From contig NZ_WOCA01000001.1 in the NCBI RefSeq assembly GCF_009728145.1, forward strand, positions 124,001 to 188,000: a DNA stretch of 64,000 nucleotides, read 5' to 3'. Shown here one piece after another: positions 1 through 64,000 of the stretch. This DNA is from Ornithinibacillus caprae. GTDB lineage: Bacteria > Bacillota > Bacilli > Bacillales > Amphibacillaceae. The notes beneath the pieces are model-generated. The model did not search any database, was not told the DNA's origin, and was given only the letters and a program-made list of their open reading frames with translations. Made by a program: the position numbers and the translations under genes. Each line of letters begins with the position of its first letter. Within the stretch, counting starts at the first letter, position 1.

Positions 1-495
1 TTGAAGGGATTACCTCTCGCCTACAATAAAGATATGCAAGAAGATAAAGAAGGTATGTTTGATACGGTTGACACTCTAAAGGGAGCGCTAGAACTTTTTG
101 CACCAATGATTGAGACTATGGTTGTGAAAAAAGGAGTTATGTATCAAGCTGTAGCTAACGATTATTCAAATGCAACTGATTTAGCTGATTACTTAGTAGA
201 TAAGGGCTTACCATTTCGAGAGGCGCATGCGGTGGTTGGCCAGGTTGTATTGCATTGTATTCATCAAAATAAGTATTTATTAAATATGTCAATAGAGGAA
301 CTTAAGGTGTTTTCTACATTAATAGAAAAGGACATATATACTGTCCTTTCACCTAAAGCAGTTGTTAATGCTCGAGATGTAGTAGGAGGTACAGCAAAAA
401 CACAAGTAGAAGCACAACTTACTAAAGCAGAAATCATATTGGAAGAGAATAAGACTTGGATTACCGAACGCATGAAACAGATTGAATTATGGTAA
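1..495 (+). CDS. argH: argininosuccinate lyase, 3' part (5' end outside window)
   Basis: This is the C-terminal 164 residues of argininosuccinate lyase, which splits argininosuccinate into arginine and fumarate in the last step of arginine synthesis. The reading frame is open to the window edge, and the TTG at base 1 is an internal codon. The stretch starts inside the conserved segment LPLAYNKDMQEDKE (residues 4-17 here), which lies just after the catalytic signature loop of the fumarase/aspartase superfamily; that loop itself is upstream of the window. The rest is the helical C-terminal domain with the typical DLADYLVDKG and FREAHAVVG segments. It lies directly upstream of carAB-argF, so this is an arginine cluster. 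The frame is intact and ends in TAA. Confidence 0.93.
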   Translation: MKGLPLAYNKDMQEDKEGMFDTVDTLKGALELFAPMIETMVVKKGVMYQAVANDYSNATDLADYLVDKGLPFREAHAVVGQVVLHCIHQNKYLLNMSIEELKVFSTLIEKDIYTVLSPKAVVNARDVVGGTAKTQVEAQLTKAEIILEENKTWITERMKQIELW

Positions 496-503
496 AAATA
501 GGG

Positions 504-539
504 GGAAACGAAGTAATTCAGCAATAGTGCTTCGTTTCC
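504..539 (+). terminator. hairpin between argH and carA, possible terminator
   Basis: A perfect 10-bp inverted repeat (504-513 with 530-539) with a 16-nt loop starts 8 bases after the argH stop. The stem is strong but is followed by only a weak T-run, so it may be a leaky terminator or an RNA-stabilising hairpin that separates argH from carAB-argF. Confidence 0.45.
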
Positions 540-553
540 TTACAAAAGGTAAT

Positions 554-605
554 TTCACGATCTAAAATAGTATTAAATATACATACTAATGAATATTTAT
601 TAATT
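554..605 (+). promoter_or_regulatory. candidate carAB-argF promoter with ArgR (ARG) box
   Basis: A possible sigma-A promoter is TTCACG (554-559), an 18-bp spacer and TATACA (578-583). Just downstream, 588-605 contains TGAATATTTATTAA, which matches the left half of the ArgR/AhrC box (TGAATWWWWATTCA) and part of the right half. Arginine repression is expected for this operon in Bacillaceae; the box assignment is by eye only. Confidence 0.35.
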
Positions 606-639
606 TATGAGTATAAAACTTCAGTTGGGAGGAGAAGTA

Positions 640-1734
640 ATGAATGAACAAACTGGTTATCTTGTATTAAGTACTGGAGATGTACTAGAAGGAAAATGGC
701 TTGGAGACATACTACCTACCGAAGGAGAAGTGGTATTTAATACTGCTATGACAGGATATCAAGAAGTTATGACTGACCCATCCTATGCCGGACAAATAGT
801 GACCATGACATACCCACTTATCGGAAATTATGGGGTCAATGAAGTGGACTCAGAAAGTATAATGCCTTCCCTTTCCGGATTAATTATTTCTTATCCGTGT
901 GTTACGCCAGAACATTATCAATCTACTAAGTCCATTCGAGAAATGATAACGGAATATAAGATACCGACGTTATATGGAATTGATACAAGGGAGCTTACAC
1001 GTATTATTCGAGATAACGGAGAAGTATATGGGAGAATCTCAACGAATAAAAATGATCATCCTACTAAAAACGCAGTTGATCAAGACATTGTACCAAGTGT
1101 CTCCGTATCTAAGATAAGAAAATATACAATAACAGAAAACGAGTTAGATGTTCGCCCTCATATTGTCTTAATGGATTTTGGCTATAAGCAGTCAATTGTC
1201 CAGTCTTTACTTGATTTAGGATGTGACGTAACTGTTGTTCCATACGATACCAATCCAAACCAAATTCTAGAATTACGTCCACATGGTATATTGTTATCCA
1301 ATGGACCAGGAGATCCTAATGATTTGAGCTATCTAATAGATAATATAAAGGTTATTTGTGAGAATTATAAGGTTTTAGGGATTTGTTTTGGACATCAATT
1401 GATAGCTCTAGCTCATGGTGCAAAAATAACACGACTTTCTTACGGTCATCGTGGGAGTAATCATCCAGTTAAAAATTTGCTAACTGGTAAAGTGTCTATA
1501 ACATCACAAAATCACGGTTATATTGTGGATCCGGATACCATTGAAGAAAAGAATTGGATCATAACGTTCCGTAATGTAAATGATGGATCCATTGAAGGTC
1601 TTTGCCATCGTTCCAAACAAATTATAACAGTTCAATTTCATCCAGAAGCACACCCTGGTCCAATTGATACACAGAACATTTTCTCAGACTTTGTTAACGA
1701 AATAGTAAATAAAGGAATGAAACTTCATGCCTAA
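640..1734 (+). CDS. carA: carbamoyl-phosphate synthase small subunit (glutamine amidotransferase)
   Basis: The protein has 364 residues and is the glutaminase subunit of carbamoyl-phosphate synthase; it releases ammonia from glutamine and channels it to CarB. The N-terminal CPSase_sm_chain domain covers about residues 6-140, and the class I glutamine amidotransferase domain about 170-360. Catalytic residues are visible: Cys249 in GICFGHQ, and His334 with Glu336 in the HPE motif. I chose the ATG at 640 because GGGAGGAG lies 6-8 bases before it; an in-frame ATG at 607 has no ribosome site and would add 11 non-homologous residues. The gene overlaps carB by 8 bases and is followed by argF, so it is the arginine-linked copy rather than the pyrimidine (pyrAA) copy. 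This is inferred from context. Confidence 0.95.
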   Translation: MNEQTGYLVLSTGDVLEGKWLGDILPTEGEVVFNTAMTGYQEVMTDPSYAGQIVTMTYPLIGNYGVNEVDSESIMPSLSGLIISYPCVTPEHYQSTKSIREMITEYKIPTLYGIDTRELTRIIRDNGEVYGRISTNKNDHPTKNAVDQDIVPSVSVSKIRKYTITENELDVRPHIVLMDFGYKQSIVQSLLDLGCDVTVVPYDTNPNQILELRPHGILLSNGPGDPNDLSYLIDNIKVICENYKVLGICFGHQLIALAHGAKITRLSYGHRGSNHPVKNLLTGKVSITSQNHGYIVDPDTIEEKNWIITFRNVNDGSIEGLCHRSKQIITVQFHPEAHPGPIDTQNIFSDFVNEIVNKGMKLHA

Positions 1735-4700
1735 ACTTGAACATATACATAAAGTTCTTGTCATTGGCTCTGGTCCGATAGTAATTGGGCAAGCAGCAGA
1801 ATTTGATTATGCAGGGACTCAAGCATGCATAGCACTAAAAGAAGAAGGAATTGAAGTTATATTAGTTAATAATAATCCCGCTACAATTATGACGGATGAA
1901 CATATCGCCGACAAAATTTTTCTAGAACCATTAACTAGCAAGTCTTTAGAAAATATCATAAGAGAAGAAAAACCGGATGGACTGCTACCAACACTTGGTG
2001 GGCAAACTGGTTTGAATTTAGCAATACTTCTAGCAGAACAGGGAACTCTAGAAAAATACGGCGTTCAATTACTAGGAACACAAATAGACACGATTAAAAA
2101 AGGGGAAGATCGTGAACTATTCAAATCCCTGATGAAGGATTTAAAGGAGCCAGTTGCAGAAAGTAAGTCAACGAATACGATTATGGAGGCAGTTGACTTT
2201 GCAAGATCTGTTGGTTATCCATTAATTGTTCGTCCAGCGTATACATTAGGAGGAGCAGGTGGAGGTATTGCGAATGATGAACGGGAACTACGGAAAATTG
2301 TTTCTAATGGATTGGATGCAAGCCCGATTCGCCAAGTTTTAATTGAACAGAGTGTTCAAGGCTGGAAAGAAATTGAATATGAGGTAATCAGAGATGCTAA
2401 TGATACATGTATTATTGTCTGTAACATGGAAAACATTGACCCTGTCGGAATACATACTGGTGATAGTATCGTTGTAGCACCATCTCAAACTCTAACGGAT
2501 CGACAATATCAAATGTTACGAACCTCCTCGTGCAAAGTAATACGTGAATTAGGTGTGGTTGGAGGATGTAATATTCAGTTTGCTTTGAATCCAGATAGTA
2601 ATGAATACATTATTATCGAAGTAAATCCAAGGGTTAGTCGGTCTAGTGCACTAGCATCCAAAGCCACAGGGTACCCGATTGCGCGTATCGCTGCTAAGCT
2701 AGCACTTGGCTATAACTTAGATGAGGTGATTAATCCAATCACTGGTAATACCTACGCAAGTTTTGAACCAGCTATTGATTATATAGCAATAAAAATACCA
2801 CGTTGGCCATTTGATAAGTTTGCTAACGCAGACCGTATATTAGGAACGCAAATGAAAGCTACTGGAGAGGTAATGGCGTTAGCACGTAATCTTCCAGCAG
2901 GTATCAATAAAGCAATTCGTTCGTTAGAAATTGGTGTGGAGAAATTACATCTACCAATTATACATCAGCTTACGAATGAAGAAATAAATCATGCTTTAAA
3001 AGTAGCTACAGATGCAAGATTGTTTGTTATAGCTGAAGCATTTAGACGGGGCTATACGGTTGAACAAATACATGAAGTGACTGCAATTAATAAATATTTT
3101 TTAAATGGAATTTATTCTTTAATTGAGACTGAAAATATATTAAAGAAAAAGGAATGGAAGAACATTACCAAGTTTGATTTTGTAACTGCTAAACAAATGG
3201 GATTTACAGATCATACATTGGCAGATTTTTGGGGTGTAAAAGTTCAAGAGGTTCGAGCTAAATTAAAACAAGAAGGAATTAAACCAGCGTATAAAATGGT
3301 AGATACGTGTGCAGGGGAGTTTTCAGCTGCTACACCATATTTTTATAGTGTATGGAATGAATGGGATGAGGTGAACGCTTTAACTAAACTTAGGAAAGTG
3401 GTCGTATTAGGTTCTGGTCCCATTCGAATTGGCCAGGGAGTGGAATTTGATTATTGTTCGGTCCATGCAGCAAAGTCACTTCAAGAGCAGGGGATACATG
3501 CAATTGTTGTCAATAATAATCCAGAAACAGTAAGTACGGATTTTAATATAGCTGATCATTTATATTTTGAACCATTAACCGTAGAAGATGTACTTCATGT
3601 CATTCATAAAGAAAACGCAGATGGAGTGTTAGTACAATTTGGTGGTCAAACAGCTATTAATTTGGCAGAGGGATTAGAAAAAGCAGGAGTAAAGATTTTA
3701 GGTACCTCATTACAGGCAATTGAATCTGTAGAAGATCGGGACCAATTTTATCATTTACTTCAAGAACTTACTATACCTCATATTCCAGGGGAGACCGTTT
3801 CTGATTTTTTATCTGCTACACATGTTGCTGCCAAGATTGGTTACCCAGTATTAATTCGCCCTTCATATGTAATTGGTGGAAGAGGTATGGCCATCATTCA
3901 CAATGAGTTGCAACTACTGGACTTTCTATCTGAACTACAACGAACTTCAAACGGTACACGTATTTTTCCTTTATTAATAGATCAGTTTATTTCAGGCTTT
4001 GAGCTAGAAATCGATGCCGTATGTGATGGGGAAGACATTTTAATTCCGGGTGTTTTTCAGCATGTGGAACGTGCGGGAATTCATTCTGGTGATAGTATGG
4101 CAATTTTTCCTGCTCCTAACCTGACAAAAGAACAGAAAGTATTAATTGAGCAGTATACACAAATGATTTCTTCGAGTTTAAACGTGAAAGGAATTATGAA
4201 TATTCAATTTGTACTTAGCAACGATCAGAAAACTATATATATACTAGAAGTAAATCCACGAGCATCAAGAACAGTTCCTATCGTAAGTAAAGTGACAGGA
4301 GTTCCTATGGTTGATTTGGCAACACGGATACAAATGGGAGAAACGCTGAAGGAACAGGAATGGAAGTTAGGGCTTCATCAAGAAATACCATTTTACGCTG
4401 TGAAATTACCGGTTTATTCCACTAATAAACTTCCTGGTATCGATCCAATACTTGGACCTGAGATGAAATCTACAGGAGAGGTAATAGGTTTAGGTAAAAC
4501 TGTAGATGTTGCAATGACAAAAGCATTTAATTGGTCTGAAAATAACATATGTTCACTAACTAATGAAGATACTATTTTCCTAGCATTAGAGAATTTAGAA
4601 GTAGCTAAAAAAGATGGATTAATACGGTTATTATCAGACTGTAAGGCAAACATTGCCATGGATGAATTAACTCTGCATATCCTTCAACCATATGGTATTA

Positions 4701-4969
4701 AAGCAGGGCAGTTGATATCAATTCAAAAAGCTCAATCCATTTGTTTGAAAGGTGGATTTACTATAATCTGTAGTACAAAAAAATATGAAAAGGAACAAGT
4801 TGTTTTAAGAAAAAATGCTCTCAAATCCAATACCACCTGTTTCACTTCATTGGAAACATTACAGGCATTCTTGCAGGCTAAAAATAGTGTAAATAATGAG
4901 GTTCGATCTATTGGTGAGCATAGAAAAGAAATAGGAAAATTGAATATAAAGGGGCGTGTATTACGATGA
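1727..4969 (+). CDS. carB: carbamoyl-phosphate synthase large subunit
   Basis: This 1080-residue synthetase subunit makes carbamoyl phosphate from bicarbonate, ammonia and two ATP. It shows the expected internal duplication: two pre-ATP-grasp/ATP-grasp halves starting with near-identical segments (VLVIGSGPIVIGQAAEFDYA near residue 10 and VVLGSGPIRIGQGVEFDYC near residue 560), joined by an oligomerisation domain around 400-550. The final ~130 residues are the MGS-like allosteric region. Glycine-rich ATP-binding loops (GGAGGGI in half one, GGRGMAI in half two) and the metal-binding EVNPR segments are both present. It overlaps carA upstream and argF downstream (ATGA overlap), which implies translational coupling. 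The C-terminal allosteric domain is less conserved than the rest, as is usual for arginine-specific copies. Confidence 0.97.
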   Translation: MPKLEHIHKVLVIGSGPIVIGQAAEFDYAGTQACIALKEEGIEVILVNNNPATIMTDEHIADKIFLEPLTSKSLENIIREEKPDGLLPTLGGQTGLNLAILLAEQGTLEKYGVQLLGTQIDTIKKGEDRELFKSLMKDLKEPVAESKSTNTIMEAVDFARSVGYPLIVRPAYTLGGAGGGIANDERELRKIVSNGLDASPIRQVLIEQSVQGWKEIEYEVIRDANDTCIIVCNMENIDPVGIHTGDSIVVAPSQTLTDRQYQMLRTSSCKVIRELGVVGGCNIQFALNPDSNEYIIIEVNPRVSRSSALASKATGYPIARIAAKLALGYNLDEVINPITGNTYASFEPAIDYIAIKIPRWPFDKFANADRILGTQMKATGEVMALARNLPAGINKAIRSLEIGVEKLHLPIIHQLTNEEINHALKVATDARLFVIAEAFRRGYTVEQIHEVTAINKYFLNGIYSLIETENILKKKEWKNITKFDFVTAKQMGFTDHTLADFWGVKVQEVRAKLKQEGIKPAYKMVDTCAGEFSAATPYFYSVWNEWDEVNALTKLRKVVVLGSGPIRIGQGVEFDYCSVHAAKSLQEQGIHAIVVNNNPETVSTDFNIADHLYFEPLTVEDVLHVIHKENADGVLVQFGGQTAINLAEGLEKAGVKILGTSLQAIESVEDRDQFYHLLQELTIPHIPGETVSDFLSATHVAAKIGYPVLIRPSYVIGGRGMAIIHNELQLLDFLSELQRTSNGTRIFPLLIDQFISGFELEIDAVCDGEDILIPGVFQHVERAGIHSGDSMAIFPAPNLTKEQKVLIEQYTQMISSSLNVKGIMNIQFVLSNDQKTIYILEVNPRASRTVPIVSKVTGVPMVDLATRIQMGETLKEQEWKLGLHQEIPFYAVKLPVYSTNKLPGIDPILGPEMKSTGEVIGLGKTVDVAMTKAFNWSENNICSLTNEDTIFLALENLEVAKKDGLIRLLSDCKANIAMDELTLHILQPYGIKAGQLISIQKAQSICLKGGFTIICSTKKYEKEQVVLRKNALKSNTTCFTSLETLQAFLQAKNSVNNEVRSIGEHRKEIGKLNIKGRVLR

Positions 4970-5925
4970 ATGTAGGAACATCTACAAATATAATTAGCCA
5001 ATTAAAAGGGAGAGATTTTTTAACACTTGTGGATTTTTCCACAGAAGAAATTGACTATCTAATAGATTTGGCAAGTTACTTGAAAGAACAATGTGAAAAA
5101 GGAATAGTTTATGAACCGTTAAAAGGGAAAACACTCGGAATGATTTTTGAAAAACCATCAACACGTACACGTGTATCCTTTGAAGCAGGAATGTATCAAT
5201 TAGGTGGTATGGGTATTTTTTTAAGCACGAAGGATATACAAATGGAAAGAGGAGAGTCAATAGCAGATACTGCTAAAGTGTTATCGGGTTATTTAGATGG
5301 GATAATGATCCGTACGTTCTCGCAAGAAAGGGTGGAGGAGTTGGCAGAACATGCTACCATTCCTGTAATTAACGGTCTAACAGACTTGTATCATCCATGT
5401 CAGCTTCTTGCTGATTTGCAAACGATTAAAGAAGTAAAGGGGAAGCTAGCTGGCTTAAAGTTGGCATATATTGGTGATGGAAATAATATGGCAAATTCAT
5501 TAATGATTGCTGCAGCAAAAATGGGCATTGATATTAGCATAGCTGCTCCAAAAGGTTATCTTCCTAATCAAGACGCGATAGAGAAAGCTAATGCGTTCGC
5601 GTGTGATTCAGATATTCTGATTACCGAGGATCCAATTAAAGCTGTTAAAGAAGCAGACATTATATATACGGATGTTTGGGCAAGTATGGGGCAAGAGAAG
5701 GAGCAAGCGATACGTCAAAAAGTCTTCGCTAACTTTCAAGTAAATCAAGAGCTTGTAAACTACGCAAAGGAAGATTTTATTTTTATGCATTGTTTACCGG
5801 CTCATCGAGAGGAAGAAGTAACGGCAGAGATTATGGATGGGAAGCACTCTGTTGTGTTTCAAGAATCAGAAAATCGCTTACACGCTCAAAAGGCGTTAAT
5901 GACAGCGTTAATGGGGGAACTATAA
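4966..5925 (+). CDS. argF: ornithine carbamoyltransferase
   Basis: The protein has 319 residues and condenses ornithine with carbamoyl phosphate to citrulline, in the cytoplasm and as a trimer in this family. Diagnostic motifs are intact: STRTR at 65-69 (carbamoyl-phosphate binding), HPCQ at 143-146, the ornithine loop DVWASMG at 236-242 and HCLPAHR at 275-281 with the reactive Cys. The start ATG overlaps the carB stop by 4 bases, so it is very probably translated by coupling from carB. Placing the carbamoyl-phosphate consumer directly after the producer makes the operon a self-contained arginine branch. The SMG signature in the ornithine loop separates it from aspartate carbamoyltransferase. 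Confidence 0.97.
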   Translation: MNVGTSTNIISQLKGRDFLTLVDFSTEEIDYLIDLASYLKEQCEKGIVYEPLKGKTLGMIFEKPSTRTRVSFEAGMYQLGGMGIFLSTKDIQMERGESIADTAKVLSGYLDGIMIRTFSQERVEELAEHATIPVINGLTDLYHPCQLLADLQTIKEVKGKLAGLKLAYIGDGNNMANSLMIAAAKMGIDISIAAPKGYLPNQDAIEKANAFACDSDILITEDPIKAVKEADIIYTDVWASMGQEKEQAIRQKVFANFQVNQELVNYAKEDFIFMHCLPAHREEEVTAEIMDGKHSVVFQESENRLHAQKALMTALMGEL

Positions 5926-5936
5926 AAAAGGACCTC

Positions 5937-6086
5937 TTGATTATAGATTCAATAGATGTAGCAATCTTAAAGGCTAAAAATAATTTAGCATTGGTTGTTA
6001 GAGAAAAGATGGAGTTTGATGACTTTTTTCTCGCTTATTTAGTTGATCCTACTGGTTTAGGCTTTGGGCTAATTCAAAATAAGTAG
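5937..6086 (+). CDS. possible small protein of unknown function after argF
   Basis: An open frame of 49 codons begins at a TTG 12 bases after the argF stop, preceded by a weak AAAAGG site. It encodes a mixed charged/hydrophobic peptide containing DSIDVAILKAKNNLALVV and ending FGLIQNK. The composition looks protein-like rather than random, but I recognise no family, and the frame may equally be the tail of a decayed gene, since it also reads back into argF without a stop. Confidence is low. Confidence 0.25.
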   Translation: MIIDSIDVAILKAKNNLALVVREKMEFDDFFLAYLVDPTGLGFGLIQNK

Positions 6087-6121
6087 AGGTTTACTTTTAA
6101 TGATTTGTATGACAGAACAAA

Positions 6122-6158
6122 AAAATGCGGTTGGACTTATCAAATCCAACCGCATTTT
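6122..6158. terminator. bidirectional terminator between the argF operon and the transglycosylase
   Basis: A perfect 14-bp stem (6122-6135 with 6145-6158) with a 9-nt loop has an A-run before it and a T-run after it, so it can stop transcription from both convergent genes. Confidence 0.85.
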
Positions 6159-6790
6159 CATGCTAAATAAGACTGCATCACTTTTTTTACGTAATTCTGT
6201 GTTTCTTTAAATGGTGGAATACCGTTGTATTTATCGACGTTACCTGGTCCAGCATTGTAAGCTGCTAAAGCAAGCTCAATATTACCATTATAACGATCTA
6301 GCATCTGAGTTAAATATTTGGTTCCACCTTCAATATTTTGAGCTGGATCAAAGGAATTTGATACGCCTAGTCCTCTTGCTGTACTAGGCATTAACTGCAT
6401 CAAACCTTGAGCACCAGCATGACTAACTGCATTTGGATTATAATTAGATTCTGCCTTTATAACAGAATGAACTAATTTCTCATCTATGCCATACTTTGTA
6501 GCAATCTTTGAAACTTGTTCATTAAAGGTAGAATTCGTAGCAGTAAATGTGCTTTGAATGCTTCCTAATGATAAAGGATTTACTGGAGATGATAGAAAAG
6601 AATTATTATTGCCAGTAGTTCCAGTATACATTTTACTACTTAACATGGCAGAATCATTCAGTTGATTCTGTAATATTTGCTTGAAAGCTAGATCTATCAT
6701 TGGCGACTGACTAGACATTCCATCCTTATTGGAATAAAGAATAGACATTGCCTGATTTTGTATCAGTTGTTGTAAGTATCTTATTTCCAC
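6158..6790 (-). CDS. soluble lytic transglycosylase, CwlQ/YjbJ-like
   Basis: The protein has 210 residues. The C-terminal SLT domain (about residues 95-208) carries the full signature: catalytic Glu114 in [18 protein letters not shown] (126-135) and AYNAGPG (177-183). Such enzymes cleave the MurNAc-GlcNAc bond of peptidoglycan to form anhydro-muropeptides. The first ~85 residues are polar and have no signal peptide or membrane segment, as in Bacillus subtilis CwlQ (YjbJ), so the export route is unclear. The start is a GTG (rc of 6788-6790) behind GGGAGAG. It is transcribed alone on the minus strand and shares the terminator at 6122-6158 with the argF side. Confidence 0.88.
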
Positions 6791-6844
6791 TTATATCTCT
6801 CCCATAATAGCCTATCTCTATTGTACATTAAATTCTCAGAAATA

Positions 6845-7516
6845 CTAGAATGAAATTATTTCCTTTCCGGAATTTAGTAGCATATCTTTATAGAAAGGAT
6901 CTTTTCCAATACAAATTACACGATTACAGAGTTCATTGATTTCATCCATATCATGCGACGTATAGATGATCATTAACTCGTTTTCTACTGCCTGCTTTTG
7001 TAAGTAAGTACCAATTTCTTTGCGCGATTTTAAATCAATTCCAACTGTAGGTTCATCTAATAACAATACCTTTGGATGATGAATGAGACTAATTGCTAAA
7101 TTTAATTTTCGCTTCATACCTCCTGAAAGGGTATTAACAGGTTCCTTCCATTTGTATAGTTTCATCTCTTGACATAGGTTTCTTAATTCCTCTTTTGTTT
7201 GATTAACCCAAGAGAGTTTTTCAAAAAACACCATATTCTCCTCAACTGTTAGATCTTCCCATACTGCGATATCTTGTGGTACATATCCAATCAATTTGCG
7301 AATCTTTTTTCGTTCAGTTGTATAGGATAAGTCATTTAGGGATATGGAACCTTCGCTAGGTTTGGAGATAGTCGCCAGGATATGAAGTAACGTAGACTTA
7401 CCTGCGCCATTTTCACCGACAAGACCAATAATTTCTCCTGGATTGACCGTGAATGTTAGATTATGAAGGATTACATTCTCACGAAAACTCTTATGTAATG
7501 ATTCTATGTTAAGCAT
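6845..7516 (-). CDS. ABC transporter ATP-binding protein (ABC-2 type exporter)
   Basis: This 223-residue ATPase has Walker A GENGAGKST at 34-42, the signature LSGGMKRK, Walker B VLLLDEPTVGID and the H-loop TSHD. The GMKRK form of the signature and the short overall length are typical of the CcmA/NatA branch that powers ABC-2 exporters; the usual ~80-residue C-terminal extension is missing. It is the last gene of a minus-strand operon and overlaps the preceding permease by 8 bases, so the two membrane proteins upstream are its partners. The topology resembles the LnrLMN (YfiLMN) drug-resistance exporter of B. subtilis, but the substrate cannot be read from sequence. Confidence 0.9.
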   Translation of the reverse strand: MLNIESLHKSFRENVILHNLTFTVNPGEIIGLVGENGAGKSTLLHILATISKPSEGSISLNDLSYTTERKKIRKLIGYVPQDIAVWEDLTVEENMVFFEKLSWVNQTKEELRNLCQEMKLYKWKEPVNTLSGGMKRKLNLAISLIHHPKVLLLDEPTVGIDLKSRKEIGTYLQKQAVENELMIIYTSHDMDEINELCNRVICIGKDPFYKDMLLNSGKEIISF

Positions 7517-8633
7517 CGACCTTCTCCTTTCTGAAATACCAAAGACATAGAAGAATAATGGAACCTACTAGCCAAATAAAGGTAACTTCCTCAGAGAGAA
7601 ATTGATGTAGTGGATTTACGTATTGTAACCAAGTTATCTCCTGGATAAACCCATTTACTGGTAAAAACACTCCACTAATAACCGTAATAAACAACGTAAA
7701 AGCAAATGCACCACAATAGAATAAATATACATTTTTGCTTAACAGAGCTATTATAAATGCTAATAATGTAATCATTACTCGAAAAGTAAATAGTACGAAC
7801 ATGTTTATTTGGGTGCTGAAGTAATGGTAAAAAAACAAGAGGGTAAATCCATCTACGATGATGAACAGCCCTAAGTAAAACAATAAATTTTTTACGACAT
7901 AGTGATGGTATCTTATTTTAGTAAAAGTAAATCGTGAACGTATGTTGGATGAGTTTTCTTTGATCACCCAGTCTAGTAATAATAGCGTACTAAGCAAAGT
8001 AAAAACTGCCCATATTCCCCATACATTCCATGTAAATAAAGGGTTCTCATTCTTAGGTTGTGTAGCACCTTGGAATTGGAAGGTCGTGTGTAATAAGTCT
8101 TGTTCAGCTTGTACTTCTTTACTTTTTTGAATAATCTCTTCCCAATCTCTTTGGATCTCTCTTTTATATTTCGTTTCTAGGTCCATGACAACATACGCCG
8201 CTTTAGATCTTATGGTTTCCTGTTGGACAAAGGATACAACCATTTCTTTTACTGGAGAGTAGGCTAGAGAACGATCAGATCGATAACTAGTTATAAGATT
8301 TGTACGGTTGCCTTTTCGAATTTGTTCCTCGTACCCTTGATGAATGATAAATACACTATCAAGCGCATGTTTTTCTAACTGGATTAACGCTTCGTCTTCG
8401 GTTAATTGCGTTACTTCTACAAGAGGGGATTGTTCAATAGCGTCCAATACTCCTAATGCTAGGGGGGTCTCCTCCCCTAAAACAATGCCAATTGGAACTT
8501 GAGTGTCTTGCTGAATTTTTTCTGTAAAAGAAATAAATAAGCTTGTAGCAATTAATGGGAATAACAACCAAAATAGGACACTCAGTACTTGTTTTTTCCA
8601 CCTAATCACTCGTGTTACTAGGATGTCTTTCAT
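7509..8633 (-). CDS. ABC-2 type permease, second subunit
   Basis: The protein has 374 residues. It has one N-terminal membrane helix (about residues 10-35), then a soluble loop of about 170 residues that should face outside, then five hydrophobic segments to the C terminus. This is the classic ABC-2 (YhgE/NatB-like) layout. I start it at the ATG at 8633, which forms an ATGA overlap with the stop of the previous gene and lies behind GGGGTG; the longer frame from 8654 has no ribosome site. It probably pairs with the larger permease encoded immediately upstream, forming a heterodimeric channel. Confidence 0.82.
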   Translation of the reverse strand: MKDILVTRVIRWKKQVLSVLFWLLFPLIATSLFISFTEKIQQDTQVPIGIVLGEETPLALGVLDAIEQSPLVEVTQLTEDEALIQLEKHALDSVFIIHQGYEEQIRKGNRTNLITSYRSDRSLAYSPVKEMVVSFVQQETIRSKAAYVVMDLETKYKREIQRDWEEIIQKSKEVQAEQDLLHTTFQFQGATQPKNENPLFTWNVWGIWAVFTLLSTLLLLDWVIKENSSNIRSRFTFTKIRYHHYVVKNLLFYLGLFIIVDGFTLLFFYHYFSTQINMFVLFTFRVMITLLAFIIALLSKNVYLFYCGAFAFTLFITVISGVFLPVNGFIQEITWLQYVNPLHQFLSEEVTFIWLVGSIILLCLWYFRKEKVDA

Positions 8634-9856
8634 TTCACCCCACGCTCCTTCCACAATGAGTATCCAATCAGAACAAATACACTTGTGAGACTCATTAGAA
8701 GAAGTGGAATATAATCAACGTAAAATCTTCCATTAAGTATTAACTCCTCAAGCCATTGAAAAGCTTGATTTGAAAATAAATAGGTTAGAAAACCTTGCAT
8801 ATAGGTTGGTAGATAGATACTAGGTAATATAGCTCCACTACATAAAAGTATGAATACGGTAACTATAGATTGAATAAGTAAACGAAATTTTGATGTTCGA
8901 ATCGCTAACTCCAATAATGCTAATAACACTAGATATATAATACTGTATAAAAAAGTAATCATAGCAATACGAACATAATTATCGGTTAAGACTTCAAAGT
9001 TATGAAGCACTTGTATAAATATGCCGAAAGTAAAGGTACCTATTACAGATACAACTGTAATGGTAACCATTATTTTTGCAACTATTTTCGCAAGTTCTGT
9101 AACCCCATAGAGTTGCATCCGTTGTCTCATTTTTAATGAGTCATCTTTATATAAAAAACTATAGAAAATAAATAACCACACTGTAATTAAAATAAACCAG
9201 GTGCCCAAAGAATAATAATATAATGGAGATGCAGTAACATTATTCGTTATTTCCTCTTGATTTAACACACTGTCTTTACCCAATGTAAAAAAAAGAAATT
9301 CTTTGAACTGATCGAACACCAAATCACTTCTGGTCTCTGTGTCCATACCTAATTCCTTTGCATAATGGTTAATCGTGAGTATATTCGCTTGTGAAACATT
9401 GATATGTCGTGTTACACTTTCGACGATTTCCCTTACAAGCTGACTTTCTAGTGCACGTTCAGGATTTCCAATCATCGTTAATTCAACAGACTGACCAGTG
9501 TATAATTTCTGTGTGAATTCATCTGGAAATATAATGTATGTACTTATCTCATCTTGCTCTAAGGCATTAACAGCATCCTCTTCATTCATAGAATACATTT
9601 GAATAAAGGAACTTAATTCAGAGGATTCCTCCATTAAATTAATAACTAGTTCCGTTTCAGTTGATTGATCGAGGTCAATTAACCCCACTGAGATTGGCTC
9701 GTCTTCTGTTAACGAGAGAAGAGAAATAATAATTGCTCCCAATAATCCAATAATAATGATTGGGAATAGTAAAAGAAGAGGAAGTGATTTCCACTTCCTC
9801 TTAAGCTGCAAAACATTTGTCTTTAAAAACAATCGTACATGTTTTAAAAAATGCAT
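8630..9856 (-). CDS. ABC-2 type permease, first subunit
   Basis: The protein has 408 residues with the same architecture as its neighbour: a hydrophobic helix at about 23-47 (PLLLLFPIIIIGLLGAII), a large polar outside loop to about residue 215, then five more helices. I prefer the ATG at 9856, which has AGGTG six bases upstream, to a GTG three codons earlier. It overlaps the next permease gene by 4 bases. The two permeases are clearly related in layout but diverged in sequence, as in heterodimeric exporters. Substrate unknown. Confidence 0.82.
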   Translation of the reverse strand: MHFLKHVRLFLKTNVLQLKRKWKSLPLLLLFPIIIIGLLGAIIISLLSLTEDEPISVGLIDLDQSTETELVINLMEESSELSSFIQMYSMNEEDAVNALEQDEISTYIIFPDEFTQKLYTGQSVELTMIGNPERALESQLVREIVESVTRHINVSQANILTINHYAKELGMDTETRSDLVFDQFKEFLFFTLGKDSVLNQEEITNNVTASPLYYYSLGTWFILITVWLFIFYSFLYKDDSLKMRQRMQLYGVTELAKIVAKIMVTITVVSVIGTFTFGIFIQVLHNFEVLTDNYVRIAMITFLYSIIYLVLLALLELAIRTSKFRLLIQSIVTVFILLCSGAILPSIYLPTYMQGFLTYLFSNQAFQWLEELILNGRFYVDYIPLLLMSLTSVFVLIGYSLWKERGVK

Positions 9857-9876
9857 GGTGTACACCTACTTTAGAC

Positions 9877-11451
9877 TTAAAATCCTGGCCCCATAATGCC
9901 GTACATCCATTGTTCAAATTGAGGTGTTACTTCTGTTTCAAAGTACATCATTAGTTCATTGATATCCATACTCCCTAAATCTTTTACTTGATCACTACTA
10001 GGGATTTCTACTGAACTAATCGTTTTAGCTTCCTTGGAAACATGTAATGTGAATAGATCTTGGCTAATTTCTGGGCTTTCAATTGATAGTTCATGTTGAG
10101 AGTTCATTTGATCATTGTCATAGGATGCACTTCCAGACCATATAAGTGTTCCGACTACTCCGTAACCTTCATCAAATGAAATATTCCGATCAAACTTTCT
10201 TTCAGTATCATTTAACGTTTCAGTAGATTCATAGGTTAAAACCATTTCTTCTGCAGTTAATGAGATGGAATCATTGATATCACCATCTTCAAAGGACAAC
10301 TCACCAGATAAAGCAAATTCACCCTCATCATATGCATCTTTGAATCCAATTTCATAGTCGAATGACTGATTAGAATTATTAAATAAATGTGTTCCATTTA
10401 AATAGAAGGATACCATTTCATTTTCATTAGGACCTAATTCTACTTCGAAGTCACGTTTTACTACTAGATTATCATTAATCCAAATAGTTGAAGTTAATCC
10501 ATTTGGAATCGAAAACTCTAATACTTCTTCACTAGCTTCTTCCATAGCAGTAGTAAAATCTTCTACAATTTGATTGGCTTCATCCATTAACATAGAAGCT
10601 TGCGGTACTGTAAATGCACCAAATGTTTGTAACTGATATTGCTCCTTGATCATTTCTTTTAATCTATCATCTTCTGCCATTTTAGAAAATAGATCAGATA
10701 AGATATTTCTTACTTCTTCTTCTGTAAGGTGTAGGGTGATTTTTTCTGTCTTAACGGTTTCACTTTCTACTTTTACATCCTCATTGGCTGATTCAAATGC
10801 ACTTTCTGGAAGCTCATCATACAAATACGTCGCATATGCTTCTTTTAGATAATCCAAATCTTCCTCTGATAAAATGGAGTTATCTTCAAATACCATATTA
10901 AAATCTAAAGTTTCTTCCCCTGAAAATGTGTAGGGATCAAATTGACTAAGTAAGCTTCCAAAGTCATCACCTTTAAGCTGTAGCGTTTCTTCTAAGAAGG
11001 GTAACCCTACCATTACGTCATCTGATGTTACGTGTAGGTCAATGCTTCCTAATTCAAATCCACCTAAGCTACCTTCAACCTTAGACGTAAGCAATTTTTC
11101 ATTTTTATCTGTACCTGTTGTGATTGTAATAGTGGAGTTATTTATGATTTGTTCTGGACTAAATAGTCCATATGACTCCCCCATAGGATCGTTATATTCC
11201 GCTGATAGCTCGACAACTGATTCTGTAGGATTTTCTTCCACTTGTTCACTCCAGCTTAATTCTGGTTCGAAACGCTGCTCCAACTCTTCTGTTAATACAT
11301 CAATGGTGTTCTTTTCAGCTAAGAAGTACGTTTCTTTGGTTGATTTATCGGTTAAAACGAATGCTGCAACCGAACCTCCAACAACTAATAGGGCAACTAG
11401 CGTAATTAACACAATACGTTTAACTCCAGTTTGCTTTTTTACATCTTCCAT
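9877..11451 (-). CDS. membrane-anchored extracytoplasmic protein of unknown function
   Basis: The protein has 524 residues. A short charged N terminus is followed by one membrane helix (about residues 12-34, IVLITLVALLVVGGSVAAFV) and then ~490 residues that are acidic and rich in beta-prone segments. It has no cysteines and no lipobox, so it is most likely anchored by the single helix with the body outside. I recognise no catalytic motif. It may belong to a Bacillaceae-specific DUF family (DUF6583 is my best guess, unverified). The ATG at 11451 has GAGAGGGG just upstream; the longer frame from 11511 lacks one. It is the first gene of the operon with the ABC-2 exporter, 20 bases before the first permease, which suggests a sensor, substrate-capture or assembly role for that exporter. 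Confidence 0.75.
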   Translation of the reverse strand: MEDVKKQTGVKRIVLITLVALLVVGGSVAAFVLTDKSTKETYFLAEKNTIDVLTEELEQRFEPELSWSEQVEENPTESVVELSAEYNDPMGESYGLFSPEQIINNSTITITTGTDKNEKLLTSKVEGSLGGFELGSIDLHVTSDDVMVGLPFLEETLQLKGDDFGSLLSQFDPYTFSGEETLDFNMVFEDNSILSEEDLDYLKEAYATYLYDELPESAFESANEDVKVESETVKTEKITLHLTEEEVRNILSDLFSKMAEDDRLKEMIKEQYQLQTFGAFTVPQASMLMDEANQIVEDFTTAMEEASEEVLEFSIPNGLTSTIWINDNLVVKRDFEVELGPNENEMVSFYLNGTHLFNNSNQSFDYEIGFKDAYDEGEFALSGELSFEDGDINDSISLTAEEMVLTYESTETLNDTERKFDRNISFDEGYGVVGTLIWSGSASYDNDQMNSQHELSIESPEISQDLFTLHVSKEAKTISSVEIPSSDQVKDLGSMDINELMMYFETEVTPQFEQWMYGIMGPGF

Positions 11452-11537
11452 CCATATTCCCCTCTCTAAATTACACTCCCTTGTTATATGTATTAGGCTA
11501 ACCTTCTCCACATAACATTAAGTTATATTCCTATATT

Positions 11538-11566
11538 GGTATATCATTCCATTTGAATATAGTCAA
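11538..11566 (-). promoter_or_regulatory. promoter of the ABC-2 exporter operon
   Basis: On the minus strand there is TTGACT (11561-11566), a 17-bp spacer and TATACC (11538-11543), giving a transcript start about 80 bases before the first gene. A 6-bp palindrome, ATTTGA-N6-TCAAAT (11551-11568), overlaps the -35 box and could be an operator. Confidence 0.5.
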
Positions 11567-11820
11567 ATAGTTCTAATAAATATTTTAATCATAAATCGGT
11601 TCTTTTTACCTATTTTATTCTTTTGATATTATATATCATAGTAGGACTTTGACCTTAGGTTATGAAAATGTATTCTAAATACGACTTATGGTTATATTAT
11701 AATACCTATTTAGAATTAGGTCTAAGGGATTATTTTTAAAAGATAAGAAATTTTTCATTTTTCTAATGGGTATAAGGTAAATATGTATAATGATTGGCAA
11801 CAACTAGGTTTTTGAAAGAG

Positions 11821-11850
11821 AAAAAAGAAGATACCATAATCGGTACCTTC
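11821..11850 (-). terminator. terminator of sspI
   Basis: On the minus strand, a 9-bp stem (11842-11850 with 11827-11835, one G-U pair) is followed by six T residues, 10 bases past the sspI stop. Confidence 0.8.
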
Positions 11851-11859
11851 TGTCTTATA

Positions 11860-12078
11860 TTACGAGCTTGTTGCCTGCTTAACACCTTGTTCTAATGCAT
11901 CAAGCATCTCTTGTTTTTCTTCTTCACTGGATTGAGTCCATATTAACTCAAACAATACACCTAGCCCAGGAAGCATTTTTTCTTCACCATTAACAGCATC
12001 AACGATTGTTGCCTGCAATTGTGTTTGATCATTATCGGAGATGTTTGATAAAATCGCTTTTCGTAAGTTTAAATCCAA
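11860..12078 (-). CDS. sspI: small acid-soluble spore protein SspI
   Basis: The protein has 72 residues and matches SspI, a minor spore protein of the forespore: it starts [12 protein letters not shown], has the [14 protein letters not shown] core (residues 32-45) and ends in an acidic-basic helix. I choose the TTG at 12078 because it aligns with the family's N terminus (DLNLR) and has AAGGAGTG seven bases upstream; the GTG three codons earlier sits inside that ribosome site. It stands alone, divergent from the rRNA methyltransferase gene, as in B. subtilis next to ysgA-pheS. It is direct evidence that the organism forms spores. Confidence 0.93.
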
Positions 12079-12112
12079 ATTTATCACTCCTTTTGTAAAA
12101 TAAAGCTATAGA

Positions 12113-12141
12113 TAGTTTGACCACTCCATCTTTAAATATGT
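12113..12141 (-). promoter_or_regulatory. candidate sigma-G promoter of sspI
   Basis: On the minus strand, ACATA (rc of 12137-12141), a 17-bp spacer and CAAACTA (rc of 12113-12119) resemble the sigma-G consensus (GCATA, 17-18, CATACTA), with one mismatch in each box. sspI is sigma-G dependent in B. subtilis. Confidence 0.35.
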
Positions 12142-12179
12142 ATGATAGTGAAAGAATTAATGAATGGGAATGATCATGA

Positions 12180-12917
12180 ATGATTACATCTGTACAAAAT
12201 GATAAAGTGAAGAATTGGAAAAAACTACATAAAAGAAAAGAGCGAAAAAAGACAGGGAGCTTTTTAATTGAAGGCTTTCACTTGGTAGAAGAGGCCAAGA
12301 AAAGTAATTGGGATATCAATGAAATTATCGTGCAAGAAGATATTGATGTCCCAAATTGGTGTGAATCATACCAAGTTACTGAAGTGGGAGAAAATGTGTT
12401 TCAATATTTATCCGAAACGCAAACTCCACAAGGCATTGCTGCAGTAGTTTCTTTTCAAAATCAACCGGCAAAGCTAGGAAACCATGTTTTGCTGATTGAT
12501 GCGGTCCAAGACCCAGGTAATTTAGGTACAATTATTCGAACCGCTGATGCAGCAGGTTTTGATACGATTATATTAGGTGATGGAACAGTAGATGTATACA
12601 ATGATAAAGTTATTCGCGCAACCCAAGGTTCGATTTTTCATGTTCCAATCATACAACAAAATTTATTAGAACAGATCCCAAACCTGAAAGAAAATGGTTT
12701 TTCTATATGGGCAACAGCATTAACAAATGCTGTACCGTATCATAAGGTAGTGAAACAAGAAAAAATTGCTTTATTACTTGGGAATGAAGGAGCAGGTATT
12801 AAGGAAGATATCCTTCAATTAGCTGATACGATTGTAACTATCCCGATTTATGGAAATGCTGAATCGTTAAATGTTAGTGTAGCTGCAGGCATATTAATGT
12901 ATCATGTAAAAGGTTAA
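12180..12917 (+). CDS. ysgA: TrmH-family 23S rRNA 2'-O-methyltransferase (YsgA/RlmP type)
   Basis: This 245-residue SPOUT methyltransferase has an N-terminal substrate-binding domain (about 1-95) with the basic KNWKKLHKRKERKK stretch. The C-terminal trefoil-knot domain has all three SpoU motifs: motif 1 with N114, G116 and R120; motif 2 GNEGAGI at 201-207; motif 3 IPIYGNAESLNVSVA at 221-235. It transfers a methyl group from S-adenosylmethionine to a ribose 2'-OH. Its position directly before pheST matches B. subtilis ysgA, described as RlmP acting on the 23S A-loop; that exact target is an inference from orthology. Confidence 0.9.
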   Translation: MITSVQNDKVKNWKKLHKRKERKKTGSFLIEGFHLVEEAKKSNWDINEIIVQEDIDVPNWCESYQVTEVGENVFQYLSETQTPQGIAAVVSFQNQPAKLGNHVLLIDAVQDPGNLGTIIRTADAAGFDTIILGDGTVDVYNDKVIRATQGSIFHVPIIQQNLLEQIPNLKENGFSIWATALTNAVPYHKVVKQEKIALLLGNEGAGIKEDILQLADTIVTIPIYGNAESLNVSVAAGILMYHVKG

Positions 12918-12966
12918 TCTTGCAAAATCTTTATATTTTATCTATAATCAAACTTAGATTTTAATA

Positions 12967-13220
12967 TTGAAAAGCTGTGAAAGAGCATATTAGCGATGAT
13001 ATGTGACGGTTAAGGGAGGAAATGTCTTAGACTGTGAGCATTTCTACCGTAACTATTGTTAATAGTTCACTCTGGAGCTGACACTTGGACCTTGATTTTT
13101 TTAAGTAAAGGTGTTCCGGATCTATCCGTTATTAAATTAAGTTGGGCACATAATTAGTGTCAACAAGGGTGGTACCGCGACGAAAGCCTCGTCCCTTTAT
13201 TGAAGGGATGTAGGCTTTTT
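12967..13220 (+). promoter_or_regulatory. T-box riboswitch (tRNA-Phe) with terminator, pheST leader
   Basis: The T-box sequence AGGGTGGTACCGCG is complete at 13166-13179. It is followed by a terminator: AAGCCT (13184-13189) with AGGCTT (13212-13217), an inner CGTCCCTT/AAGGGATG arm, and a T-run. The leader upstream has the usual stem I length, and TTC at 13042-13044 is a candidate phenylalanine specifier codon. Uncharged tRNA-Phe would favour the antiterminator and let pheS-pheT be transcribed. It fills the gap between ysgA and pheS. Confidence 0.95.
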
Positions 13221-13264
13221 ATTATGGAATTTAATGAAAATATACAGAAATAGGAGGTCATTTT

Positions 13265-14299
13265 ATGAAGGAACAATTGGAGTTGCTTGAAAAAGAAGCA
13301 ATTGAAAAAATTGAAAAGTCGACAGATATGAAAGAGCTTCAATCTATAAAAGTGGATTATTTAGGAAAGAAAGGTTCACTAACTGGAGTTCTAAGAGGAA
13401 TGGGGAAGCTTTCGAAAGAAGAACGTCCTGTTATTGGTGAGCTTGCGAACCGTGTACGAGAGGCAATAGCAACAGCTATAGATGAAAAGAATGAAAATCT
13501 TGAGCATGTAGCATTAGAAGAAAAACTAAAATCAGAGGCTATTGATGTTACATTGCCAGGCAGACCTGTTCAAACAGGTGGACCACATCTTTTAACTAAA
13601 ATTGTTGAGGAAATTGAAGATCTTTTCATAAGCATGGGGTTCGAGGTTCGTGAAGGTCCTGAAGTAGAAACAGATTACTTTAATTTTGAGGCATTAAACT
13701 TACCAAAGGATCACCCTGCAAGAGATATGCAGGATACATTTTATATTACAAATGAATTATTACTTAGAACGCATACATCACCTGTACAGGCGCGGACAAT
13801 GCAAGCATATGAAGATTCAAAAAGCGTTAAAATGATCTGTCCAGGAAAAGTCTATCGACGCGATACAGACGATGCGACACATTCCCATCAATTCACGCAA
13901 ATTGAAGGGTTATATGTTGATAAAGACGTAAAAATGAGTGATTTAAAAGGAGTTCTAGATACCTTTGCAAAACGCCTTTTTGGGGAGGACCGTGAAATAC
14001 GCTTACGTCCTAGCTTTTTCCCATTTACGGAACCGTCTGTAGAAATGGATATTTCTTGTAAGGTATGTCATGGAGAAGGATGTTCTGTTTGTAAAAGAAC
14101 TGGATGGATTGAAATACTAGGTGCTGGTATGGTACATCCAAATGTATTATCAATGGCAGGCTACGACCCTAAGGTATATTCAGGATTTGCTTTTGGAATG
14201 GGACCTGAGCGAATTGCGATGCTAAAATACGGAATTAATGATATTCGTCAATTCTATACAAATGATGTTCGTTTCTTAAAACAATTTCATAATGCTTAA
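13265..14299 (+). CDS. pheS: phenylalanyl-tRNA synthetase alpha subunit
   Basis: This 344-residue catalytic subunit of the (alpha-beta)2 class II synthetase charges tRNA-Phe. The N-terminal coiled-coil arm spans about residues 1-90 and binds tRNA. Class II motif 2 is at about 196-215 ([20 protein letters not shown]) and motif 3 at about 307-320 ([14 protein letters not shown]). The [10 protein letters not shown] and CPGKVYRRD segments are typical of PheS. A strong AGGAGG precedes the ATG by seven bases. It is regulated by the T-box immediately upstream and co-transcribed with pheT 12 bases downstream. Confidence 0.98.
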
Positions 14300-14311
14300 G
14301 GAGGTTGAATC

Positions 14312-16738
14312 ATGTTAGTTTCATTAAATTGGTTGAAAAATTATGTTGATATAGATGATATTAGTCCTGAAGAACTTGCAGAGAAAATAACCAAAACAGG
14401 TATTGAAGTCGATGGTATTGAGTACATTGCTGAAAAGAGCAGTAATGTTGTTGTAGGTTATGTTGAATCTTGTGAAAAACACCCAAATGCAGACAAGTTA
14501 AACTTATGCCAAGTGAATGTTGGAGACGAGAAACTGCAAATTATTTGCGGTGCTCCAAATGTTGCTCAAGGTCAGAAGGTTGCTGTGGCAAAACCAGGAG
14601 CCGTTTTACCAGGGAATTTCAAAATAAAAAAAGTAAAACTACGTGGTGTAGAATCTAACGGAATGATCTGTTCCCCACAAGAGCTAGGTATTGAAGAAAA
14701 ATATGTTCCGAAGGATATAGCAGAAGGAATTTTTGTCTTTCCAAATGATGTAACAGTAGGGGAAAATGTAGAACCATTATTAAATTTAAATGATGCTGTG
14801 TTGGAATTTGATTTAACTCCTAACCGTGCCGATTGTTTAAGTATGTTAGGTGTTGCTTATGAAGTTGCAGCAATTTTAGATAAGCCAATTACACTTCCTG
14901 ATGAAACACTTGAGACAGGTGAAGAGCCAGCTACTGACTATATTTCAGTGGATGTAGAAGACGCTGAACTTAGTCCGTATTATGGTGCTTTGGTTATTAA
15001 AGATATAGAGGTAAAGCCATCCCCGTTATGGATGCGAAATTATTTAATGGCTGCCGGTATTCGCCCAATCAATAACGTGGTTGATATTACCAATTATGTA
15101 TTGTTAGAGTATGGCCAACCACTTCATGCTTTTGATTATAATCGCTTAAATTCAGACAAGATTGTGGTTCGACGTGCAAAAAATGAGGAAAAAATTGTTA
15201 CGTTAGACGATGTGGAGAGAACCTTAACAGAGGATAACCTTGTCATAACGAATGGAACTAACCCTGTTGCAATTGCTGGTGTTATGGGTGGTGCTAATTC
15301 AGAAGTAACTGACGAAACAACTACTGTACTACTTGAAGCGGCTTACTTTAATTCTAAGTCTGTCAGGGGAACAGTGAAACAAACTGGGTTACGAAGTGAA
15401 TCAAGCACAAGATTCGAAAAAGGAATTGACCCAAATAGAGTTAAAAGAGCTGGGATGCGAGCTGCTAAATTACTTCAACAATATGCCGGTGGAAACGTAT
15501 TACATGGTGTCGTTGAGTTTGATCAACTTGATAAGGAAGAAAAAGTTGTTTCAATGGATGCTAATGAGATAAATAAACGTTTAGGAACCAATATATCTTC
15601 GGATGACATGGGGAAAATTTTAAATAAATTACATTTTGATTTTGAAGTTGATCAAGATAACTTTACAATAAATGTGCCAACAAGACGTGGAGATATTACA
15701 ATTTTTGAAGATATGCTAGAAGAGGTTGCCAGAATTTATGGTTACGATAACCTTCCGTATACATTACCAATTGGAGCATCTCAAGCAGGTGGGCTAACGG
15801 AGCGCCAACAATTAAAGCGTAAAGTAAAATCCTTTCTTCAAGGTGCAGGGTTAATGGAAACTACAACTTATTCTCTAACAAATGATAATCTTATCGGAAC
15901 GTTAATTAGTCCAGAAGTGAAAGAAATTAATCCTGAACCAATTAAACTAGCTATGCCAATGAGTGAAGATCATAAATATTTACGTTTAAGTATATTACCT
16001 GAATTACTTCAAACTGTGGCATATAATCGTGCTCGTAATCAGTCTAGTATAGCCTATTATGAAATGGGTTCTGTATTCTTATCAAAAGAAAAACAATTAA
16101 CGGAACAGCCCAATGAACAGTTACGTCTTTCAGGTGCTTTAACGGGGAGATGGCTTGAACATCCATGGCAGCAAGAAGTAAAAAATGTTGACTTCTATGT
16201 CGTAAAAGGAATTGTTGAGGAGTTATTTAATAAATTACATGTTGCGTTAGATTTTGATCAAGCAATTATTCCTAATATGCATCCTGGTAGATGCGCTACA
16301 CTTTCTATTCATGGTGAGGTTATTGGTTTTGTTGGTCAGTTACATCCAAGCTTAGAAAAGAAAATGAGTTTAAAAGAAACGTATGTATTTGATATTAATA
16401 TGGATTCTGTTCTTGGTGCATACGAAAATATTCCAACGTATTATCAGATTCCTAAGTATCCATCGATTGCGAGAGATATCGCTTTTATTTTAGATGAAGA
16501 AGTAAAAGCGGGAGACGTTAAAGAGATAATTGAATCAACTGGTGCTCCACTCGTTAAACAGGTAAATATCTTTGATCTGTATAAAGGTGAGAATTTACCA
16601 GAGGGTAAAAAATCAGTAGCGTATAATTTATTGTATCAGGACCCAGAAAAAACATTGAAGGATGATGAAGTAGAAGAATCCTTCCAAAAAATAATTAATA
16701 CGGTTAACGACATCTTTAACGCTTACGTACGATCTTAG
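14312..16738 (+). CDS. pheT: phenylalanyl-tRNA synthetase beta subunit
   Basis: This 808-residue partner of PheS has an N-terminal EMAP/tRNA-binding domain at about 39-150 and the B3/B4 editing domain at about 200-380, which hydrolyses Tyr-tRNA-Phe. The DNA-binding-like B5 domain lies at about 405-475 (with PTRRGDITIFEDMLEEVARIYGYDNLP-like core), followed by a core domain and the FDX-ACB anticodon-binding domain over the last ~95 residues. The length is that of the bacterial family. AAGGAGG lies eight bases before the ATG. The frame is intact and ends before a strong terminator. Confidence 0.98.
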   Translation: MLVSLNWLKNYVDIDDISPEELAEKITKTGIEVDGIEYIAEKSSNVVVGYVESCEKHPNADKLNLCQVNVGDEKLQIICGAPNVAQGQKVAVAKPGAVLPGNFKIKKVKLRGVESNGMICSPQELGIEEKYVPKDIAEGIFVFPNDVTVGENVEPLLNLNDAVLEFDLTPNRADCLSMLGVAYEVAAILDKPITLPDETLETGEEPATDYISVDVEDAELSPYYGALVIKDIEVKPSPLWMRNYLMAAGIRPINNVVDITNYVLLEYGQPLHAFDYNRLNSDKIVVRRAKNEEKIVTLDDVERTLTEDNLVITNGTNPVAIAGVMGGANSEVTDETTTVLLEAAYFNSKSVRGTVKQTGLRSESSTRFEKGIDPNRVKRAGMRAAKLLQQYAGGNVLHGVVEFDQLDKEEKVVSMDANEINKRLGTNISSDDMGKILNKLHFDFEVDQDNFTINVPTRRGDITIFEDMLEEVARIYGYDNLPYTLPIGASQAGGLTERQQLKRKVKSFLQGAGLMETTTYSLTNDNLIGTLISPEVKEINPEPIKLAMPMSEDHKYLRLSILPELLQTVAYNRARNQSSIAYYEMGSVFLSKEKQLTEQPNEQLRLSGALTGRWLEHPWQQEVKNVDFYVVKGIVEELFNKLHVALDFDQAIIPNMHPGRCATLSIHGEVIGFVGQLHPSLEKKMSLKETYVFDINMDSVLGAYENIPTYYQIPKYPSIARDIAFILDEEVKAGDVKEIIESTGAPLVKQVNIFDLYKGENLPEGKKSVAYNLLYQDPEKTLKDDEVEESFQKIINTVNDIFNAYVRS

Positions 16739-16756
16739 TAAAAATTGGCATTCGCT

Positions 16757-16829
16757 AAGCCTTTATGGTGAATACCTTCGTTACACTTATACAGGATGGG
16801 AAAGTTTAAACTTTCCTATCTGCCTAGTA
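16757..16829 (+). repeat. dispersed intergenic repeat, copy A (3' part only)
   Basis: This matches the right half of the ~150-bp repeat also found at 47711, 51101 and 51293. It shares CTTTATGG, CCTTCGTTACACTTATACAG (one base from copy C) and the end hairpin GGGAAAGTTTAAACTTTCC. The left half is missing. Confidence 0.7.
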
Positions 16830-16832
16830 AAA

Positions 16833-16866
16833 ACATCTGGTATGACTGCATACCAGATGTTTTTTT
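16833..16866 (+). terminator. pheST terminator
   Basis: A perfect 12-bp stem (16833-16844 with 16849-16860) with a 4-nt loop is followed by seven T residues. Confidence 0.9.
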
Positions 16867-17206
16867 CTAAGGCTTTTAAACCACTTACCCCGTCCCTTTC
16901 AAAAGGCAGAGTAATTTTTTTTATCCTGCATATAATGTGCAGTAAGCCCCCACTTCAAACCTACGAGGTCATATTGTAATTGGATAACTGCTGTCTTTTA
17001 AAATTTCTGTAATAGTATCCGCAAACTAATACAAAATAAAAGTATATTTTATTATTTTCTAACAGGCATTAAAATCGAGCTCAAGACTTCGAAATCAAAG
17101 ATGTAAAAAGGTATAATTGCCATTAAAAACCTGATTCGTTCAACTAACATTAGTGAGGATAAGAGCCCTCACTGAATAATTTTCACTTTAATTGTAAGGG
17201 GTACAG
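16867..17206. other. intergenic gap before the ykoP-like gene
   Basis: No gene is visible. A 7-bp hairpin (17152-17158 with 17167-17173) and a small CTGCA/TGCAG hairpin near 16925 are present. No clear promoter was found. Confidence 0.5.
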
Positions 17207-17764
17207 ATGCGAATGGATATTAGGAAAACCTGTCTACGAGTATGGAGTGTATGGGACCCAATTTATTATTCTTTGACAAGGCTAGAATATGTAGAAAATG
17301 AATGGGGGAACCGTACCATTATCCGTGTACGTCTAACTAAGTACAAGGGTAGAAGTATAAAGTTAATGGATGGGACGGTTATTCATAAAAATGATATCCT
17401 ATTAAAAATTCATTTGCATAATGTCAAGTTAATGAAAGAAGTTCAAACCTATGATAGTGACATTAGGAGAGCATTAATGATTTATAAAATTGTGGAGGAA
17501 TCTCTACCGACGCTGGTCAATTACATTGAATCACATGGATACAATAATAAAATTAAAGGACTTATTGGTATTACGACATTACACAAAGGGTGTAAAAAGC
17601 TAGGATTTGAAGTATATCCCTTCCGAAACAAATATTATAAATGGTTTAAGCAATTTGCCTTATTACCGATTCACCTTATCGCTACCTTAAATGTTAAAAG
17701 AGAAATTCCAACTCCGATGTATCTCATGATGTCAAAGAATGAGCTTTTTAAAAAGTACCATTAG
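17207..17764 (+). CDS. YkoP-like protein of unknown function
   Basis: The protein has 185 residues, is basic and has no signal peptide. From memory of the family it resembles B. subtilis YkoP: the N-terminal WDPIYYSLTRLEYV segment, the RVRLTKYKGR block near residue 42, HKNDILLKIHLHN near 70 and the GLIGITTLHKGCKKLGFE block near 130. A hydrophobic patch (FALLPIHLIATLNV, about 150-163) could be a membrane contact. YkoP-like proteins often sit near polysaccharide-deacetylase or glycosyltransferase genes; here the neighbours are two lipid kinases, which again points to the cell envelope, but no activity is known to me. AAGGGG lies six bases before the ATG. It is a single-gene unit. Confidence 0.6.
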   Translation: MRMDIRKTCLRVWSVWDPIYYSLTRLEYVENEWGNRTIIRVRLTKYKGRSIKLMDGTVIHKNDILLKIHLHNVKLMKEVQTYDSDIRRALMIYKIVEESLPTLVNYIESHGYNNKIKGLIGITTLHKGCKKLGFEVYPFRNKYYKWFKQFALLPIHLIATLNVKREIPTPMYLMMSKNELFKKYH

Positions 17765-18055
17765 CGTTTCATTAATTTGTTAACCAGAATCGGATCATTA
17801 TGGTGGAAGAAAATGCATCATACATAAAGATGTTTAGTATCTCATACACCATAGGATGATTAACTATATCCTACAATGATCCTAACATTTGCCGTTACGA
17901 GCAATTTTCCACGTTCTAAATATTTTCTTCCAAGAATTCCATAATAAGAACAAACTTATCCTTGTATATCTGCTGGATTTTGATCAGCGTGTACATAAAA
18001 GCAGTAGAACGGATGTAAAAGGTCTTCAAAAAGTAGAAAAACAGTCTCTGGTATG

Positions 18056-18952
18056 CTAAAGAACAGATAGAGTAGATGGAGAGATCATAATTTTTAACGG
18101 GGTTTCTCCTATGATTTCTCCATCTCCATGTGCTGTCATCGGTCTTTTGGAAAGAATCTCTAATTCTTTTGCTTTAAATATCGTAACTGCTGAGTGGTTT
18201 ACATGTTTTCCTTTGAAAACGGATGGAAATATTCGTAAAAGCTGCCACCTTGATATTTCCTTCACAATACAGACGTCAAAAAGTTGATCATCGTTTTTGG
18301 CGTTTGGGCATATCATCATTCCACCGGCATAAAATGGTGAATTTGCAATGGCGATTAACCATACATTTTGATGTTTAATAGGTTCCTGATCAATGTGTAA
18401 GTCAACATTTGTTGGCTTATAGTAAAATAAAACTTTCAGTACATTAATAATGTAGGAGAGGCTTCCCATTCCTGCTAAATTTAAGATTTTCTTGTTTTGA
18501 GATTGATTGGTTTTTTGAGCGACCTGGCCATCGAATCCAATTCCCACAATGGTTGCAAAGAACTTATTATTAATATGGCCAACGTCAATGGTTTTTTTGT
18601 CTCCTTTTAAGATACGTTCCAATGCTTGATCATATTTAAGGGGGATTCTCATGCCACGACAGAAATCATTTCCTGAACCCGCAGGAATAATTCCTAGTGG
18701 GATCTTAGAACCGATTAGTCCATTTATGATTTCGTGTACTGTACCATCCCCGCCAACCGCTATAATTGCTTTTACATTATTTTTTTTCATGATATCCTTT
18801 ACTAATTCCGATGCATGATGTGGGTGTTCCGTTATACTTACATCATAATCAATATGTTTTTCCTGAAGGAGTTTTGCAACGCGGCGCCAGATTTTCAAAG
18901 CCCTGCCACTGCCTGAATATTTATTGACAATAAAATAATACAATTTCATCAC
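18056..18952 (-). CDS. diacylglycerol/lipid kinase family protein (DagK-like), copy 1
   Basis: The protein has 298 residues of the YegS/BmrU/DagK family, which phosphorylates diacylglycerol or related lipids with ATP. The catalytic GGDGT is at 67-71, followed by GIIPAGSGNDF (87-97); the C-terminal beta-sandwich carries GDGE near residue 276. It starts with the family's N-terminal NKYSGSGRA. The first codon is a GTG (18950-18952) followed at once by ATG; both have only a weak upstream GGGTG, so the start is uncertain by one codon. It lies 72 bases downstream of a second member of the same family on the same strand. Confidence 0.87.
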   Translation of the reverse strand: MMKLYYFIVNKYSGSGRALKIWRRVAKLLQEKHIDYDVSITEHPHHASELVKDIMKKNNVKAIIAVGGDGTVHEIINGLIGSKIPLGIIPAGSGNDFCRGMRIPLKYDQALERILKGDKKTIDVGHINNKFFATIVGIGFDGQVAQKTNQSQNKKILNLAGMGSLSYIINVLKVLFYYKPTNVDLHIDQEPIKHQNVWLIAIANSPFYAGGMMICPNAKNDDQLFDVCIVKEISRWQLLRIFPSVFKGKHVNHSAVTIFKAKELEILSKRPMTAHGDGEIIGETPLKIMISPSTLSVL

Positions 18953-19024
18953 CCATTTTGATAAATTTATAACAAATATAACCTTCTATTCGTATAAATA
19001 TACAATATTTTTTAATCTATATTT

Positions 19025-19915
19025 TTAAGGCACAAAAACTTGAATGTGATGCGGTAGAACTACAAATTCCATATTGTCTACATCAACTTGATCACCATCT
19101 AGATTTACAATTACGTTTTCAGAAGTGGAAAAAGACCCTGATTTAATCTTGTAATAGTTTAATGGTGCAACCGTTTCCGTAAGGTGAAGCATTTTAGCAA
19201 ATAAAGCAAAAAACAAACGTATTCGATTCGTTTTTTTGCACGTTAGAAGGTGGAAATAGCCGTTATCCAAAGGTGTTGTATTAGTAATTAGGCTTTCTAA
19301 TGGTCCAACAGAATTCCCATTCATAATAATAAAATTAGAAAGATCCGATAGTTCCTTCTTGGGTGTAACACGAATGGATATCTTGTTGGATTGTTTTCCA
19401 TGTAATATAGCTTTTATAAAGTAAAGGCAATAAGCAAATTCACCAAAATAAGTTTTTAAAACGGTAGGAGTTTTATAGGTTATATCCGTTAACCAGCCCC
19501 CGGCAGCAATATTTGCAAAATAACGATTGCCAAATTTTCCGATATCTACTTTCTTCGTTTTTCCTTTTTTAATAATGGATAATACTTCCATCAGGTTAGA
19601 TGGCATTCCGATAAATTTAGCGAATTCATTACTTGTACCAAATGGGAAAATTCCTAAAGTTGGTCTATAATTCTGTTCTGCCAAACACTGAAGTGTACTT
19701 TTTATAGTACCATCTCCGCCAGCAATAAAGATGGCATCCCAATGGTCTTTACATGCTTCTTGAATGGCTTCTTCATTTTCCTTCCATTCGTTGGAAGAGT
19801 TAACGGTAACTTTATAACCGATTTCTTTCAGTTTTACTAATAGAATTTCAGTATATTTATGATTTCTCTTTTTTCCTGAAACGGGATTGTAAATCATTAA
19901 AGCTAGTTTTCCCAT
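19025..19915 (-). CDS. diacylglycerol/lipid kinase family protein (DagK-like), copy 2
   Basis: This 296-residue paralogue of the next gene carries NPVSGKKR (10-17), GGDGT at 66-70 and GIFPFGTSNEFA in place of the usual GTGNDFA. In the C-terminal domain it has NLDGDQ. It keeps the kinase loop, but its second nucleotide/substrate loop is diverged (SNEF rather than GNDF) compared with copy 1, so the two probably differ in substrate. GAGG lies five bases before the ATG. The pair forms a short minus-strand operon with this gene first. Confidence 0.87.
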   Translation of the reverse strand: MGKLALMIYNPVSGKKRNHKYTEILLVKLKEIGYKVTVNSSNEWKENEEAIQEACKDHWDAIFIAGGDGTIKSTLQCLAEQNYRPTLGIFPFGTSNEFAKFIGMPSNLMEVLSIIKKGKTKKVDIGKFGNRYFANIAAGGWLTDITYKTPTVLKTYFGEFAYCLYFIKAILHGKQSNKISIRVTPKKELSDLSNFIIMNGNSVGPLESLITNTTPLDNGYFHLLTCKKTNRIRLFFALFAKMLHLTETVAPLNYYKIKSGSFSTSENVIVNLDGDQVDVDNMEFVVLPHHIQVFVP

Positions 19916-20194
19916 ATTAATACCTCTTCATTGTATCTATTATGCCTCTATTTTTGTTCCGAGTCCCTGATTCGACTCATGTGATTAGGGAGGAGTAGGT
20001 AGAGGATGTATGTAAATGACTTACATTGATTTCTGGTCCTATAATTAAAGGTTTAATGATTTCTCCATTTCTAGACCTTCTTCCATTGGAGGAGATTCCA
20101 CAAATTGTAAAAGAATTGAAATCTCACTGGTATATTATTAACCATTTTTGTGAATTTTAATTACTGAGTGTTCAGAAAGGAGAATTTTATACAT

Positions 20195-20353
20195 ATGATT
20201 CCATTATTTAAGGGTATTGTAAGCAGTATGGTTCAATTGATTGAAGCGTTAGTTGAATTTGATTATGAAGAGGCCCTAAAAGAAGAAGCTAAAGAAACAG
20301 AACAAGGTGATTCCGCTTTTTATAATGAAGAACACCCATACATCAATGATTAA
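20195..20353 (+). CDS. small acidic protein of unknown function
   Basis: The protein has 52 residues starting MIPLFKGIVSSMVQLIEALVEFDYEEAL and ending in a very acidic, glutamate-rich tail. The first half could form an amphipathic or membrane-associating helix. The ATG at 20195 has AAGGAG 13 bases upstream, which is a little far; a GTG at 20168 would instead place that ribosome site inside the gene. It lies 110 bases before the dehydrogenase gene and could share its transcript. No family recognised. Confidence 0.45.
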   Translation: MIPLFKGIVSSMVQLIEALVEFDYEEALKEEAKETEQGDSAFYNEEHPYIND

Positions 20354-20463
20354 TTATGAAGGCGTTTTCTCTTTTCTGCATATTTACAAATACATGATGA
20401 ATAATTAGAAGCTCATTTGGATAGGATGGTTTCTAAATAATATAAAGGGATAGGTGTTATAGA

Positions 20464-21687
20464 TTGAAAGAATTACAATTCGATTATAAGCTGCCACGCT
20501 ATGTCTTTAGTAAAGCTGCAGGAAGATTTATGCGTTCACAATATTGGAATTCTAACCTGTCTTGCCTGAGGTTTAGAGAAGGTCCTGAACCAGAACTCCC
20601 CAATGAGGACTGGATAAAGGTAAAAGTTAAATATGGAGGTATTTGCGGAAGCGACTTAAATCTAATATTCCTCCATGATAGCCCAGCCATTTCTACCTAT
20701 GCTTCATTTCCTTTTACAATCGGACATGAAATTGTAGGTGAAATTTCGGAAACGGGAAAAAAAGTGAATGGGTTTTATACAGGTGAACGTGTAGTAATTG
20801 ATCCGATTCTTTCTTGTGAACCAAGAGGATTTTCCGAGCTATGTCCTGCTTGTCGTCAAGGAAACTTTAGCTTGTGTCTACATAAGACTGAAGGGTCGAT
20901 TGCACCAGGTTTATTAATCGGATCATGCCGTGATACTGGCGGTGGATGGAGTTCCTATGTGGTTGCCCATAAAAGTCAGGTGTTAAAACTTCCAGATAAA
21001 GTAGAAGATTTAAATGGAGCAATGGTCGAACCATTTAGCTGTGCTTTGCATAGTGTTTTGCAGAATCCACCTTCTAGGGATGATACGGTTTTAGTAATTG
21101 GCGGAGGGGTTATCGGGATTTGTGTTATAGCAGCTATGCGTGCGCTTGATTTAGATTGTAAGATTGTTGCCTTAGTTAAACATGAAGTTCAGGGCCGTTT
21201 TGCATCAGATTTTGGTGCGGATGAGATTATTTTTTTGAGGAATGAAGCGTATACACAGGAATTGGCCAAGTCCCTGGGAGGAAAAGTTCTAAAGCCAATA
21301 TTTGGTCCGGAAGTAATACAAGGTGGGGCAAATATTGTTTACGAATGTGTAGGAAGAAAACAAAGCATAAATGATGGAATACGTTTTTCCCGGACTGGCG
21401 GGAGGGTTGTACTGGTAGGACTTGCTGGAATCATTGATGGAATTGACTGGTCGATGGTATGGCTTAATGAATTAGACATTAAGGGAAGCTTTGCTTACAG
21501 CACCGAGGATTATCAAGGAAAAAGGGTAAGAACGTTTGATATTGCAATCGAGCTAATGCGTCTTGGAAAAGTTGACCTATCCCCATTGATTACACACAGG
21601 TACGCATTGGAGGATTTTAAAACAGCATTACAAACAGCAGCAAATAAGGGATCGCGAGCAGCAATGAAAGTAGTTTTTCAACCATAA
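20464..21687 (+). CDS. zinc-binding medium-chain alcohol dehydrogenase family protein
   Basis: The protein has 407 residues. The catalytic domain has Cys61 (GGICGSD) and GHE at 87-89 for the catalytic zinc, and four cysteines for the structural zinc (C118, C127, C130, C138). The spacing is wider than the usual lobe because of the inserted EPRGFSEL. The Rossmann domain has VIGGGVIG near residue 215. It is longer than typical (about 340-350) because of a ~45-residue N-terminal extension and the lobe insertion. It would oxidise an alcohol or sugar alcohol with NAD(P); the substrate is not evident. The TTG start has AGGTG seven bases upstream. It is followed 35 bases later by a class II aldolase gene, suggesting a two-step pathway on a polyol or sugar. 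Confidence 0.82.
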   Translation: MKELQFDYKLPRYVFSKAAGRFMRSQYWNSNLSCLRFREGPEPELPNEDWIKVKVKYGGICGSDLNLIFLHDSPAISTYASFPFTIGHEIVGEISETGKKVNGFYTGERVVIDPILSCEPRGFSELCPACRQGNFSLCLHKTEGSIAPGLLIGSCRDTGGGWSSYVVAHKSQVLKLPDKVEDLNGAMVEPFSCALHSVLQNPPSRDDTVLVIGGGVIGICVIAAMRALDLDCKIVALVKHEVQGRFASDFGADEIIFLRNEAYTQELAKSLGGKVLKPIFGPEVIQGGANIVYECVGRKQSINDGIRFSRTGGRVVLVGLAGIIDGIDWSMVWLNELDIKGSFAYSTEDYQGKRVRTFDIAIELMRLGKVDLSPLITHRYALEDFKTALQTAANKGSRAAMKVVFQP

Positions 21688-21722
21688 CTTAGTGAACACT
21701 TAAAGCAAAGGAGGAATGAATT

Positions 21723-22826
21723 TTGCAAAATTTCACAGTAACAGGAGACATAAAAACTTCTTTTCTATCATGGTTTACCGAAGGTTTAAAGGGAAAATTC
21801 TCGGATGAAGGATATGAATATTGCGAGGAGCCTGTTGATAATATTAGAGTGGTATTTAACATTCTTGATCAGGAGAAACCACGTCCATTTCGCCGAAAAG
21901 CACAAGCAACCTTTGTTGTATCGATAATTGAGAGAAATTTGGAGAAAGGGGTGAAGAATCCTGCCAATACCTTTGAATCCGCTTATCCTTATTTAATAAG
22001 ATCCTTGTCCAATCATTTAATTTATATTTTACATAATCGAGATCAAACCTATCTATATTTTGTTACACCGGAACAAGGTTTTTATAAACTAGAGTATGAA
22101 GAAGGGGAAACGGATTCTTTCTTCGAAAAAGTATTCAATAGATTAGAGCCGGTTGCTTCTTCTCAGCTAATTATCAATAATGAATTTACCGATGATTTAC
22201 CTAAAAAATTATGGAGTGGAAATCATCTAACAGAAAAAATGTACTTATCCGGCAAGAGGCTGGATGAAATGAATTTACTTCCTGCACCATTTCCATTGGA
22301 AAATTATTTGACTTCCCGTGATATGAGGCAGTTGAAAAAGTTATATGGTATTGGTGGTTTGAGTTACGGAAATATGAGTAGCAGAGAAGATGAGAAAAAT
22401 TTCTGGATGAGCGCAAGTGGTGTCAACAAAGCAAATATGCGGAAAATTGGACAAGATATCCTTTATATAACTGGGTTTAATGAGGGAAGCAATGCGATGA
22501 AGATCAGTGTACCACCTGAAATAACACCTAAAAGAGCATCAGTGGACGCTATTGAACATTGGATGATTTATAAGGAACATCCAGACGTAGGGGCGATTGT
22601 TCATATACATGCTTGGATGGACGGCATTGAGGCAACAGAGATTAATTATCCCTGTGGTACCATTCAACTAGCCGAGAACGTGTCAGATTTAGTTCGAAAT
22701 TCACCTGATCCTTCAAGAGCAGTCATTGGGTTGAAAAATCATGGTTTAACAATTACAGGACATGATTTGGATGATATCTTTGAACGAATAGAAGGAAAAG
22801 TTGTACCGCAAGTTCCGATGTCTTAA
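21723..22826 (+). CDS. class II aldolase/adducin domain protein with an unknown N-terminal domain
   Basis: The protein has 367 residues. Residues ~195-360 form a class II aldolase/adducin domain: GGLSYGNMSSR (211-221), SASGVNKANM (230-239), the zinc-ligand pair HIH at 294-296 and KNHG at 338-341. This fold includes fuculose- and rhamnulose-phosphate aldolases and related epimerases. The first ~190 residues are a separate region that I do not recognise; it contains the VVFNILDQEKPRPFRRKAQ segment and could be a regulatory or partner domain. The TTG start is preceded by AAGGAGG. It is in operon with the zinc dehydrogenase and probably acts on its product. The aldolase ends early (only ~25 residues after KNHG), shorter than usual. 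Confidence 0.72.
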   Translation: MQNFTVTGDIKTSFLSWFTEGLKGKFSDEGYEYCEEPVDNIRVVFNILDQEKPRPFRRKAQATFVVSIIERNLEKGVKNPANTFESAYPYLIRSLSNHLIYILHNRDQTYLYFVTPEQGFYKLEYEEGETDSFFEKVFNRLEPVASSQLIINNEFTDDLPKKLWSGNHLTEKMYLSGKRLDEMNLLPAPFPLENYLTSRDMRQLKKLYGIGGLSYGNMSSREDEKNFWMSASGVNKANMRKIGQDILYITGFNEGSNAMKISVPPEITPKRASVDAIEHWMIYKEHPDVGAIVHIHAWMDGIEATEINYPCGTIQLAENVSDLVRNSPDPSRAVIGLKNHGLTITGHDLDDIFERIEGKVVPQVPMS

Positions 22827-22984
22827 ACTATTAATTTAAAGAGCGTTTGCATCATGTATTAATATAAAGTGCACAGAACGAATCGAATAAAAATTAATAC
22901 TCGTAATGAAGCCATTAAACGTACTGGAGTTATCTTACAGACGAATACAACAACTAAATCTTAGTAGAAATTAGTATAAGATTC

Positions 22985-23044
22985 ACTCGCTATTTCCTCT
23001 CTTTTAATTAGCCACTATGAAAAAGGTTTTAGGATATAGCGAGT
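22985..23044 (+). terminator. possible long-loop hairpin
   Basis: ACTCGCTAT (22985-22993) pairs with ATAGCGAGT (23036-23044), 9 bp with a 42-nt loop. It could end the dehydrogenase-aldolase transcript, but no T-run follows; low support. Confidence 0.25.
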
Positions 23045-23069
23045 TTCTTCATGCTTCTTATTATAGATT

Positions 23070-23131
23070 TTAAGAGCGAGAAAGCCCATTTCTTTAGATG
23101 TGAGATGAATCGCCCTTTTTTGGTATTTAAA
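23070..23131 (+). mobile_element. possible IS200/IS605-type right-end remnant
   Basis: The stretch GAGAAAGCCCATTTC TTTAG ATGTGAGATGAATCGCC resembles the 3' hairpin end of IS605/IS1341-type elements (a GAAGCCC...GGG hairpin around TTTAG followed by ATGAATCGCC). The stem has decayed. It lies upstream of, not downstream of, the tnpB remnant, so it either belongs to a second lost element or was rearranged. Confidence 0.35.
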
Positions 23132-23191
23132 GTCAAAAAAGGGGATCGGGACATATGTTAACGGTTAGAATTAATGAAAATGACCAAAAAT

Positions 23192-23452
23192 CGAAAAACC
23201 CAAAACGGTAACTCATAGTCGTTATGAGTGCCCAAAAGCTCATCGGAAAACCCAAAACGGTAACTCATAGTCGTTATGAGTGCCCAAAAGCTCATCGGAA
23301 AACCCAAAACGGTAACTCATAGTCGTTATGAGTGCCCAAAAGCTCATCGGAAAACCCAAAACGGTAACTCATAGTCGTTATGAGTGCCCAAAAGCTCATC
23401 AAGAAACCCAAAATGGTAACTCAACAGAGTTATGAGCTCCACAAAAGCCCAT
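23192..23452 (+). repeat. tandem array of five 52-bp repeats
   Basis: Copies begin at 23192, 23244, 23296, 23348 and 23400. Copies 2-4 are identical, copy 1 differs at one base near its start, and copy 5 is diverged and 53 bp long. Each unit holds a short hairpin, ACTCATA-GTCGT-TATGAGT; in copy 5 this is replaced by AACTC-AACA-GAGTT. The 52-bp unit length shifts frame and gives stops, so it is not coding. Copy 5 runs directly into the tnpB remnant, so the array probably arose by tandem amplification at the edge of a decayed insertion sequence. Confidence 0.92.
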
Positions 23453-23720
23453 CGAAAAAGTATTAGAGAGAAAAATCAAACAAGGACAACCAATGTATAT
23501 AAAAAACGGGATAAAGGGTTCTATCTCTTTTGATGTGAAAGAACTAAAAGTAGAATCTACGACGACGTTGATGAGAAAGTGCATCGTCAAATTGTAAGTG
23601 TCGCTCAAACGAACGGTGTCGGTTTGATTCGAATGGAAGATTTGGCTATATTAGACATAAAGCCAAATCGAGAAAAGAAGCAGGACGTAATCTACATAAT
23701 AGCTTTGTTAATCTTAATCG
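23453..23720 (+). pseudogene. degenerate IS200/IS605-family tnpB remnant
   Basis: Translating across frames gives a TnpB-like track: KVLERKIKQGQPMYIKNGIKG and SISFDVKELKVEST, then after a frameshift near 23560 DEKVHRQIVSVAQTNGVG and LIRMEDLA, then after another shift near 23665 AKSRKEAGRNLHNSF. The (I/L)RMEDLA and GRNLH blocks are characteristic of the RuvC-like part of IS1341/IS605 TnpB. The frame is broken at least twice and stops before the C-terminal zinc ribbon, so no functional protein is made. The identification is by motif memory, not by search. Confidence 0.65.
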
Positions 23721-23725
23721 ATTAT

Positions 23726-23770
23726 AAAAAAGCATTTAAATTTACCTTTAGTAATTTTAAATGCTTTTTT
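23726..23770. terminator. bidirectional terminator after rnhC
   Basis: AAAAAAGCATTTAAA (23726-23740) pairs perfectly with TTTAAATGCTTTTTT (23756-23770). It lies 12 bases past the rnhC stop and serves the minus strand, and can also stop read-through from the insertion-sequence remains. Confidence 0.85.
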
Positions 23771-23781
23771 CGTAATTGCTC

Positions 23782-24711
23782 TTATAAATAGGCTTTTGCT
23801 TTATTGGTATTGGCAAAGTGTATTTTCGCACAATGCTGCAGTACCGATTCTCCTTGTTCTTTAATAATTTTTGCAATGGTTTTGTCTACAAGCTTTGAAG
23901 CACCCTTTTTCAAAGGTATACCAATCTTTTCAGATAGTTTATCCATTTCATTAACAAAACTTGCTCTAGCTATAATGGATCCTGTAGCAACTGCGATAGA
24001 ATAGCTTTCTGCCTTTGTCATGAAATAGGTTTGATCGTGTAAGGATTGTCGTTCGGTTGCAATATGTTTTTTATATACACTTGGATCACAAAATTGATCA
24101 ATTAGGATCCCGTCCAACTGTTCGTTGCCAATCTTTTTTAAGAGGTTAGAAATGGCATGGTGATGTAACATTGCTTTCATTTTCCCTTGAGACCAGCCTT
24201 TTTTTTGAAGTGTATTATATTTTTCATTATGAAGGACAAGCAGGGAATATGGAATTTTTCGTTTCACGATTTCCTTCGATAACTCAGTAATTGTATCATC
24301 TGTTAAGTTTTTAGAGTCTTTAACACCTAATTGTTTAAGCAATGGTATATCCTCAGCTTTTACATATGCACAAGCTACTGTAATTGGTCCGAAATAATCC
24401 CCAGTTCCAGCTTCATCAGAACCAATGTGAGAGTTTGTAAACAATGATTGAGGTGGGGAGTAGGCCGAATTAGTTTTCACTGGTGCTATAGATTTGTTAC
24501 TTTTAACCTGATCTTCTACCCATTTTATCGCTTCTACTTCTGGTGAACTTCCTTGAAATAGTACTTTTCCGGATTTATAAGCAGTTATAACTGCATTTGT
24601 AGTTTTTGCCCGGAATATTGCACCTTGTGGTACGTTCGTTAATGATTTATGATAATATTGTTTCATAGCTTCTATTGTTTCGGTGGATAATTTGTAAACA
24701 GTTTGTGGCAT
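23782..24711 (-). CDS. rnhC: ribonuclease HIII
   Basis: The protein has 309 residues and removes RNA from RNA-DNA hybrids, including R-loops, in Firmicutes that carry RNase HIII. The N-terminal TBP-like hybrid-binding domain is at about 1-85. The catalytic type 2 RNase H domain begins with SDEAGTGDYFGP at 98-109 (Asp99, Glu100), followed by GVKDSKNLTD and the later acidic residues around ILIDQFCD. The SDEAGTGD form, rather than GxDE(A/V)GRG, marks HIII rather than HII. It is divergent from zapA, the same arrangement as in B. subtilis. Confidence 0.96.
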   Translation of the reverse strand: MPQTVYKLSTETIEAMKQYYHKSLTNVPQGAIFRAKTTNAVITAYKSGKVLFQGSSPEVEAIKWVEDQVKSNKSIAPVKTNSAYSPPQSLFTNSHIGSDEAGTGDYFGPITVACAYVKAEDIPLLKQLGVKDSKNLTDDTITELSKEIVKRKIPYSLLVLHNEKYNTLQKKGWSQGKMKAMLHHHAISNLLKKIGNEQLDGILIDQFCDPSVYKKHIATERQSLHDQTYFMTKAESYSIAVATGSIIARASFVNEMDKLSEKIGIPLKKGASKLVDKTIAKIIKEQGESVLQHCAKIHFANTNKAKAYL

Positions 24712-24856
24712 CTTATCTCTCCAATCATTTGTATATATAGACTATAGCAAACTAGTCAAAATAAATGAAATGTTATAATTTTAAATAAGAACAGTTTCCT
24801 TAATGCGTATCTTCGTGTTAAGATGAAGTGAAGAATTTTTATGGGAGGCTATCTGC

Positions 24857-25117
24857 GTGACCCAGGATGATAAAACACGATTAACCGTTGATATACATAA
24901 TAGATCTTATACCATTGTTGGAACTGAATCTGCAAGCCATGTTCGGATGGTTGCAAGTTTAGTCGATCAAAAGATGCGAGAAATACAAGAGAATAACCCT
25001 CAGCTGGACACAGCAAGTCTTGCTGTTTTAACTGCTGTTAATTCCATGAATGATTACTTAAAGTTAAAAGAAGACTATGCAACATTGCTAGGGTCATTAA
25101 AAAAGAAAGAGGAATAA
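24857..25117 (+). CDS. zapA: cell division protein ZapA
   Basis: The protein has 86 residues and bundles FtsZ filaments at the division ring. It shows the small N-terminal globular part (RLTVDIHNRSYTIVGTESASHVRMVASLVDQKM) and a C-terminal helix that forms a coiled coil, with the family's usual length (85 in B. subtilis). The start is a GTG behind GGGAGG, seven bases away. It is followed by the cvpA-like gene with a 6-base gap, so the two are co-transcribed. Confidence 0.93.
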   Translation: MTQDDKTRLTVDIHNRSYTIVGTESASHVRMVASLVDQKMREIQENNPQLDTASLAVLTAVNSMNDYLKLKEDYATLLGSLKKKEE

Positions 25118-25123
25118 ATAGGC

Positions 25124-25666
25124 ATGATAGATTTAATACTACTATTACTTTTGGTTTTTGGCTTTTTAATAGGGTTAAAGCGAGGATTAATCTTACAAGC
25201 AGTTCATTTAATTGGTTACATCGTTTCGTTTATTGTTGCTGCCACATATTATGATGATCTAGCATCAAAGCTATCTTTATGGATTCCTTATCCAGAATTA
25301 CCAGATGAAAGTTTATGGGCGGATTTTATTCAGGCTTTGCCATTAGAAAATGCTTTTTATAATGCCATTTCATTTGCAATAATATTTTTTGCAGTTAAAA
25401 TACTACTTCAAATAATAGCGTCTATGCTAGATTTTGTAGCTTCTTTACCTATATTGAATTCTATTAATAAAATTTTAGGTGCTATATTAGGATTTTTAGA
25501 GATTTACCTCATTATATTTATTATATTATACATTTTGGCATTAACTCCGTTAACTGGGATACAAGAGTGGATTAATGACTCTTCGGTTGCAATGTTTATT
25601 GTTGAAAACACACCATATTTTTCAGAGAAAATAAAGACGTTATGGTCCATTGACCAATATATTTAA
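25124..25666 (+). CDS. yshB: CvpA family membrane protein (YshB)
   Basis: This 180-residue integral membrane protein has four hydrophobic segments (about 1-20, 25-45, 83-110 and 118-145). The N-terminal MIDLILLLLLVFGFLIGLKRGL is the CvpA hallmark. The family is named after colicin V production in E. coli, and its role in Firmicutes is not established. It is second in the zapA operon. The frame is complete. Confidence 0.88.
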   Translation: MIDLILLLLLVFGFLIGLKRGLILQAVHLIGYIVSFIVAATYYDDLASKLSLWIPYPELPDESLWADFIQALPLENAFYNAISFAIIFFAVKILLQIIASMLDFVASLPILNSINKILGAILGFLEIYLIIFIILYILALTPLTGIQEWINDSSVAMFIVENTPYFSEKIKTLWSIDQYI

Positions 25667-25680
25667 TAGACATAAATATG

Positions 25681-25756
25681 GAGACTAATTCAAAGTATTA
25701 GGGCTTATGTTGTATGGTCATGTACAATAAGTATAATCCTATAATGAATTAGTCTC
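25681..25756 (+). terminator. long hairpin after the zapA operon
   Basis: GAGACTAATTCA (25681-25692) pairs perfectly with TGAATTAGTCTC (25745-25756), with a 52-nt loop that can fold further (CTTAT..TTGTA with TACAATAAG). It is followed by TCTTTATG. It probably ends zapA-yshB, or acts in the polX leader. Confidence 0.6.
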
Positions 25757-25795
25757 TCTTTATGTTGAGAGATTTAAAAAAGCAGGTGATTAGAA

Positions 25796-27517
25796 TTGTC
25801 ATTGAATAAAAAAGATGTGATTAAACTATTAGAAAAGATTTCCATATATTTGGAGCTAAAAGGAGAGAATCCTTTTAAAATATCAGCATACCGTAAAGCT
25901 GCTCAAGCACTAGAACGAGATGATCGATCGTTAGCGGATATCGATGACTTTACAAAGATAAAAGGAATCGGAAAGGGAACTAGTCAAGTAATCGAGGAAT
26001 ATATAGATAACGAAACTTCTGTAACACTATCACAGTTAGAGAAAGAAGTACCTGGTGGTTTAATCCCACTTCTAGACGTACCAGGTCTTGGAGGTAAAAA
26101 ATTGGCCAAATTATATCAGGAACTGGAAGTTGTGGATGCCGATTCACTAAAGGATGCATTAAAAAACGGCAAGGTTGAAAGCTTGGCGGGTTTTGGTAAA
26201 AAATCTGCCGAGAAAATATTAGCTTCGCTTGAGGAAGCTGGTTCACGGCCAGAACGATTACCTATTGCCCTAATGCTTCCAATAACAGAAAAAATCGAAG
26301 CTTTTCTGTCAAATATCTCTGAAATCAAGCGGTTTTCCAGGGCAGGTAGTATTCGGAGAATGAAAGAAACCATTAAAGATATTGATTTTATTATTGCCAC
26401 TGATCAGCCAGAAAAGGTTCGTGAGACTTTACTAACGATAGAAAACTTAAAAGAGGTCATTGCAAAAGGTGATACCAAGGTTTCTATTACACTCGATGAT
26501 GTGTACGATATTAATATTGATTTTAGATTAGTAACCGAAGATGAGTTTGTAACAACACTGCATCATTTCACGGGATCCAAAGATCATAATGTTGCTCTGA
26601 GGCAGTTAGCCAAATCCCGTGGGGAAAAGATTAGTGAATATGGAATTGAAAAAGAAGAAACAAACGAATTGTTAACATTTAAGTCAGAAGAAGAATTCTT
26701 TAATCACTTTGGATTAACTTATATACCGCCTGAAATTAGAGAAGATAGTGGTGAGATAGACGCTTTTCGCGAACAAGTACCATTAATTAAACTCACGGAT
26801 ATTCGTGGAGATTTACACATGCACACAACGTGGAGTGACGGTGCACAATCTTTAGAAGAGATGGTTCTGCAGGCACGAAGTAAAGGATATACGTACATGG
26901 CCATTACAGACCATTCAAAATATCTGCGGGTAGCAAATGGACTTGATGAAACAAGGTTATTAAAACAACGTGAAGAAATTCAACAATTAAATGATAAATA
27001 TGATGATATTCATATTTTTGCTGGAGTCGAAATGGATATCCTTCCAGATGGAACATTAGATTTCTCTAATGAATTCCTTATGGAAATGGATTTTGTGATT
27101 GGGGCTATTCACTCAAGCTTTAATCAGTCGGAGGAACAAATTATGGATCGGTTATATGCTGCACTGGACAACCCTTATATTTCAATGATTGCCCATCCAA
27201 CTGGTCGGCTAATTGGGAGACGTGATGGGTATAAAGTTAACTTGGAAAAGTTAATTGAGAGGGCAAAAAAGACGAACACTGCATTAGAGATTAATGCGAA
27301 TCCAAATCGGTTTGATTTATCTGCTGAATGGGTTCGTGTTGCTCAAGAAGCTGGTGTGAATATTGCCATTAATACAGATGCCCACAGCTATCCAATGCTA
27401 GACCATATGAAATATGGTGTTAGTGTGGCAAGAAAAGGTTGGATTGAGAAGGATACTGTAATAAATACTTGGCCAATGGAGAAACTTTTGGCTTATTTTA
27501 ACCGTAATAAGAAATAA
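25796..27517 (+). CDS. polX: DNA polymerase X family protein with PHP domain (PolX)
   Basis: The protein has 573 residues. Helix-hairpin-helix and polymerase beta-type fingers occupy about 1-150. The palm holds the metal-binding carboxylates D195 and D197 (KDIDF) and D242. A C-terminal PHP domain (about 335-570) carries HMH at 341-343 and further His/Asp ligands (TDHS, GVEMDI, NTDAHSY). In B. subtilis PolX the PHP domain provides 3'-5' exonuclease and AP-endonuclease activity for gap filling in base-excision repair. The TTG start follows GCAGGTG. The gene precedes mutS2, matching B. subtilis yshC-mutSB. Confidence 0.96.
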   Translation: MSLNKKDVIKLLEKISIYLELKGENPFKISAYRKAAQALERDDRSLADIDDFTKIKGIGKGTSQVIEEYIDNETSVTLSQLEKEVPGGLIPLLDVPGLGGKKLAKLYQELEVVDADSLKDALKNGKVESLAGFGKKSAEKILASLEEAGSRPERLPIALMLPITEKIEAFLSNISEIKRFSRAGSIRRMKETIKDIDFIIATDQPEKVRETLLTIENLKEVIAKGDTKVSITLDDVYDINIDFRLVTEDEFVTTLHHFTGSKDHNVALRQLAKSRGEKISEYGIEKEETNELLTFKSEEEFFNHFGLTYIPPEIREDSGEIDAFREQVPLIKLTDIRGDLHMHTTWSDGAQSLEEMVLQARSKGYTYMAITDHSKYLRVANGLDETRLLKQREEIQQLNDKYDDIHIFAGVEMDILPDGTLDFSNEFLMEMDFVIGAIHSSFNQSEEQIMDRLYAALDNPYISMIAHPTGRLIGRRDGYKVNLEKLIERAKKTNTALEINANPNRFDLSAEWVRVAQEAGVNIAINTDAHSYPMLDHMKYGVSVARKGWIEKDTVINTWPMEKLLAYFNRNKK

Positions 27518-27550
27518 GTAGGGATGATCAACTAGAAAAGGAGTAAGCAA

Positions 27551-29893
27551 ATGAACGAACGAATTCTCCGCGTATTGGAATTTAATAAAGTCATTGAACG
27601 TTTAACAAACCATGCTGCGACATCGCTTGGTAAAGACTTAGCGTCCAAATTGATGCCTTCAACGAATCTAGATGATGTGATCGAAATTCAAAAGGAGACA
27701 GATGAAGCGGTACAAATTTTACGATTAAATGCCTCTGTTCCACTAGGAGGAATATTTGATATTCGTGAAAGCATAAAGCGAAGCGTTATTGGTGGAGTGC
27801 TAAGTACAAATGAGTGTCTTGATGTAGCCAATACAATATATGGAGGCCGTCAAGTAAAAGATTTCATAGAAAAGCTTGAAGAGGAAATACCTATCTTGAA
27901 AGGTTTAGTAGAAGGAATAACACCTCTACGAGAACTAGAACGACAAATAAAAAGCTGTATTGATGACCATGGTCATATGATGGATAGTGCTTCTGATAAA
28001 CTTCGTAGTATTCGATCATCCATTCGCACGTATGAAAGCAGGGTACGTGATAAGCTGGATAACTATATGAAAACTCAAAGTAATATGCTTTCAGATGCCA
28101 TTATTACAATTAGAAATGATCGTTATGTATTACCTGTTAAACAGGAATATCGAGGAGCAATCGGTGGTATTGTTCATGATCAGTCTGCTTCGGGCCAAAC
28201 ATTATTTATGGAACCAAAAGCAGTTGTAGAATTAAATAATCAACTACAAGAAGCTACCATAAAAGAAAAGCAAGAAATGGAACGTATTTTAAAGGAATTG
28301 AGTCTAGAAATTGCTAATCAAGAAGGTTTTTTAGCAGAAAATGTTTCCATATTAGCAAAGATTGACTTTATCTTCTCAAGAGCAAGATTAGCACAAGAAA
28401 TGAAAGCTGCAATGCCTAAAATGAACGATCAAGGAATTATAAAGATGCAGCAAGCTCGACATCCGTTAATTCCAATAGATGAAGTAGTTGCTAATGATGT
28501 AGAAATTGGCGAGGATTTTACAGCTATTGTCATTACTGGACCGAATACTGGTGGTAAAACAGTAACCTTAAAAATGATTGGACTATGTACATTAATGGCT
28601 CAATCTGGTTTACAAATTCCAGCATTTGATGGTTGTGAGTTAGCAGTGTTTGAAGAAGTGTTTGCTGATATTGGAGACGAACAATCCATTGAGCAAAACC
28701 TTAGTACATTTTCTTCTCATATGACAAACATTGTGGATATTTTACAGCATGTGAATGATAAGACTTTAGTATTATTTGACGAACTTGGTGCTGGCACTGA
28801 TCCACAGGAAGGTGCTGCATTAGCAATGTCTATTTTAGACGAGGTTGTTTCCAGGAATGCGCGTGTTATTGCGACAACTCATTACCCCGAGTTAAAGGCA
28901 TATGGTTATAATCGTAAAGATGTTATTAATGCTTCTGTAGAATTTGATGTGGAAACGTTGCAACCTACGTACCGGTTATTAATTGGTGTTCCAGGAAGAA
29001 GTAATGCATTTGATATTTCAAGGCGATTAGGACTAAGTGAGGATATTATCGATCATGCCAAAAGTCATATTGGTGTTGATTCGAAAAATGTAGAAAATAT
29101 GATAGCTTCTTTAGAGAACTCCCAGATACAAGCGGAAAAAGAGTATGAAGAGGCGCACCACATCCTTTTAGAGAGTGAACAGCTACGTAAGGATATAGAG
29201 AAGGAATGGTCCCAATTAGAACAGAAAAGGGATGCTATATTCAAAAAGGCTGAGGAAAAAGCTGAAAAAGCTTTACAAAAGGCTAAAGAAGAAGCAGAAG
29301 CTATCGTAGAACAAATTCGTAAAATGAAAACAAATACTGAATTAAAAGAACATGAATGGATTGAAGCGAAAAAAATGCTAGAGGAAGCTCAACCAACCCT
29401 TCGAAAGAATGAAAAAGTAGAAGAACAGACTTCTAATAGAGCACAAGTAGAATTGCAGCCTGGAGATGAAATTAAACTCTTAACGGCTAATCAAAATGGT
29501 ACCGTATTAGAAAAAATTAGTGATAAAGAATATCTAGTACAAGTAGGTATTATGAAGGTGAAGGCAAAACGAAATGATCTACAAAAGGCTGGCAAGAAAA
29601 AAGAGGCGATGGTAAAACCATTAGCTACAATTAAAGGATCTAATTACCATGTTAAAACAGAATTAGATATACGGGGAGAACGCTTTGAGGATGCGTTGCT
29701 TCAACTAGAAAAATATGTAGATGACGCACTGTTAGCTGGTTACCCGAAAGTATATATCATACATGGAAAGGGTACAGGCGCATTGAGAAAAGGGGTTCAG
29801 GAATTTGTTAAAAAACACCCACAAATATCGTCAGGTCGCCCTGGATCAGCCGGTGAAGGCGGTAGTGGAGTTACAGTAATAGAATTTAAATAG
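27551..29893 (+). CDS. mutS2: endonuclease MutS2 / ribosome-rescue factor RqcU
   Basis: The protein has 780 residues. It carries the MutS core without the mismatch-recognition domain, with Walker A GPNTGGKT at 330-337 and Walker [14 protein letters not shown], then a long lysine/glutamate-rich coiled coil (about 515-630), a KOW-like linker and a C-terminal Smr domain (about 700-780) with LDIRG and HGKGTGALR motifs. MutS2 has been linked to recombination control and, in B. subtilis, to splitting collided ribosomes for quality control. AAAGGAG lies before the ATG. The domain order is complete. Confidence 0.96.
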
Positions 29894-29914
29894 TAAATAT
29901 GGGGAGGAGAGTAT

Positions 29915-30322
29915 ATGGACACTTTTTGGGAGAACATAATTGTTGAAACTGCTGCAAGATATAGTGTTGTAATCTTATGTACAATTGTTTTTCTGGCAGT
30001 ATTTGAGCTGGTAACATCTTATAAAAATTGGGAAGAAATAAAAAAGGGGAATATTTCAGTAGCAATGGCAACTGGAGGTAAAATTTTTGGTATTGCTACG
30101 ATTTTTAGGTATTCCATAGAGCATAATGATACGTTATTAACGAGTATTGGATGGGGAGCCATTGGGTTTTTTCTATTAATTATTGCTTATTTTATATTTG
30201 AGTTTCTAACACCAACGATTAAAGTTGATGAAGAGATTGGAAAAGGAAATATTGCAGTTGGTTTTATATCCATGACTATTTCGATTAGCTTAGCTTTTGT
30301 AATAGGGGCAAATATTGTTTAG
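29915..30322 (+). CDS. yshE: DUF350 family membrane protein (YshE)
   Basis: The protein has 135 residues with four predicted membrane helices (about 16-36, 53-70, 80-100 and 113-133) and two related halves, each holding a (K/G)KGNI(S/A)VA motif (45-52 and 108-115). This internal repeat is the mark of DUF350 proteins. Function is unknown. It sits 21 bases after mutS2 behind GGGGAGGAG, as yshE does in B. subtilis. Confidence 0.88.
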   Translation: MDTFWENIIVETAARYSVVILCTIVFLAVFELVTSYKNWEEIKKGNISVAMATGGKIFGIATIFRYSIEHNDTLLTSIGWGAIGFFLLIIAYFIFEFLTPTIKVDEEIGKGNIAVGFISMTISISLAFVIGANIV

Positions 30323-30335
30323 GGAGAGAAAATAA

Positions 30336-30419
30336 TTGGATACATTGCAAGTTTTAGCAAGAATCTTAATTGTAGTAGCGATCATTTTTGTAATTATAGG
30401 GGTATTTTATTTGATCTAA
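30336..30419 (+). CDS. possible 27-residue single-helix membrane microprotein
   Basis: A short frame starts at a TTG behind AGGGAGAG and directly follows yshE (gap 13 bases). It encodes MDTLQVLARILIVVAIIFVI plus seven more residues: a polar start followed by one almost unbroken hydrophobic helix. The ribosome site, spacing and composition support a real microprotein. No homologue is known to me. Confidence 0.45.
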   Translation: MDTLQVLARILIVVAIIFVIIGVFYLI

Positions 30420-30496
30420 TTCATCCATTAATTCCAATTAATTATGCCGGCTCATTGAACTATTTATATATTTCATAAAAAAAAGTTAAATAAAAT

Positions 30497-30525
30497 TTCA
30501 AAAAATATCAATTAGTCGGTATAAT
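30497..30525 (+). promoter_or_regulatory. candidate lcfA promoter
   Basis: TTCAAA (30497-30502), a 17-bp spacer and TATAAT (30520-30525). No FadR box was seen near it, unlike at fadR. Confidence 0.4.
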
Positions 30526-30559
30526 GTAATATAAATATAGTTATAAAGGAGGAATTGAT

Positions 30560-32260
30560 GTGGAAGAAAAGTTATGGCATGCAAAATATCCAGGGGAAAT
30601 TCCAACTACGATTGACTACGACGAGAAGCCATTACATGTCTTTTTGGAAGAGGCTTCTAAACGTTACGGAGAAAAGAAAGCGCTTCATTTTATGGGGAAG
30701 GAGATGTCATTTTCTGAACTCTATTCGCAAGCAAAGCGAATGGCAAACTACTTTCAGCAATTAGGATTAACGAAAGGCGATCGAGTTGCCATCATGTTAC
30801 CAAACTGTCCTCAAGCTGTCGTCAGTTACTATGGGGCACTAATGGCTGGAGCTATTGTTGTTCAAACCAACCCTCTTTATACGGAAAGAGAGTTAGAATA
30901 CCAACTAAACGATTCTGCAGCAACATTTATTATATGCTTGGATATATTGGTACCACGTGTTAAAAATGTAAAAGAAAACACGTCATTAAAGCATATGATT
31001 GTAACGGGTATTAAAGATTATTTGCCATTCCCTAAAAATTTGATCTACCCGTTTATTCAAAAAAAGCAATATAATCTTGTAGTAAAAGTTGAACATCGTG
31101 GAGACACGCATGTATGGATGAAAATACTTGAACAAACAACACCTAATTATCAAACGGTAGACGTCAATCCGAAGGAAGATTTGGCATTATTACAGTACAC
31201 TGGAGGAACGACAGGGTTTCCTAAAGGAGTTATGTTAACTCATTTTAACCTCGTTTCTAATGTCCAAATGTGTGATGCTTGGCTTTATAAAACGAAACAG
31301 GGAGAAGAAGTTGTTCTAGGTGTTTTACCATTTTTCCATGTTTATGGTATGACAACCGTAATGAACATGTCGATCATGGCAGGGCAAAAAATGATATTAA
31401 TGCCTAAGTTTGATGCTGGGGATGTACTTAAGACAATTCATAAACAGAGACCTACATTATTTCCAGGTGCTCCTACTATTTATGTAGGTTTACTAAATCA
31501 TCCAGATTTGGAAAAGTACGACTTATCCTCGATAGAGGCTTGTATAAGCGGATCAGCGCCACTACCTATAGAAGTACAAGAGCAATTTGAAAAAGTAACT
31601 GGTGGACGGTTAGTAGAAGGATATGGTCTAACAGAGTCTTCTCCAGTTACACATGCAAATTTTGTGTGGGAAAAACGAATTAATGGTAGTATTGGTATAC
31701 CTTGGCCAGATACAGATGCCAAAATTCTAGATATGGAAACATTAGAAGAGGCTGAAATTGGGGAAGTTGGAGAAGTTGCTGTCAAAGGACCTCAAGTCAT
31801 GAAGGGCTATTGGAATAACCAAGAAGAAACCGATAACGTGTTAAAGGATGGTTGGTTATTCACTGGTGATATGGGGTACATGGACGAAAATGGATATTTC
31901 TATATTGTTGATCGTAAAAAAGATATGATTATTGCAGGGGGATATAATATATATCCAAGAGAAATAGAGGAAGTATTATATGAGCATGAAGGTGTTTTAG
32001 AAGTAGCGGTAGCGGGTATTCCGGATCCATACCGTGGTGAAACGGTCAAAGCCTATGTTGTAGCCAAAAATGGATATATACTTACGGAAGATGAATTAAA
32101 TACGTATTGTAGAAAACATCTTGCTGCTTACAAAGTTCCAAGATTATATGAATTTCGTGATGAATTACCTAAAACAGCAGTTGGGAAAATATTAAGAAGA
32201 CAGTTGGTAGAAAGTGAAAAGATAGAAAGTAAGGAATTAGAAGAAAGTAACTCAAATTGA
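30560..32260 (+). CDS. lcfA: long-chain fatty-acid--CoA ligase
   Basis: This 566-residue acyl-CoA synthetase activates fatty acids with ATP and CoA before beta-oxidation. AMP-binding motifs are clear: YTGGTTGFPKGVMLTH near residue 215, GYGLTESSPV near 355, GWLFTGDMGYMDENGYFYIVDRKKD near 432-456 and the catalytic-lysine region PKTAVGKILRRQL near the C terminus. The GTG start (30560) has AAGGAGG seven bases upstream; an overlapping ATG at 30558 is in another frame. It begins the lcfA-fadR-fadB-etfB-etfA fatty-acid block that is conserved in Bacillus. Confidence 0.95.
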   Translation: MEEKLWHAKYPGEIPTTIDYDEKPLHVFLEEASKRYGEKKALHFMGKEMSFSELYSQAKRMANYFQQLGLTKGDRVAIMLPNCPQAVVSYYGALMAGAIVVQTNPLYTERELEYQLNDSAATFIICLDILVPRVKNVKENTSLKHMIVTGIKDYLPFPKNLIYPFIQKKQYNLVVKVEHRGDTHVWMKILEQTTPNYQTVDVNPKEDLALLQYTGGTTGFPKGVMLTHFNLVSNVQMCDAWLYKTKQGEEVVLGVLPFFHVYGMTTVMNMSIMAGQKMILMPKFDAGDVLKTIHKQRPTLFPGAPTIYVGLLNHPDLEKYDLSSIEACISGSAPLPIEVQEQFEKVTGGRLVEGYGLTESSPVTHANFVWEKRINGSIGIPWPDTDAKILDMETLEEAEIGEVGEVAVKGPQVMKGYWNNQEETDNVLKDGWLFTGDMGYMDENGYFYIVDRKKDMIIAGGYNIYPREIEEVLYEHEGVLEVAVAGIPDPYRGETVKAYVVAKNGYILTEDELNTYCRKHLAAYKVPRLYEFRDELPKTAVGKILRRQLVESEKIESKELEESNSN

Positions 32261-32277
32261 GCTATATGCTCTTTTTT
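32259..32277 (+). terminator. weak terminator after lcfA
   Basis: A 4-bp GAGC/GCTC hairpin with a 5-nt loop, overlapping the lcfA stop region, is followed by six T residues. Weak stem. Confidence 0.35.
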
Positions 32278-32307
32278 ACCCTTTTTTGTACAAGCTAATA
32301 AATATCA

Positions 32308-32361
32308 TTGACATCTCCATTTAGTAAACGTATAATATTTTATGAATGAGTATTCATTCAT
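32308..32361 (+). promoter_or_regulatory. fadR promoter with FadR operator
   Basis: A perfect sigma-A promoter, TTGACA (32308-32313), a 17-bp spacer and TATAAT (32331-32336), is followed at the expected start point by a palindrome at 32343-32360 that fits TGAATGANTANTCATTCA exactly. This is the Bacillus FadR box, so fadR should repress itself until long-chain acyl-CoA is present. Confidence 0.9.
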
Positions 32362-32394
32362 TTTCAGCATGAAGGTAGTTTGAAGGAGAATTTT

Positions 32395-32979
32395 ATGAAG
32401 AAAAACAAACCAAAGTACAAATTGATCATTGACGCAGCTGTTGAAGTTATTGCAGAAAATGGATACCATGCTTCACAAGTGTCGAAAATCGCTAAAAAAG
32501 CAGGCGTAGCAGATGGAACCATATACTTATATTTTAAGAATAAAGAAGATATACTTGTCTCGGTATTTGACGAAAAGATGGGGCAATTTATCGACCAAAT
32601 TATTACAGCAATCAATCAAAAAGAAAATGCGAATGAGAAGTTATTAACGCTTATACAAATGCATTTTAGTCAGCTTGCCGAAGATCACCATCTTGCAATT
32701 GTTACACAGTTAGAATTAAGACAGTCGAATATTGATTTGCGTCTTCAGATTAATAAAGTACTAAAACCTTACTTATCCCTTATTGATTCCATTATCCAAG
32801 AGGGGATAGAACAAAAGCTGTTTCGAGACGATTTAAATCGTAAACTTGTACGGCAAATGATATTTGGTACATTAGATGAAACCGTAACAAACTGGGTAAT
32901 GAAAGAAGAAAAGTACGATTTGGTGGGTCTTGCACCATCCGTTCATGCTTTGATTACAAATGGTCTCACAGTAAAGTAG
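32395..32979 (+). CDS. fadR: TetR-family fatty-acid degradation repressor FadR
   Basis: The protein has 194 residues, the same length as B. subtilis FadR (YsiA). The N-terminal TetR helix-turn-helix (about 8-54) includes IIDAAVEVIAENGYHASQVSK and KKAGVADGTIYLYFKNKEDI. The C-terminal ligand-binding domain responds to long-chain acyl-CoA in this family. The ATG at 32395 has AAGGAG eight bases upstream; the TTG five codons earlier overlaps that site. Downstream are fadB and etfBA, the regulon's own members. Confidence 0.93.
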   Translation: MKKNKPKYKLIIDAAVEVIAENGYHASQVSKIAKKAGVADGTIYLYFKNKEDILVSVFDEKMGQFIDQIITAINQKENANEKLLTLIQMHFSQLAEDHHLAIVTQLELRQSNIDLRLQINKVLKPYLSLIDSIIQEGIEQKLFRDDLNRKLVRQMIFGTLDETVTNWVMKEEKYDLVGLAPSVHALITNGLTVK

Positions 32980-32984
32980 AATAA

Positions 32985-33013
32985 TTAGGTCTCTTTTGTT
33001 CAAGGAGACCTAA
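32985..33013 (+). terminator. hairpin between fadR and fadB
   Basis: TTAGGTCTC (32985-32993) pairs with GAGACCTAA (33005-33013). It has no T-run, so it may be a processing or attenuation hairpin rather than a full terminator. Confidence 0.35.
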
Positions 33014-33068
33014 GTAAGGCATGATAAAGTAATTAGATTTTGTTAAGATAGAATAGAGGAGGGGAAAA

Positions 33069-33842
33069 ATGGGGACATTAGCATATGATTTACAGAAACA
33101 TGTAGCTGTATTAACGATTCAAAGTCCACCAGCTAATGCATTATCTAGTAATCTATTACGCGATCTTTCTGAAAAATTAGATTTAATTGAATCAGAACCA
33201 TCCGTAAAAGCAATTGTTATGAAGGGAGAAGGTAAATTTTTCTCAGCAGGGGCAGACATCAAAGAATTTACTTCATTTCAACATTCCTCTGATTACCAAT
33301 CATTATCAGAAGAAGGTCAACGATTATTTGATCGTATGGAGAATTTTTCTGTACCAATTATAGCTGCTATACATGGTGCAGCATTAGGTGGCGGTTTAGA
33401 ATTAGCGATGGCTTGCCATATTCGTATCGTTGCAGAAAATGCCAAACTAGGACTACCAGAATTAAATCTAGGAATCATACCAGGATTTGCTGGCACACAG
33501 CGGTTACCAAGATATGTAGGTACATCGAAAGCATATGAGTTAATTTTAAGCGGTGAACCAATTAGTGGTGTAGAAGCGAAGGATTTAGGGTTAGCAAATC
33601 AGGCTGTTGCAGATAATGAAGTCTTTGATGAAGCTATGAAACTAGCATCAAAAATAACTGCGAAAAGTAAGCCTACAATTAACCAAGTCATGCAATTAAT
33701 CCCTTTTGCAAATACTTCTCAGTTTGCTGAGGGAGTTAGAGCAGAAGCAAAAGCTTTTGGCGAGGTCTTTGGCTCTGAAGATGCAAAAGAAGGTGTGAAA
33801 GCCTTTATTGAAAAGCGAAAACCAAACTTCCAGGATAAATAG
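33069..33842 (+). CDS. fadB: enoyl-CoA hydratase
   Basis: This 257-residue crotonase-fold enzyme hydrates trans-2-enoyl-CoA in beta-oxidation. The oxyanion-hole segments GKFFSAGADIKEF (near 57-69) and HGAALGGGLELAMACHIRI (near 102-120) are present. The two catalytic glutamates are in GGGLELA and LPELNLGIIPGFAGTQRLPR. GAGGAGG is close upstream of the ATG. It lies between fadR and the electron-transfer flavoprotein genes, as in B. subtilis. Confidence 0.93.
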   Translation: MGTLAYDLQKHVAVLTIQSPPANALSSNLLRDLSEKLDLIESEPSVKAIVMKGEGKFFSAGADIKEFTSFQHSSDYQSLSEEGQRLFDRMENFSVPIIAAIHGAALGGGLELAMACHIRIVAENAKLGLPELNLGIIPGFAGTQRLPRYVGTSKAYELILSGEPISGVEAKDLGLANQAVADNEVFDEAMKLASKITAKSKPTINQVMQLIPFANTSQFAEGVRAEAKAFGEVFGSEDAKEGVKAFIEKRKPNFQDK

Positions 33843-33961
33843 ATCTATCTTCATCTATTATCATATTTTTGTAGCATGGAAAGTGAAAGCCTTTCCATGA
33901 TCGGATAAGTACAACTAGGGTATTCGCTATAATTATTTGCGAATAAAAAGGAGGATAACAT

Positions 33962-34735
33962 ATGAATATTTATGTTTTATTGAAAAAGACATTTGATACA
34001 GAGGAAAAAATTGCTGTGACAGATGGTCGTATTGAAGATGAAGGTGTAGAATTTATCATTAACCCTTATGACGAATATGCGGTTGAGGAAGCAATTAAAC
34101 AACGTGATGAACATGGTGGAGAAGTTACCGTTGTTACTATTGGTGATGAAGATTCTGAAAAACAATTGCGAACAGCATTGGCAATGGGTGCAGATAAAGC
34201 TGTCTTAATTAATACAGAGGAAGATTTAGAGGATGGTGATCAATTCACAACTGCTAAAATATTAGAAGCATTTTTTGAAGATAAAGAAGTTGATTTAATT
34301 TTAGCAGGTAATGTCGCTATTGATGAAGCTAGTGGTCAAGTTGGGCCAAGATTGGCAGAGCGATTGGGAATCCCTTATGTTACGACAATAACTAATCTTG
34401 AGATTGATGGAGATACAGTAAAAATTGATAAGGATGTTGAAGGTGACGTAGAAAAAGTAGAAACAAGTTTACCTGTTCTTGTTACATGTCAACAGGGTTT
34501 AAATGAACCAAGATACCCATCGTTACCAGGGATCATGAAAGCGAAAAAGAAACCATTAGAAGAACTGGAAATTGATGACCTTGATTTAGATGAAGATGAG
34601 CTTGAACCTAAAACGAAGACAGTTGATATCTTCTTACCTCCTGAAAAAGAAGCTGGTAGAGTATTAGAGGGAGAGATTAACGAGCAAGTGCAAGAGCTAG
34701 TTTCATTACTTAAAAACGAATCTAAGGTATTATAA
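33962..34735 (+). CDS. etfB: electron transfer flavoprotein beta subunit
   Basis: This 257-residue beta subunit binds AMP and pairs with EtfA. It passes electrons from acyl-CoA dehydrogenases to the respiratory chain. The family signature VDLILAGNVAIDEASGQVGPRLAERLGIPYVT (about 106-137) is intact, as is the NPYDEYAVEEAI stretch near residue 35. The C-terminal arm is acidic and wraps the partner. AAAGGAGG is just before the ATG. It lies 82 bases upstream of etfA. Confidence 0.95.
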   Translation: MNIYVLLKKTFDTEEKIAVTDGRIEDEGVEFIINPYDEYAVEEAIKQRDEHGGEVTVVTIGDEDSEKQLRTALAMGADKAVLINTEEDLEDGDQFTTAKILEAFFEDKEVDLILAGNVAIDEASGQVGPRLAERLGIPYVTTITNLEIDGDTVKIDKDVEGDVEKVETSLPVLVTCQQGLNEPRYPSLPGIMKAKKKPLEELEIDDLDLDEDELEPKTKTVDIFLPPEKEAGRVLEGEINEQVQELVSLLKNESKVL

Positions 34736-34817
34736 TCTTTTTACTTTTTCGGTCTCACATTGTGCAACGATGGCATGAAGATAAGCAAAGTTTTCTATAC
34801 AGAAGGGAGAAGTTCTC

Positions 34818-35792
34818 ATGAGCGATAAATTATTAGTTATTGGAGAAACAAGAGATGGTGTTTTACGAAACGTAACATTTGAAGCAATCGCCGCGGCTAA
34901 AAAAATAAAACCCGATGGTGAGATTGTTGGAGTTTTATGTGGGGAAGATGAATTAGAAAAACAAGGTCAAGAAATGATATATTATGGTGCAGATCGTGTA
35001 GTAACGTTAAAAAACTCCACTTTGAAAACGTATACTTCAGACGGTTTTGGTCAGGCGGTAATGTCTGTTATTGATGAAGAATCGCCATATGGTATAGTAA
35101 TGGGGCATACTGCTGTTGGAAAAGACTTAACACCTAAAATTGCTGCTAAATTAGAGTCGGGATTAATTTCGGATGCTACAGATATTGAAGTTGATGGTGA
35201 TGAAGTTGTATTTACTAGACCAATCTATTCAGGAAAAGCATTTGAGAAGAAGACAATTACTAGTGGATTAGTATTCGTTACGATTCGCCCAAATAATATA
35301 CCTGCACTTGATCGTGATGGTTCTCGATCTGGTGATATCCAAGCAAAAGACGTTGACGTTACAGATTTAAGAATGGTGATTAAAGATGTTATTCGCAAAG
35401 CATCAGAAGGAGTAGATTTATCTGAAGCCAACGTCATCGTAGCTGGTGGTCGTGGGGTAAAAAGTGCAGATGGGTTTAAGCCTTTATACGAATTAGCGGA
35501 TGTATTAGGTGGAGCTGTTGGTGCTTCAAGGGGTGCTTGTGATGCGGATTATTGTGATTACTCCTTACAAATCGGTCAAACCGGTAAGGTAGTTACACCT
35601 GATTTATACATTGCAGTTGGTATTTCTGGTGCTATTCAGCATTTAGCTGGTATGTCAAACTCAAAAGTTATCGTGGCTATCAACAAAGATCCCGAAGCAA
35701 ATATCTTTAATGTTGCTGACTATGGAATTGTTGGTGATCTATTTGAAGTTGTTCCTATGCTGATTGAAGAGATTAAAAAGATTAAAGCATAG
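34818..35792 (+). CDS. etfA: electron transfer flavoprotein alpha subunit
   Basis: This 324-residue FAD-binding subunit has an N-terminal domain (about 1-190) related to EtfB and a C-terminal FAD domain. The signature LYIAVGISGAIQHLAGMSNSKVIVAINKDPEANIF is near 257-290, and GGRGVKSADGF near 210 also contacts FAD. It functions as a heterodimer with the preceding gene's product. A rho-independent terminator follows 9 bases after the stop, closing the fatty-acid block. Confidence 0.96.
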   Translation: MSDKLLVIGETRDGVLRNVTFEAIAAAKKIKPDGEIVGVLCGEDELEKQGQEMIYYGADRVVTLKNSTLKTYTSDGFGQAVMSVIDEESPYGIVMGHTAVGKDLTPKIAAKLESGLISDATDIEVDGDEVVFTRPIYSGKAFEKKTITSGLVFVTIRPNNIPALDRDGSRSGDIQAKDVDVTDLRMVIKDVIRKASEGVDLSEANVIVAGGRGVKSADGFKPLYELADVLGGAVGASRGACDADYCDYSLQIGQTGKVVTPDLYIAVGISGAIQHLAGMSNSKVIVAINKDPEANIFNVADYGIVGDLFEVVPMLIEEIKKIKA

Positions 35793-35801
35793 GATATCCG
35801 A

Positions 35802-35832
35802 AAGATCTAACCACATGGTTAGGTCTTTTATA
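35802..35832 (+). terminator. terminator after etfA
   Basis: An 11-bp stem (35802-35812 with 35817-35827, one G-U pair) with a 4-nt loop is followed by a T-rich stretch. Confidence 0.85.
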
Positions 35833-35929
35833 TTTTGTTGATAATTATTAACGGTTTAAGCAAACTATTAGTAAGCAAATATTATTGATGATATACTCGA
35901 TAACGAGTAAAGTTTGAGGAGGATTAAAT

Positions 35930-36244
35930 ATGGCAATTGTGAATGTAACTGATCAAACCTTCGCTAGTGAAACAGCTGAAGGATTAGTGCTAGCTGATTT
36001 TTGGGCACCTTGGTGTGGTCCATGTAAAATGATTGCTCCGGTTCTTGAAGAAATCGATGGCGAAATGTCAGATAAAGTGCAAATTGTTAAACTTGATGTT
36101 GATGAGAATCAAGAAACAGCAGGTAAATTTGGAGTAATGAGTATTCCGACACTATTATTATTCAAAGACGGAAATGTTGTAGATCAAGTTATTGGTTTCC
36201 AACCAAAAGAAGCACTTGTTGAATTAATAAACAAGCACGCATAA
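35930..36244 (+). CDS. trxA: thioredoxin
   Basis: This 104-residue cytoplasmic disulfide reductant has the active site WCGPC (Trp28-Cys32), the buried Asp in LADFWAPW and the cis-proline in MSIPTL. Length and fold are canonical. TGAGGAGG precedes the ATG. It is a single-gene unit between two terminators. In B. subtilis trxA is essential and sits at the same place before uvrC. Confidence 0.97.
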
Positions 36245-36278
36245 GTAAATGCGAATAATACACGAAGTAATAAAGAGA

Positions 36279-36309
36279 AATCCCTTGTTGCCAACTGTGA
36301 CAAGGGATT
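36279..36309 (+). terminator. terminator after trxA
   Basis: AATCCCTTGT (36279-36288) pairs with ACAAGGGATT (36300-36309), with a short T-containing tail after it. Confidence 0.6.
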
Positions 36310-36351
36310 ATCTTTAGTTGAAAAGTTTTTAGTTAAGGGATGTAGTTGGTA

Positions 36352-38136
36352 ATGAACCAAACAATAAAAGAAAAGTTAGCAGTACTCCCTGCACAACCTG
36401 GTTGTTATCTTATGAAAGATAAAAATAACACGGTTATTTATGTAGGAAAATCGAAGATGCTAAAAAACAGAGTCCGGTCATATTTTACTGGGGCTAACGA
36501 TCAGAAAACGCAACGTTTAGTTCAAGAGATTAATGATTTTGAATATATTATAACTACTTCGGAAATTGAAGCACTTATATTAGAGATGAATTTAATCAAA
36601 AAATATGATCCTAAGTATAACGTAATGTTGAAAGATGATAAATCCTATCCATACTTAAAAATCACTTCGGAGCGACACCCTCGTTTATTGATCACTCGAA
36701 AAGTAAAAAGGGATAAAGGAAAATACTTTGGACCATACCCTAATGTGTCTGCAGCTAGAGAGACTAAAAAGTTATTAGATCGTTTATATCCTTTAAGAAA
36801 ATGTAACAACCCTCCAGGTAGATACTGCTTATACTATCATATGGGTCAATGTTTAGCGTGTAGTGAGGAACCAGCTTCTAAAATGGAATATGACCGAATC
36901 GTTCAGAGTATTACGTCATTTCTGCACGGCGGATTTAAAGAGATCAAAAAAGACTTGCAAGCAAAAATGTATGAAGCAAGTGAACAGCTTAATTTTGAAC
37001 GAGCACAGGAATTAAGAGACCAAATCCAACATATTGAAGTTGTCATGGAACAGCAAAAAATGACTCTTAATGACAATGTGGATCGGGATGTATTTGGGTA
37101 TAGCTATGATAAAGGCTGGATGTGTGTGCAAGTGTTCTTTATTCGTCAGGGAAAATTAATTGAAAGAGATGTAGCTGTTTTCCCATTTTTCGATGATCCG
37201 GAAGACACTTTCACTAGCTACATAGGTCGATTTTACCTACATCAGCATCATCCAAAGCCAAAGCAAATATTTGTACCAATTGGAATGGATACAGAACTAT
37301 TAAAAGAACTATTGGAGATAGATGTTCATACTCCGTATCGTGGGCGGAAGAAAGAATTAGTTGAACTTGCTATGGAAAATGCAAAAGCATCCTTAAAAGA
37401 GAAATTCTCTATTATTGAACGGGATGAAGAACGGACAATTGTGGCAGTTGAAAAGCTAGGTGAAGCGTTGAATATCGAAACCCCACATCGAATAGAAGCT
37501 TTTGATAATTCTAATATCCAAGGTACAGACCCTGTATCAGCAATGGTAGTATTTACAGATGGAAAACCAAATAAAAAGGAATATCGAAAATATAAAATTA
37601 GAGATGTGGAAGGTCCAGATGATTATGAAACAATGCGTGAAGTTATTCGTAGGCGTTACACAAGGGTATTAAAGGAGTCATTACCATTACCCGATTTAAT
37701 TGTTATTGATGGTGGGAAAGGTCAAATGGGAGCTGCATTAGATGTATTAGAAAATGAACTAGGTGTATATATTCCATTGTGCGGTCTAGCTAAAGACGAT
37801 AAACATAAGACAAGTGAATTACTCTATGGAGATCCTCCTATGGTTATTCCGCTGTCGAGAAAATCACAGGAATTTTATTTAGTGCAACGCATTCAAGATG
37901 AAGTCCATCGTTTTGCTATTTCCTTTCATCGACAATTGCGAGGGAAAAGTCTATTTCAATCAGAGTTGGATAAGGTTCCAGGTGTTGGTGAAAAAAGGCG
38001 CAAACTACTTTTAACTCATTTTAAATCTGTATCCGAAATAAAGAGTGCTTCTATACAAGATCTAACAAAGCTAGGTATACCAACGAATATAGCCGAGGAA
38101 ATATTAACCCATTTAAATGAAAAAAAAGAAGAATAA
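36352..38136 (+). CDS. uvrC: UvrABC system protein C
   Basis: This 594-residue endonuclease makes both incisions in nucleotide-excision repair. The N-terminal GIY-YIG domain (about 12-95, with GCYLMKD and VIYVGKSK) cuts 3' of the lesion. A UVR motif lies near 200-235 and the RNase H-like 5' incision domain at about 270-520. A C-terminal double helix-hairpin-helix ([16 protein letters not shown] and [12 protein letters not shown]) binds DNA. I start at the ATG at 36352, aligning with the family N terminus (MNxxIKEKLAxLP), rather than the TTG two codons earlier. Confidence 0.95.
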
Positions 38137-38152
38137 AAGAAGCACCTTATTC

Positions 38153-38192
38153 ACGGAATGAGCATTCACTGATTTAGTGAATCTCATTCCGT
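38153..38192. terminator. terminator between uvrC and yslB
   Basis: A 17-bp nearly perfect stem (ACGGAATGAG and ATTCACT with AGTGAAT and CTCATTCCGT, one bulged C) has a 5-nt loop. It lies between the convergent genes. Confidence 0.75.
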
Positions 38193-38255
38193 TATTTACT
38201 ATAAATTCCTCATTTGATTTTGTATTATTTTCTGTACTTCAATACTCTTCTAAAA

Positions 38256-38693
38256 TTAATTTGTAAATAAAATTTTAAATTCTATTTGATGAATTTTCTT
38301 GTGTATTTCTTCGATACATTCACATTCCATTCCTTTTAATGAATATATTGCTTCAGCGAGAAAACCTGCTTCAAGACGAAAAGTAGCATCAATAGGTGCT
38401 TGAAGTCGCTGTACTACCGCATCTGATAGTAAATGAAAAATAAGTTCATGTTTCTTTTCCTTAATAAGTTCTAATTTACCCCATCCGGATTTTTCGAAAA
38501 AGTAGATGATGTCCCCTAATGAACTGATTTCAAATTTTCGAGCTAAATTCTTCCCCATAAAATAAAGTAACGTGTCTGTTTCTGACCCTAATAAGTCAGG
38601 TAAACTTATGTACCGAATGATATCATAACCTGCTCCAGAATTATCCAATTGCTCAAGAACAGATAACGACAATTGTTCGTGTTTTTTAGCCAT
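38256..38693 (-). CDS. yslB: DUF2507 family protein YslB
   Basis: The protein has 145 residues and no signal peptide or membrane helix. It has the YslB layout: an N-terminal GYDIIRYISLPDLLG, then ARKFEISSLGDIIYFFEKSGWG, and a C-terminal FRLEAGFLAEAIYSLKG. The predicted fold is the V4R/TRAPP-Bet3-like ligand-binding type seen in DUF2507; its role is unknown. Its position between uvrC and sdhC, on the opposite strand, is conserved in Bacillaceae. Confidence 0.85.
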   Translation of the reverse strand: MAKKHEQLSLSVLEQLDNSGAGYDIIRYISLPDLLGSETDTLLYFMGKNLARKFEISSLGDIIYFFEKSGWGKLELIKEKKHELIFHLLSDAVVQRLQAPIDATFRLEAGFLAEAIYSLKGMECECIEEIHKKIHQIEFKILFTN

Positions 38694-38831
38694 ATATGTA
38701 TCCCTTTCTTTGTATAAATTAGCGATAATAAACGATAACTAGTAATATTATCTATGCATTCTTATTATTGTGCAAGGGAAGAGTGATTACTATTGAAATT
38801 TATAATTTAGGAAAAATAAAGATTCCTTTCC

Positions 38832-38860
38832 TTGACGCTTATTGTAGATAGAAGTACAAT
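38832..38860 (+). promoter_or_regulatory. sdhCAB promoter
   Basis: TTGACG (38832-38837), a 17-bp spacer and TACAAT (38855-38860), giving a leader of about 100 bases before sdhC. The long leader leaves room for post-transcriptional control, as by FsrA in B. subtilis, but no such site was identified. Confidence 0.65.
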
Positions 38861-38967
38861 AAATATGTTGCAAATATGTACATTTTAAGAACAATAAAGA
38901 ATTTACTTTTATTGTCTGAAATGTCAACTTTTATAAAAAATCATAGATGAACTAAGGGGGGTAACAC

Positions 38968-39588
38968 ATGGCAGAACATCGCGAGTTTTTTTACAGAAGA
39001 TTACACTCACTATTAGGCGTAGTTCCAATCGGGATTTTCTTGATTCAGCATTTAGTGGTGAATCATTTTGCTGTGTATGGGGAAGAAAGTTTCAATAAGG
39101 CTGCTGCATTTATGCATGATCTTCCTTTTAGAATCTTGCTTGAGACTTTCATTATTTTCCTACCGATTTTATTCCATGCTATTTTAGGGGTTTACATTGT
39201 GTTTACTGCAAAAAACAATGTAAAAAGGTATGGGTTCTTCCGTAATTGGTTGTTCTACTTACAACGTTTTACTGGAATCGTTACATTAATATTCATTTCA
39301 TGGCATGTTTGGGAAACGCGAGTACAAATTGGACTAGGTAATGCTGATTTGGATTACAGCTTAATGGAAGGGATATTAGCTAATCCTGTAATGTTTTGGT
39401 TCTATATTATTGGTGTAATTTCAACTGTATTCCATTTCTCGAATGGTTTATGGGGATTCTTAGTTTCTTGGGGCTTTGCTCAATCACCAAGATCTCAAAA
39501 AATTGTTACATATGGAACACTAGTTGTGTTCTTAGCTGTTAGTTACATTGGTGTTCGTTCACTAATTAGATTTGCTTATGGAGTATAA
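38968..39588 (+). CDS. sdhC: succinate dehydrogenase cytochrome b558 subunit
   Basis: This 206-residue membrane anchor of succinate:menaquinone reductase has five helices. The histidines expected to ligate the two hemes are present at H28, H70, H113 and H156, matching the B. subtilis pattern; H13 is also conserved. It binds the SdhAB catalytic dimer to the membrane and passes electrons to menaquinone. AAGGGGGG is just before the ATG. It is first in the sdhCAB operon. Confidence 0.96.
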   Translation: MAEHREFFYRRLHSLLGVVPIGIFLIQHLVVNHFAVYGEESFNKAAAFMHDLPFRILLETFIIFLPILFHAILGVYIVFTAKNNVKRYGFFRNWLFYLQRFTGIVTLIFISWHVWETRVQIGLGNADLDYSLMEGILANPVMFWFYIIGVISTVFHFSNGLWGFLVSWGFAQSPRSQKIVTYGTLVVFLAVSYIGVRSLIRFAYGV

Positions 39589-39611
39589 GAAAAAGGGAGT
39601 GAGTAATCAAT

Positions 39612-41378
39612 ATGAGTAATCGTAAAGTCGCTGTAGTTGGCGGAGGTTTAGCTGGACTTATGGCAACTATAAAAGCTGCTGAAGCTGGTGTAAGCGTTGA
39701 CTTATTTTCTGTAGTACCTGTAAAACGCTCTCACTCTGTATGTGCCCAAGGCGGAATAAATGGGGCTGTTAATACAAAAGGAGAAGGCGATTCTCCAATG
39801 ATTCACTTTGATGATACGGTCTATGGTGGGGATTTCTTGGCAAACCAACCACCAGTAAAGGCAATGTGTGAAGCAGCGCCAAGTATCATTCATATGTTGG
39901 ACCGTATGGGAGTTATGTTTAACCGCACTCCTGAAGGACTTTTGGACTTTAGACGTTTTGGTGGTACTCAACATCACCGCACAGCATATGCTGGAGCAAC
40001 TACAGGTCAACAATTATTATATGCTTTAGATGAACAAGTTCGTCGTTATGAAGTAGAAGGATTAGTAACTAAATTTGAAAGCTGGGAATTTGTAGGTATC
40101 GTCACCGATGATGAAGGAGTCGGTAGAGGTATAGTAGCTCAGGATATTAAAACACATGAGATCAAGTCTTTCCCATCTGATGCGACAATAATGGCTACTG
40201 GAGGTCCTGGTATTATCTTTGGTAAGTCAACCAACTCTATGATTAATACAGGTTCTGCAGCTAGTGCTTTATATCAGCATGGCGCGAAGTATGCAAACGG
40301 TGAATTCATTCAAATTCACCCAACAGCAATTCCAGGAGACGATAAACTTCGTTTAATGAGTGAATCTGCACGTGGTGAAGGTGGTCGAGTTTGGACCTAT
40401 AAAGATGGTGAACCTTGGTATTTCCTAGAAGAGAAATATCCTGCATATGGTAATCTTGTACCTCGCGATATAGCAACGCGCGAGATATTTGATGTTTGCG
40501 TAAACCAAAAACTAGGAATAAATGGAGAGAATATGGTTTACCTTGACCTTTCTCATAAGGATCCAAAAGAATTAGATGTAAAACTTGGTGGTATTATTGA
40601 GATTTACGAAAAATTTGTTGGAGAAGATCCACGTAAGGTTCCGATGAAAATCTTCCCAGCTGTTCACTATTCTATGGGCGGACTTTGGGTTGACTATAAT
40701 CAAATGACAAATATTCCTGGTATCTTCGCAGCTGGTGAATGTGATTATTCTCAGCATGGAGGAAATCGCTTAGGTGCTAACTCATTACTTTCTGCGATAT
40801 ATGGTGGAATGGTTGCTGGACCGAAAGCAATTGAATACATTGATGGTCTTGAAAAGCATGTTGACGATCTACCATCAAGTATATTTGATAATAGAGTTAA
40901 AGAAGAAGAAGAAAAATTTGAAGCAATGATGAAGATGGATGGTAACGAAAATGCTTATCAGTTACACCAAGAGCTTGGTGAATGGATGACAGATAATGTT
41001 ACCGTTGTTCGTGACAATGAAAAATTACTTAAGACTGATGAAAAAATTCAAGAGTTGCTCGAACGTTGGGAAAATATTAACGTAAATGATACAGCAAGAT
41101 GGAGTAACCATGGTGTTATGTTTACACGTCAATTAAAAAATATGTTACATCTTGCACGTGTAATTACTATTGGTGCATATAATCGTAACGAGAGTCGTGG
41201 TGCTCATTATAAACCTGAATTCCCTGAGCGTAATGATGAAGAGTGGTTAAAGACTACGATTGCTGAATTTGATAAAGAAACAAATTCACCTGTTTTCTCT
41301 TATGAGGAAGTGGATGTATCTTTAATCAAGCCTCGTAAACGTGATTACACCAAAAAAAGCGAAGGGAGTAAATCATAA
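39612..41378 (+). CDS. sdhA: succinate dehydrogenase flavoprotein subunit
   Basis: This 588-residue FAD subunit oxidises succinate to fumarate. The N-terminal dinucleotide loop GGGLAGLMA (10-18) is intact and His41 in RSHSVCAQGG is the expected site of covalent FAD attachment. Active-site segments FIQIHPTAIPG and GGLWVDYNQMT are present, as are the Arg-containing SARGEGGRVW and NRLGANSLLSAIYGG. It overlaps sdhB by one base (TAATG), indicating coupled translation. Confidence 0.97.
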   Translation: MSNRKVAVVGGGLAGLMATIKAAEAGVSVDLFSVVPVKRSHSVCAQGGINGAVNTKGEGDSPMIHFDDTVYGGDFLANQPPVKAMCEAAPSIIHMLDRMGVMFNRTPEGLLDFRRFGGTQHHRTAYAGATTGQQLLYALDEQVRRYEVEGLVTKFESWEFVGIVTDDEGVGRGIVAQDIKTHEIKSFPSDATIMATGGPGIIFGKSTNSMINTGSAASALYQHGAKYANGEFIQIHPTAIPGDDKLRLMSESARGEGGRVWTYKDGEPWYFLEEKYPAYGNLVPRDIATREIFDVCVNQKLGINGENMVYLDLSHKDPKELDVKLGGIIEIYEKFVGEDPRKVPMKIFPAVHYSMGGLWVDYNQMTNIPGIFAAGECDYSQHGGNRLGANSLLSAIYGGMVAGPKAIEYIDGLEKHVDDLPSSIFDNRVKEEEEKFEAMMKMDGNENAYQLHQELGEWMTDNVTVVRDNEKLLKTDEKIQELLERWENINVNDTARWSNHGVMFTRQLKNMLHLARVITIGAYNRNESRGAHYKPEFPERNDEEWLKTTIAEFDKETNSPVFSYEEVDVSLIKPRKRDYTKKSEGSKS

Positions 41379-42142
41379 TGGCTGAACAACAGACAGTTAG
41401 ATTTATTATAACTAGACAAGACAGCCCAGAATCTGCTCCTTATGAAGAAGCATTTGATGTTCCATATCGTAAAAACATGAATGTTATCTCTGGGTTAATG
41501 GAAATCCGTAAAAATCCGGTAACTGCAAATGGGGAAAAGACAACTCCTGTACAGTGGGATATGAACTGTTTAGAGGAAGTTTGTGGTGCTTGTTCTATGG
41601 TAATTAATGGTACTGCAAGACAATCTTGTGCAGCACTAGTCGACGAATTAGAACAGCCAATTAGATTGGAACCAATGTCAACATTCCCAGTTGTACGTGA
41701 CTTAATTATTGATCGTGAACGTATGTTTGACGCACTTAAACAAGTAAAAGCTTGGATTCCGATTGACGGTACACATGATTTAGGTCCTGGACCGCGTATG
41801 CCTGAGAAGAAACGTCAATGGGCATATGAGTTATCCAAATGTATGACTTGTGGTGTATGTTTAGAGGCTTGTCCAAATGTTAATGATAAATCTGACTTTA
41901 TTGGACCTGCTGCAATTTCTCAGGCTCGTTTATTCAATTCACATCCAACTGGAGAGATGAATAAGAGTGAGAGATTAGAAGGTTTAATGGAAGATGGTGG
42001 AATTGAAGGGTGTGGAAATGCACAAAACTGTGTACAGGTATGTCCTAAAGGTATCCCTTTGACGACTTCAATTGCAGCAATGAATCGTGCAACAACTATT
42101 CAATCATTTAAGAATTTCTTTGGTAGCGATAACGCACATTAA
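41378..42142 (+). CDS. sdhB: succinate dehydrogenase iron-sulfur subunit
   Basis: This 254-residue subunit carries three iron-sulfur clusters. The N-terminal ferredoxin domain has CLEEVCGACS and a distal Cys in RQSC for 2Fe-2S. The C-terminal domain has CMTCGVCLEACP and CGNAQNCVQVCPKG for the 4Fe-4S and 3Fe-4S clusters. It links SdhA to the heme-bearing SdhC. It ends the sdhCAB operon, followed by a terminator. Confidence 0.97.
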   Translation: MAEQQTVRFIITRQDSPESAPYEEAFDVPYRKNMNVISGLMEIRKNPVTANGEKTTPVQWDMNCLEEVCGACSMVINGTARQSCAALVDELEQPIRLEPMSTFPVVRDLIIDRERMFDALKQVKAWIPIDGTHDLGPGPRMPEKKRQWAYELSKCMTCGVCLEACPNVNDKSDFIGPAAISQARLFNSHPTGEMNKSERLEGLMEDGGIEGCGNAQNCVQVCPKGIPLTTSIAAMNRATTIQSFKNFFGSDNAH

Positions 42143-42167
42143 TAATAATTTTTCTTTTATCAACATG

Positions 42168-42200
42168 AACCCTTACCTTATTATGGTAGGGGTTATTTTT
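42168..42200 (+). terminator. sdhCAB terminator
   Basis: AACCCTTACC (42168-42177) pairs with GGTAGGGGTT (42185-42194, one G-U pair), then ATTTTT. Confidence 0.85.
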
Positions 42201-42234
42201 CTAATGCAGAAGACAGAAAGAGGAGAAATTAGAC

Positions 42235-42678
42235 ATGAAAAATATTAGTTATATAGAAGACATGAAAGAATGGAGATCAGAGTTTTCATTTTCTATTCCG
42301 ATCAATATTCGTTTTTCTGAAACAGATATGTTTGGACATGTTAATAATGTTTCACCATTCATATATTTTGAAGAAGCCCGTATTGAATTCTTGAAGTCTC
42401 TTGGTCTATTTGGAGAGACTGAAGGAGAAGAAGGGATACCAATAGTAGCAGACCTTCAATGTGATTATCACAGACAAATGTTTTTTGGAGAAAGTATTAG
42501 ACTTTATGTTAAAGTAAACGACGTAGGCAATAGTTCTTTTGATGTACATTATATGGCTTTAAACACAGAAGAGGAGCTATGCATAACAGGTCGAGGTCGA
42601 ATGGTATACATTAACCCAGTAACAGGAAAACCTGTTTCACTAAGTGATGGTATGAAAGAAAAATTATTGTCTAGATAA
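42235..42678 (+). CDS. ysmA: acyl-CoA thioesterase, hotdog fold (YsmA-like)
   Basis: The protein has 147 residues of the 4-hydroxybenzoyl-CoA thioesterase group. The conserved DMFGHVNNVSPFIYFEEARIEFL segment (about 29-51) contains the Asp/His/Asn positions of the family's active site. It would hydrolyse an acyl-CoA; the substrate is not known. AGAGGAG precedes the ATG. It lies between sdhB and gerE, as ysmA does in B. subtilis. Confidence 0.85.
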   Translation: MKNISYIEDMKEWRSEFSFSIPINIRFSETDMFGHVNNVSPFIYFEEARIEFLKSLGLFGETEGEEGIPIVADLQCDYHRQMFFGESIRLYVKVNDVGNSSFDVHYMALNTEEELCITGRGRMVYINPVTGKPVSLSDGMKEKLLSR

Positions 42679-42686
42679 CTTGAAAT

Positions 42687-42720
42687 AAAACCGACTTCCG
42701 AAAGAGGAAAGTCGGTTTTA
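42687..42720. terminator. bidirectional terminator between ysmA and gerE
   Basis: AAAACCGACTTCC (42687-42699) pairs with GGAAAGTCGGTTTT, one bulged base, flanked by A- and T-runs; it lies between the convergent genes. Confidence 0.85.
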
Positions 42721-42721
42721 C

Positions 42722-42946
42722 TTAGAGCTTTAATTCACCCATGCGAATAAGCTCTACTACAGCTTGAGAACGCCCCTTGACTCCTAATTTTTGCATAGCA
42801 TTTGAAATGTGGTTACGGACAGTTTTCTCAGATATAAACAATTCCTGGGCAATTTCTTTAGTTGTTTTGTCCTGTACTAAAAGTTCGAAAACTTCTTTTT
42901 CACGTTTAGTCAATAATTGCTTCGGTTTGTAGTCGTTGTCCTTCAA
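42722..42946 (-). CDS. gerE: late sporulation transcriptional regulator GerE
   Basis: The protein has 74 residues and consists almost wholly of a LuxR/FixJ-type helix-turn-helix (LTKREKEVFELLVQDKTTKEIAQELFISEKTVRNHISNAMQKLGVKGR). This is GerE, which with sigma-K controls spore-coat genes in the mother cell. The TTG start has AAGGAGGGG eight bases upstream. It is monocistronic on the minus strand with a candidate sigma-K promoter. Confidence 0.96.
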   Translation of the reverse strand: MKDNDYKPKQLLTKREKEVFELLVQDKTTKEIAQELFISEKTVRNHISNAMQKLGVKGRSQAVVELIRMGELKL

Positions 42947-43007
42947 ATGTTAACCCCTCCTTGCTGTCATAGAGCTGCGGTACGAAGGGCAATTATTTAG
43001 TCACTAT

Positions 43008-43035
43008 TAGCTTATGAAGAGATACATAAACGGTG
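43008..43035 (-). promoter_or_regulatory. candidate sigma-K promoter of gerE
   Basis: On the minus strand, CACC (rc of 43032-43035), a 15-bp spacer and CATAAGCTA (rc of 43008-43016) fit the sigma-K consensus (MACM, 15-16, CATANNNTA) with no mismatch. gerE is sigma-K dependent in B. subtilis. The transcript would start about 56 bases before the gene. Confidence 0.55.
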
Positions 43036-43182
43036 CGCACATTTCCTGTGCGAAGAATATATTACTATTAAAAAAATGTTACAGATTTATTTTCGTTAAG
43101 GTTTTACAGATAAATATAAGATTTTTAGTGTTTTTATGATAAAATATGACTATATAATGGGAATTTCACGGGAGGTTACATC

Positions 43183-43635
43183 TTGGAAAACGAATTACAA
43201 AGAGATGCAATAGAAAAATTAGAAAAACGACTACGCCATATATCAGGTGCTATTAAGCAGAACGGTCGGAAAATATTAAATAATTATCCCATCACCTCAC
43301 CTCAATTTATCGCATTACAATGGTTACTGGAAGAAGGAGATTTAACCATTGGTGAATTATCTACAAAAAACGGATTGGCTTTTAGCACAACTACCGACCT
43401 TGTGGATCGAATGGAGAAAAATGAATTAGTTGAACGAGTTCGTGATCAAAGTGATCGCCGAGTAGTCCGTATACATGTGTTAGATAAAGGGAAACGAATA
43501 ATTAAGGAAGTTATTTTAAAACGACAAGACTTTTTAGGAGAAGTACTGGAAAATTTTTCAGAAGAGCAAACTGCAACTCTTATAGAGTTATTGGATCAAT
43601 TACATGATAAAATGAAAAGCGTAAATGAAAAATAA
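43183..43635 (+). CDS. ysmB: MarR-family transcriptional regulator (YsmB-like)
   Basis: The protein has 150 residues with a central winged helix (about 40-105): SPQFIALQWLLEEGDLTIGELS, then the recognition helix in FSTTTDLVDRMEKNELVERVRDQSDRRVVRIHVLDKG, where the DxRR wing is the MarR mark. Terminal helices form the dimer. Effector and targets are unknown. The TTG start follows GGGAGG. It precedes racE, as ysmB does in B. subtilis. Confidence 0.9.
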   Translation: MENELQRDAIEKLEKRLRHISGAIKQNGRKILNNYPITSPQFIALQWLLEEGDLTIGELSTKNGLAFSTTTDLVDRMEKNELVERVRDQSDRRVVRIHVLDKGKRIIKEVILKRQDFLGEVLENFSEEQTATLIELLDQLHDKMKSVNEK

Positions 43636-43660
43636 CAGCAAAGAAGTAGAGGCGATATGT

Positions 43661-44485
43661 TTGAATAAACCAATTGGTGTCATTGACTCTGGTGTCGGTG
43701 GCCTAACGGTAGTACATGAGCTTATGAGACAGCTACCAAAAGAAAAACTGATTTATTTAGGTGATACACTTAGATGTCCCTATGGACCGAGACCAGAACA
43801 TGAAGTAGTTCAGTTTACATGGGATATGGTAGAGTTCTTGTTGGAAAAAGACGTGAAAATGATTGTTGTCGCTTGTAATACAGCAACTGCATATACATTA
43901 AAGGAATTACAAGATCATTTGAGTATTCCTGTTGTTGGAGTTATCCAACCTGGTGCACGTGCAGCAATAAAGAATACGAAAAATAACCATGTAGGTATTA
44001 TAGGTACGGAGGGAACAATTCGAAGTAATGCCTATATAGAAGCTCTACAATATATTAAGTCTGATTTAGACATAAATGCTTTAGCTTGTCCACTTTTTGT
44101 ACCTATGGTTGAACAAGGGATATTAAGCGGTCTACAGGCTGAAGAAATTGTAAAAGAGTCACTTCAACCTCTTATGAGATATAAAGATGATATGGATTCG
44201 TTAATATTAGGGTGTACTCACTATCCTTTAATAAGAGAAGTTATCCAAAAAGTACTTGGTCCCCAAGTTACATTAATTTCATCTAGTGAAGAAACAGCAA
44301 GAGAAACAAGCGCAATATTAGAGTTTCATCAATTATTAAATACAGGAAACGAGCAAACAAATCATCAATTTTATACGACTGGTGAATTGGAAATTTTTAC
44401 GGAAATCACGAAGAGTATTTTTAATAGTTCCATTGATAATTTACAAGCTGTTACGATTGAAAAAGCTGTGATTGCGAGAAATTAG
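43661..44485 (+). CDS. racE: glutamate racemase
   Basis: This 274-residue enzyme makes D-glutamate for peptidoglycan. Both catalytic cysteines are present, in VVACNTATA and LGCTHYPL, along with the N-terminal GVIDSGVGGLTV and CPYGPR. I prefer the TTG at 43661, which gives the family's N terminus (MNKPIGVIDSG) and has AGAGG eight bases upstream; the ATG at 43625 inside the previous gene has no good ribosome site and would add 12 residues. A terminator follows. Confidence 0.93.
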   Translation: MNKPIGVIDSGVGGLTVVHELMRQLPKEKLIYLGDTLRCPYGPRPEHEVVQFTWDMVEFLLEKDVKMIVVACNTATAYTLKELQDHLSIPVVGVIQPGARAAIKNTKNNHVGIIGTEGTIRSNAYIEALQYIKSDLDINALACPLFVPMVEQGILSGLQAEEIVKESLQPLMRYKDDMDSLILGCTHYPLIREVIQKVLGPQVTLISSSEETARETSAILEFHQLLNTGNEQTNHQFYTTGELEIFTEITKSIFNSSIDNLQAVTIEKAVIARN

Positions 44486-44516
44486 GGTTCTTTATATAAA
44501 GGACCCTAATTTTTTT
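44482..44516 (+). terminator. terminator after racE
   Basis: TTAGGGT-CTTT pairs with AAAG-ACCCTAA (44482-44509), followed by seven T residues. Confidence 0.9.
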
Positions 44517-44598
44517 GTGCTAGAAATAATAAACGTTGGTCTAATTTTTGAATAGGCTCGTATATATAATAGTACAAACCATCGTAGGAGGGAATCAC

Positions 44599-45687
44599 AT
44601 GCGAAAGCACCGATTATTATTAATAATGGCTATCAGTATCTCGATTATATTGACAGGCTGTTTCCAAGGAGAACAATCACTTGAAGAAATGGATCCACCT
44701 CAGGATGCAGAAGCAGTAGATAATGATTTAACTTCTAGCATTCAATCAGAAGATAGTGAAGGGGAAAATGAAGAGGTAACTGAGAGTGAAGAGACAGCTG
44801 AAGAAAAAACCGTAGAAAGAGAACTGTATTTAATTGATTCAAATGGAATGGTTGCATCGCAAACATTAGAATTACCAATTCCAGAATCGAAAGAGGTTGC
44901 AACACAAGTATTAGAGTATTTAGTGAAAGATGGTCCAGTAACGCAAATGCTACCAAATGGCTTTCAAGCAGTACTGCCAGCTGATACAGAAGTTTTAGGC
45001 CTTGAATTAGAAGAAGATGGTACACTTATTGTTGATTTATCAGAGGAGTTTACCGAATATGATGCAAAAGAAGAAATTAAAATTCTTGAAGCAATGACAT
45101 ATACACTAACACAATTTGAAAATGTAGAACAAGTAAAATTGTGGGTTAATGGACATGAACAAGAAGTAATGCCTGTTAATGGAACTCCAATTGGTGACGG
45201 CTATTCTAGAGCTAATGGTATTAATGTAACGGAATCAGATAATATTGACCTTATTAATAGCAAGGCTGTAACGATGTATTTTCCTGCAGAACATGATGAT
45301 AATCAATATTTTGTTCCTGTGACACAACATGTAAAAGCGGAAAATGGAGATGCGCTTCAAGCGATCGTAGATTCATTGGTTGATGGACCTGGGTATGTGA
45401 CAAATCTAATGCATGTATTTAATGCAGGTGCACAATTGGTAGAAACTCCAAATCTACAAAACGGTGTTTTAGATTTGGTATTTAATGAAAATGTATTACA
45501 GGATATGGATAATTCTGTGATTTCTGATGAAGTTATGGAGACATTAGTTAGAACATTAACGGAACAACAAGACGTTGAAGCTGTTAATGTAAGGGTTGAA
45601 AATGTCGAACAGCTTGTTAATGAAAATGGTGAAGCATATTCGGAGCCAGTGACGAAAGAAACGTTTTTACCATCGGAAAAATTCTAG
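44599..45687 (+). CDS. gerM: spore germination/sporulation lipoprotein GerM
   Basis: This 362-residue lipoprotein has a signal peptide with lipobox LTGC (Cys21), then an acidic, low-complexity linker (about 30-85), then two tandem GerMN domains (about 95-220 and 230-355). The paired ELPIPESKEVATQVLEYLVKDG and NGDALQAIVDSLVDGPG segments mark the two copies. GerM contributes to sporulation and germination in B. subtilis. The ATG at 44599 has GGAGGG seven bases upstream; the longer frame from 44548 would put 17 residues before the signal peptide. Confidence 0.93.
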   Translation: MRKHRLLLIMAISISIILTGCFQGEQSLEEMDPPQDAEAVDNDLTSSIQSEDSEGENEEVTESEETAEEKTVERELYLIDSNGMVASQTLELPIPESKEVATQVLEYLVKDGPVTQMLPNGFQAVLPADTEVLGLELEEDGTLIVDLSEEFTEYDAKEEIKILEAMTYTLTQFENVEQVKLWVNGHEQEVMPVNGTPIGDGYSRANGINVTESDNIDLINSKAVTMYFPAEHDDNQYFVPVTQHVKAENGDALQAIVDSLVDGPGYVTNLMHVFNAGAQLVETPNLQNGVLDLVFNENVLQDMDNSVISDEVMETLVRTLTEQQDVEAVNVRVENVEQLVNENGEAYSEPVTKETFLPSEKF

Positions 45688-45810
45688 TTAGAAAAGCTGC
45701 TAGTCTATTGTTAAAACATGCTAACAAATGTTAGTGTGTTTTTTGTTTTTTAATACATGCTTTTGTACAAAATATGTTAAGCTAATGTTGGAAAGAGGAG
45801 GAGTTTTTTC

Positions 45811-46572
45811 ATGAGAGAAGATCTAAGAAATACGAACCAATTAAGACCAATTACTATGATACCTAATTTTGTAAAACATCCAGAAGGCTCTGTGCTAATT
45901 CAAGTAGGAGAAACAAAAGTAATATGTAATGCAAGCATTGAAGATAGAGTTCCTCCTTTTATGCGCGGTCAAGGAAAGGGATGGATTACCGCCGAATATT
46001 CAATGCTCCCAAGAGCAACACAAGAGCGAAACATACGAGAATCATCTAAAGGGAAAGTTAGCGGGAGAACGATGGAAATTCAACGGTTGATCGGACGGGC
46101 GCTTCGTTCCGTAGTCGATCTAAACGTAATTGGAGAAAGAACGGTTTGGGTGGATTGTGATGTTATTCAAGCAGATGGTGGAACAAGGACTGCTTCCATA
46201 ACGGGAGCTTTTGTTGCTGTTGTATTAGCCTTTGGAAAAATGCTAGAACAGAAAAAAATGAATAAAATGCCAGTTACAGATTTTTTAGCTGCTACATCGG
46301 TTGGCGTGTTAGCAGATGGAACGGAGATACTGGATTTGAATTATGAGGAAGATTCAAAGGCTGCAGTGGATATGAATATAGTTATGACAGGTGCTGAGGA
46401 GTTTGTAGAAATACAAGGTACAGGAGAAGAGGCTACCTTTTCATTTACTCAGTTGCAAATGATGCTTAATTTGGCAAATGAAGGTTTGAAGCAAATCATT
46501 GATATCCAGAAAGAGACGTTAGGTGATTTAGCAGTTCGTATTGGCGAGACAATTAAAGATGGTGATAAATGA
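45811..46572 (+). CDS. rph: ribonuclease PH
   Basis: This 253-residue phosphate-dependent 3'-5' exoribonuclease trims tRNA 3' ends and works as a hexamer. The family landmarks [29 protein letters not shown] and [16 protein letters not shown] are intact, with [15 protein letters not shown] as the phosphate and metal region. It overlaps rdgB by 4 bases. The order gerM-rph-rdgB-ysnB matches B. subtilis. Confidence 0.96.
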
Positions 46573-47165
46573 TGAAAAAAGTAGTTATTGCTACAAAAAA
46601 TAAAGGAAAAGCTTTGGAGTTTAAATCATTATTTAAAAAATATAATATTGAAGCAATCTCTTTGTTAGAGTTAGAAAAAGAAGTACCAGATGTTGAGGAA
46701 ACAGGAACTACATTTCAAGAAAATGCTGCATTAAAGGCGGAAGAAATAGCTAATCTGTTAAATACACCAGTATTAGCTGATGATTCGGGGTTAGAAATCG
46801 ATGCATTGGATGGTAGACCAGGGATATTTTCTGCTAGATATGCAGGCGAACAAAAAGATGATCAGGCAAATATAGACAAAGTCTTGAAAGAACTAAAAGA
46901 AGTTCCTGAAAAAGGTCGGTCCGCGCGTTTTGTATGTGTATTAGCAATTGCAATTCCAGGAGAAGAAACCATTTTTCGCACTGGTTACTGTGAAGGAGAA
47001 ATAAATACAGAACAAAAAGGAGATAATGGCTTCGGTTATGATCCTATTTTTATTCCAAATGGATATGAATTGACTATGGCCGAGCTAGAACCTGAAGAGA
47101 AAAATAGCATAAGTCACCGCAAAAATGCAATTATTCAATTAGAGGATTGGCTAAAAACCATGTAA
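46569..47165 (+). CDS. rdgB: XTP/dITP diphosphatase (non-canonical purine NTPase)
   Basis: This 198-residue Ham1/RdgB-family enzyme hydrolyses ITP, dITP and XTP so that they are not built into nucleic acids. Substrate and metal motifs are [15 protein letters not shown] (4-18), [25 protein letters not shown] and [15 protein letters not shown], with the C-terminal SHRKNAI. Two adjacent ATG codons could serve as start; the first overlaps the rph stop in the ATGA manner. Confidence 0.96.
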
Positions 47166-47190
47166 CTACTTTATCAGAAGAGGTGAGCTT

Positions 47191-47706
47191 ATGAATCGCG
47201 TGTTATTAGTAAGTGATAGCCATGGACTAACAAACGAATTAGAAAAAATAAAAAGTCGACATGATTGTACATACATGTTTCATTGTGGAGATTCAGAGCT
47301 AGAAATAGATAAACCAGAGTTGGAAGGCTTTATAAAAGTTGCAGGCAATTGTGATTTTGATCCCCGTTATCCTGAAGAACAGGTTACCGACATAGGAAAT
47401 CTTAGGTTTTTTGTGACGCATGGTCATCTACATCAAGTTAAAATGAATATGATGACAATTTCGTATAGAGCAGAAGAACTAGGGACAAATGTTGTTTGTT
47501 TCGGTCATACTCATATAGCTGGTGCTGAAAAAATTGGAAAACAATTATTCATTAATCCAGGAAGCATTCGACTCCCTAGAAATAGGGTGGAAAGAACGTA
47601 TGCCATTGTGGAGTGGGAAACGATAAGTGATATTAAAGTTGATTTTTACACCGTAGAGGGTGAATTAGTTCCAGATATGTCATACAAAACAAGTCTTACT
47701 GAATAA
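47191..47706 (+). CDS. ysnB: YsnB/YfcE-type metallophosphoesterase
   Basis: This 171-residue calcineurin-like phosphodiesterase has metal ligands in VSDSHG (7-12), HCGDSE (30-35), GNCD (52-55), THGH (75-78) and GHTH (108-111), the complete MJ0936/YfcE set. Its natural substrate is not established. AAGAGGTGAG precedes the ATG. It is last in the gerM-rph-rdgB group. A repeat element (copy B) begins 4 bases after the stop. Confidence 0.9.
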   Translation: MNRVLLVSDSHGLTNELEKIKSRHDCTYMFHCGDSELEIDKPELEGFIKVAGNCDFDPRYPEEQVTDIGNLRFFVTHGHLHQVKMNMMTISYRAEELGTNVVCFGHTHIAGAEKIGKQLFINPGSIRLPRNRVERTYAIVEWETISDIKVDFYTVEGELVPDMSYKTSLTE

Positions 47707-47710
47707 ATTT

Positions 47711-47862
47711 GTTTTTAGCAGATAGGAAAGCATAAACTTCCCTATCCTGCATAAGTGCATCGAAGGCTTTTGCCATAAATGCTTGTACTCAGGGAGTATA
47801 AGGGCTTCAAAAAAGTAAAGAACTCTTTTCAAGAATCTCTTTAACAATAGCCAAGTTTTCTA
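47711..47862 (-). repeat. dispersed intergenic repeat, copy B (full length)
   Basis: This is a full-length copy in reverse orientation to A, C and D. Read on the minus strand it contains TGTTAAAGAGATTCTTGAAA, AGCCCTTATACTC, CCTTCGATGCACTTATGCAG and the end hairpin GGGAAGTTTATGCTTTCC. It abuts a 17-bp terminator. Confidence 0.85.
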
Positions 47863-47911
47863 ACATGCTTTTCAAAGGGTTTCATTAACCTTTGAAAAGC
47901 ATGTTATTTTT
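47862..47911 (+). terminator. strong terminator upstream of the tRNA promoter
   Basis: A perfect 17-bp stem (47862-47878 with 47889-47905), a 10-nt loop, then ATTTTTT. It isolates the tRNA unit from the rph-ysnB operon. Confidence 0.92.
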
Positions 47912-47924
47912 TAAAAAAAAAGTG

Positions 47925-47953
47925 TTGACAATGACAGGTATAATCCATATAAT
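47925..47953 (+). promoter_or_regulatory. consensus sigma-A promoter of the tRNA unit
   Basis: A perfect TTGACA (47925-47930), a 17-bp spacer and a perfect TATAAT (47948-47953). Transcription should start near 47960, about 185 bases before tRNA-Gly. Confidence 0.9.
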
Positions 47954-47984
47954 AAATCTTGTGACCAAAAATGAAACACATATT

Positions 47985-48140
47985 TATATGGCTTTACGCG
48001 GATGTAGTTACGAGCATAACATCCATCGAAAAAGCTTCGAGTTGCCTTGAAGCACCAATCATCATTGAATAAACTTGCAGATGTAGAGGCATAGCTTGCC
48101 CAAATGATGTGCGTGAAACCAATGAATTATTTATAAACCT
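47985..48140 (+). ncRNA. structured leader of the tRNA unit (candidate ncRNA)
   Basis: Stems visible by eye: GGATGT/ACATCC (48000-48005, 48019-48024), GCTTC/GAAGC (48034-48038, 48049-48053), CATCATT/AATGATG (48060-48066, 48103-48109), the last enclosing GGCA/TGCC (48088-48091, 48097-48100). The sequence at 47992-48009 matches 16 of 18 bases around the tRNA-Gly 5' end at 48139-48156. It may be a tRNA-derived remnant or a small RNA processed from the tRNA precursor. Confidence 0.3.
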
Positions 48141-48144
48141 TTAT

Positions 48145-48218
48145 GCGGGTGTAGTTTAGTGGTAAAACCTCAGCCTTCCAAGCTGATGTCGAGGGTTCAA
48201 TTCCCTTCACCCGCTCCA
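48145..48218 (+). tRNA. tRNA-Gly (anticodon TCC)
   Basis: A full cloverleaf with acceptor GCGGGTG pairing with CACCCGC, anticodon stem TCAGC/GCTGA and loop CTTCCAA giving anticodon TCC (reads GGA), T-arm GAGGGTTCAATTCCCTT, and CCA encoded at 48216-48218. Confidence 0.97.
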
Positions 48219-48225
48219 TACATAT

Positions 48226-48299
48226 GTCCCAGTAGCTCAGCTGGATAGAGCAACAGCCTTCTAAGCTGTGGGTCGCAGGTTCGAATCCTGCCTGGGACG
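48226..48299 (+). tRNA. tRNA-Arg (anticodon TCT)
   Basis: The acceptor GTCCCAG pairs with CTGGGAC; anticodon stem ACAGC/GCTGT with loop CTTCTAA gives anticodon TCT (reads AGA). The T-arm is CGCAGGTTCGAATCCTGC. Discriminator G; the 3' CCA is not encoded, unlike in the neighbouring tRNA-Gly. Confidence 0.96.
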
Positions 48300-48310
48300 T
48301 AACCTAAAAT

Positions 48311-48352
48311 AAAACCTAATCCTTTGTTATATAAGGGATTAGGTTTTGTTTA
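48311..48352 (+). terminator. terminator of the tRNA unit
   Basis: AAAACCTAATCC (48311-48322) pairs with GGATTAGGTTTT (48336-48347), followed by a T-rich tail. Confidence 0.85.
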
Positions 48353-48549
48353 TTTCTTTGATTGACCACTGTATTATCAATAAAAAAATGACGTTTGGGT
48401 ATCAATAAGGCGAGACTATTGTAAATAAGGGTGATCAGGAGATAGTTTATTCTTAAATAGGGTTAACTTGTTTACGTTAGATTTAATTTTTTAGGAAAAT
48501 TTATATATACTATTAAGTAAATCCAAATTTGCATAAAAGGAGGGAATAT

Positions 48550-49530
48550 ATGGAAAGTGAAAATGAGAAGATCATACTTTTTCCTAAATGGAGAAAGGCA
48601 TTGGAGGAAGAAAGCTTAGAAGCTTTGAAAGCGAAAAGATATGAAGAAGCATTATCAAAGTTAAATCAACTTATAAGTTTTCAGATACATAATCATGAAA
48701 TTATCATAGGAAAATTGATTTGCTTGATGGAATTAGGTAGACACCAAGAAGCTCAAGAGCTTTGTGAAGAGGTAATGAGTGTAAAGGATGAAGATTATTA
48801 TCACTATGTACATATTTATCTAACCATCCTGTTTCAAACGAATCAATACAGTCTGTTGATGGATCAGGTTGATTATGAACTTGAGACTCAGGATATACCA
48901 TATATGATACGTGAACAGTTTAAACAACTTTATGATGTAAGCTCAAAGATGATTAAAGATGCAAAAAATGAGGAAACAACAGAATATCTACTGGAATTAC
49001 AAGAAGCGGTTGAACAACAAGACCATTTAAAACAATGGCGTCTTATTGAGAGTTTACGAAAATTTAAATCCAACCCAGATAGGAAAGTTATTCAGTTATT
49101 GAAAAATGAACATGTACATCCTGTTATAAAGACAGCAATATTTCTTTGGTTACAGGATAACGAAATATCGGAAATAGTTGATGTCCAAAAGCTTGGCTTT
49201 CAACTACATGTGAATCCTTCAGATATGGTGGATTTACAATCACATACAACCATTAAACAAACCATGGTACTAATAAATGAATTAGAGCAAAAGAACCCAT
49301 CACTATACCAATTACTGACCCAATTATTAAACCGTTATGCCTACGTAAGGTATCCTTTATTACCAACTAGTGAGGATGTAACGGATCTTGCTGAAGCTTT
49401 ACTCTATATCGGGGAAGAAATGTTGAATATACATAATGGAAATAGGGAAGAACTGACAGATAAACAAAAATATTATATCAATGAAATACAAGTGTGTGAA
49501 CAGTTGTATTTAAGTATTATAGAAGACTAA
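48550..49530 (+). CDS. ysoA: TPR-repeat protein, YsoA-like
   Basis: The protein has 326 residues, is all-helical and highly charged, with no signal peptide. The region ~15-150 looks like tetratricopeptide repeats: EALKAKRYEEALSKLNQLISF and NHEIIIGKLICLMELGRHQEAQELCEEV are consecutive repeat units. The rest is helical with no recognised domain. The length is close to that of B. subtilis YsoA, which sits at the same place before tig. The ATG at 48550 has AAAGGAGGG eight bases upstream. The function is unknown; TPRs suggest protein binding. Confidence 0.85.
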   Translation: MESENEKIILFPKWRKALEEESLEALKAKRYEEALSKLNQLISFQIHNHEIIIGKLICLMELGRHQEAQELCEEVMSVKDEDYYHYVHIYLTILFQTNQYSLLMDQVDYELETQDIPYMIREQFKQLYDVSSKMIKDAKNEETTEYLLELQEAVEQQDHLKQWRLIESLRKFKSNPDRKVIQLLKNEHVHPVIKTAIFLWLQDNEISEIVDVQKLGFQLHVNPSDMVDLQSHTTIKQTMVLINELEQKNPSLYQLLTQLLNRYAYVRYPLLPTSEDVTDLAEALLYIGEEMLNIHNGNREELTDKQKYYINEIQVCEQLYLSIIED

Positions 49531-49715
49531 GGAAAACTCATTGCCTTAATTGCTTGAAAGGCATAATAATTATGGTATAATTAGGTGGTTGTAAATTTGA
49601 GATTCAACATAGCTTCCATACATATTATCTCGTTTGTAATTATGATGGGACGCATTTGACATTTTAAAATTGATAGAAATAATCAATGGAAATAATAGAT
49701 TTTGGAGGGAATTAT

Positions 49716-51002
49716 ATGTCAACAAAATGGGAAAAACAAGAAGGTAACGAAGGGGTATTAACCTTCGGAGTAACTGCTGAGGAATTTGATACTGCTTTAG
49801 ATAAAGCTTTTAAAAAAGTAGTAAAAACTGTTCAAATTCCAGGTTTCCGTAAAGGTAAAGTTCCACGTGGTATTTTTGAAAAACGATTTGGTGTAGAATC
49901 TTTATATCAAGACGCTGTAGATATCGTATTACCTGATGCATACATGAAAGCGATCGAAGAAGCAGGAATTGAGCCAATTGATCAACCTTCAATTGATATT
50001 GAAGAAATTGAAAAAGGAAAAGATCTTGTTTTTACAGCGCAGGTTACTGTGAAACCAGAGGTGAAATTAGGTGACTATAAAGGTCTAGAAGTGGAAGAGC
50101 AAGATACTACTGTTACAGACGAAGACGTTGACAATGAATTAGAACAATTAAGAGAGCGTCATGCAGAGCTTATCGTAAAAGAAGACGGTAAAGTTGAGAA
50201 TGGTGACACAGTTGTTATGGACTTTGAAGGTTTCCTTGATGGAGAAGCTTTTGATGGAGGAAAAGGTGAAAACCATTCCTTAGAAATCGGTTCTGGACAA
50301 TTTATTCCTGGTTTTGAAGAGCAATTAGTAGGTAAGGAAGCTGGAGAAGAAACTGAAATTGAAGTTACTTTCCCAGAGGATTATCATGCAGAAGAGCTAG
50401 CTGGTAAAAAAGCACAATTTAAAGTGAAAGTCCATGAAATTAAAACAAAAGAATTACCAGAGCTTGACGACGAATTTGCCAAAGATGTTGATGAAGAAGT
50501 TGAAACGCTAGAAGAATTAAAGAATAAGAAAAAAGAAGAGCTCGAATCTCAAAAGAAACAGGATGCAGATAATCAAAAACGTGAAACGTTAATTGAAAAA
50601 GCTTCAGAAAATGCTGAGGTAGATATTCCAGAAGCAATGGTTGATACAGAGTTAGATCGTATGGTGAAAGAGTTTGAACAACGTTTACAAATGCAAGGTA
50701 TGACAATGGAAATGTATTTCCAATTCTCTGGTCAAGATGAATCTGCATTGAAAGAGCAAATGAAAGAAGATGCAGGTAAACGAGTAAAAACAAATCTAAC
50801 ACTTGAAGCAATTGCTAATGCTGAGGAACTTGAAGCATCTGATGAAGATGTTCAAGCAGAACTTGAAAATATGGCAACGATGTATGGTACAGATGTTGAG
50901 CAACTTAAGCAAATGCTTGGTGGTAACGCAGATGCCATTAAAGAAGATTTGAAATTTAGAAAAGCAATTGACTTTTTAGTTGAGAATAGTAAAGCAGTTT
51001 AA
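49716..51002 (+). CDS. tig: trigger factor
   Basis: This 428-residue ribosome-associated chaperone and prolyl isomerase has an N-terminal ribosome-binding domain (about 1-145) with the signature GFRKGKVPR (44-52). The FKBP-type isomerase domain is at about 160-245 ([21 protein letters not shown]). The C-terminal helical arm domain, rich in Glu and Lys, covers the rest. GGAGGG lies seven bases before the chosen ATG; the frame extends ten codons further upstream without a ribosome site. It is followed by clpX, as in most Firmicutes. Confidence 0.97.
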
Positions 51003-51036
51003 TATAATTGCTTTACCAGAATTAAACATACAGAAT

Positions 51037-51068
51037 AAAACAAGGTGCGGATCTTCGCACCTTGTTTT
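51037..51068 (+). terminator. tig terminator
   Basis: A perfect 13-bp stem (51037-51049 with 51056-51068) with a 6-nt loop, ending in TTTT. Confidence 0.9.
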
Positions 51069-51100
51069 ACACTATATACGTATCTTTTCAAGGATAAGTC

Positions 51101-51245
51101 AAAAAACTTGGTTTTGTTAAAGAGACTCCTGAACAAGGGTTCTCAGCTTTTTTAGCAGATATTGTTAAGTACAAGTCTTTATGGCAAAAGCCTTCGTTGC
51201 ACTTATACAGCATAGGAAAGCATATACTTTCTTAGCTGCTAAATA
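51101..51245 (+). repeat. dispersed intergenic repeat, copy C (full length)
   Basis: This is a full-length copy in forward orientation: AAAAACTTGGTTTTGTTAAAG at its left, then CTTTATGGCAAAAGCC, CCTTCGTTGCACTTATACAG and the end hairpin ATAGGAAAGCATATACTTTC. Copy D follows 47 bases later in the same orientation. Confidence 0.85.
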
Positions 51246-51292
51246 AATTATCAACAAAAAGATCATGTAATTCATAGGTTGTATCATATACT

Positions 51293-51440
51293 ATTAGAGA
51301 ACTTGGCTTTTGTTAAAGGGATTCTTGAAATGAGTTCTTAGCTTTTTTAGAAGCCCTTATACTCTTTAGTACAATCTTTATGGAAAATCCTTAGTTGCAC
51401 GTATGCAGGATAGCAAGAACCATACTTTTTGAACTGCCGA
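51293..51440 (+). repeat. dispersed intergenic repeat, copy D (full length)
   Basis: It shares TGTTAAAGGGATTCTTGAAA and AGCCCTTATACTC with copy B and CCTTAGTTGCACGTATGCAG with the family core. The end hairpin is decayed (GATAGCAAGAACCATACTTTTT), so this is the most diverged copy. Confidence 0.8.
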
Positions 51441-51626
51441 TAAACGCTGCAAGCCTAATTTAATGCGATATTGCTTTCTCAGAATACCCTTTGTAGATCA
51501 GCGGAATAAACATAAAAGAGTATATTGTTTTGTTTTCTAATTTTCTTCTGATATGATTACTATGACAGTTGAAACAAAAAATCGTATAGCTTAGAAGTAG
51601 ATCCAAACTTTTAGGGGTGAAATTTA
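51441..51626. other. remainder of the tig-clpX gap
   Basis: No gene or clear hairpin. The clpX promoter should lie here; no confident -35/-10 pair was found. Confidence 0.5.
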
Positions 51627-52904
51627 ATGTTTAAATTTAATGAAGAAAAAGGGCAATTAAAGTGTTCCTTTTGTGGAAAAAGTCAAGAACAAGTCCGTAA
51701 GCTAGTTGCTGGCCCAGGCGTTTATATATGTGACGAATGTATTGACCTATGTACCGAAATTGTAGAAGAAGAGCTTGGTACGGAAGAAGAAACAGAATAT
51801 AAGGAAATTCCAAAACCGAAAGAGATCTGTGACATTCTTGATGATTATGTAATTGGACAAGAGAAAGCAAAGAAAAATCTTTCTGTTGCGGTATATAATC
51901 ATTATAAAAGAATTAATTCAACGAAAAGTACTGACGATGTAGAACTGTCTAAAAGTAACATCGCAATGATCGGTCCAACAGGTAGTGGTAAAACATTACT
52001 TGCCCAAACATTAGCTAGAATCTTAAATGTACCATTTGCAATGGCTGATGCTACTTCTTTAACAGAAGCAGGGTATGTTGGAGAGGATGTAGAAAATATT
52101 CTTTTAAAGCTGATCCAATCAGCTGATTACGATGTAGAGAAAGCCGAGAAAGGGATTATCTATATCGATGAAATTGATAAAGTAGCTCGTAAATCTGAAA
52201 ATCCTTCCATTACTCGTGATGTATCTGGTGAGGGAGTTCAGCAAGCGTTATTAAAAATTCTTGAAGGAACAGTAGCAAGTGTACCGCCTCAAGGAGGGCG
52301 TAAACATCCTCATCAAGAGTTTATACAAATTGATACAACAAATATTTTATTTATTTGTGGTGGAGCATTTGATGGAATAGACCAAGTAATCAAACGTCGT
52401 CTTGGTAAAAAGGTAATTGGATTTGGTTCCAACGAAAAACAAGAAGACTTGGATAAGGGGCAACTACTATCAAAAGTATTACCTGAAGATCTCTTACGTT
52501 ATGGACTAATTCCTGAATTCATCGGAAGACTCCCAGTCATCGGAAGCTTAGAACCACTGGATGAAGAAGCATTGGTGGAGATCCTAACTAAGCCTAAAAA
52601 TGCTCTAGTAAAGCAATATGTAAAACTATTTGATATGGATAATGTGGAATTAGAATTTGAAGAAGAAGCACTTGTTGAAATTGCTAAGAAAGCAATTGAA
52701 CGTAAAACAGGAGCTCGTGGTCTTCGATCCATAATAGAAAGCATTATGTTAGATGTAATGTTTGAATTACCTTCACGTGAGGATATTGAAAAATGTGTGA
52801 TTACAAAAGATACAGTTGTTAATGAAAATGGAAGTCCTAAACTAATCTTTACAGATGGAACAATTAAAGAAGGTAGCGAAACTCTACCAAGAGAAAGTGC
52901 GTAA
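51627..52904 (+). CDS. clpX: ATP-dependent Clp protease ATP-binding subunit ClpX
   Basis: This 425-residue AAA+ unfoldase delivers substrates to ClpP. The N-terminal C4 zinc domain has C13, C16, C35 and C38. The AAA+ module has Walker A GPTGSGKT at 116-123, Walker [10 protein letters not shown], and sensor and arginine-finger segments ([11 protein letters not shown]). Pore loop YVGED and the ClpP-binding IGF loop (in [11 protein letters not shown]) are present. It is monocistronic, between tig and lonA. Confidence 0.97.
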
Positions 52905-52929
52905 TAATTAGGCAACCTGTTTTCAAGTG

Positions 52930-53008
52930 GAGACTGACTTAGCTATTAGGTCCTTTGATTATTCTAAAAGGGCAAACTAACTGCTTTGTCAGTCTCTTAC
53001 TTTTTGTG
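52930..53008 (+). terminator. clpX terminator with a long loop
   Basis: GAGACTGAC (52930-52938) pairs with GTCAGTCTC (52988-52996); an inner CCTTT/AAAGG helix can form in the loop. It is followed by TTACTTTTTG. Confidence 0.6.
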
Positions 53009-53224
53009 TAGGATTATCCCGTAACTATTGGAGGAAGACATCCACTTCAAGATTCACTTTTTATGTGGATGATGATTTGTTATAAAGGGAATAACTATAA
53101 TGAAATGAATTAATATTAGGTAGCAATAATTTTACAAGAGGAATAAATTTATATAAACTTTAAAGAAACATGTATACATAAGAAAAGCTAGTTATTATTT
53201 AAACAACAATGGAGGTACATAATA
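53009..53224. other. clpX-lonA gap
   Basis: No gene: the lonB gene that lies here in B. subtilis is absent. No CtsR or CIRCE operator was seen by eye. Confidence 0.55.
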
Positions 53225-55555
53225 ATGACAAATGATTATAAACAACTACCCCTCCTACCTTTACGAGGTTTATTAGTATTTCCAACAATGGTACTTCATC
53301 TGGATGTTGGTAGAGATAAATCTGTAGCTGCTTTAGAAAAAGCTATGATGGACGATCAAACGATTTGTTTAGCAGCACAGAAAAAAGTAAGTTTGGACGA
53401 TCCGAAAACAAATGAAATTTATCATATTGGTACTGTGGCAAGGGTAAATCAAATGTTAAAACTTCCAAACGGAACGGTTCGAGTACTTGTAGAAGGTCTA
53501 TATAGAGCTGAAATCATCCGTTATGTTGAAGAAGATGAAGAATTTATCGTAGAAGTTAACAAACTTGAAGAAGTCACTGGGGATAAAACGGAGGAAGAAG
53601 CTCTCAAGCGCTCTTTATTAGGGCAATTTGAACAATATATTAAAATATCTAAAAAAATTACCCAGGAAACATTGGCAACGGTAACTGATATTGATGAACC
53701 AGGAAGGTTAGCAGATATTATCACATCTCATTTATCATTAAAAATCCGAGACAAGCAACAGTTGCTTGAAATTGTTAATGTTCAAAAGAGATTACAGTAT
53801 TTAATAAAATTGATTTCTAATGAACAAAAGGTATTAGATTTAGAAAAGAAAATCGGTCAACGTGTAAAAAATTCCATGGAAAAAACCCAAAAGGAATATT
53901 ATCTTCGTGAGCAACTAAAGGCGATTCAAAAAGAGCTTGGAGATAAAGATGGAAAAACGGGAGAAGTTGGTCAGCTAAGAGAGAAGCTTGAACAATCTGA
54001 TATGCCTGACCGTATTAGAGAAGTGGCAATGAAGGAACTAAATCGTTATGAAACAGTACCACAGAGTTCAGCAGAAAGCTCAGTAATTCGCAATTATTTA
54101 GAATGGTTACTTTCTCTACCATGGACAGAAAAAACACAAGATACAATCGAAATAAACCATGCGAAAGAAATACTAGACAAAGACCATTATGGGTTAGAAA
54201 AGGTAAAAGAACGTGTACTTGAATATTTAGCTGTACAAAAGCTAACTCAATCTATCAAAGGACCAATCCTATGTTTGGTAGGACCTCCTGGAGTTGGAAA
54301 AACTTCGTTAGCAAAATCAATTGCTCAGTCCATTAATCGCAATTTTGTACGTGTTTCATTAGGTGGGGTACGTGATGAGGCGGAGATTCGAGGGCATCGA
54401 CGTACGTATATTGGTGCAATGCCCGGAAGGATTATTCAAGGTATGAAAAAAGCAAAAACGATTAATCCTGTCTTTTTATTAGATGAAATTGACAAAATGT
54501 CTAACGATTTCCGTGGTGATCCATCTTCAGCAATGCTGGAAGTGTTAGACCCCGAGCAAAATAGTACATTTAGTGATCATTTTATTGAAGAGACGTATGA
54601 TTTATCTAACGTGCTATTTATTGCAACCGCAAACTATGTAAATAATATTCCAGGTCCATTATTAGATCGGATGGAACTTATACCTATTTCAGGCTACACA
54701 GAGGTAGAGAAACTGCATATAGCGAAAGAACATCTAATTAATAAACAATTAAAAGAAAATGGCTTAAACAAAAGCAACTTACAAATACGTGAAGATGCAC
54801 TTTTAAAATTAATCCGTATGTATACGAGAGAAGCAGGAGTACGTGGATTAGAACGTCAAATTGCCAAATTGTGCAGAAAGGCAGCTAAAATTATTATCTC
54901 TGAAGAGAAAAAACGTGTAGTCATTACGGAAAAAAGCCTAGAAGAACTATTAGGTAAACCAATGTTCCGTTATGGCCAAATGGAGCAGGAAGACCAGATA
55001 GGTGCAGCTACAGGGTTAGCATATACTGCTGCAGGTGGAGATACACTCTCTATTGAGGTATCGCACTATCCTGGTAAAGGAAAGCTTACCTTAACTGGTA
55101 AATTAGGGGAAGTAATGCGAGAATCTGCACAGGCGGCATTTAGCTATATTCGTTCACGGGCACATGAATTACAAATCGATCCTGATTTTCACGAGAAATA
55201 TGATATTCATATTCATGTTCCAGAAGGTGCTACACCTAAAGATGGACCATCTGCAGGTATTACGATGGCAACAGCTCTTGTATCAGCATTGTCAGGTCGC
55301 TCGGTTAAAAAAGAAGTTGGAATGACAGGGGAAATTACTTTAAGAGGAAGAGTTTTGCCAATCGGTGGCTTAAAAGAAAAATCATTGAGTGCTCATCGTG
55401 CTGGAATCACAACGATTATTATGCCAGAGGATAATAAAAAGGATTTAGATGACATTCCTAAAAGTGTTCGGGAGGAATTAACCTTTATTCCGGTAAATCA
55501 TTTAGATCAAGTGTTAAAACATGCTCTTGTGGAGGAGAAACATGAAAGTAACTAA
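53225..55555 (+). CDS. lonA: ATP-dependent protease LonA
   Basis: The protein has 776 residues. The N-terminal substrate-binding LON domain is at about 8-205, followed by a coiled coil. The AAA+ domain has Walker A GPPGVGKT at 353-360 and Walker [10 protein letters not shown]. The C-terminal serine protease domain has the catalytic dyad Ser676 (PKDGPSAG) and Lys717 (GGLKEK). It degrades misfolded and regulatory proteins. It overlaps engB by 14 bases. Confidence 0.97.
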
Positions 55556-56123
55556 TGCAGAAATTGTTATCAGTGCTGTTAGTCAAAAGCAATATCCAAA
55601 TGACCAGCTACCAGAGATTGCGTTAGCAGGCCGTTCTAATGTGGGAAAATCATCCTTTATTAATAAACTAATTAATAGAAAAAATTTAGCTAGGACTTCA
55701 TCAAAACCTGGGAAAACACAAACATTGAATTTTTACCGTATTAACGATGCGTTCTATTTTGTTGATGTGCCTGGATATGGTTATGCGAAGGTCTCCAAAA
55801 AAGAAAGAGAAAAATGGGGCGTCATGATGGAAGAATATTTTCAGACTCGAGAAACCCTTAAAGCTGTTTTCTTAATAACGGATATTCGTCATGAACCTAC
55901 TAGAGATGATATTCAAATGTACGAATTTCTTAAACATTTTGATTTACCTGTAGTAGTAGTTGCTACGAAACTAGATAAAATCCCTAAAGGAAAACGAACA
56001 AAGCATTTGAAGCGAACTATTCAGACTTTGCAGGTAGAACAAGATGATATTGTGCTTCCATTTTCAGCTGAAACAGGTGAAGGTAAAGATGAGGCTTGGG
56101 GGATATTAAAAAAATATTTATAA
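55542..56123 (+). CDS. engB: ribosome-assembly GTPase EngB (YsxC/YihA)
   Basis: This 194-residue Era/Obg-superfamily GTPase is needed for 50S ribosome assembly. The motifs are G1 GRSNVGKS (30-37), G2 around [10 protein letters not shown]3 DVPGYG, G4 TKLDK and G5 FSAETGEG. I use the ATG at 55542, which has GGAGGAG five to six bases upstream and lies inside lonA's last codons; the frame from 55521 has no site. In B. subtilis hemA follows; here ~3.8 kb of other genes lie in between. Confidence 0.96.
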
Positions 56124-56134
56124 TGTGCAAGAGG

Positions 56135-56165
56135 CTCCTTTCTATTTATGAAAGGAGTTTTTTTA
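56135..56165 (+). terminator. lonA-engB terminator
   Basis: CTCCTTTC (56135-56142) pairs with GAAAGGAG (56150-56157), then seven T residues. Confidence 0.9.
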
Positions 56166-56450
56166 TTGTAATAAGGCTTGTTAAATGCAATGTTTTCATT
56201 AGTGAATTCAGAAAACTCTTAGCATTCTAGAGTTATTAACAGAATCATAAAGTATAAATAAGGTATAGGCAGTTATTTAATAATAATAATTTGAAATCTA
56301 TACAAATATACATATATAGATGAATATGCAATTGGTTGTTTCAATTTATTATTGATATAATTTTAATGAAACAGTGCGAGTGTTAATAATATTCCGTATT
56401 CTTATTGATACATACGCACAAAAAATCAAGGAGAGGGATGTTTACACGAG
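56166..56450. other. gap before the amino-acid ABC transporter
   Basis: No gene. AATTCAGAAAAC near 56204 loosely resembles a CodY site (AATTTTCWGAAAATT), but too weakly to call. The transporter promoter should lie here; no clear consensus was found. Confidence 0.4.
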
Positions 56451-57254
56451 ATGAGAAAACTGAAAATTTCATTATTTTTCGCTATGATTATTTTTGTTCT
56501 AGCTGCTTGTGGTTCAGATAGTTCATCAGAGGGAAATAATGTGGATGCTGGATCCGATTTTGATTTGGTTGAAGATGGTAAACTTACATTCGCTGCTTCA
56601 GGTGAGTTTAAACCGTTTAGCTATATGGAAGGTAATGAAATGGTAGGATATGATATTGCTGTCGCAGAAGCTATTGCTGAAAAACTAGGTCTGGAAGTTG
56701 TGCAACAGAAAGCGAAATTTGACGGTATAGTAACTGGTGTAAAGCAAGGGCGTTATGATATTGCAGTTGCAAGTCATACGGTAACAGAAGAACGATTAGA
56801 GGAAGTTGACTTCTCTGAACCGTATTACTATTCAGGACCAGTTATTTATACGAGGCCAGATAGTGATATAGAATCAGTTGATGATTTACAGGGGAAAGAA
56901 ATTTCTGTATCAAGAGGTTCCACTTATGTAGAGATGGCAGAGGAATATACAGATAATATTCCGAAAGTAGATAGTGATGTTGTAGCATTACAATCACTTG
57001 CTTCTGGACATCACGATGCAGTAATTACAGACGATATTACTGGTCAAACTGCGATTGAAAATGGCTTAGAAATTGAAAATCGTGGTCAATTAGGCGTAAG
57101 TGAACAAGCTGTAGCAGTAGCAAAAGAAAATGAAGCCTTATTGGAAGCAATTAACGAAGCATTACAAGAATTGAAAGAAAGTGGGGAGCTTGCAGCACTA
57201 GCTGAAGAATGGATTGGTGTTGACATTACCCAGGAACCAGAAGAGTTAGAATAA
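56451..57254 (+). CDS. polar amino-acid ABC transporter substrate-binding lipoprotein
   Basis: This 267-residue lipoprotein has a signal peptide ending in LAAC (Cys20), then a serine-rich linker. The type II periplasmic-binding domain (SBP_bac_3) starts near residue 40: LTFAASGEFKPFSYMEGNEMVGYDIAVAEAIAEKLG. The arginine-containing ligand site lies in DIAVASHTVTEERL and the hinge region GKEISVSRGST. This branch binds polar amino acids such as glutamine, arginine or cystine; the exact ligand is not clear. The best ribosome site (AAGGAGAGGG) is unusually far, about 13-16 bases, from the ATG. Confidence 0.9.
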   Translation: MRKLKISLFFAMIIFVLAACGSDSSSEGNNVDAGSDFDLVEDGKLTFAASGEFKPFSYMEGNEMVGYDIAVAEAIAEKLGLEVVQQKAKFDGIVTGVKQGRYDIAVASHTVTEERLEEVDFSEPYYYSGPVIYTRPDSDIESVDDLQGKEISVSRGSTYVEMAEEYTDNIPKVDSDVVALQSLASGHHDAVITDDITGQTAIENGLEIENRGQLGVSEQAVAVAKENEALLEAINEALQELKESGELAALAEEWIGVDITQEPEELE

Positions 57255-57263
57255 AGGTTATTT

Positions 57264-57292
57264 CAAATGTGCGCAGTTAACATGCGCACATT
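57264..57292 (+). promoter_or_regulatory. intercistronic hairpin
   Basis: A perfect 11-bp stem (AAATGTGCGCA, 57264-57274, with TGCGCACATTT, 57282-57292) has a 7-nt loop and no T-run. It sits between the binding-protein and permease genes and could stabilise or terminate part of the transcript so that more binding protein is made. Confidence 0.65.
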
Positions 57293-57318
57293 TGTCCTCA
57301 TTAAAGGAGTTGAATTAG

Positions 57319-57972
57319 TTGTCTCATTTAATTGAAGTTTTTATTGACACATATGACCTATTTTTACATGGTCTATGGATTACATTACAATTATCAGCAG
57401 CTTCGTTATTAATTGCATTTTTTATTGGTTTATTTTTTGCTATCTTAAAAATATCTAATTTTAAAGTTTTAGAATGGATTGCTGATGCTTATATTTGGCT
57501 TGTGCGAGGAACTCCGTTAATCGTTCAAATATTTGTTCTTTATTATGGTCTAGTAGAAATTGTTCTTATTCCGATGTTTTGGGCTGGAGCAATTGGTCTA
57601 GCATTTCATAGTGGAGCGTATATTGCGGAAATTATTCGTGGAGCAATTCAATCCATTGATAAAGGTCAAACAGAAGCTGGAAGATCGCTAGGAATGACTA
57701 AAGGACAAACTATGAAACGAATTATCTTGCCACAGGCATTCCGAAGAGCTGTTCCTTCGTTAGGTAACCAATTTATTATTGGTATTAAAGATTCTTCACT
57801 AGTTTCATTTATCGGGCTGCAAGAAATATTTGGAGTTGCAAGTTCTGGAGGTTCGAACAACTTCGATTACTTCACCTATTACTTTATTGCAGCGATTTAT
57901 TATTTAATTATTGTTCTTGCTTTAACATTAATTGTAAATCATATTGAAAAAAGAATGGCTAAAAGTGATTAG
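57319..57972 (+). CDS. polar amino-acid ABC transporter permease
   Basis: This 217-residue HisMQ/GlnP-type permease has five membrane helices. The family signature is clear: [16 protein letters not shown] near 60-75, then the ATPase-coupling EAA loop [31 protein letters not shown] (about 122-152). The TTG start has AAAGGAG nine bases upstream. It most likely homodimerises. The order binding protein-permease-ATPase is standard. Confidence 0.94.
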
Positions 57973-57986
57973 GAAGGAGGTTTCGT

Positions 57987-58727
57987 ATGAGTGGAAATAA
58001 TGAAATGATTCGAGTAGAAAAGTTGAATAAGTCTTTCGGGGATCTACATGTACTAAAGGATATCGATCTAACTGTAAAAGAAAGTGATGTTGTAGTACTT
58101 GTTGGTGCTAGTGGATCAGGAAAAAGTACGTTACTTCGTTGTTTAAATTTCTTAGAAATAAAAAATGACGGCAAAATAATTATAGATGGTGAACAAATCG
58201 AGACGAAAACCCATGACCTAAATAAGATTCGTGAAAAAGTAGGGATGGTTTTTCAACACTTCAATTTATTCCCTCATAAAACCGTGATTGAAAACGTAAT
58301 TGAAGCCCCAACACAGGTGAAAGGTATTAAAAAATCTCAAGCAATTAAAGAAGGGAAAGAGCTTCTAGATAAAGTAGGGTTAGGAGACAAGTACGATGTT
58401 TACCCTTCAACATTATCAGGTGGGCAAAAACAGCGTGTGGCGATTGCTAGAGCCCTTGCTATGAAACCAGACGTAATGTTGTTTGATGAACCAACCTCAG
58501 CATTAGATCCCGAATTAGTTGGAGAAGTATTAGCAACGATGAAAGAACTTGCTGATGAAGGAATGACGATGGTAGTTGTGACCCATGAGATGGGCTTTGC
58601 TCGTGAAGTAGGTGATTGGGTTTTCTATATGCATGATGGTAAAATCGTAGAATATGGACATCCAAATGAATTGTTTGATAATCCAAAAGAAGAAAGAACC
58701 AAGGCGTTTTTAAGTTCAATCCTATAA
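57987..58727 (+). CDS. polar amino-acid ABC transporter ATP-binding protein
   Basis: This 246-residue GlnQ-type ATPase has Walker [10 protein letters not shown] at 40-48, Q-loop [10 protein letters not shown], signature LSGGQKQR near 144-151, Walker [15 protein letters not shown] and the H-loop VTHEM. It is a complete single-domain ATPase. AAGGAGG precedes the ATG. It ends the transporter operon, followed by a hairpin and the structured gap at 58860-59100. Confidence 0.95.
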
Positions 58728-58787
58728 TTAAAAAAGACGGTATTTTAGCTGTTGTTTATAAAAAAAGTGATAGTAGAAAAAGTTAAT

Positions 58788-58836
58788 AACGGAATGAGGA
58801 TCCGTCAAAATAATATGAATGAATCCTCGTTCCGTT
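58788..58836 (+). terminator. large hairpin after the transporter operon
   Basis: AACGGAATGAGGAT (58788-58801) pairs with ATCCTCGTTCCGTT (58823-58836), with one G-U pair and a 21-nt loop. No strong T-run follows. Its core ACGGAATGAG also forms the uvrC terminator stem at 38153. Confidence 0.55.
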
Positions 58837-58859
58837 AAATGTTTAAAAAGTTACTCTAG

Positions 58860-59100
58860 AGATGGTTGTTTGGAGTCTAGTCCCGTTACATGCGGAATAG
58901 AGTGTACTTCGCAAAGGCAATGAAGCATATTCCAGATACTCCCTGGCTGAAACCGTGCCAGTGGCAAAGTAGACACTGTGATAGCGACTAAAAGGTGCGT
59001 GAATAGCTGTCGTCGAGCTAGAAGTGAAAGTAACTGCCCGCAGTGGCGATCACGTTGCTGTTACTTGGCCTTCTCCCGAGTGTTTTCTGGACAATAGGCT
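58860..59100. other. structured, GC-richer intergenic region
   Basis: There is no open reading frame, but the sequence is clearly GC-richer than its surroundings and folds into several short stems: GGAATA+CTTC with GAAG+TATTCC (58894-58933), CAGTG/CACTG (58959-58978), TAGCT/AGCTA (59004-59020) and AAGTAAC/GTTACTT (59028-59066). It may be a dispersed repeat or a non-coding RNA; neither strand can be preferred. Confidence 0.5.
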
Positions 59101-59166
59101 ACTACGGATTCCAAATCAACTAATTTAGATATAAACCAACAATAAATACGAAAGTGCCCATTAATG

Positions 59167-59211
59167 AAAAAGAAGTAATTTAGCCATCAATTGGCTAGAT
59201 TACTTCTTTTT
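59167..59211. terminator. bidirectional terminator after the LiaF-like gene
   Basis: AAAAAGAAGTAAT (59167-59179) pairs with ATTACTTCTTTTT (59199-59211), with an inner AGCC/GGCT; it overlaps the gene's last codons. Confidence 0.85.
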
Positions 59212-59682
59212 TCTTAATAAATAGATTCCAATAATAATAAGTGCAATTGGCCAATAACTTTCAAAAAAGCTAATGATAGGATAAATCCAATGAAAAGTCT
59301 CCGGTAAGGAAACAGAAAAAATCATAATTAATGAAAATCCGATCAAAATAACACTATAAAGTAATCCATTTTTTGTTTTTAAGTAGCGAATTAAAAAAGC
59401 AATCCCAACAATTAAAGGGTACATAGCCCAATGATCAATCCAAAAGGTATAATGCTCTTTTCCGTGAAAATGTATCCCTAACCCTAAGATTAAAGTTCCT
59501 GTAAATAAATGATGGTAGTCTCTCGCTCTGTAACTATGAATTAATAAGGCACCACCAACTATAATGAATAACGTTGGCCATGAATAAAAATCTGTTATAA
59601 TTGGGACTTTTAATTGCCTTAAAAGAAAATAGACGCCTATTCCGATTAAAATATAGGCAAAAAAACTGTTTGATTTTTTCAG
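59200..59682 (-). CDS. LiaF/DUF5668-like membrane protein, probable CTG start
   Basis: The protein has 160 residues with five or six hydrophobic segments. It begins KKSNSFFAYILIGIGVYFLLRQL and contains the FYSWPTLFIIVGGALLI segment typical of the LiaI-LiaF transmembrane region family. The LiaF C-terminal soluble domain is missing. No ATG, GTG or TTG fits: the best start is a CTG at 59682, eight bases after a very strong AGAGGTGATC. The reading frame extends upstream to an ATG at 59766, but that stretch has no ribosome site and lacks family character. It is a single gene on the minus strand, opposite hemA. Function unknown; relatives sense envelope stress. Confidence 0.72.
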   Translation of the reverse strand: MKKSNSFFAYILIGIGVYFLLRQLKVPIITDFYSWPTLFIIVGGALLIHSYRARDYHHLFTGTLILGLGIHFHGKEHYTFWIDHWAMYPLIVGIAFLIRYLKTKNGLLYSVILIGFSLIMIFSVSLPETFHWIYPIISFFESYWPIALIIIGIYLLRKKK

Positions 59683-59837
59683 GTCGATCACCTCTTTATT
59701 GTTGAATACAGTTTGAATTCTTGCTTCTTCTATGTTGTTGTGATAGAGTACAATCGAGTCTAACATAATATACGTAATATCCTATCATATTGTTTCAAAT
59801 TATGTTCACAAAATAAAAAAATGTGTACATTTACCTA

Positions 59838-59846
59838 TGCTATAAT
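59838..59846 (+). promoter_or_regulatory. extended -10 promoter of hemA
   Basis: TGCTATAAT (59838-59846) is an extended -10 element with no good -35. A hairpin GTTCAAA/TTTGAAC (59871-59877, 59886-59892) followed by CTCTTGTTTT lies in the leader and might act as an attenuator. No full PerR box was found. Confidence 0.5.
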
Positions 59847-59919
59847 AAAATAAGCATACTATAAGCGTGAGTTCAAATTTAATCTTTTGAACCTCTTGTT
59901 TTAATGGAGGAGAGATAAG

Positions 59920-61293
59920 GTGCATATACTTAAAGTTGGATTTAATTACAAAAGTGCTCCTGTAGAAATAAGAGAAAAACTTACATTTTCTGAAGAGTCA
60001 CTTCATGAAGCAATGAATGAATTGAAAAAACAGAAGAGCATTCTAGAAAATGTTATTGTCTCTACTTGTAATCGTACAGAGATTTATGCAGTGGTAGACC
60101 AGCTACACACTGGCCGATATTATATTAAACAATTTTTAGCAGATTGGTTTAACATCGATAAAGAGGAATTTACTTCATACTTACGTATTACTGAAGATGA
60201 TGGAGCCTTAGAGCATTTATTTCGAGTGTCAACAGGTCTGGATTCGATGGTGTTAGGTGAGACGCAAATTCTTGGACAAGTTAAGCAGTCTTTTTTAACC
60301 TCTCAAAAAATACAAGCAACAGGCACTATATTTAATGAATTATTTAAGCAGGCAATTACATTTGCTAAGCGTACTCAAAAAGAAACTGCTATTGGAGAAC
60401 ATGCAGTTTCTGTTAGTTATGCTGCGGTGGAATTGGCTAAGAAAATCTTTGGCCATTTGAATGATAAGCATGTAGTGATATTAGGTGCAGGAAAAATGGG
60501 TGAGCTTGCTGCTAAAAATTTACAAGGGTCTGGAGCGTCTCGTATCACGGTTGTGAATCGTACCTATTCTAAAGCAGAACAGCTTGCTGAAAAATTCCAA
60601 GCAAAAGCAGAACAACTTGATCGCTTACATGATGTTTTATTAACTGCTGATATTTTAATTAGCTCAACTGGATCTAATGATATTGTTTTAACAAAAGAGT
60701 CATTAGCTCCAATTCAAAAACAGCGAAAAGGTAGAGCATTATTCTTAGTTGATATTGCTGTTCCAAGGGATCTTGATCCAGCCCTAAGCAGTCTAGATAA
60801 TGTATTCCTATATGATATCGATGATTTACAGCATATTGTCGATCAGAATCTAGAGGCAAGAAAAAAAGCTGCTGAGAAAATTGAGCTAATGTTAGAAGAA
60901 GAAATTGTATCCTTTAATGAGTGGTTAAAAACATTAGGCGTAGTTCCGGTAATCTCTGCATTAAGGGAAAAAGCTTTAGCAATTCAAGCTGAGACGATGA
61001 AGAGCATTGAAAGAAAGATGCCTGATTTAACTGAGCGAGAAAGAAAAGTTCTAAACAAACATACGAAGAGCATTATTAATCAGTTATTAAAAGAACCGAT
61101 CACACAAGCAAAAGAATTAGCAGCTAGTGACCAGGCAGAAGATGCACTAGAATTGTTTATCGATATTTTTGGAATTGAAAAAGAAGTAAAAGAAGAAATT
61201 GCAAACCAAGCAAAAAAAAATGACACGGTAATGAAAGCAACAATGGATCATAAAGTATCCTTTCCTTTAATTGAAAAATTGGCTAGTCGATAA
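59920..61293 (+). CDS. hemA: glutamyl-tRNA reductase
   Basis: This 457-residue NADPH enzyme reduces glutamyl-tRNA to glutamate-1-semialdehyde, the first step of heme synthesis by the C5 route. The catalytic Cys50 lies in STCNRTE. The substrate domain has [17 protein letters not shown] near 107-123, the NADPH domain [13 protein letters not shown] near 188-200, and a C-terminal helical dimerisation domain follows. The GTG start has GGAGGAGAG upstream. It begins hemA-hemX-hemC-hemD-hemB, as in B. subtilis. Confidence 0.97.
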
Positions 61294-61308
61294 GAAAGGA
61301 TTTCTTGG

Positions 61309-62127
61309 ATGGTTGAGGCAAAATGGCTATATGAAATTATATTATTCGTATATGTATTAAGTCTAATTGGATACTTTATTGATTTTATACAACAAAACCG
61401 GAAGGCGAATCGACTAGCCTTCTGGTTACTTAGTATGGTTTGGATATTACAAACCGTTTTTTTATTTATTCAGATATTTATTGCACAAAGCTTTCCGATC
61501 GCAACATTAACCGATAGTCTATTTTTTTATAGCTGGATTTTAGTTACATTTTCACTCATTATAAACCGGTTGTTTAATGTGCATTTTATAGTGTTTTTCA
61601 CAAATCTATTTGGGTTTTTTATTTTATTATTATTTATTCTAACTCGTGCTCAGGAGAGTATGCAAGACAGTGGGATACGATTGGTTCATGAGATTTTGAT
61701 TACACATATTACGTTTGCGATCGTTTCCTATGGATTTTTTACCTTATCGTTTCTATTTTCGGTCATGTACATTATGCAATATCTTTTTTTAAAAAAGAAA
61801 AAAGGGTTAAAATGGATGTGGAGATTTGGAGACTTGGAATTGCTCGATACATACTCCTTTAGATCTGTAACAATCGGTGTTCCGGTCTTATTAATTGGAA
61901 TTATTTTGGGGTTTGTTTGGGCATTTGTATCACAAGCTGAATTTTATTGGTTTGATTTGAAAACAATTGGGTCGATACTAGTGTTAATCGTCTATAGTTG
62001 TTATTTACTTTTACGAATCGTTTCAGGGTATACAGGTAAAACGATCGCAACATACAATATAGCTGCATTTTTAATATTACTTATTAACTTCTTTTTGTTT
62101 AGTATACTGTCAAATTTTCATTTTTAA
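61309..62127 (+). CDS. hemX: HemX, CcsA-like integral membrane protein
   Basis: The protein has 272 residues with eight predicted membrane helices, related to the cytochrome c assembly (CcsA/HemX) family. In B. subtilis HemX limits the amount of HemA. It lies 15 bases after hemA and 21 before hemC, in the same transcript. No tryptophan-rich WWD heme motif is visible, which separates it from true CcsA cytochrome-assembly proteins. Confidence 0.9.
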   Translation: MVEAKWLYEIILFVYVLSLIGYFIDFIQQNRKANRLAFWLLSMVWILQTVFLFIQIFIAQSFPIATLTDSLFFYSWILVTFSLIINRLFNVHFIVFFTNLFGFFILLLFILTRAQESMQDSGIRLVHEILITHITFAIVSYGFFTLSFLFSVMYIMQYLFLKKKKGLKWMWRFGDLELLDTYSFRSVTIGVPVLLIGIILGFVWAFVSQAEFYWFDLKTIGSILVLIVYSCYLLLRIVSGYTGKTIATYNIAAFLILLINFFLFSILSNFHF

Positions 62128-62148
62128 TGACCTTAAGGAGGAAGAAAT

Positions 62149-63078
62149 ATGCGTAAGATAGTAGTTGGTTCACGAAAAAGTAATTTAGCTTTAACACAAA
62201 CAGAATGGGTAATTAATCAATTGAAGGAAGCGGGTATTCCAAATGAGTTTGAAATTAAAAAAATCGTAACTAAAGGTGATCGAATCCTCGATGTCACCCT
62301 CTCAAAAGTTGGAGGAAAAGGATTGTTTGTTAAGGAAATTGAACAGGCGATGTACGATAAAGAGATTGATTTTGCTGTACATAGTATGAAGGACATGCCT
62401 GCTTCACTGCCGGAAGGGTTAACTATCTCAACCATCCCTGTTCGTGAAGATCACCGTGACGCATTTATTTCTAAAAATAACGTTTCACTACAAGAACTTC
62501 CAAAAGGTGCTATAGTTGGAACAAGTAGTTTGCGTCGTGCTGCACAAATATTAGCCGAAAGGCCAGATGTCTCTATAAAATGGATTCGTGGAAATATTGA
62601 AACTCGAATTCGTAAATTACAAGAGGAAGATTATGATGCTATTATATTAGCCGTATCAGGCTTGAAACGTGTTGGCTTAAGTGAGGACCTTATCACGGAA
62701 TACTTAGATCCAGAAGTTTGTGTTCCTGCTGTTGGACAAGGTGCTTTAGCGATTGAATGTAGGGAAGATGATACGGAAGTAAGAGATTTATTAGCTAAGA
62801 TTAATGACGAGCATACAACACGTACAGTTACTGCTGAAAGAACGTTCTTACATTTATTAGAAGGCGGCTGTCAAGTTCCAATTGGTGGTTACGCATATTT
62901 AGATGGAGATGAGGTTGTATTAACGGCTTTAGTAGGAACACCTGATGGGAAAACGATTATCAAAGAAGTTGTACGAGGCACAGACCCTAAAGAGGTAGGT
63001 CAAATAGCTGCGAATAAACTAATTGACCAAGGTGCAAAGGAAATTGTTGAAAGAGTAAAAGAGGAGCTGGACAACTAA
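62149..63078 (+). CDS. hemC: hydroxymethylbilane synthase (porphobilinogen deaminase)
   Basis: This 309-residue enzyme joins four porphobilinogens into hydroxymethylbilane. Cys241 in [14 protein letters not shown] is the site of the dipyrromethane cofactor. Substrate-binding segments [28 protein letters not shown] and [11 protein letters not shown] are intact. It overlaps hemD by one base (TAATG). Confidence 0.97.
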
Positions 63079-63857
63079 TGTCCAGGTCATTACATGAAAA
63101 GAAAATACTGGTGACTCGGGAAAAAATGCAAGCCAAACAATTTTCCGAGAAAATATTAGAATATGGTGGTATTCCAATCGAGGTACCTCTATTAAAAATT
63201 TCATGTAAGAAAGATCGTAACACCGAAGAAATACTAAGTAGATTATTTCGTTATAAGTGGCTATTTTTTACAAGCTCAAATGGTGTTCATTGTTTTTTTC
63301 AGCTATTGAAAAGATATCATATTAACGTAAACCAAATACAAACAATTAATATAGCTGTTGTTGGGAACAAAACAGGCAATGCTGTAAAAGAATATGGGTT
63401 AACTCCGAGTTTTAAGCCGACTATTTATAATGCTGAAAGAATGGCAAAAGAATTTCTGTCATCTGTGCCAGAACGTGAACCAATTCTACTTATTCGCGGG
63501 AATCTTTCAAGAGAAGTTTTACCTGAAAAGTTTAATCAACTAGAAATAAAATTTGATACAATAGAAGTTTATGAAACCATCTTTGATGAAGGAATTCAAG
63601 ATCGTTTAAATAGGGTTTTAGAGGAAAATACGTTTAACTTTATTACCTTTACGAGCCCATCCACTGTTGAAGCTTTTGTTCAAATGATCCAAGCGGGTGA
63701 GCTTAAAACCAAAGCTTTCAACACGATATGTGTATGTATTGGTACAACTACGGAACAGCGTGCTCGAAAACTCGGCTTTATAAATACGGTTGTTCCTACT
63801 GAATACACAATTGATGGAATGATTGAATGTATGAGTAATTTTAAAGAGAGAGGATAA
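63078..63857 (+). CDS. hemD: uroporphyrinogen-III synthase
   Basis: This 259-residue protein closes hydroxymethylbilane with inversion of ring D. The family is poorly conserved; the supportive features are the two-domain length, the [11 protein letters not shown] segment near 65-75, the [16 protein letters not shown] segment near 190-205 and [17 protein letters not shown] near 215-232. Its place between hemC and hemB is the strongest evidence. Confidence 0.93.
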
Positions 63858-63862
63858 TGAAA

Positions 63863-64000
63863 ATGGGACAAACTCCAGAATTTAAAAGACATCGCCGTCT
63901 ACGTTCTTCACATGCAATGCGGGCAATGGTAAGGGAGAATCATTTGCGAACGGAAGATTTCATTTATCCAATGTTTGTTATTGAAGGAGAAAATATAAAG
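63863..64000 (+). CDS. hemB: delta-aminolevulinic acid dehydratase (porphobilinogen synthase), 5' part
   Basis: The first 46 codons are visible and run off the window edge. The sequence [36 protein letters not shown] is the HemB N terminus, which would condense two aminolevulinates to porphobilinogen. I start at the ATG at 63863, nine bases after AGAGAGG; an in-frame ATG at 63857 overlaps the hemD stop but is only three bases from that site. Confidence 0.93.

Follow-up and report, generated by a model that had tools for sequence, protein, structure and literature searches.

A short folded intergenic repeat of Ornithinibacillus caprae, its T-tract target and its replication orientation

Copies in the window and spread of the element

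The window, the whole analysed stretch of 64,000 nucleotides from Ornithinibacillus caprae, contains five copies of a short non-coding repeat, located next to pheT, between tig and clpX and in two further gaps (Table 1). The borders of copies 2, 3 and 4 were set from the junctions found in rRNA leaders. The left end of copy 1 overlaps the stop codon of pheT, and the target side of copy 2 is TTTTTA at 47712-47717 on the plus strand. The host is a salt-loving relative of Bacillus.

Table 1. Repeat copies and the adjoining pheT terminator in the window.
Feature	Position	Strand	Basis
Copy 1, short form, TTAG..CTGC	16735-16823	+	Covariance-model match 16736-16828, 86.5 bits, model positions 1-93; sequence
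pheT terminator hairpin with A-tract and T-tract, just past copy 1	16829-16866	+	Sequence; right-flank stem score 37
Copy 5, decayed, 119-bp gap between two 257-aa frames	33866-33958	-	Covariance model, 37.2 bits, E 4.6e-6
Copy 2, long form	47718-47863	-	Covariance model, 77.2 bits; sequence; own-genome BLAST
Copy 3, long form, tig-clpX gap	51099-51239	+	Covariance model, 57.7 bits
Copy 4, long form, tig-clpX gap, decayed right hairpin	51294-51437	+	Covariance model, 39.2 bits

In its basic form the unit spans about 88 bp (TTAG...CTGC) and consists of two hairpins flanking TTAGTTGCACTTATGCAG; a long form of about 145-150 bp carries some 58 extra bases within the first stem. An earlier note on this DNA had reported four copies of a unit of about 150 bp. 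All four are real by sequence, BLAST and covariance-model matches, and the decayed fifth had been missed. The length fits the long form only, and the copy taken for a right half (16757-16829) is a whole short-form element. The other three stand with borders shifted to those in Table 1. The palindromic right hairpin allows the model to add a weaker antisense match over the same copy, as at 16787-16870 of the window; the host-genome match list holds no such match for the copy at 16735.

The covariance model gave at least 149 matches in the host genome at E<=1, a lower bound as 150 of 2798 candidates were scored. The best 128 (E<1.2e-4) do not overlap each other. BLAST of two copies against their own genome gave at least 41 matches each, again lower bounds (40 candidates scored). 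Matches were present in 67 of the 146 genomes of the host's taxonomic family. The same model gave none at E<=1e-4 in the other 79, so the matches in the host are not due to chance. Diverged matches also occur elsewhere in the order Bacillales. The copies are short, multicopy and intergenic, and the number of genome matches, together with orthologous gaps that are empty in relatives, decides for a repeat family over the local duplication that the earlier note had weighed against it. The exact core pattern was not found in viral contigs, and one host copy had no match among plasmids and phages. A diverged relative used as query gave one partial plasmid match (Arthrobacter citreus CP053689).

The stems are conserved by compensation. 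In 25 related copies (alignment A2; 25 of 28 extracted from 29 tried, with L026, L063 and L065 excluded and L064 unbounded), pairing was kept by two-sided changes in 45 cells against 18.9 after shuffling. For P1 the values were 17 and 4.4 in 21 sequences from 21 genomes (alignment A3; 17 of the 23 loci L188-L210, plus L367-L369 and L087). The fold of the long copy was less clear than that of short ones (z -1.8 and -2.4). Pairing gave no RNA-strand signal in P1 and P3 (30 of 124 copies; G-U 46, A-C 32), and without one subfamily-dominated pair the counts were 31 and 30. The four rRNA-leader copies among the 128 were excluded here and from the flank and target-duplication, intergenic-position and orientation analyses. 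No Rfam 15 family reached its gathering score over a window copy, none of ten loci searched at E<=10 reached a cut-off, and no group II match at E<=10 lay over element loci. The sole sub-threshold overlap was snoJ26 on an rRNA-leader copy (21.6 bits, cut-off 50).

Mobility, target site and replication orientation

Some rRNA operons of a single genome carry the element within the 16S leader and others do not. Five leaders of the host are filled (C13, C15, C24, C27, C36) and three are empty (C25, C28, C35); in a second genome, G004, three are filled (C15, C54, C97) and three empty (C60, C61, C69). We aligned 13 of these 14 leaders (C61 left out) with one leader of G002. Comparison of filled C15 and C24 with empty C25 and C28 places the junctions, marked by slashes, at AGTATGT/TTAG..CTGC/CAAGAAAA; the right junction of C27 has T in place of C, and C13 differs by one base at the left junction. 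Joining costs the target no bases and duplicates at most one. A target-duplication statistic over 85 anchored copies of the 124 outside rRNA operons also detected no duplication (best excess 0.048), and the element alignments contain no terminal inverted repeats. Two species of the genus carry the element at one shared insertion point of the 16S leader, with the right stem rebuilt. The copy in the pheT gap is absent from all ten other genomes of the genus, by eye and by model, and O. limi and Orn. halophilus, the closest named relatives, lack both tig-clpX copies. In G075 the copies are young (15 listed, median identity 0.97, maximum 1.00). As judged from these sequence comparisons, the element has moved; filled and empty leaders, empty orthologous gaps and the near-identical G075 copies bear out the suggestion of a non-autonomous mobile unit.

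The right flank on the plus strand reads [C/T]AAAAAA, with 71-88% A at positions +2 to +7, and the left flank has no base preference (85 of 124 copies outside rRNA operons). The leader junctions place the A-run (Y-A5 to A6) in the target and not in the element. Read on the other strand, the element follows TTTTTR, often the T-tract of a terminator. Strong hairpins (score>=22) adjoin 40 of 128 right flanks versus one of 128 left flanks (Fisher 1e-12), and controls 150 bp away gave 0 and 1 of 128. At a score of at least 20, hairpins were found at 7/15 right and 1/15 left flanks in G075, and at 2/12 and 0/12 in G090; in diverged relatives a terminator-like hairpin adjoins 13 of 17 copies by eye. 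A strong terminator hairpin stands beside just 40/128 host copies and 2/12 G090 copies, which counts against the mechanism preferred below. Terminators may be favoured mostly because T-tracts between genes commonly stem from them and because an insertion at a terminator would do little harm.

In the host, 101 of 122 copies are oriented opposite to the leading strand (binomial 1e-13); two of the 124 copies outside rRNA operons were excluded for weak skew, and the leading strand was assigned by flank skew near the copies of this 40-contig draft. Two single-contig genomes from two other genera agree: 12/12 copies of G090 and 14/15 of G075 are one-sided by the regional skew switch (26/27 together), and 10/12 and 14/15 by local skew (24/27 together), with copies taken from the matches listed and origin and terminus placed by eye from skew. 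Two G090 copies sit where the local skew is reversed. In the host, with genes taken as open frames, the antisense to sense ratio was 64:8 where both neighbours lie on the leading strand (65 in the unrounded table) and 5:7 where both lie on the lagging strand (Fisher 7e-4). Orientation tracks replication beyond transcription and does not follow genes alone. Within the window, where skew is positive, three good copies (16735, 51099, 51294) have the minority orientation and one does not. Neither this orientation nor the target figured in the earlier note; both were found in the follow-up. The orientation is consistent with entry into the template for lagging-strand synthesis, which is also where IS200/IS605 relatives and group IIC introns insert. 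For one IS605 set, the available text of PMC7290912 gives no strand preference, with 10/22 tnpA on the leading strand.

Possible mechanisms and the search for a mobilising gene

The repeat, in our view, is probably a palindromic, non-autonomous mobile element with a length of about 88 bp, joined single-stranded on the lagging-strand template by a trans-acting enzyme. On the single-stranded lagging-strand template both the element hairpins and the terminator hairpin of the target could form; the strand 5'-TTTTTR/GCAG....CTAA-3' would be joined in this state, and the joining enzyme would act in trans on the element hairpins. A HUH/Y1 single-strand transposase of the IS200/IS605 or RAYT kind is the likeliest candidate for this enzyme, an assignment that we make tentatively.

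Neither an autonomous parent nor a mobilising gene was found around the Y1 and reverse transcriptase (RT) loci examined, which were part of all matches and were covered to 1.5 kb on each side. By local alignment, element ends stand out at one of 40 Y1 loci (L248, with a whole copy 1.2 kb away). A copy lies within 1.5 kb of one of the 30 Y1 loci from element-bearing genomes, an IS200-type locus, and a motif scan of the 40 loci found no copies flanking RAYT genes. Y1 genes are present in 20/21 element-bearing and 16/20 element-free genomes, and RAYT-like frames of about 170-226 aa in 13/21 and 7/20 by eye. G075 has one Y1 match, in a RAYT-like frame of 186 aa, and G024 has at least 29 element matches and no Y1 at E<=0.001. 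These loci and phyletic counts do not support Y1 or RAYT as a neighbour or tracker of the element.

Another single-strand or site-specific recombination system (an integron-like folded site, or IS110 or IS91 type) would account for the absence of target duplication, the folded ends and the strand bias, and we regard it as rather unlikely. Retro-mobilisation, in which the element RNA is copied into T-tracts after terminators on the lagging-strand template by the RT of a group IIC intron or similar, as a SINE-like parasite, seems unlikely: target and strand are those of group IIC introns (PMC8919778, PMC10190682) and target duplication is absent, but the A-run is target and not tail, and pairing shows no RNA strand. 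RT genes occur in 15/22 element-bearing and 12/20 element-free genomes by eye (none in seven of the bearing ones), which leaves RT unsupported as a tracker, and element ends stand out at none of 30 RT loci by local alignment. An RNA of 88 nt is too small to be a group II ribozyme. We would give a similarly low chance to a wider form of this idea, a bacterial SINE analogue whose small folded nucleic acid uses lagging-strand machinery that seeks out terminators (that of a group IIC intron, or of an unknown system of retro- or single-stranded DNA type), has spread through Bacillales and has at times become part of a host RNA, for instance the 16S leader.

It seems still somewhat less likely that the repeat is a functional RNA or DNA element at terminators (a fail-safe terminator, a 3'-end stabiliser or part of the rRNA leader) spread by selection and not by its own mobility. 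The compensated stems, the terminator-like hairpins in diverged relatives and the rebuilt right stem of the 16S-leader copies in two species would agree with such a role, whereas 79 of 146 family genomes have no match, orthologous gaps are empty, neither strand has a clear G-U excess and orientation follows replication. A classical MITE moved by a DDE transposase would likewise be short, non-coding, multicopy and intergenic, but is highly improbable, given that terminal inverted repeats are absent and target duplication is at most one base.

The single-strand joining reading that we prefer concerns one small bacterial repeat in which three properties come together: target duplication is absent, the target is a T-tract and often a terminator, and orientation strongly follows replication. 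Together these make the mechanism testable with simple genetics, and the pattern of target and replication strand gives a hint of the way in which small repeats of this sort spread.

Comparison with known repeats

The leading results of a literature search contained no recognised description of this element. The genome of B. subtilis contains a 190-bp repeat. The bcr1-bcr18 repeats of the Bacillus cereus group are also Bacillales repeats, of 100-400 bp and with mobile features, but by description bcr1 is restricted to that group, and mobility is tied to TTTAT motifs (available text of PMC6542083). Bant-1 and Bhal-1 are described as structured intergenic families of 72-74 bp in Bacillus, and may be kin of the order-wide relatives; Oceanobacillus is not mentioned in the available text (PMC2267715).

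Group IIC introns insert immediately after rho-independent terminators on the template of lagging-strand synthesis, one-sidedly in Firmicutes (PMC8919778, PMC10190682). The element shares the terminator target, with a strong hairpin in only 40/128, and the lagging-strand template, but is 88 nt long and has neither ribozyme nor reverse transcriptase. REP/REPIN sequences with their RAYT (TnpA-REP) are likewise intergenic, of high copy number and built on a hairpin with a 5' tetranucleotide, and Y1 enzymes have been linked to the lagging strand (PMC6006769). The earlier note's comparison with BOX/REP holds in kind (palindromic, intergenic, frameless) and fails on the REP marks tested: the tag is TTAG (alignments A2 and A3) and not GT[AG]G (PMC6006769), the 88-bp element has two unlike hairpins in direct order, and copies were not found beside RAYT genes at the Y1 loci examined.

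The PATEs of Haloquadratum differ in occurring in haloarchaea, whereas the element occurs in Bacillales, and in that their palindromes match IS605-type transposons of the host (PMC3119063); no such parent was found for the element at the Y1 loci examined. A T-tract target and strand bias belong to the element and do not appear in the available PATE description (PMC3119063). PATEs are described there as lacking terminal inverted repeats and target duplications, as carrying palindromes close to their ends and as too short to encode a transposase (PMC3119063). The element likewise lacks terminal inverted repeats, has palindromes close to either end and shows a target duplication of at most one base.

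Anatomy and spread of the element

In aligned copies, the short form (~88 bp) of the element reads TTAGAAAACTTGG[Y]NNNN[R]CCAAGCCTTTAT-GG[Y]NNNN[R]CC-TTAGTTGCACTTATGCAG-GATAGGAAAG-TTTATA-CTTTCCTATC-TGC. Both NNNN arms pair to form stem P1, of which variants such as GGCATTC, GGCTTTT and GGTTGTC are each matched by their complement, and the GGAAAG/CTTTCC hairpin described in the earlier note is stem P3. Changes on both sides of the stems filled 45 cells against 18.9 after shuffling (25 non-independent copies from the host and related genomes). For P1 alone they numbered 17 against 4.4 (21 sequences from 21 genomes), a set in which further pair types were no more numerous than after shuffling (203/500). 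As single-stranded DNA, two short copies folded into two main hairpins on either strand (z -3.2 to -7.4) and the tested long copy folded more weakly (z -1.8 and -2.4). The long form has three copies in the window and differs from the short form by ~58 bases inserted within P1; a search of 40 relatives gave only two stray matches of 21-31 bases in this long-only part.

The host assembly, a 4.16-Mb draft of 40 contigs, contains at least 149 matches to the covariance model at E<=1 and at least 128 at E<1.2e-4, counts that are lower bounds with rough E-values; the 128 best matches do not overlap. By model search the element occurs in 67 of 146 family genomes, host included, and in 24 of 46 genera, and at the same cut-off in 30 of 299 genomes from several families order-wide. 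Seventeen diverged relatives beyond the family mostly retain (AAAG/TTAG)AAAACTYG and TAGTTGC.CTTAT, and 13 of them have, by eye, a terminator-like hairpin past the right end. Diverged relatives at loci L377 and L383 (order family f46) have a different right-hand part, which is longer in L377. No Rfam family matched at its cut-off over any copy in the window and ten loci examined, and we recognised no description of the element in open-licence literature.

Other features of the window
Feature	Position	Context	Remarks
Tandem array, 52-bp unit, ~5 copies	23190-23449	gap before reverse frame at 23782	99% alike, last copy 84%
T-box leader (Rfam RF00230)	12968-13199	upstream of frame at 13265, itself ahead of pheT-like frame

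Filled and empty sites

The rRNA operons give what is, at sequence level, the strongest evidence that the element has moved. Five leader contigs of the host have a copy in the interval from boxA to 16S, where three others are empty. The empty leaders C25 and C28 read AGTATGT|CAAGAAAAAC-loop-GTTTTTC, and the filled leaders C15 and C24 read AGTATGT|TTAG...CTGC|CAAGAAAAGC; among the other filled leaders, C27 has T for C on the right side, C13 has one base changed on the left and C36 has three extra bases further right. Insertion duplicated at most one base and removed no target bases, with a one-base uncertainty in the junction.

In the same-genus genome G004, three leaders are filled and three empty, with the insertion point of the host; among 30 family leaders (one per genome), only these two genomes gave a confident match. 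The G004 copies share sequence with those of the host only in part and retain a long right stem; the alternatives are one old insertion that then evolved under structural constraint and two insertions at the identical point. Since leaders with and without the element occur within one genome (L154 226-315, L464-L466; in G004 L218, L468-L471), the rRNA precursors made from the operons of one cell should not all be alike. By eye, the boxA-16S stretch differs greatly in length and sequence in other genera (L219 of G016, L223 of G075), and may therefore tolerate other insertions.

The earlier note had suggested a non-autonomous mobile unit or a BOX/REP-like element, and the comparison supports a mobile unit: the copy is missing from the pheT gap in 10 of 10 other genus genomes, and empty and filled rRNA leaders coexist within the host. 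In G001 (L400), the stretch right after the pheT terminator T-run (..GAGATATAAGAAAGTATAAA..) resembles, by eye, the beginning of a decayed copy on the opposite strand; it gave no model match at E<=1. Both tig-clpX-gap copies are absent from the two nearest named relatives, and matches at different points of this gap occur in Virgibacillus subterraneus (33.8 bits) and Lentibacillus jeotgali (36.8 bits). The closest named trigger-factor relatives found were Oceanobacillus limi (92%), Ornithinibacillus halophilus (87%) and Lentibacillus populi (85%). Median identity is 0.97 among 15 copies of G075, a single-contig genome of another genus, and 0.75 among 60 of the best-scoring host copies.

Target, orientation and possible route of insertion

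The right flank is [C/T]AAAAAA and the left flank is without preference (85 anchored copies). A strong hairpin lies beyond the right end in 40 of 128 copies and beyond the left end in 1 of 128, and some right ends, by eye, adjoin ribosome-binding sites instead. The basic target is thus an A/T-tract, with terminators as one main supply.

Genes were taken as open frames, and the leading strand of the host was inferred from flank skew. Frames of >=100 aa are overlapped by 6 of 124 copies, and the right-hand gene is directed toward the element in 94 of the 123 copies for which such a gene was called, a bias that replication accounts for better than transcription does. Of 122 host copies, 101 have their + strand opposite the leading strand; antisense to sense is 64:8 where both neighbours lie on the leading strand and 5:7 where both lie on the lagging strand (Fisher 7e-4). 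With the regional skew switch, the rule holds for 12/12 copies in G090, the single-contig genome of a second genus, and 14/15 in G075; with local skew, for 10/12 and 14/15. The right gene is sense in 4 of 12 G090 copies, and these too obey the regional direction. Our confidence is slightly lower because two G090 copies lie in stretches of locally reversed skew and the junction is uncertain by one base. Skew in the window is positive, which makes exceptions of three of the four good copies there.

The lagging-strand template, single-stranded at the fork, is the strand with TTTTTR| ahead of the element, and a Y1 transposase of the IS200/IS605 kind might join it. The Y1 loci fetched do not carry the element ends, and in the genomes compared neither Y1 nor reverse transcriptase genes track its presence. 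In L266 (G108), ~60 bp separate the left-end-like TTAGAAAACTCGG from the nearby shortened RAYT-like frame, with an alignment score above six shuffles and below the cut-off. According to PMC6006769 and PMC7290912, IS200/IS605 transposases use the lagging-strand template, bind hairpins and integrate 3' of a short target without duplication; PMC7290912 nevertheless reports no preference for either strand in the set it examined. Group IIC introns, as described in PMC8919778 and PMC10190682, have target and strand in common with the element. We favour an IS200/IS605-like route over a group IIC intron-like one, because the element is small and its pairing carries no RNA-strand signal.
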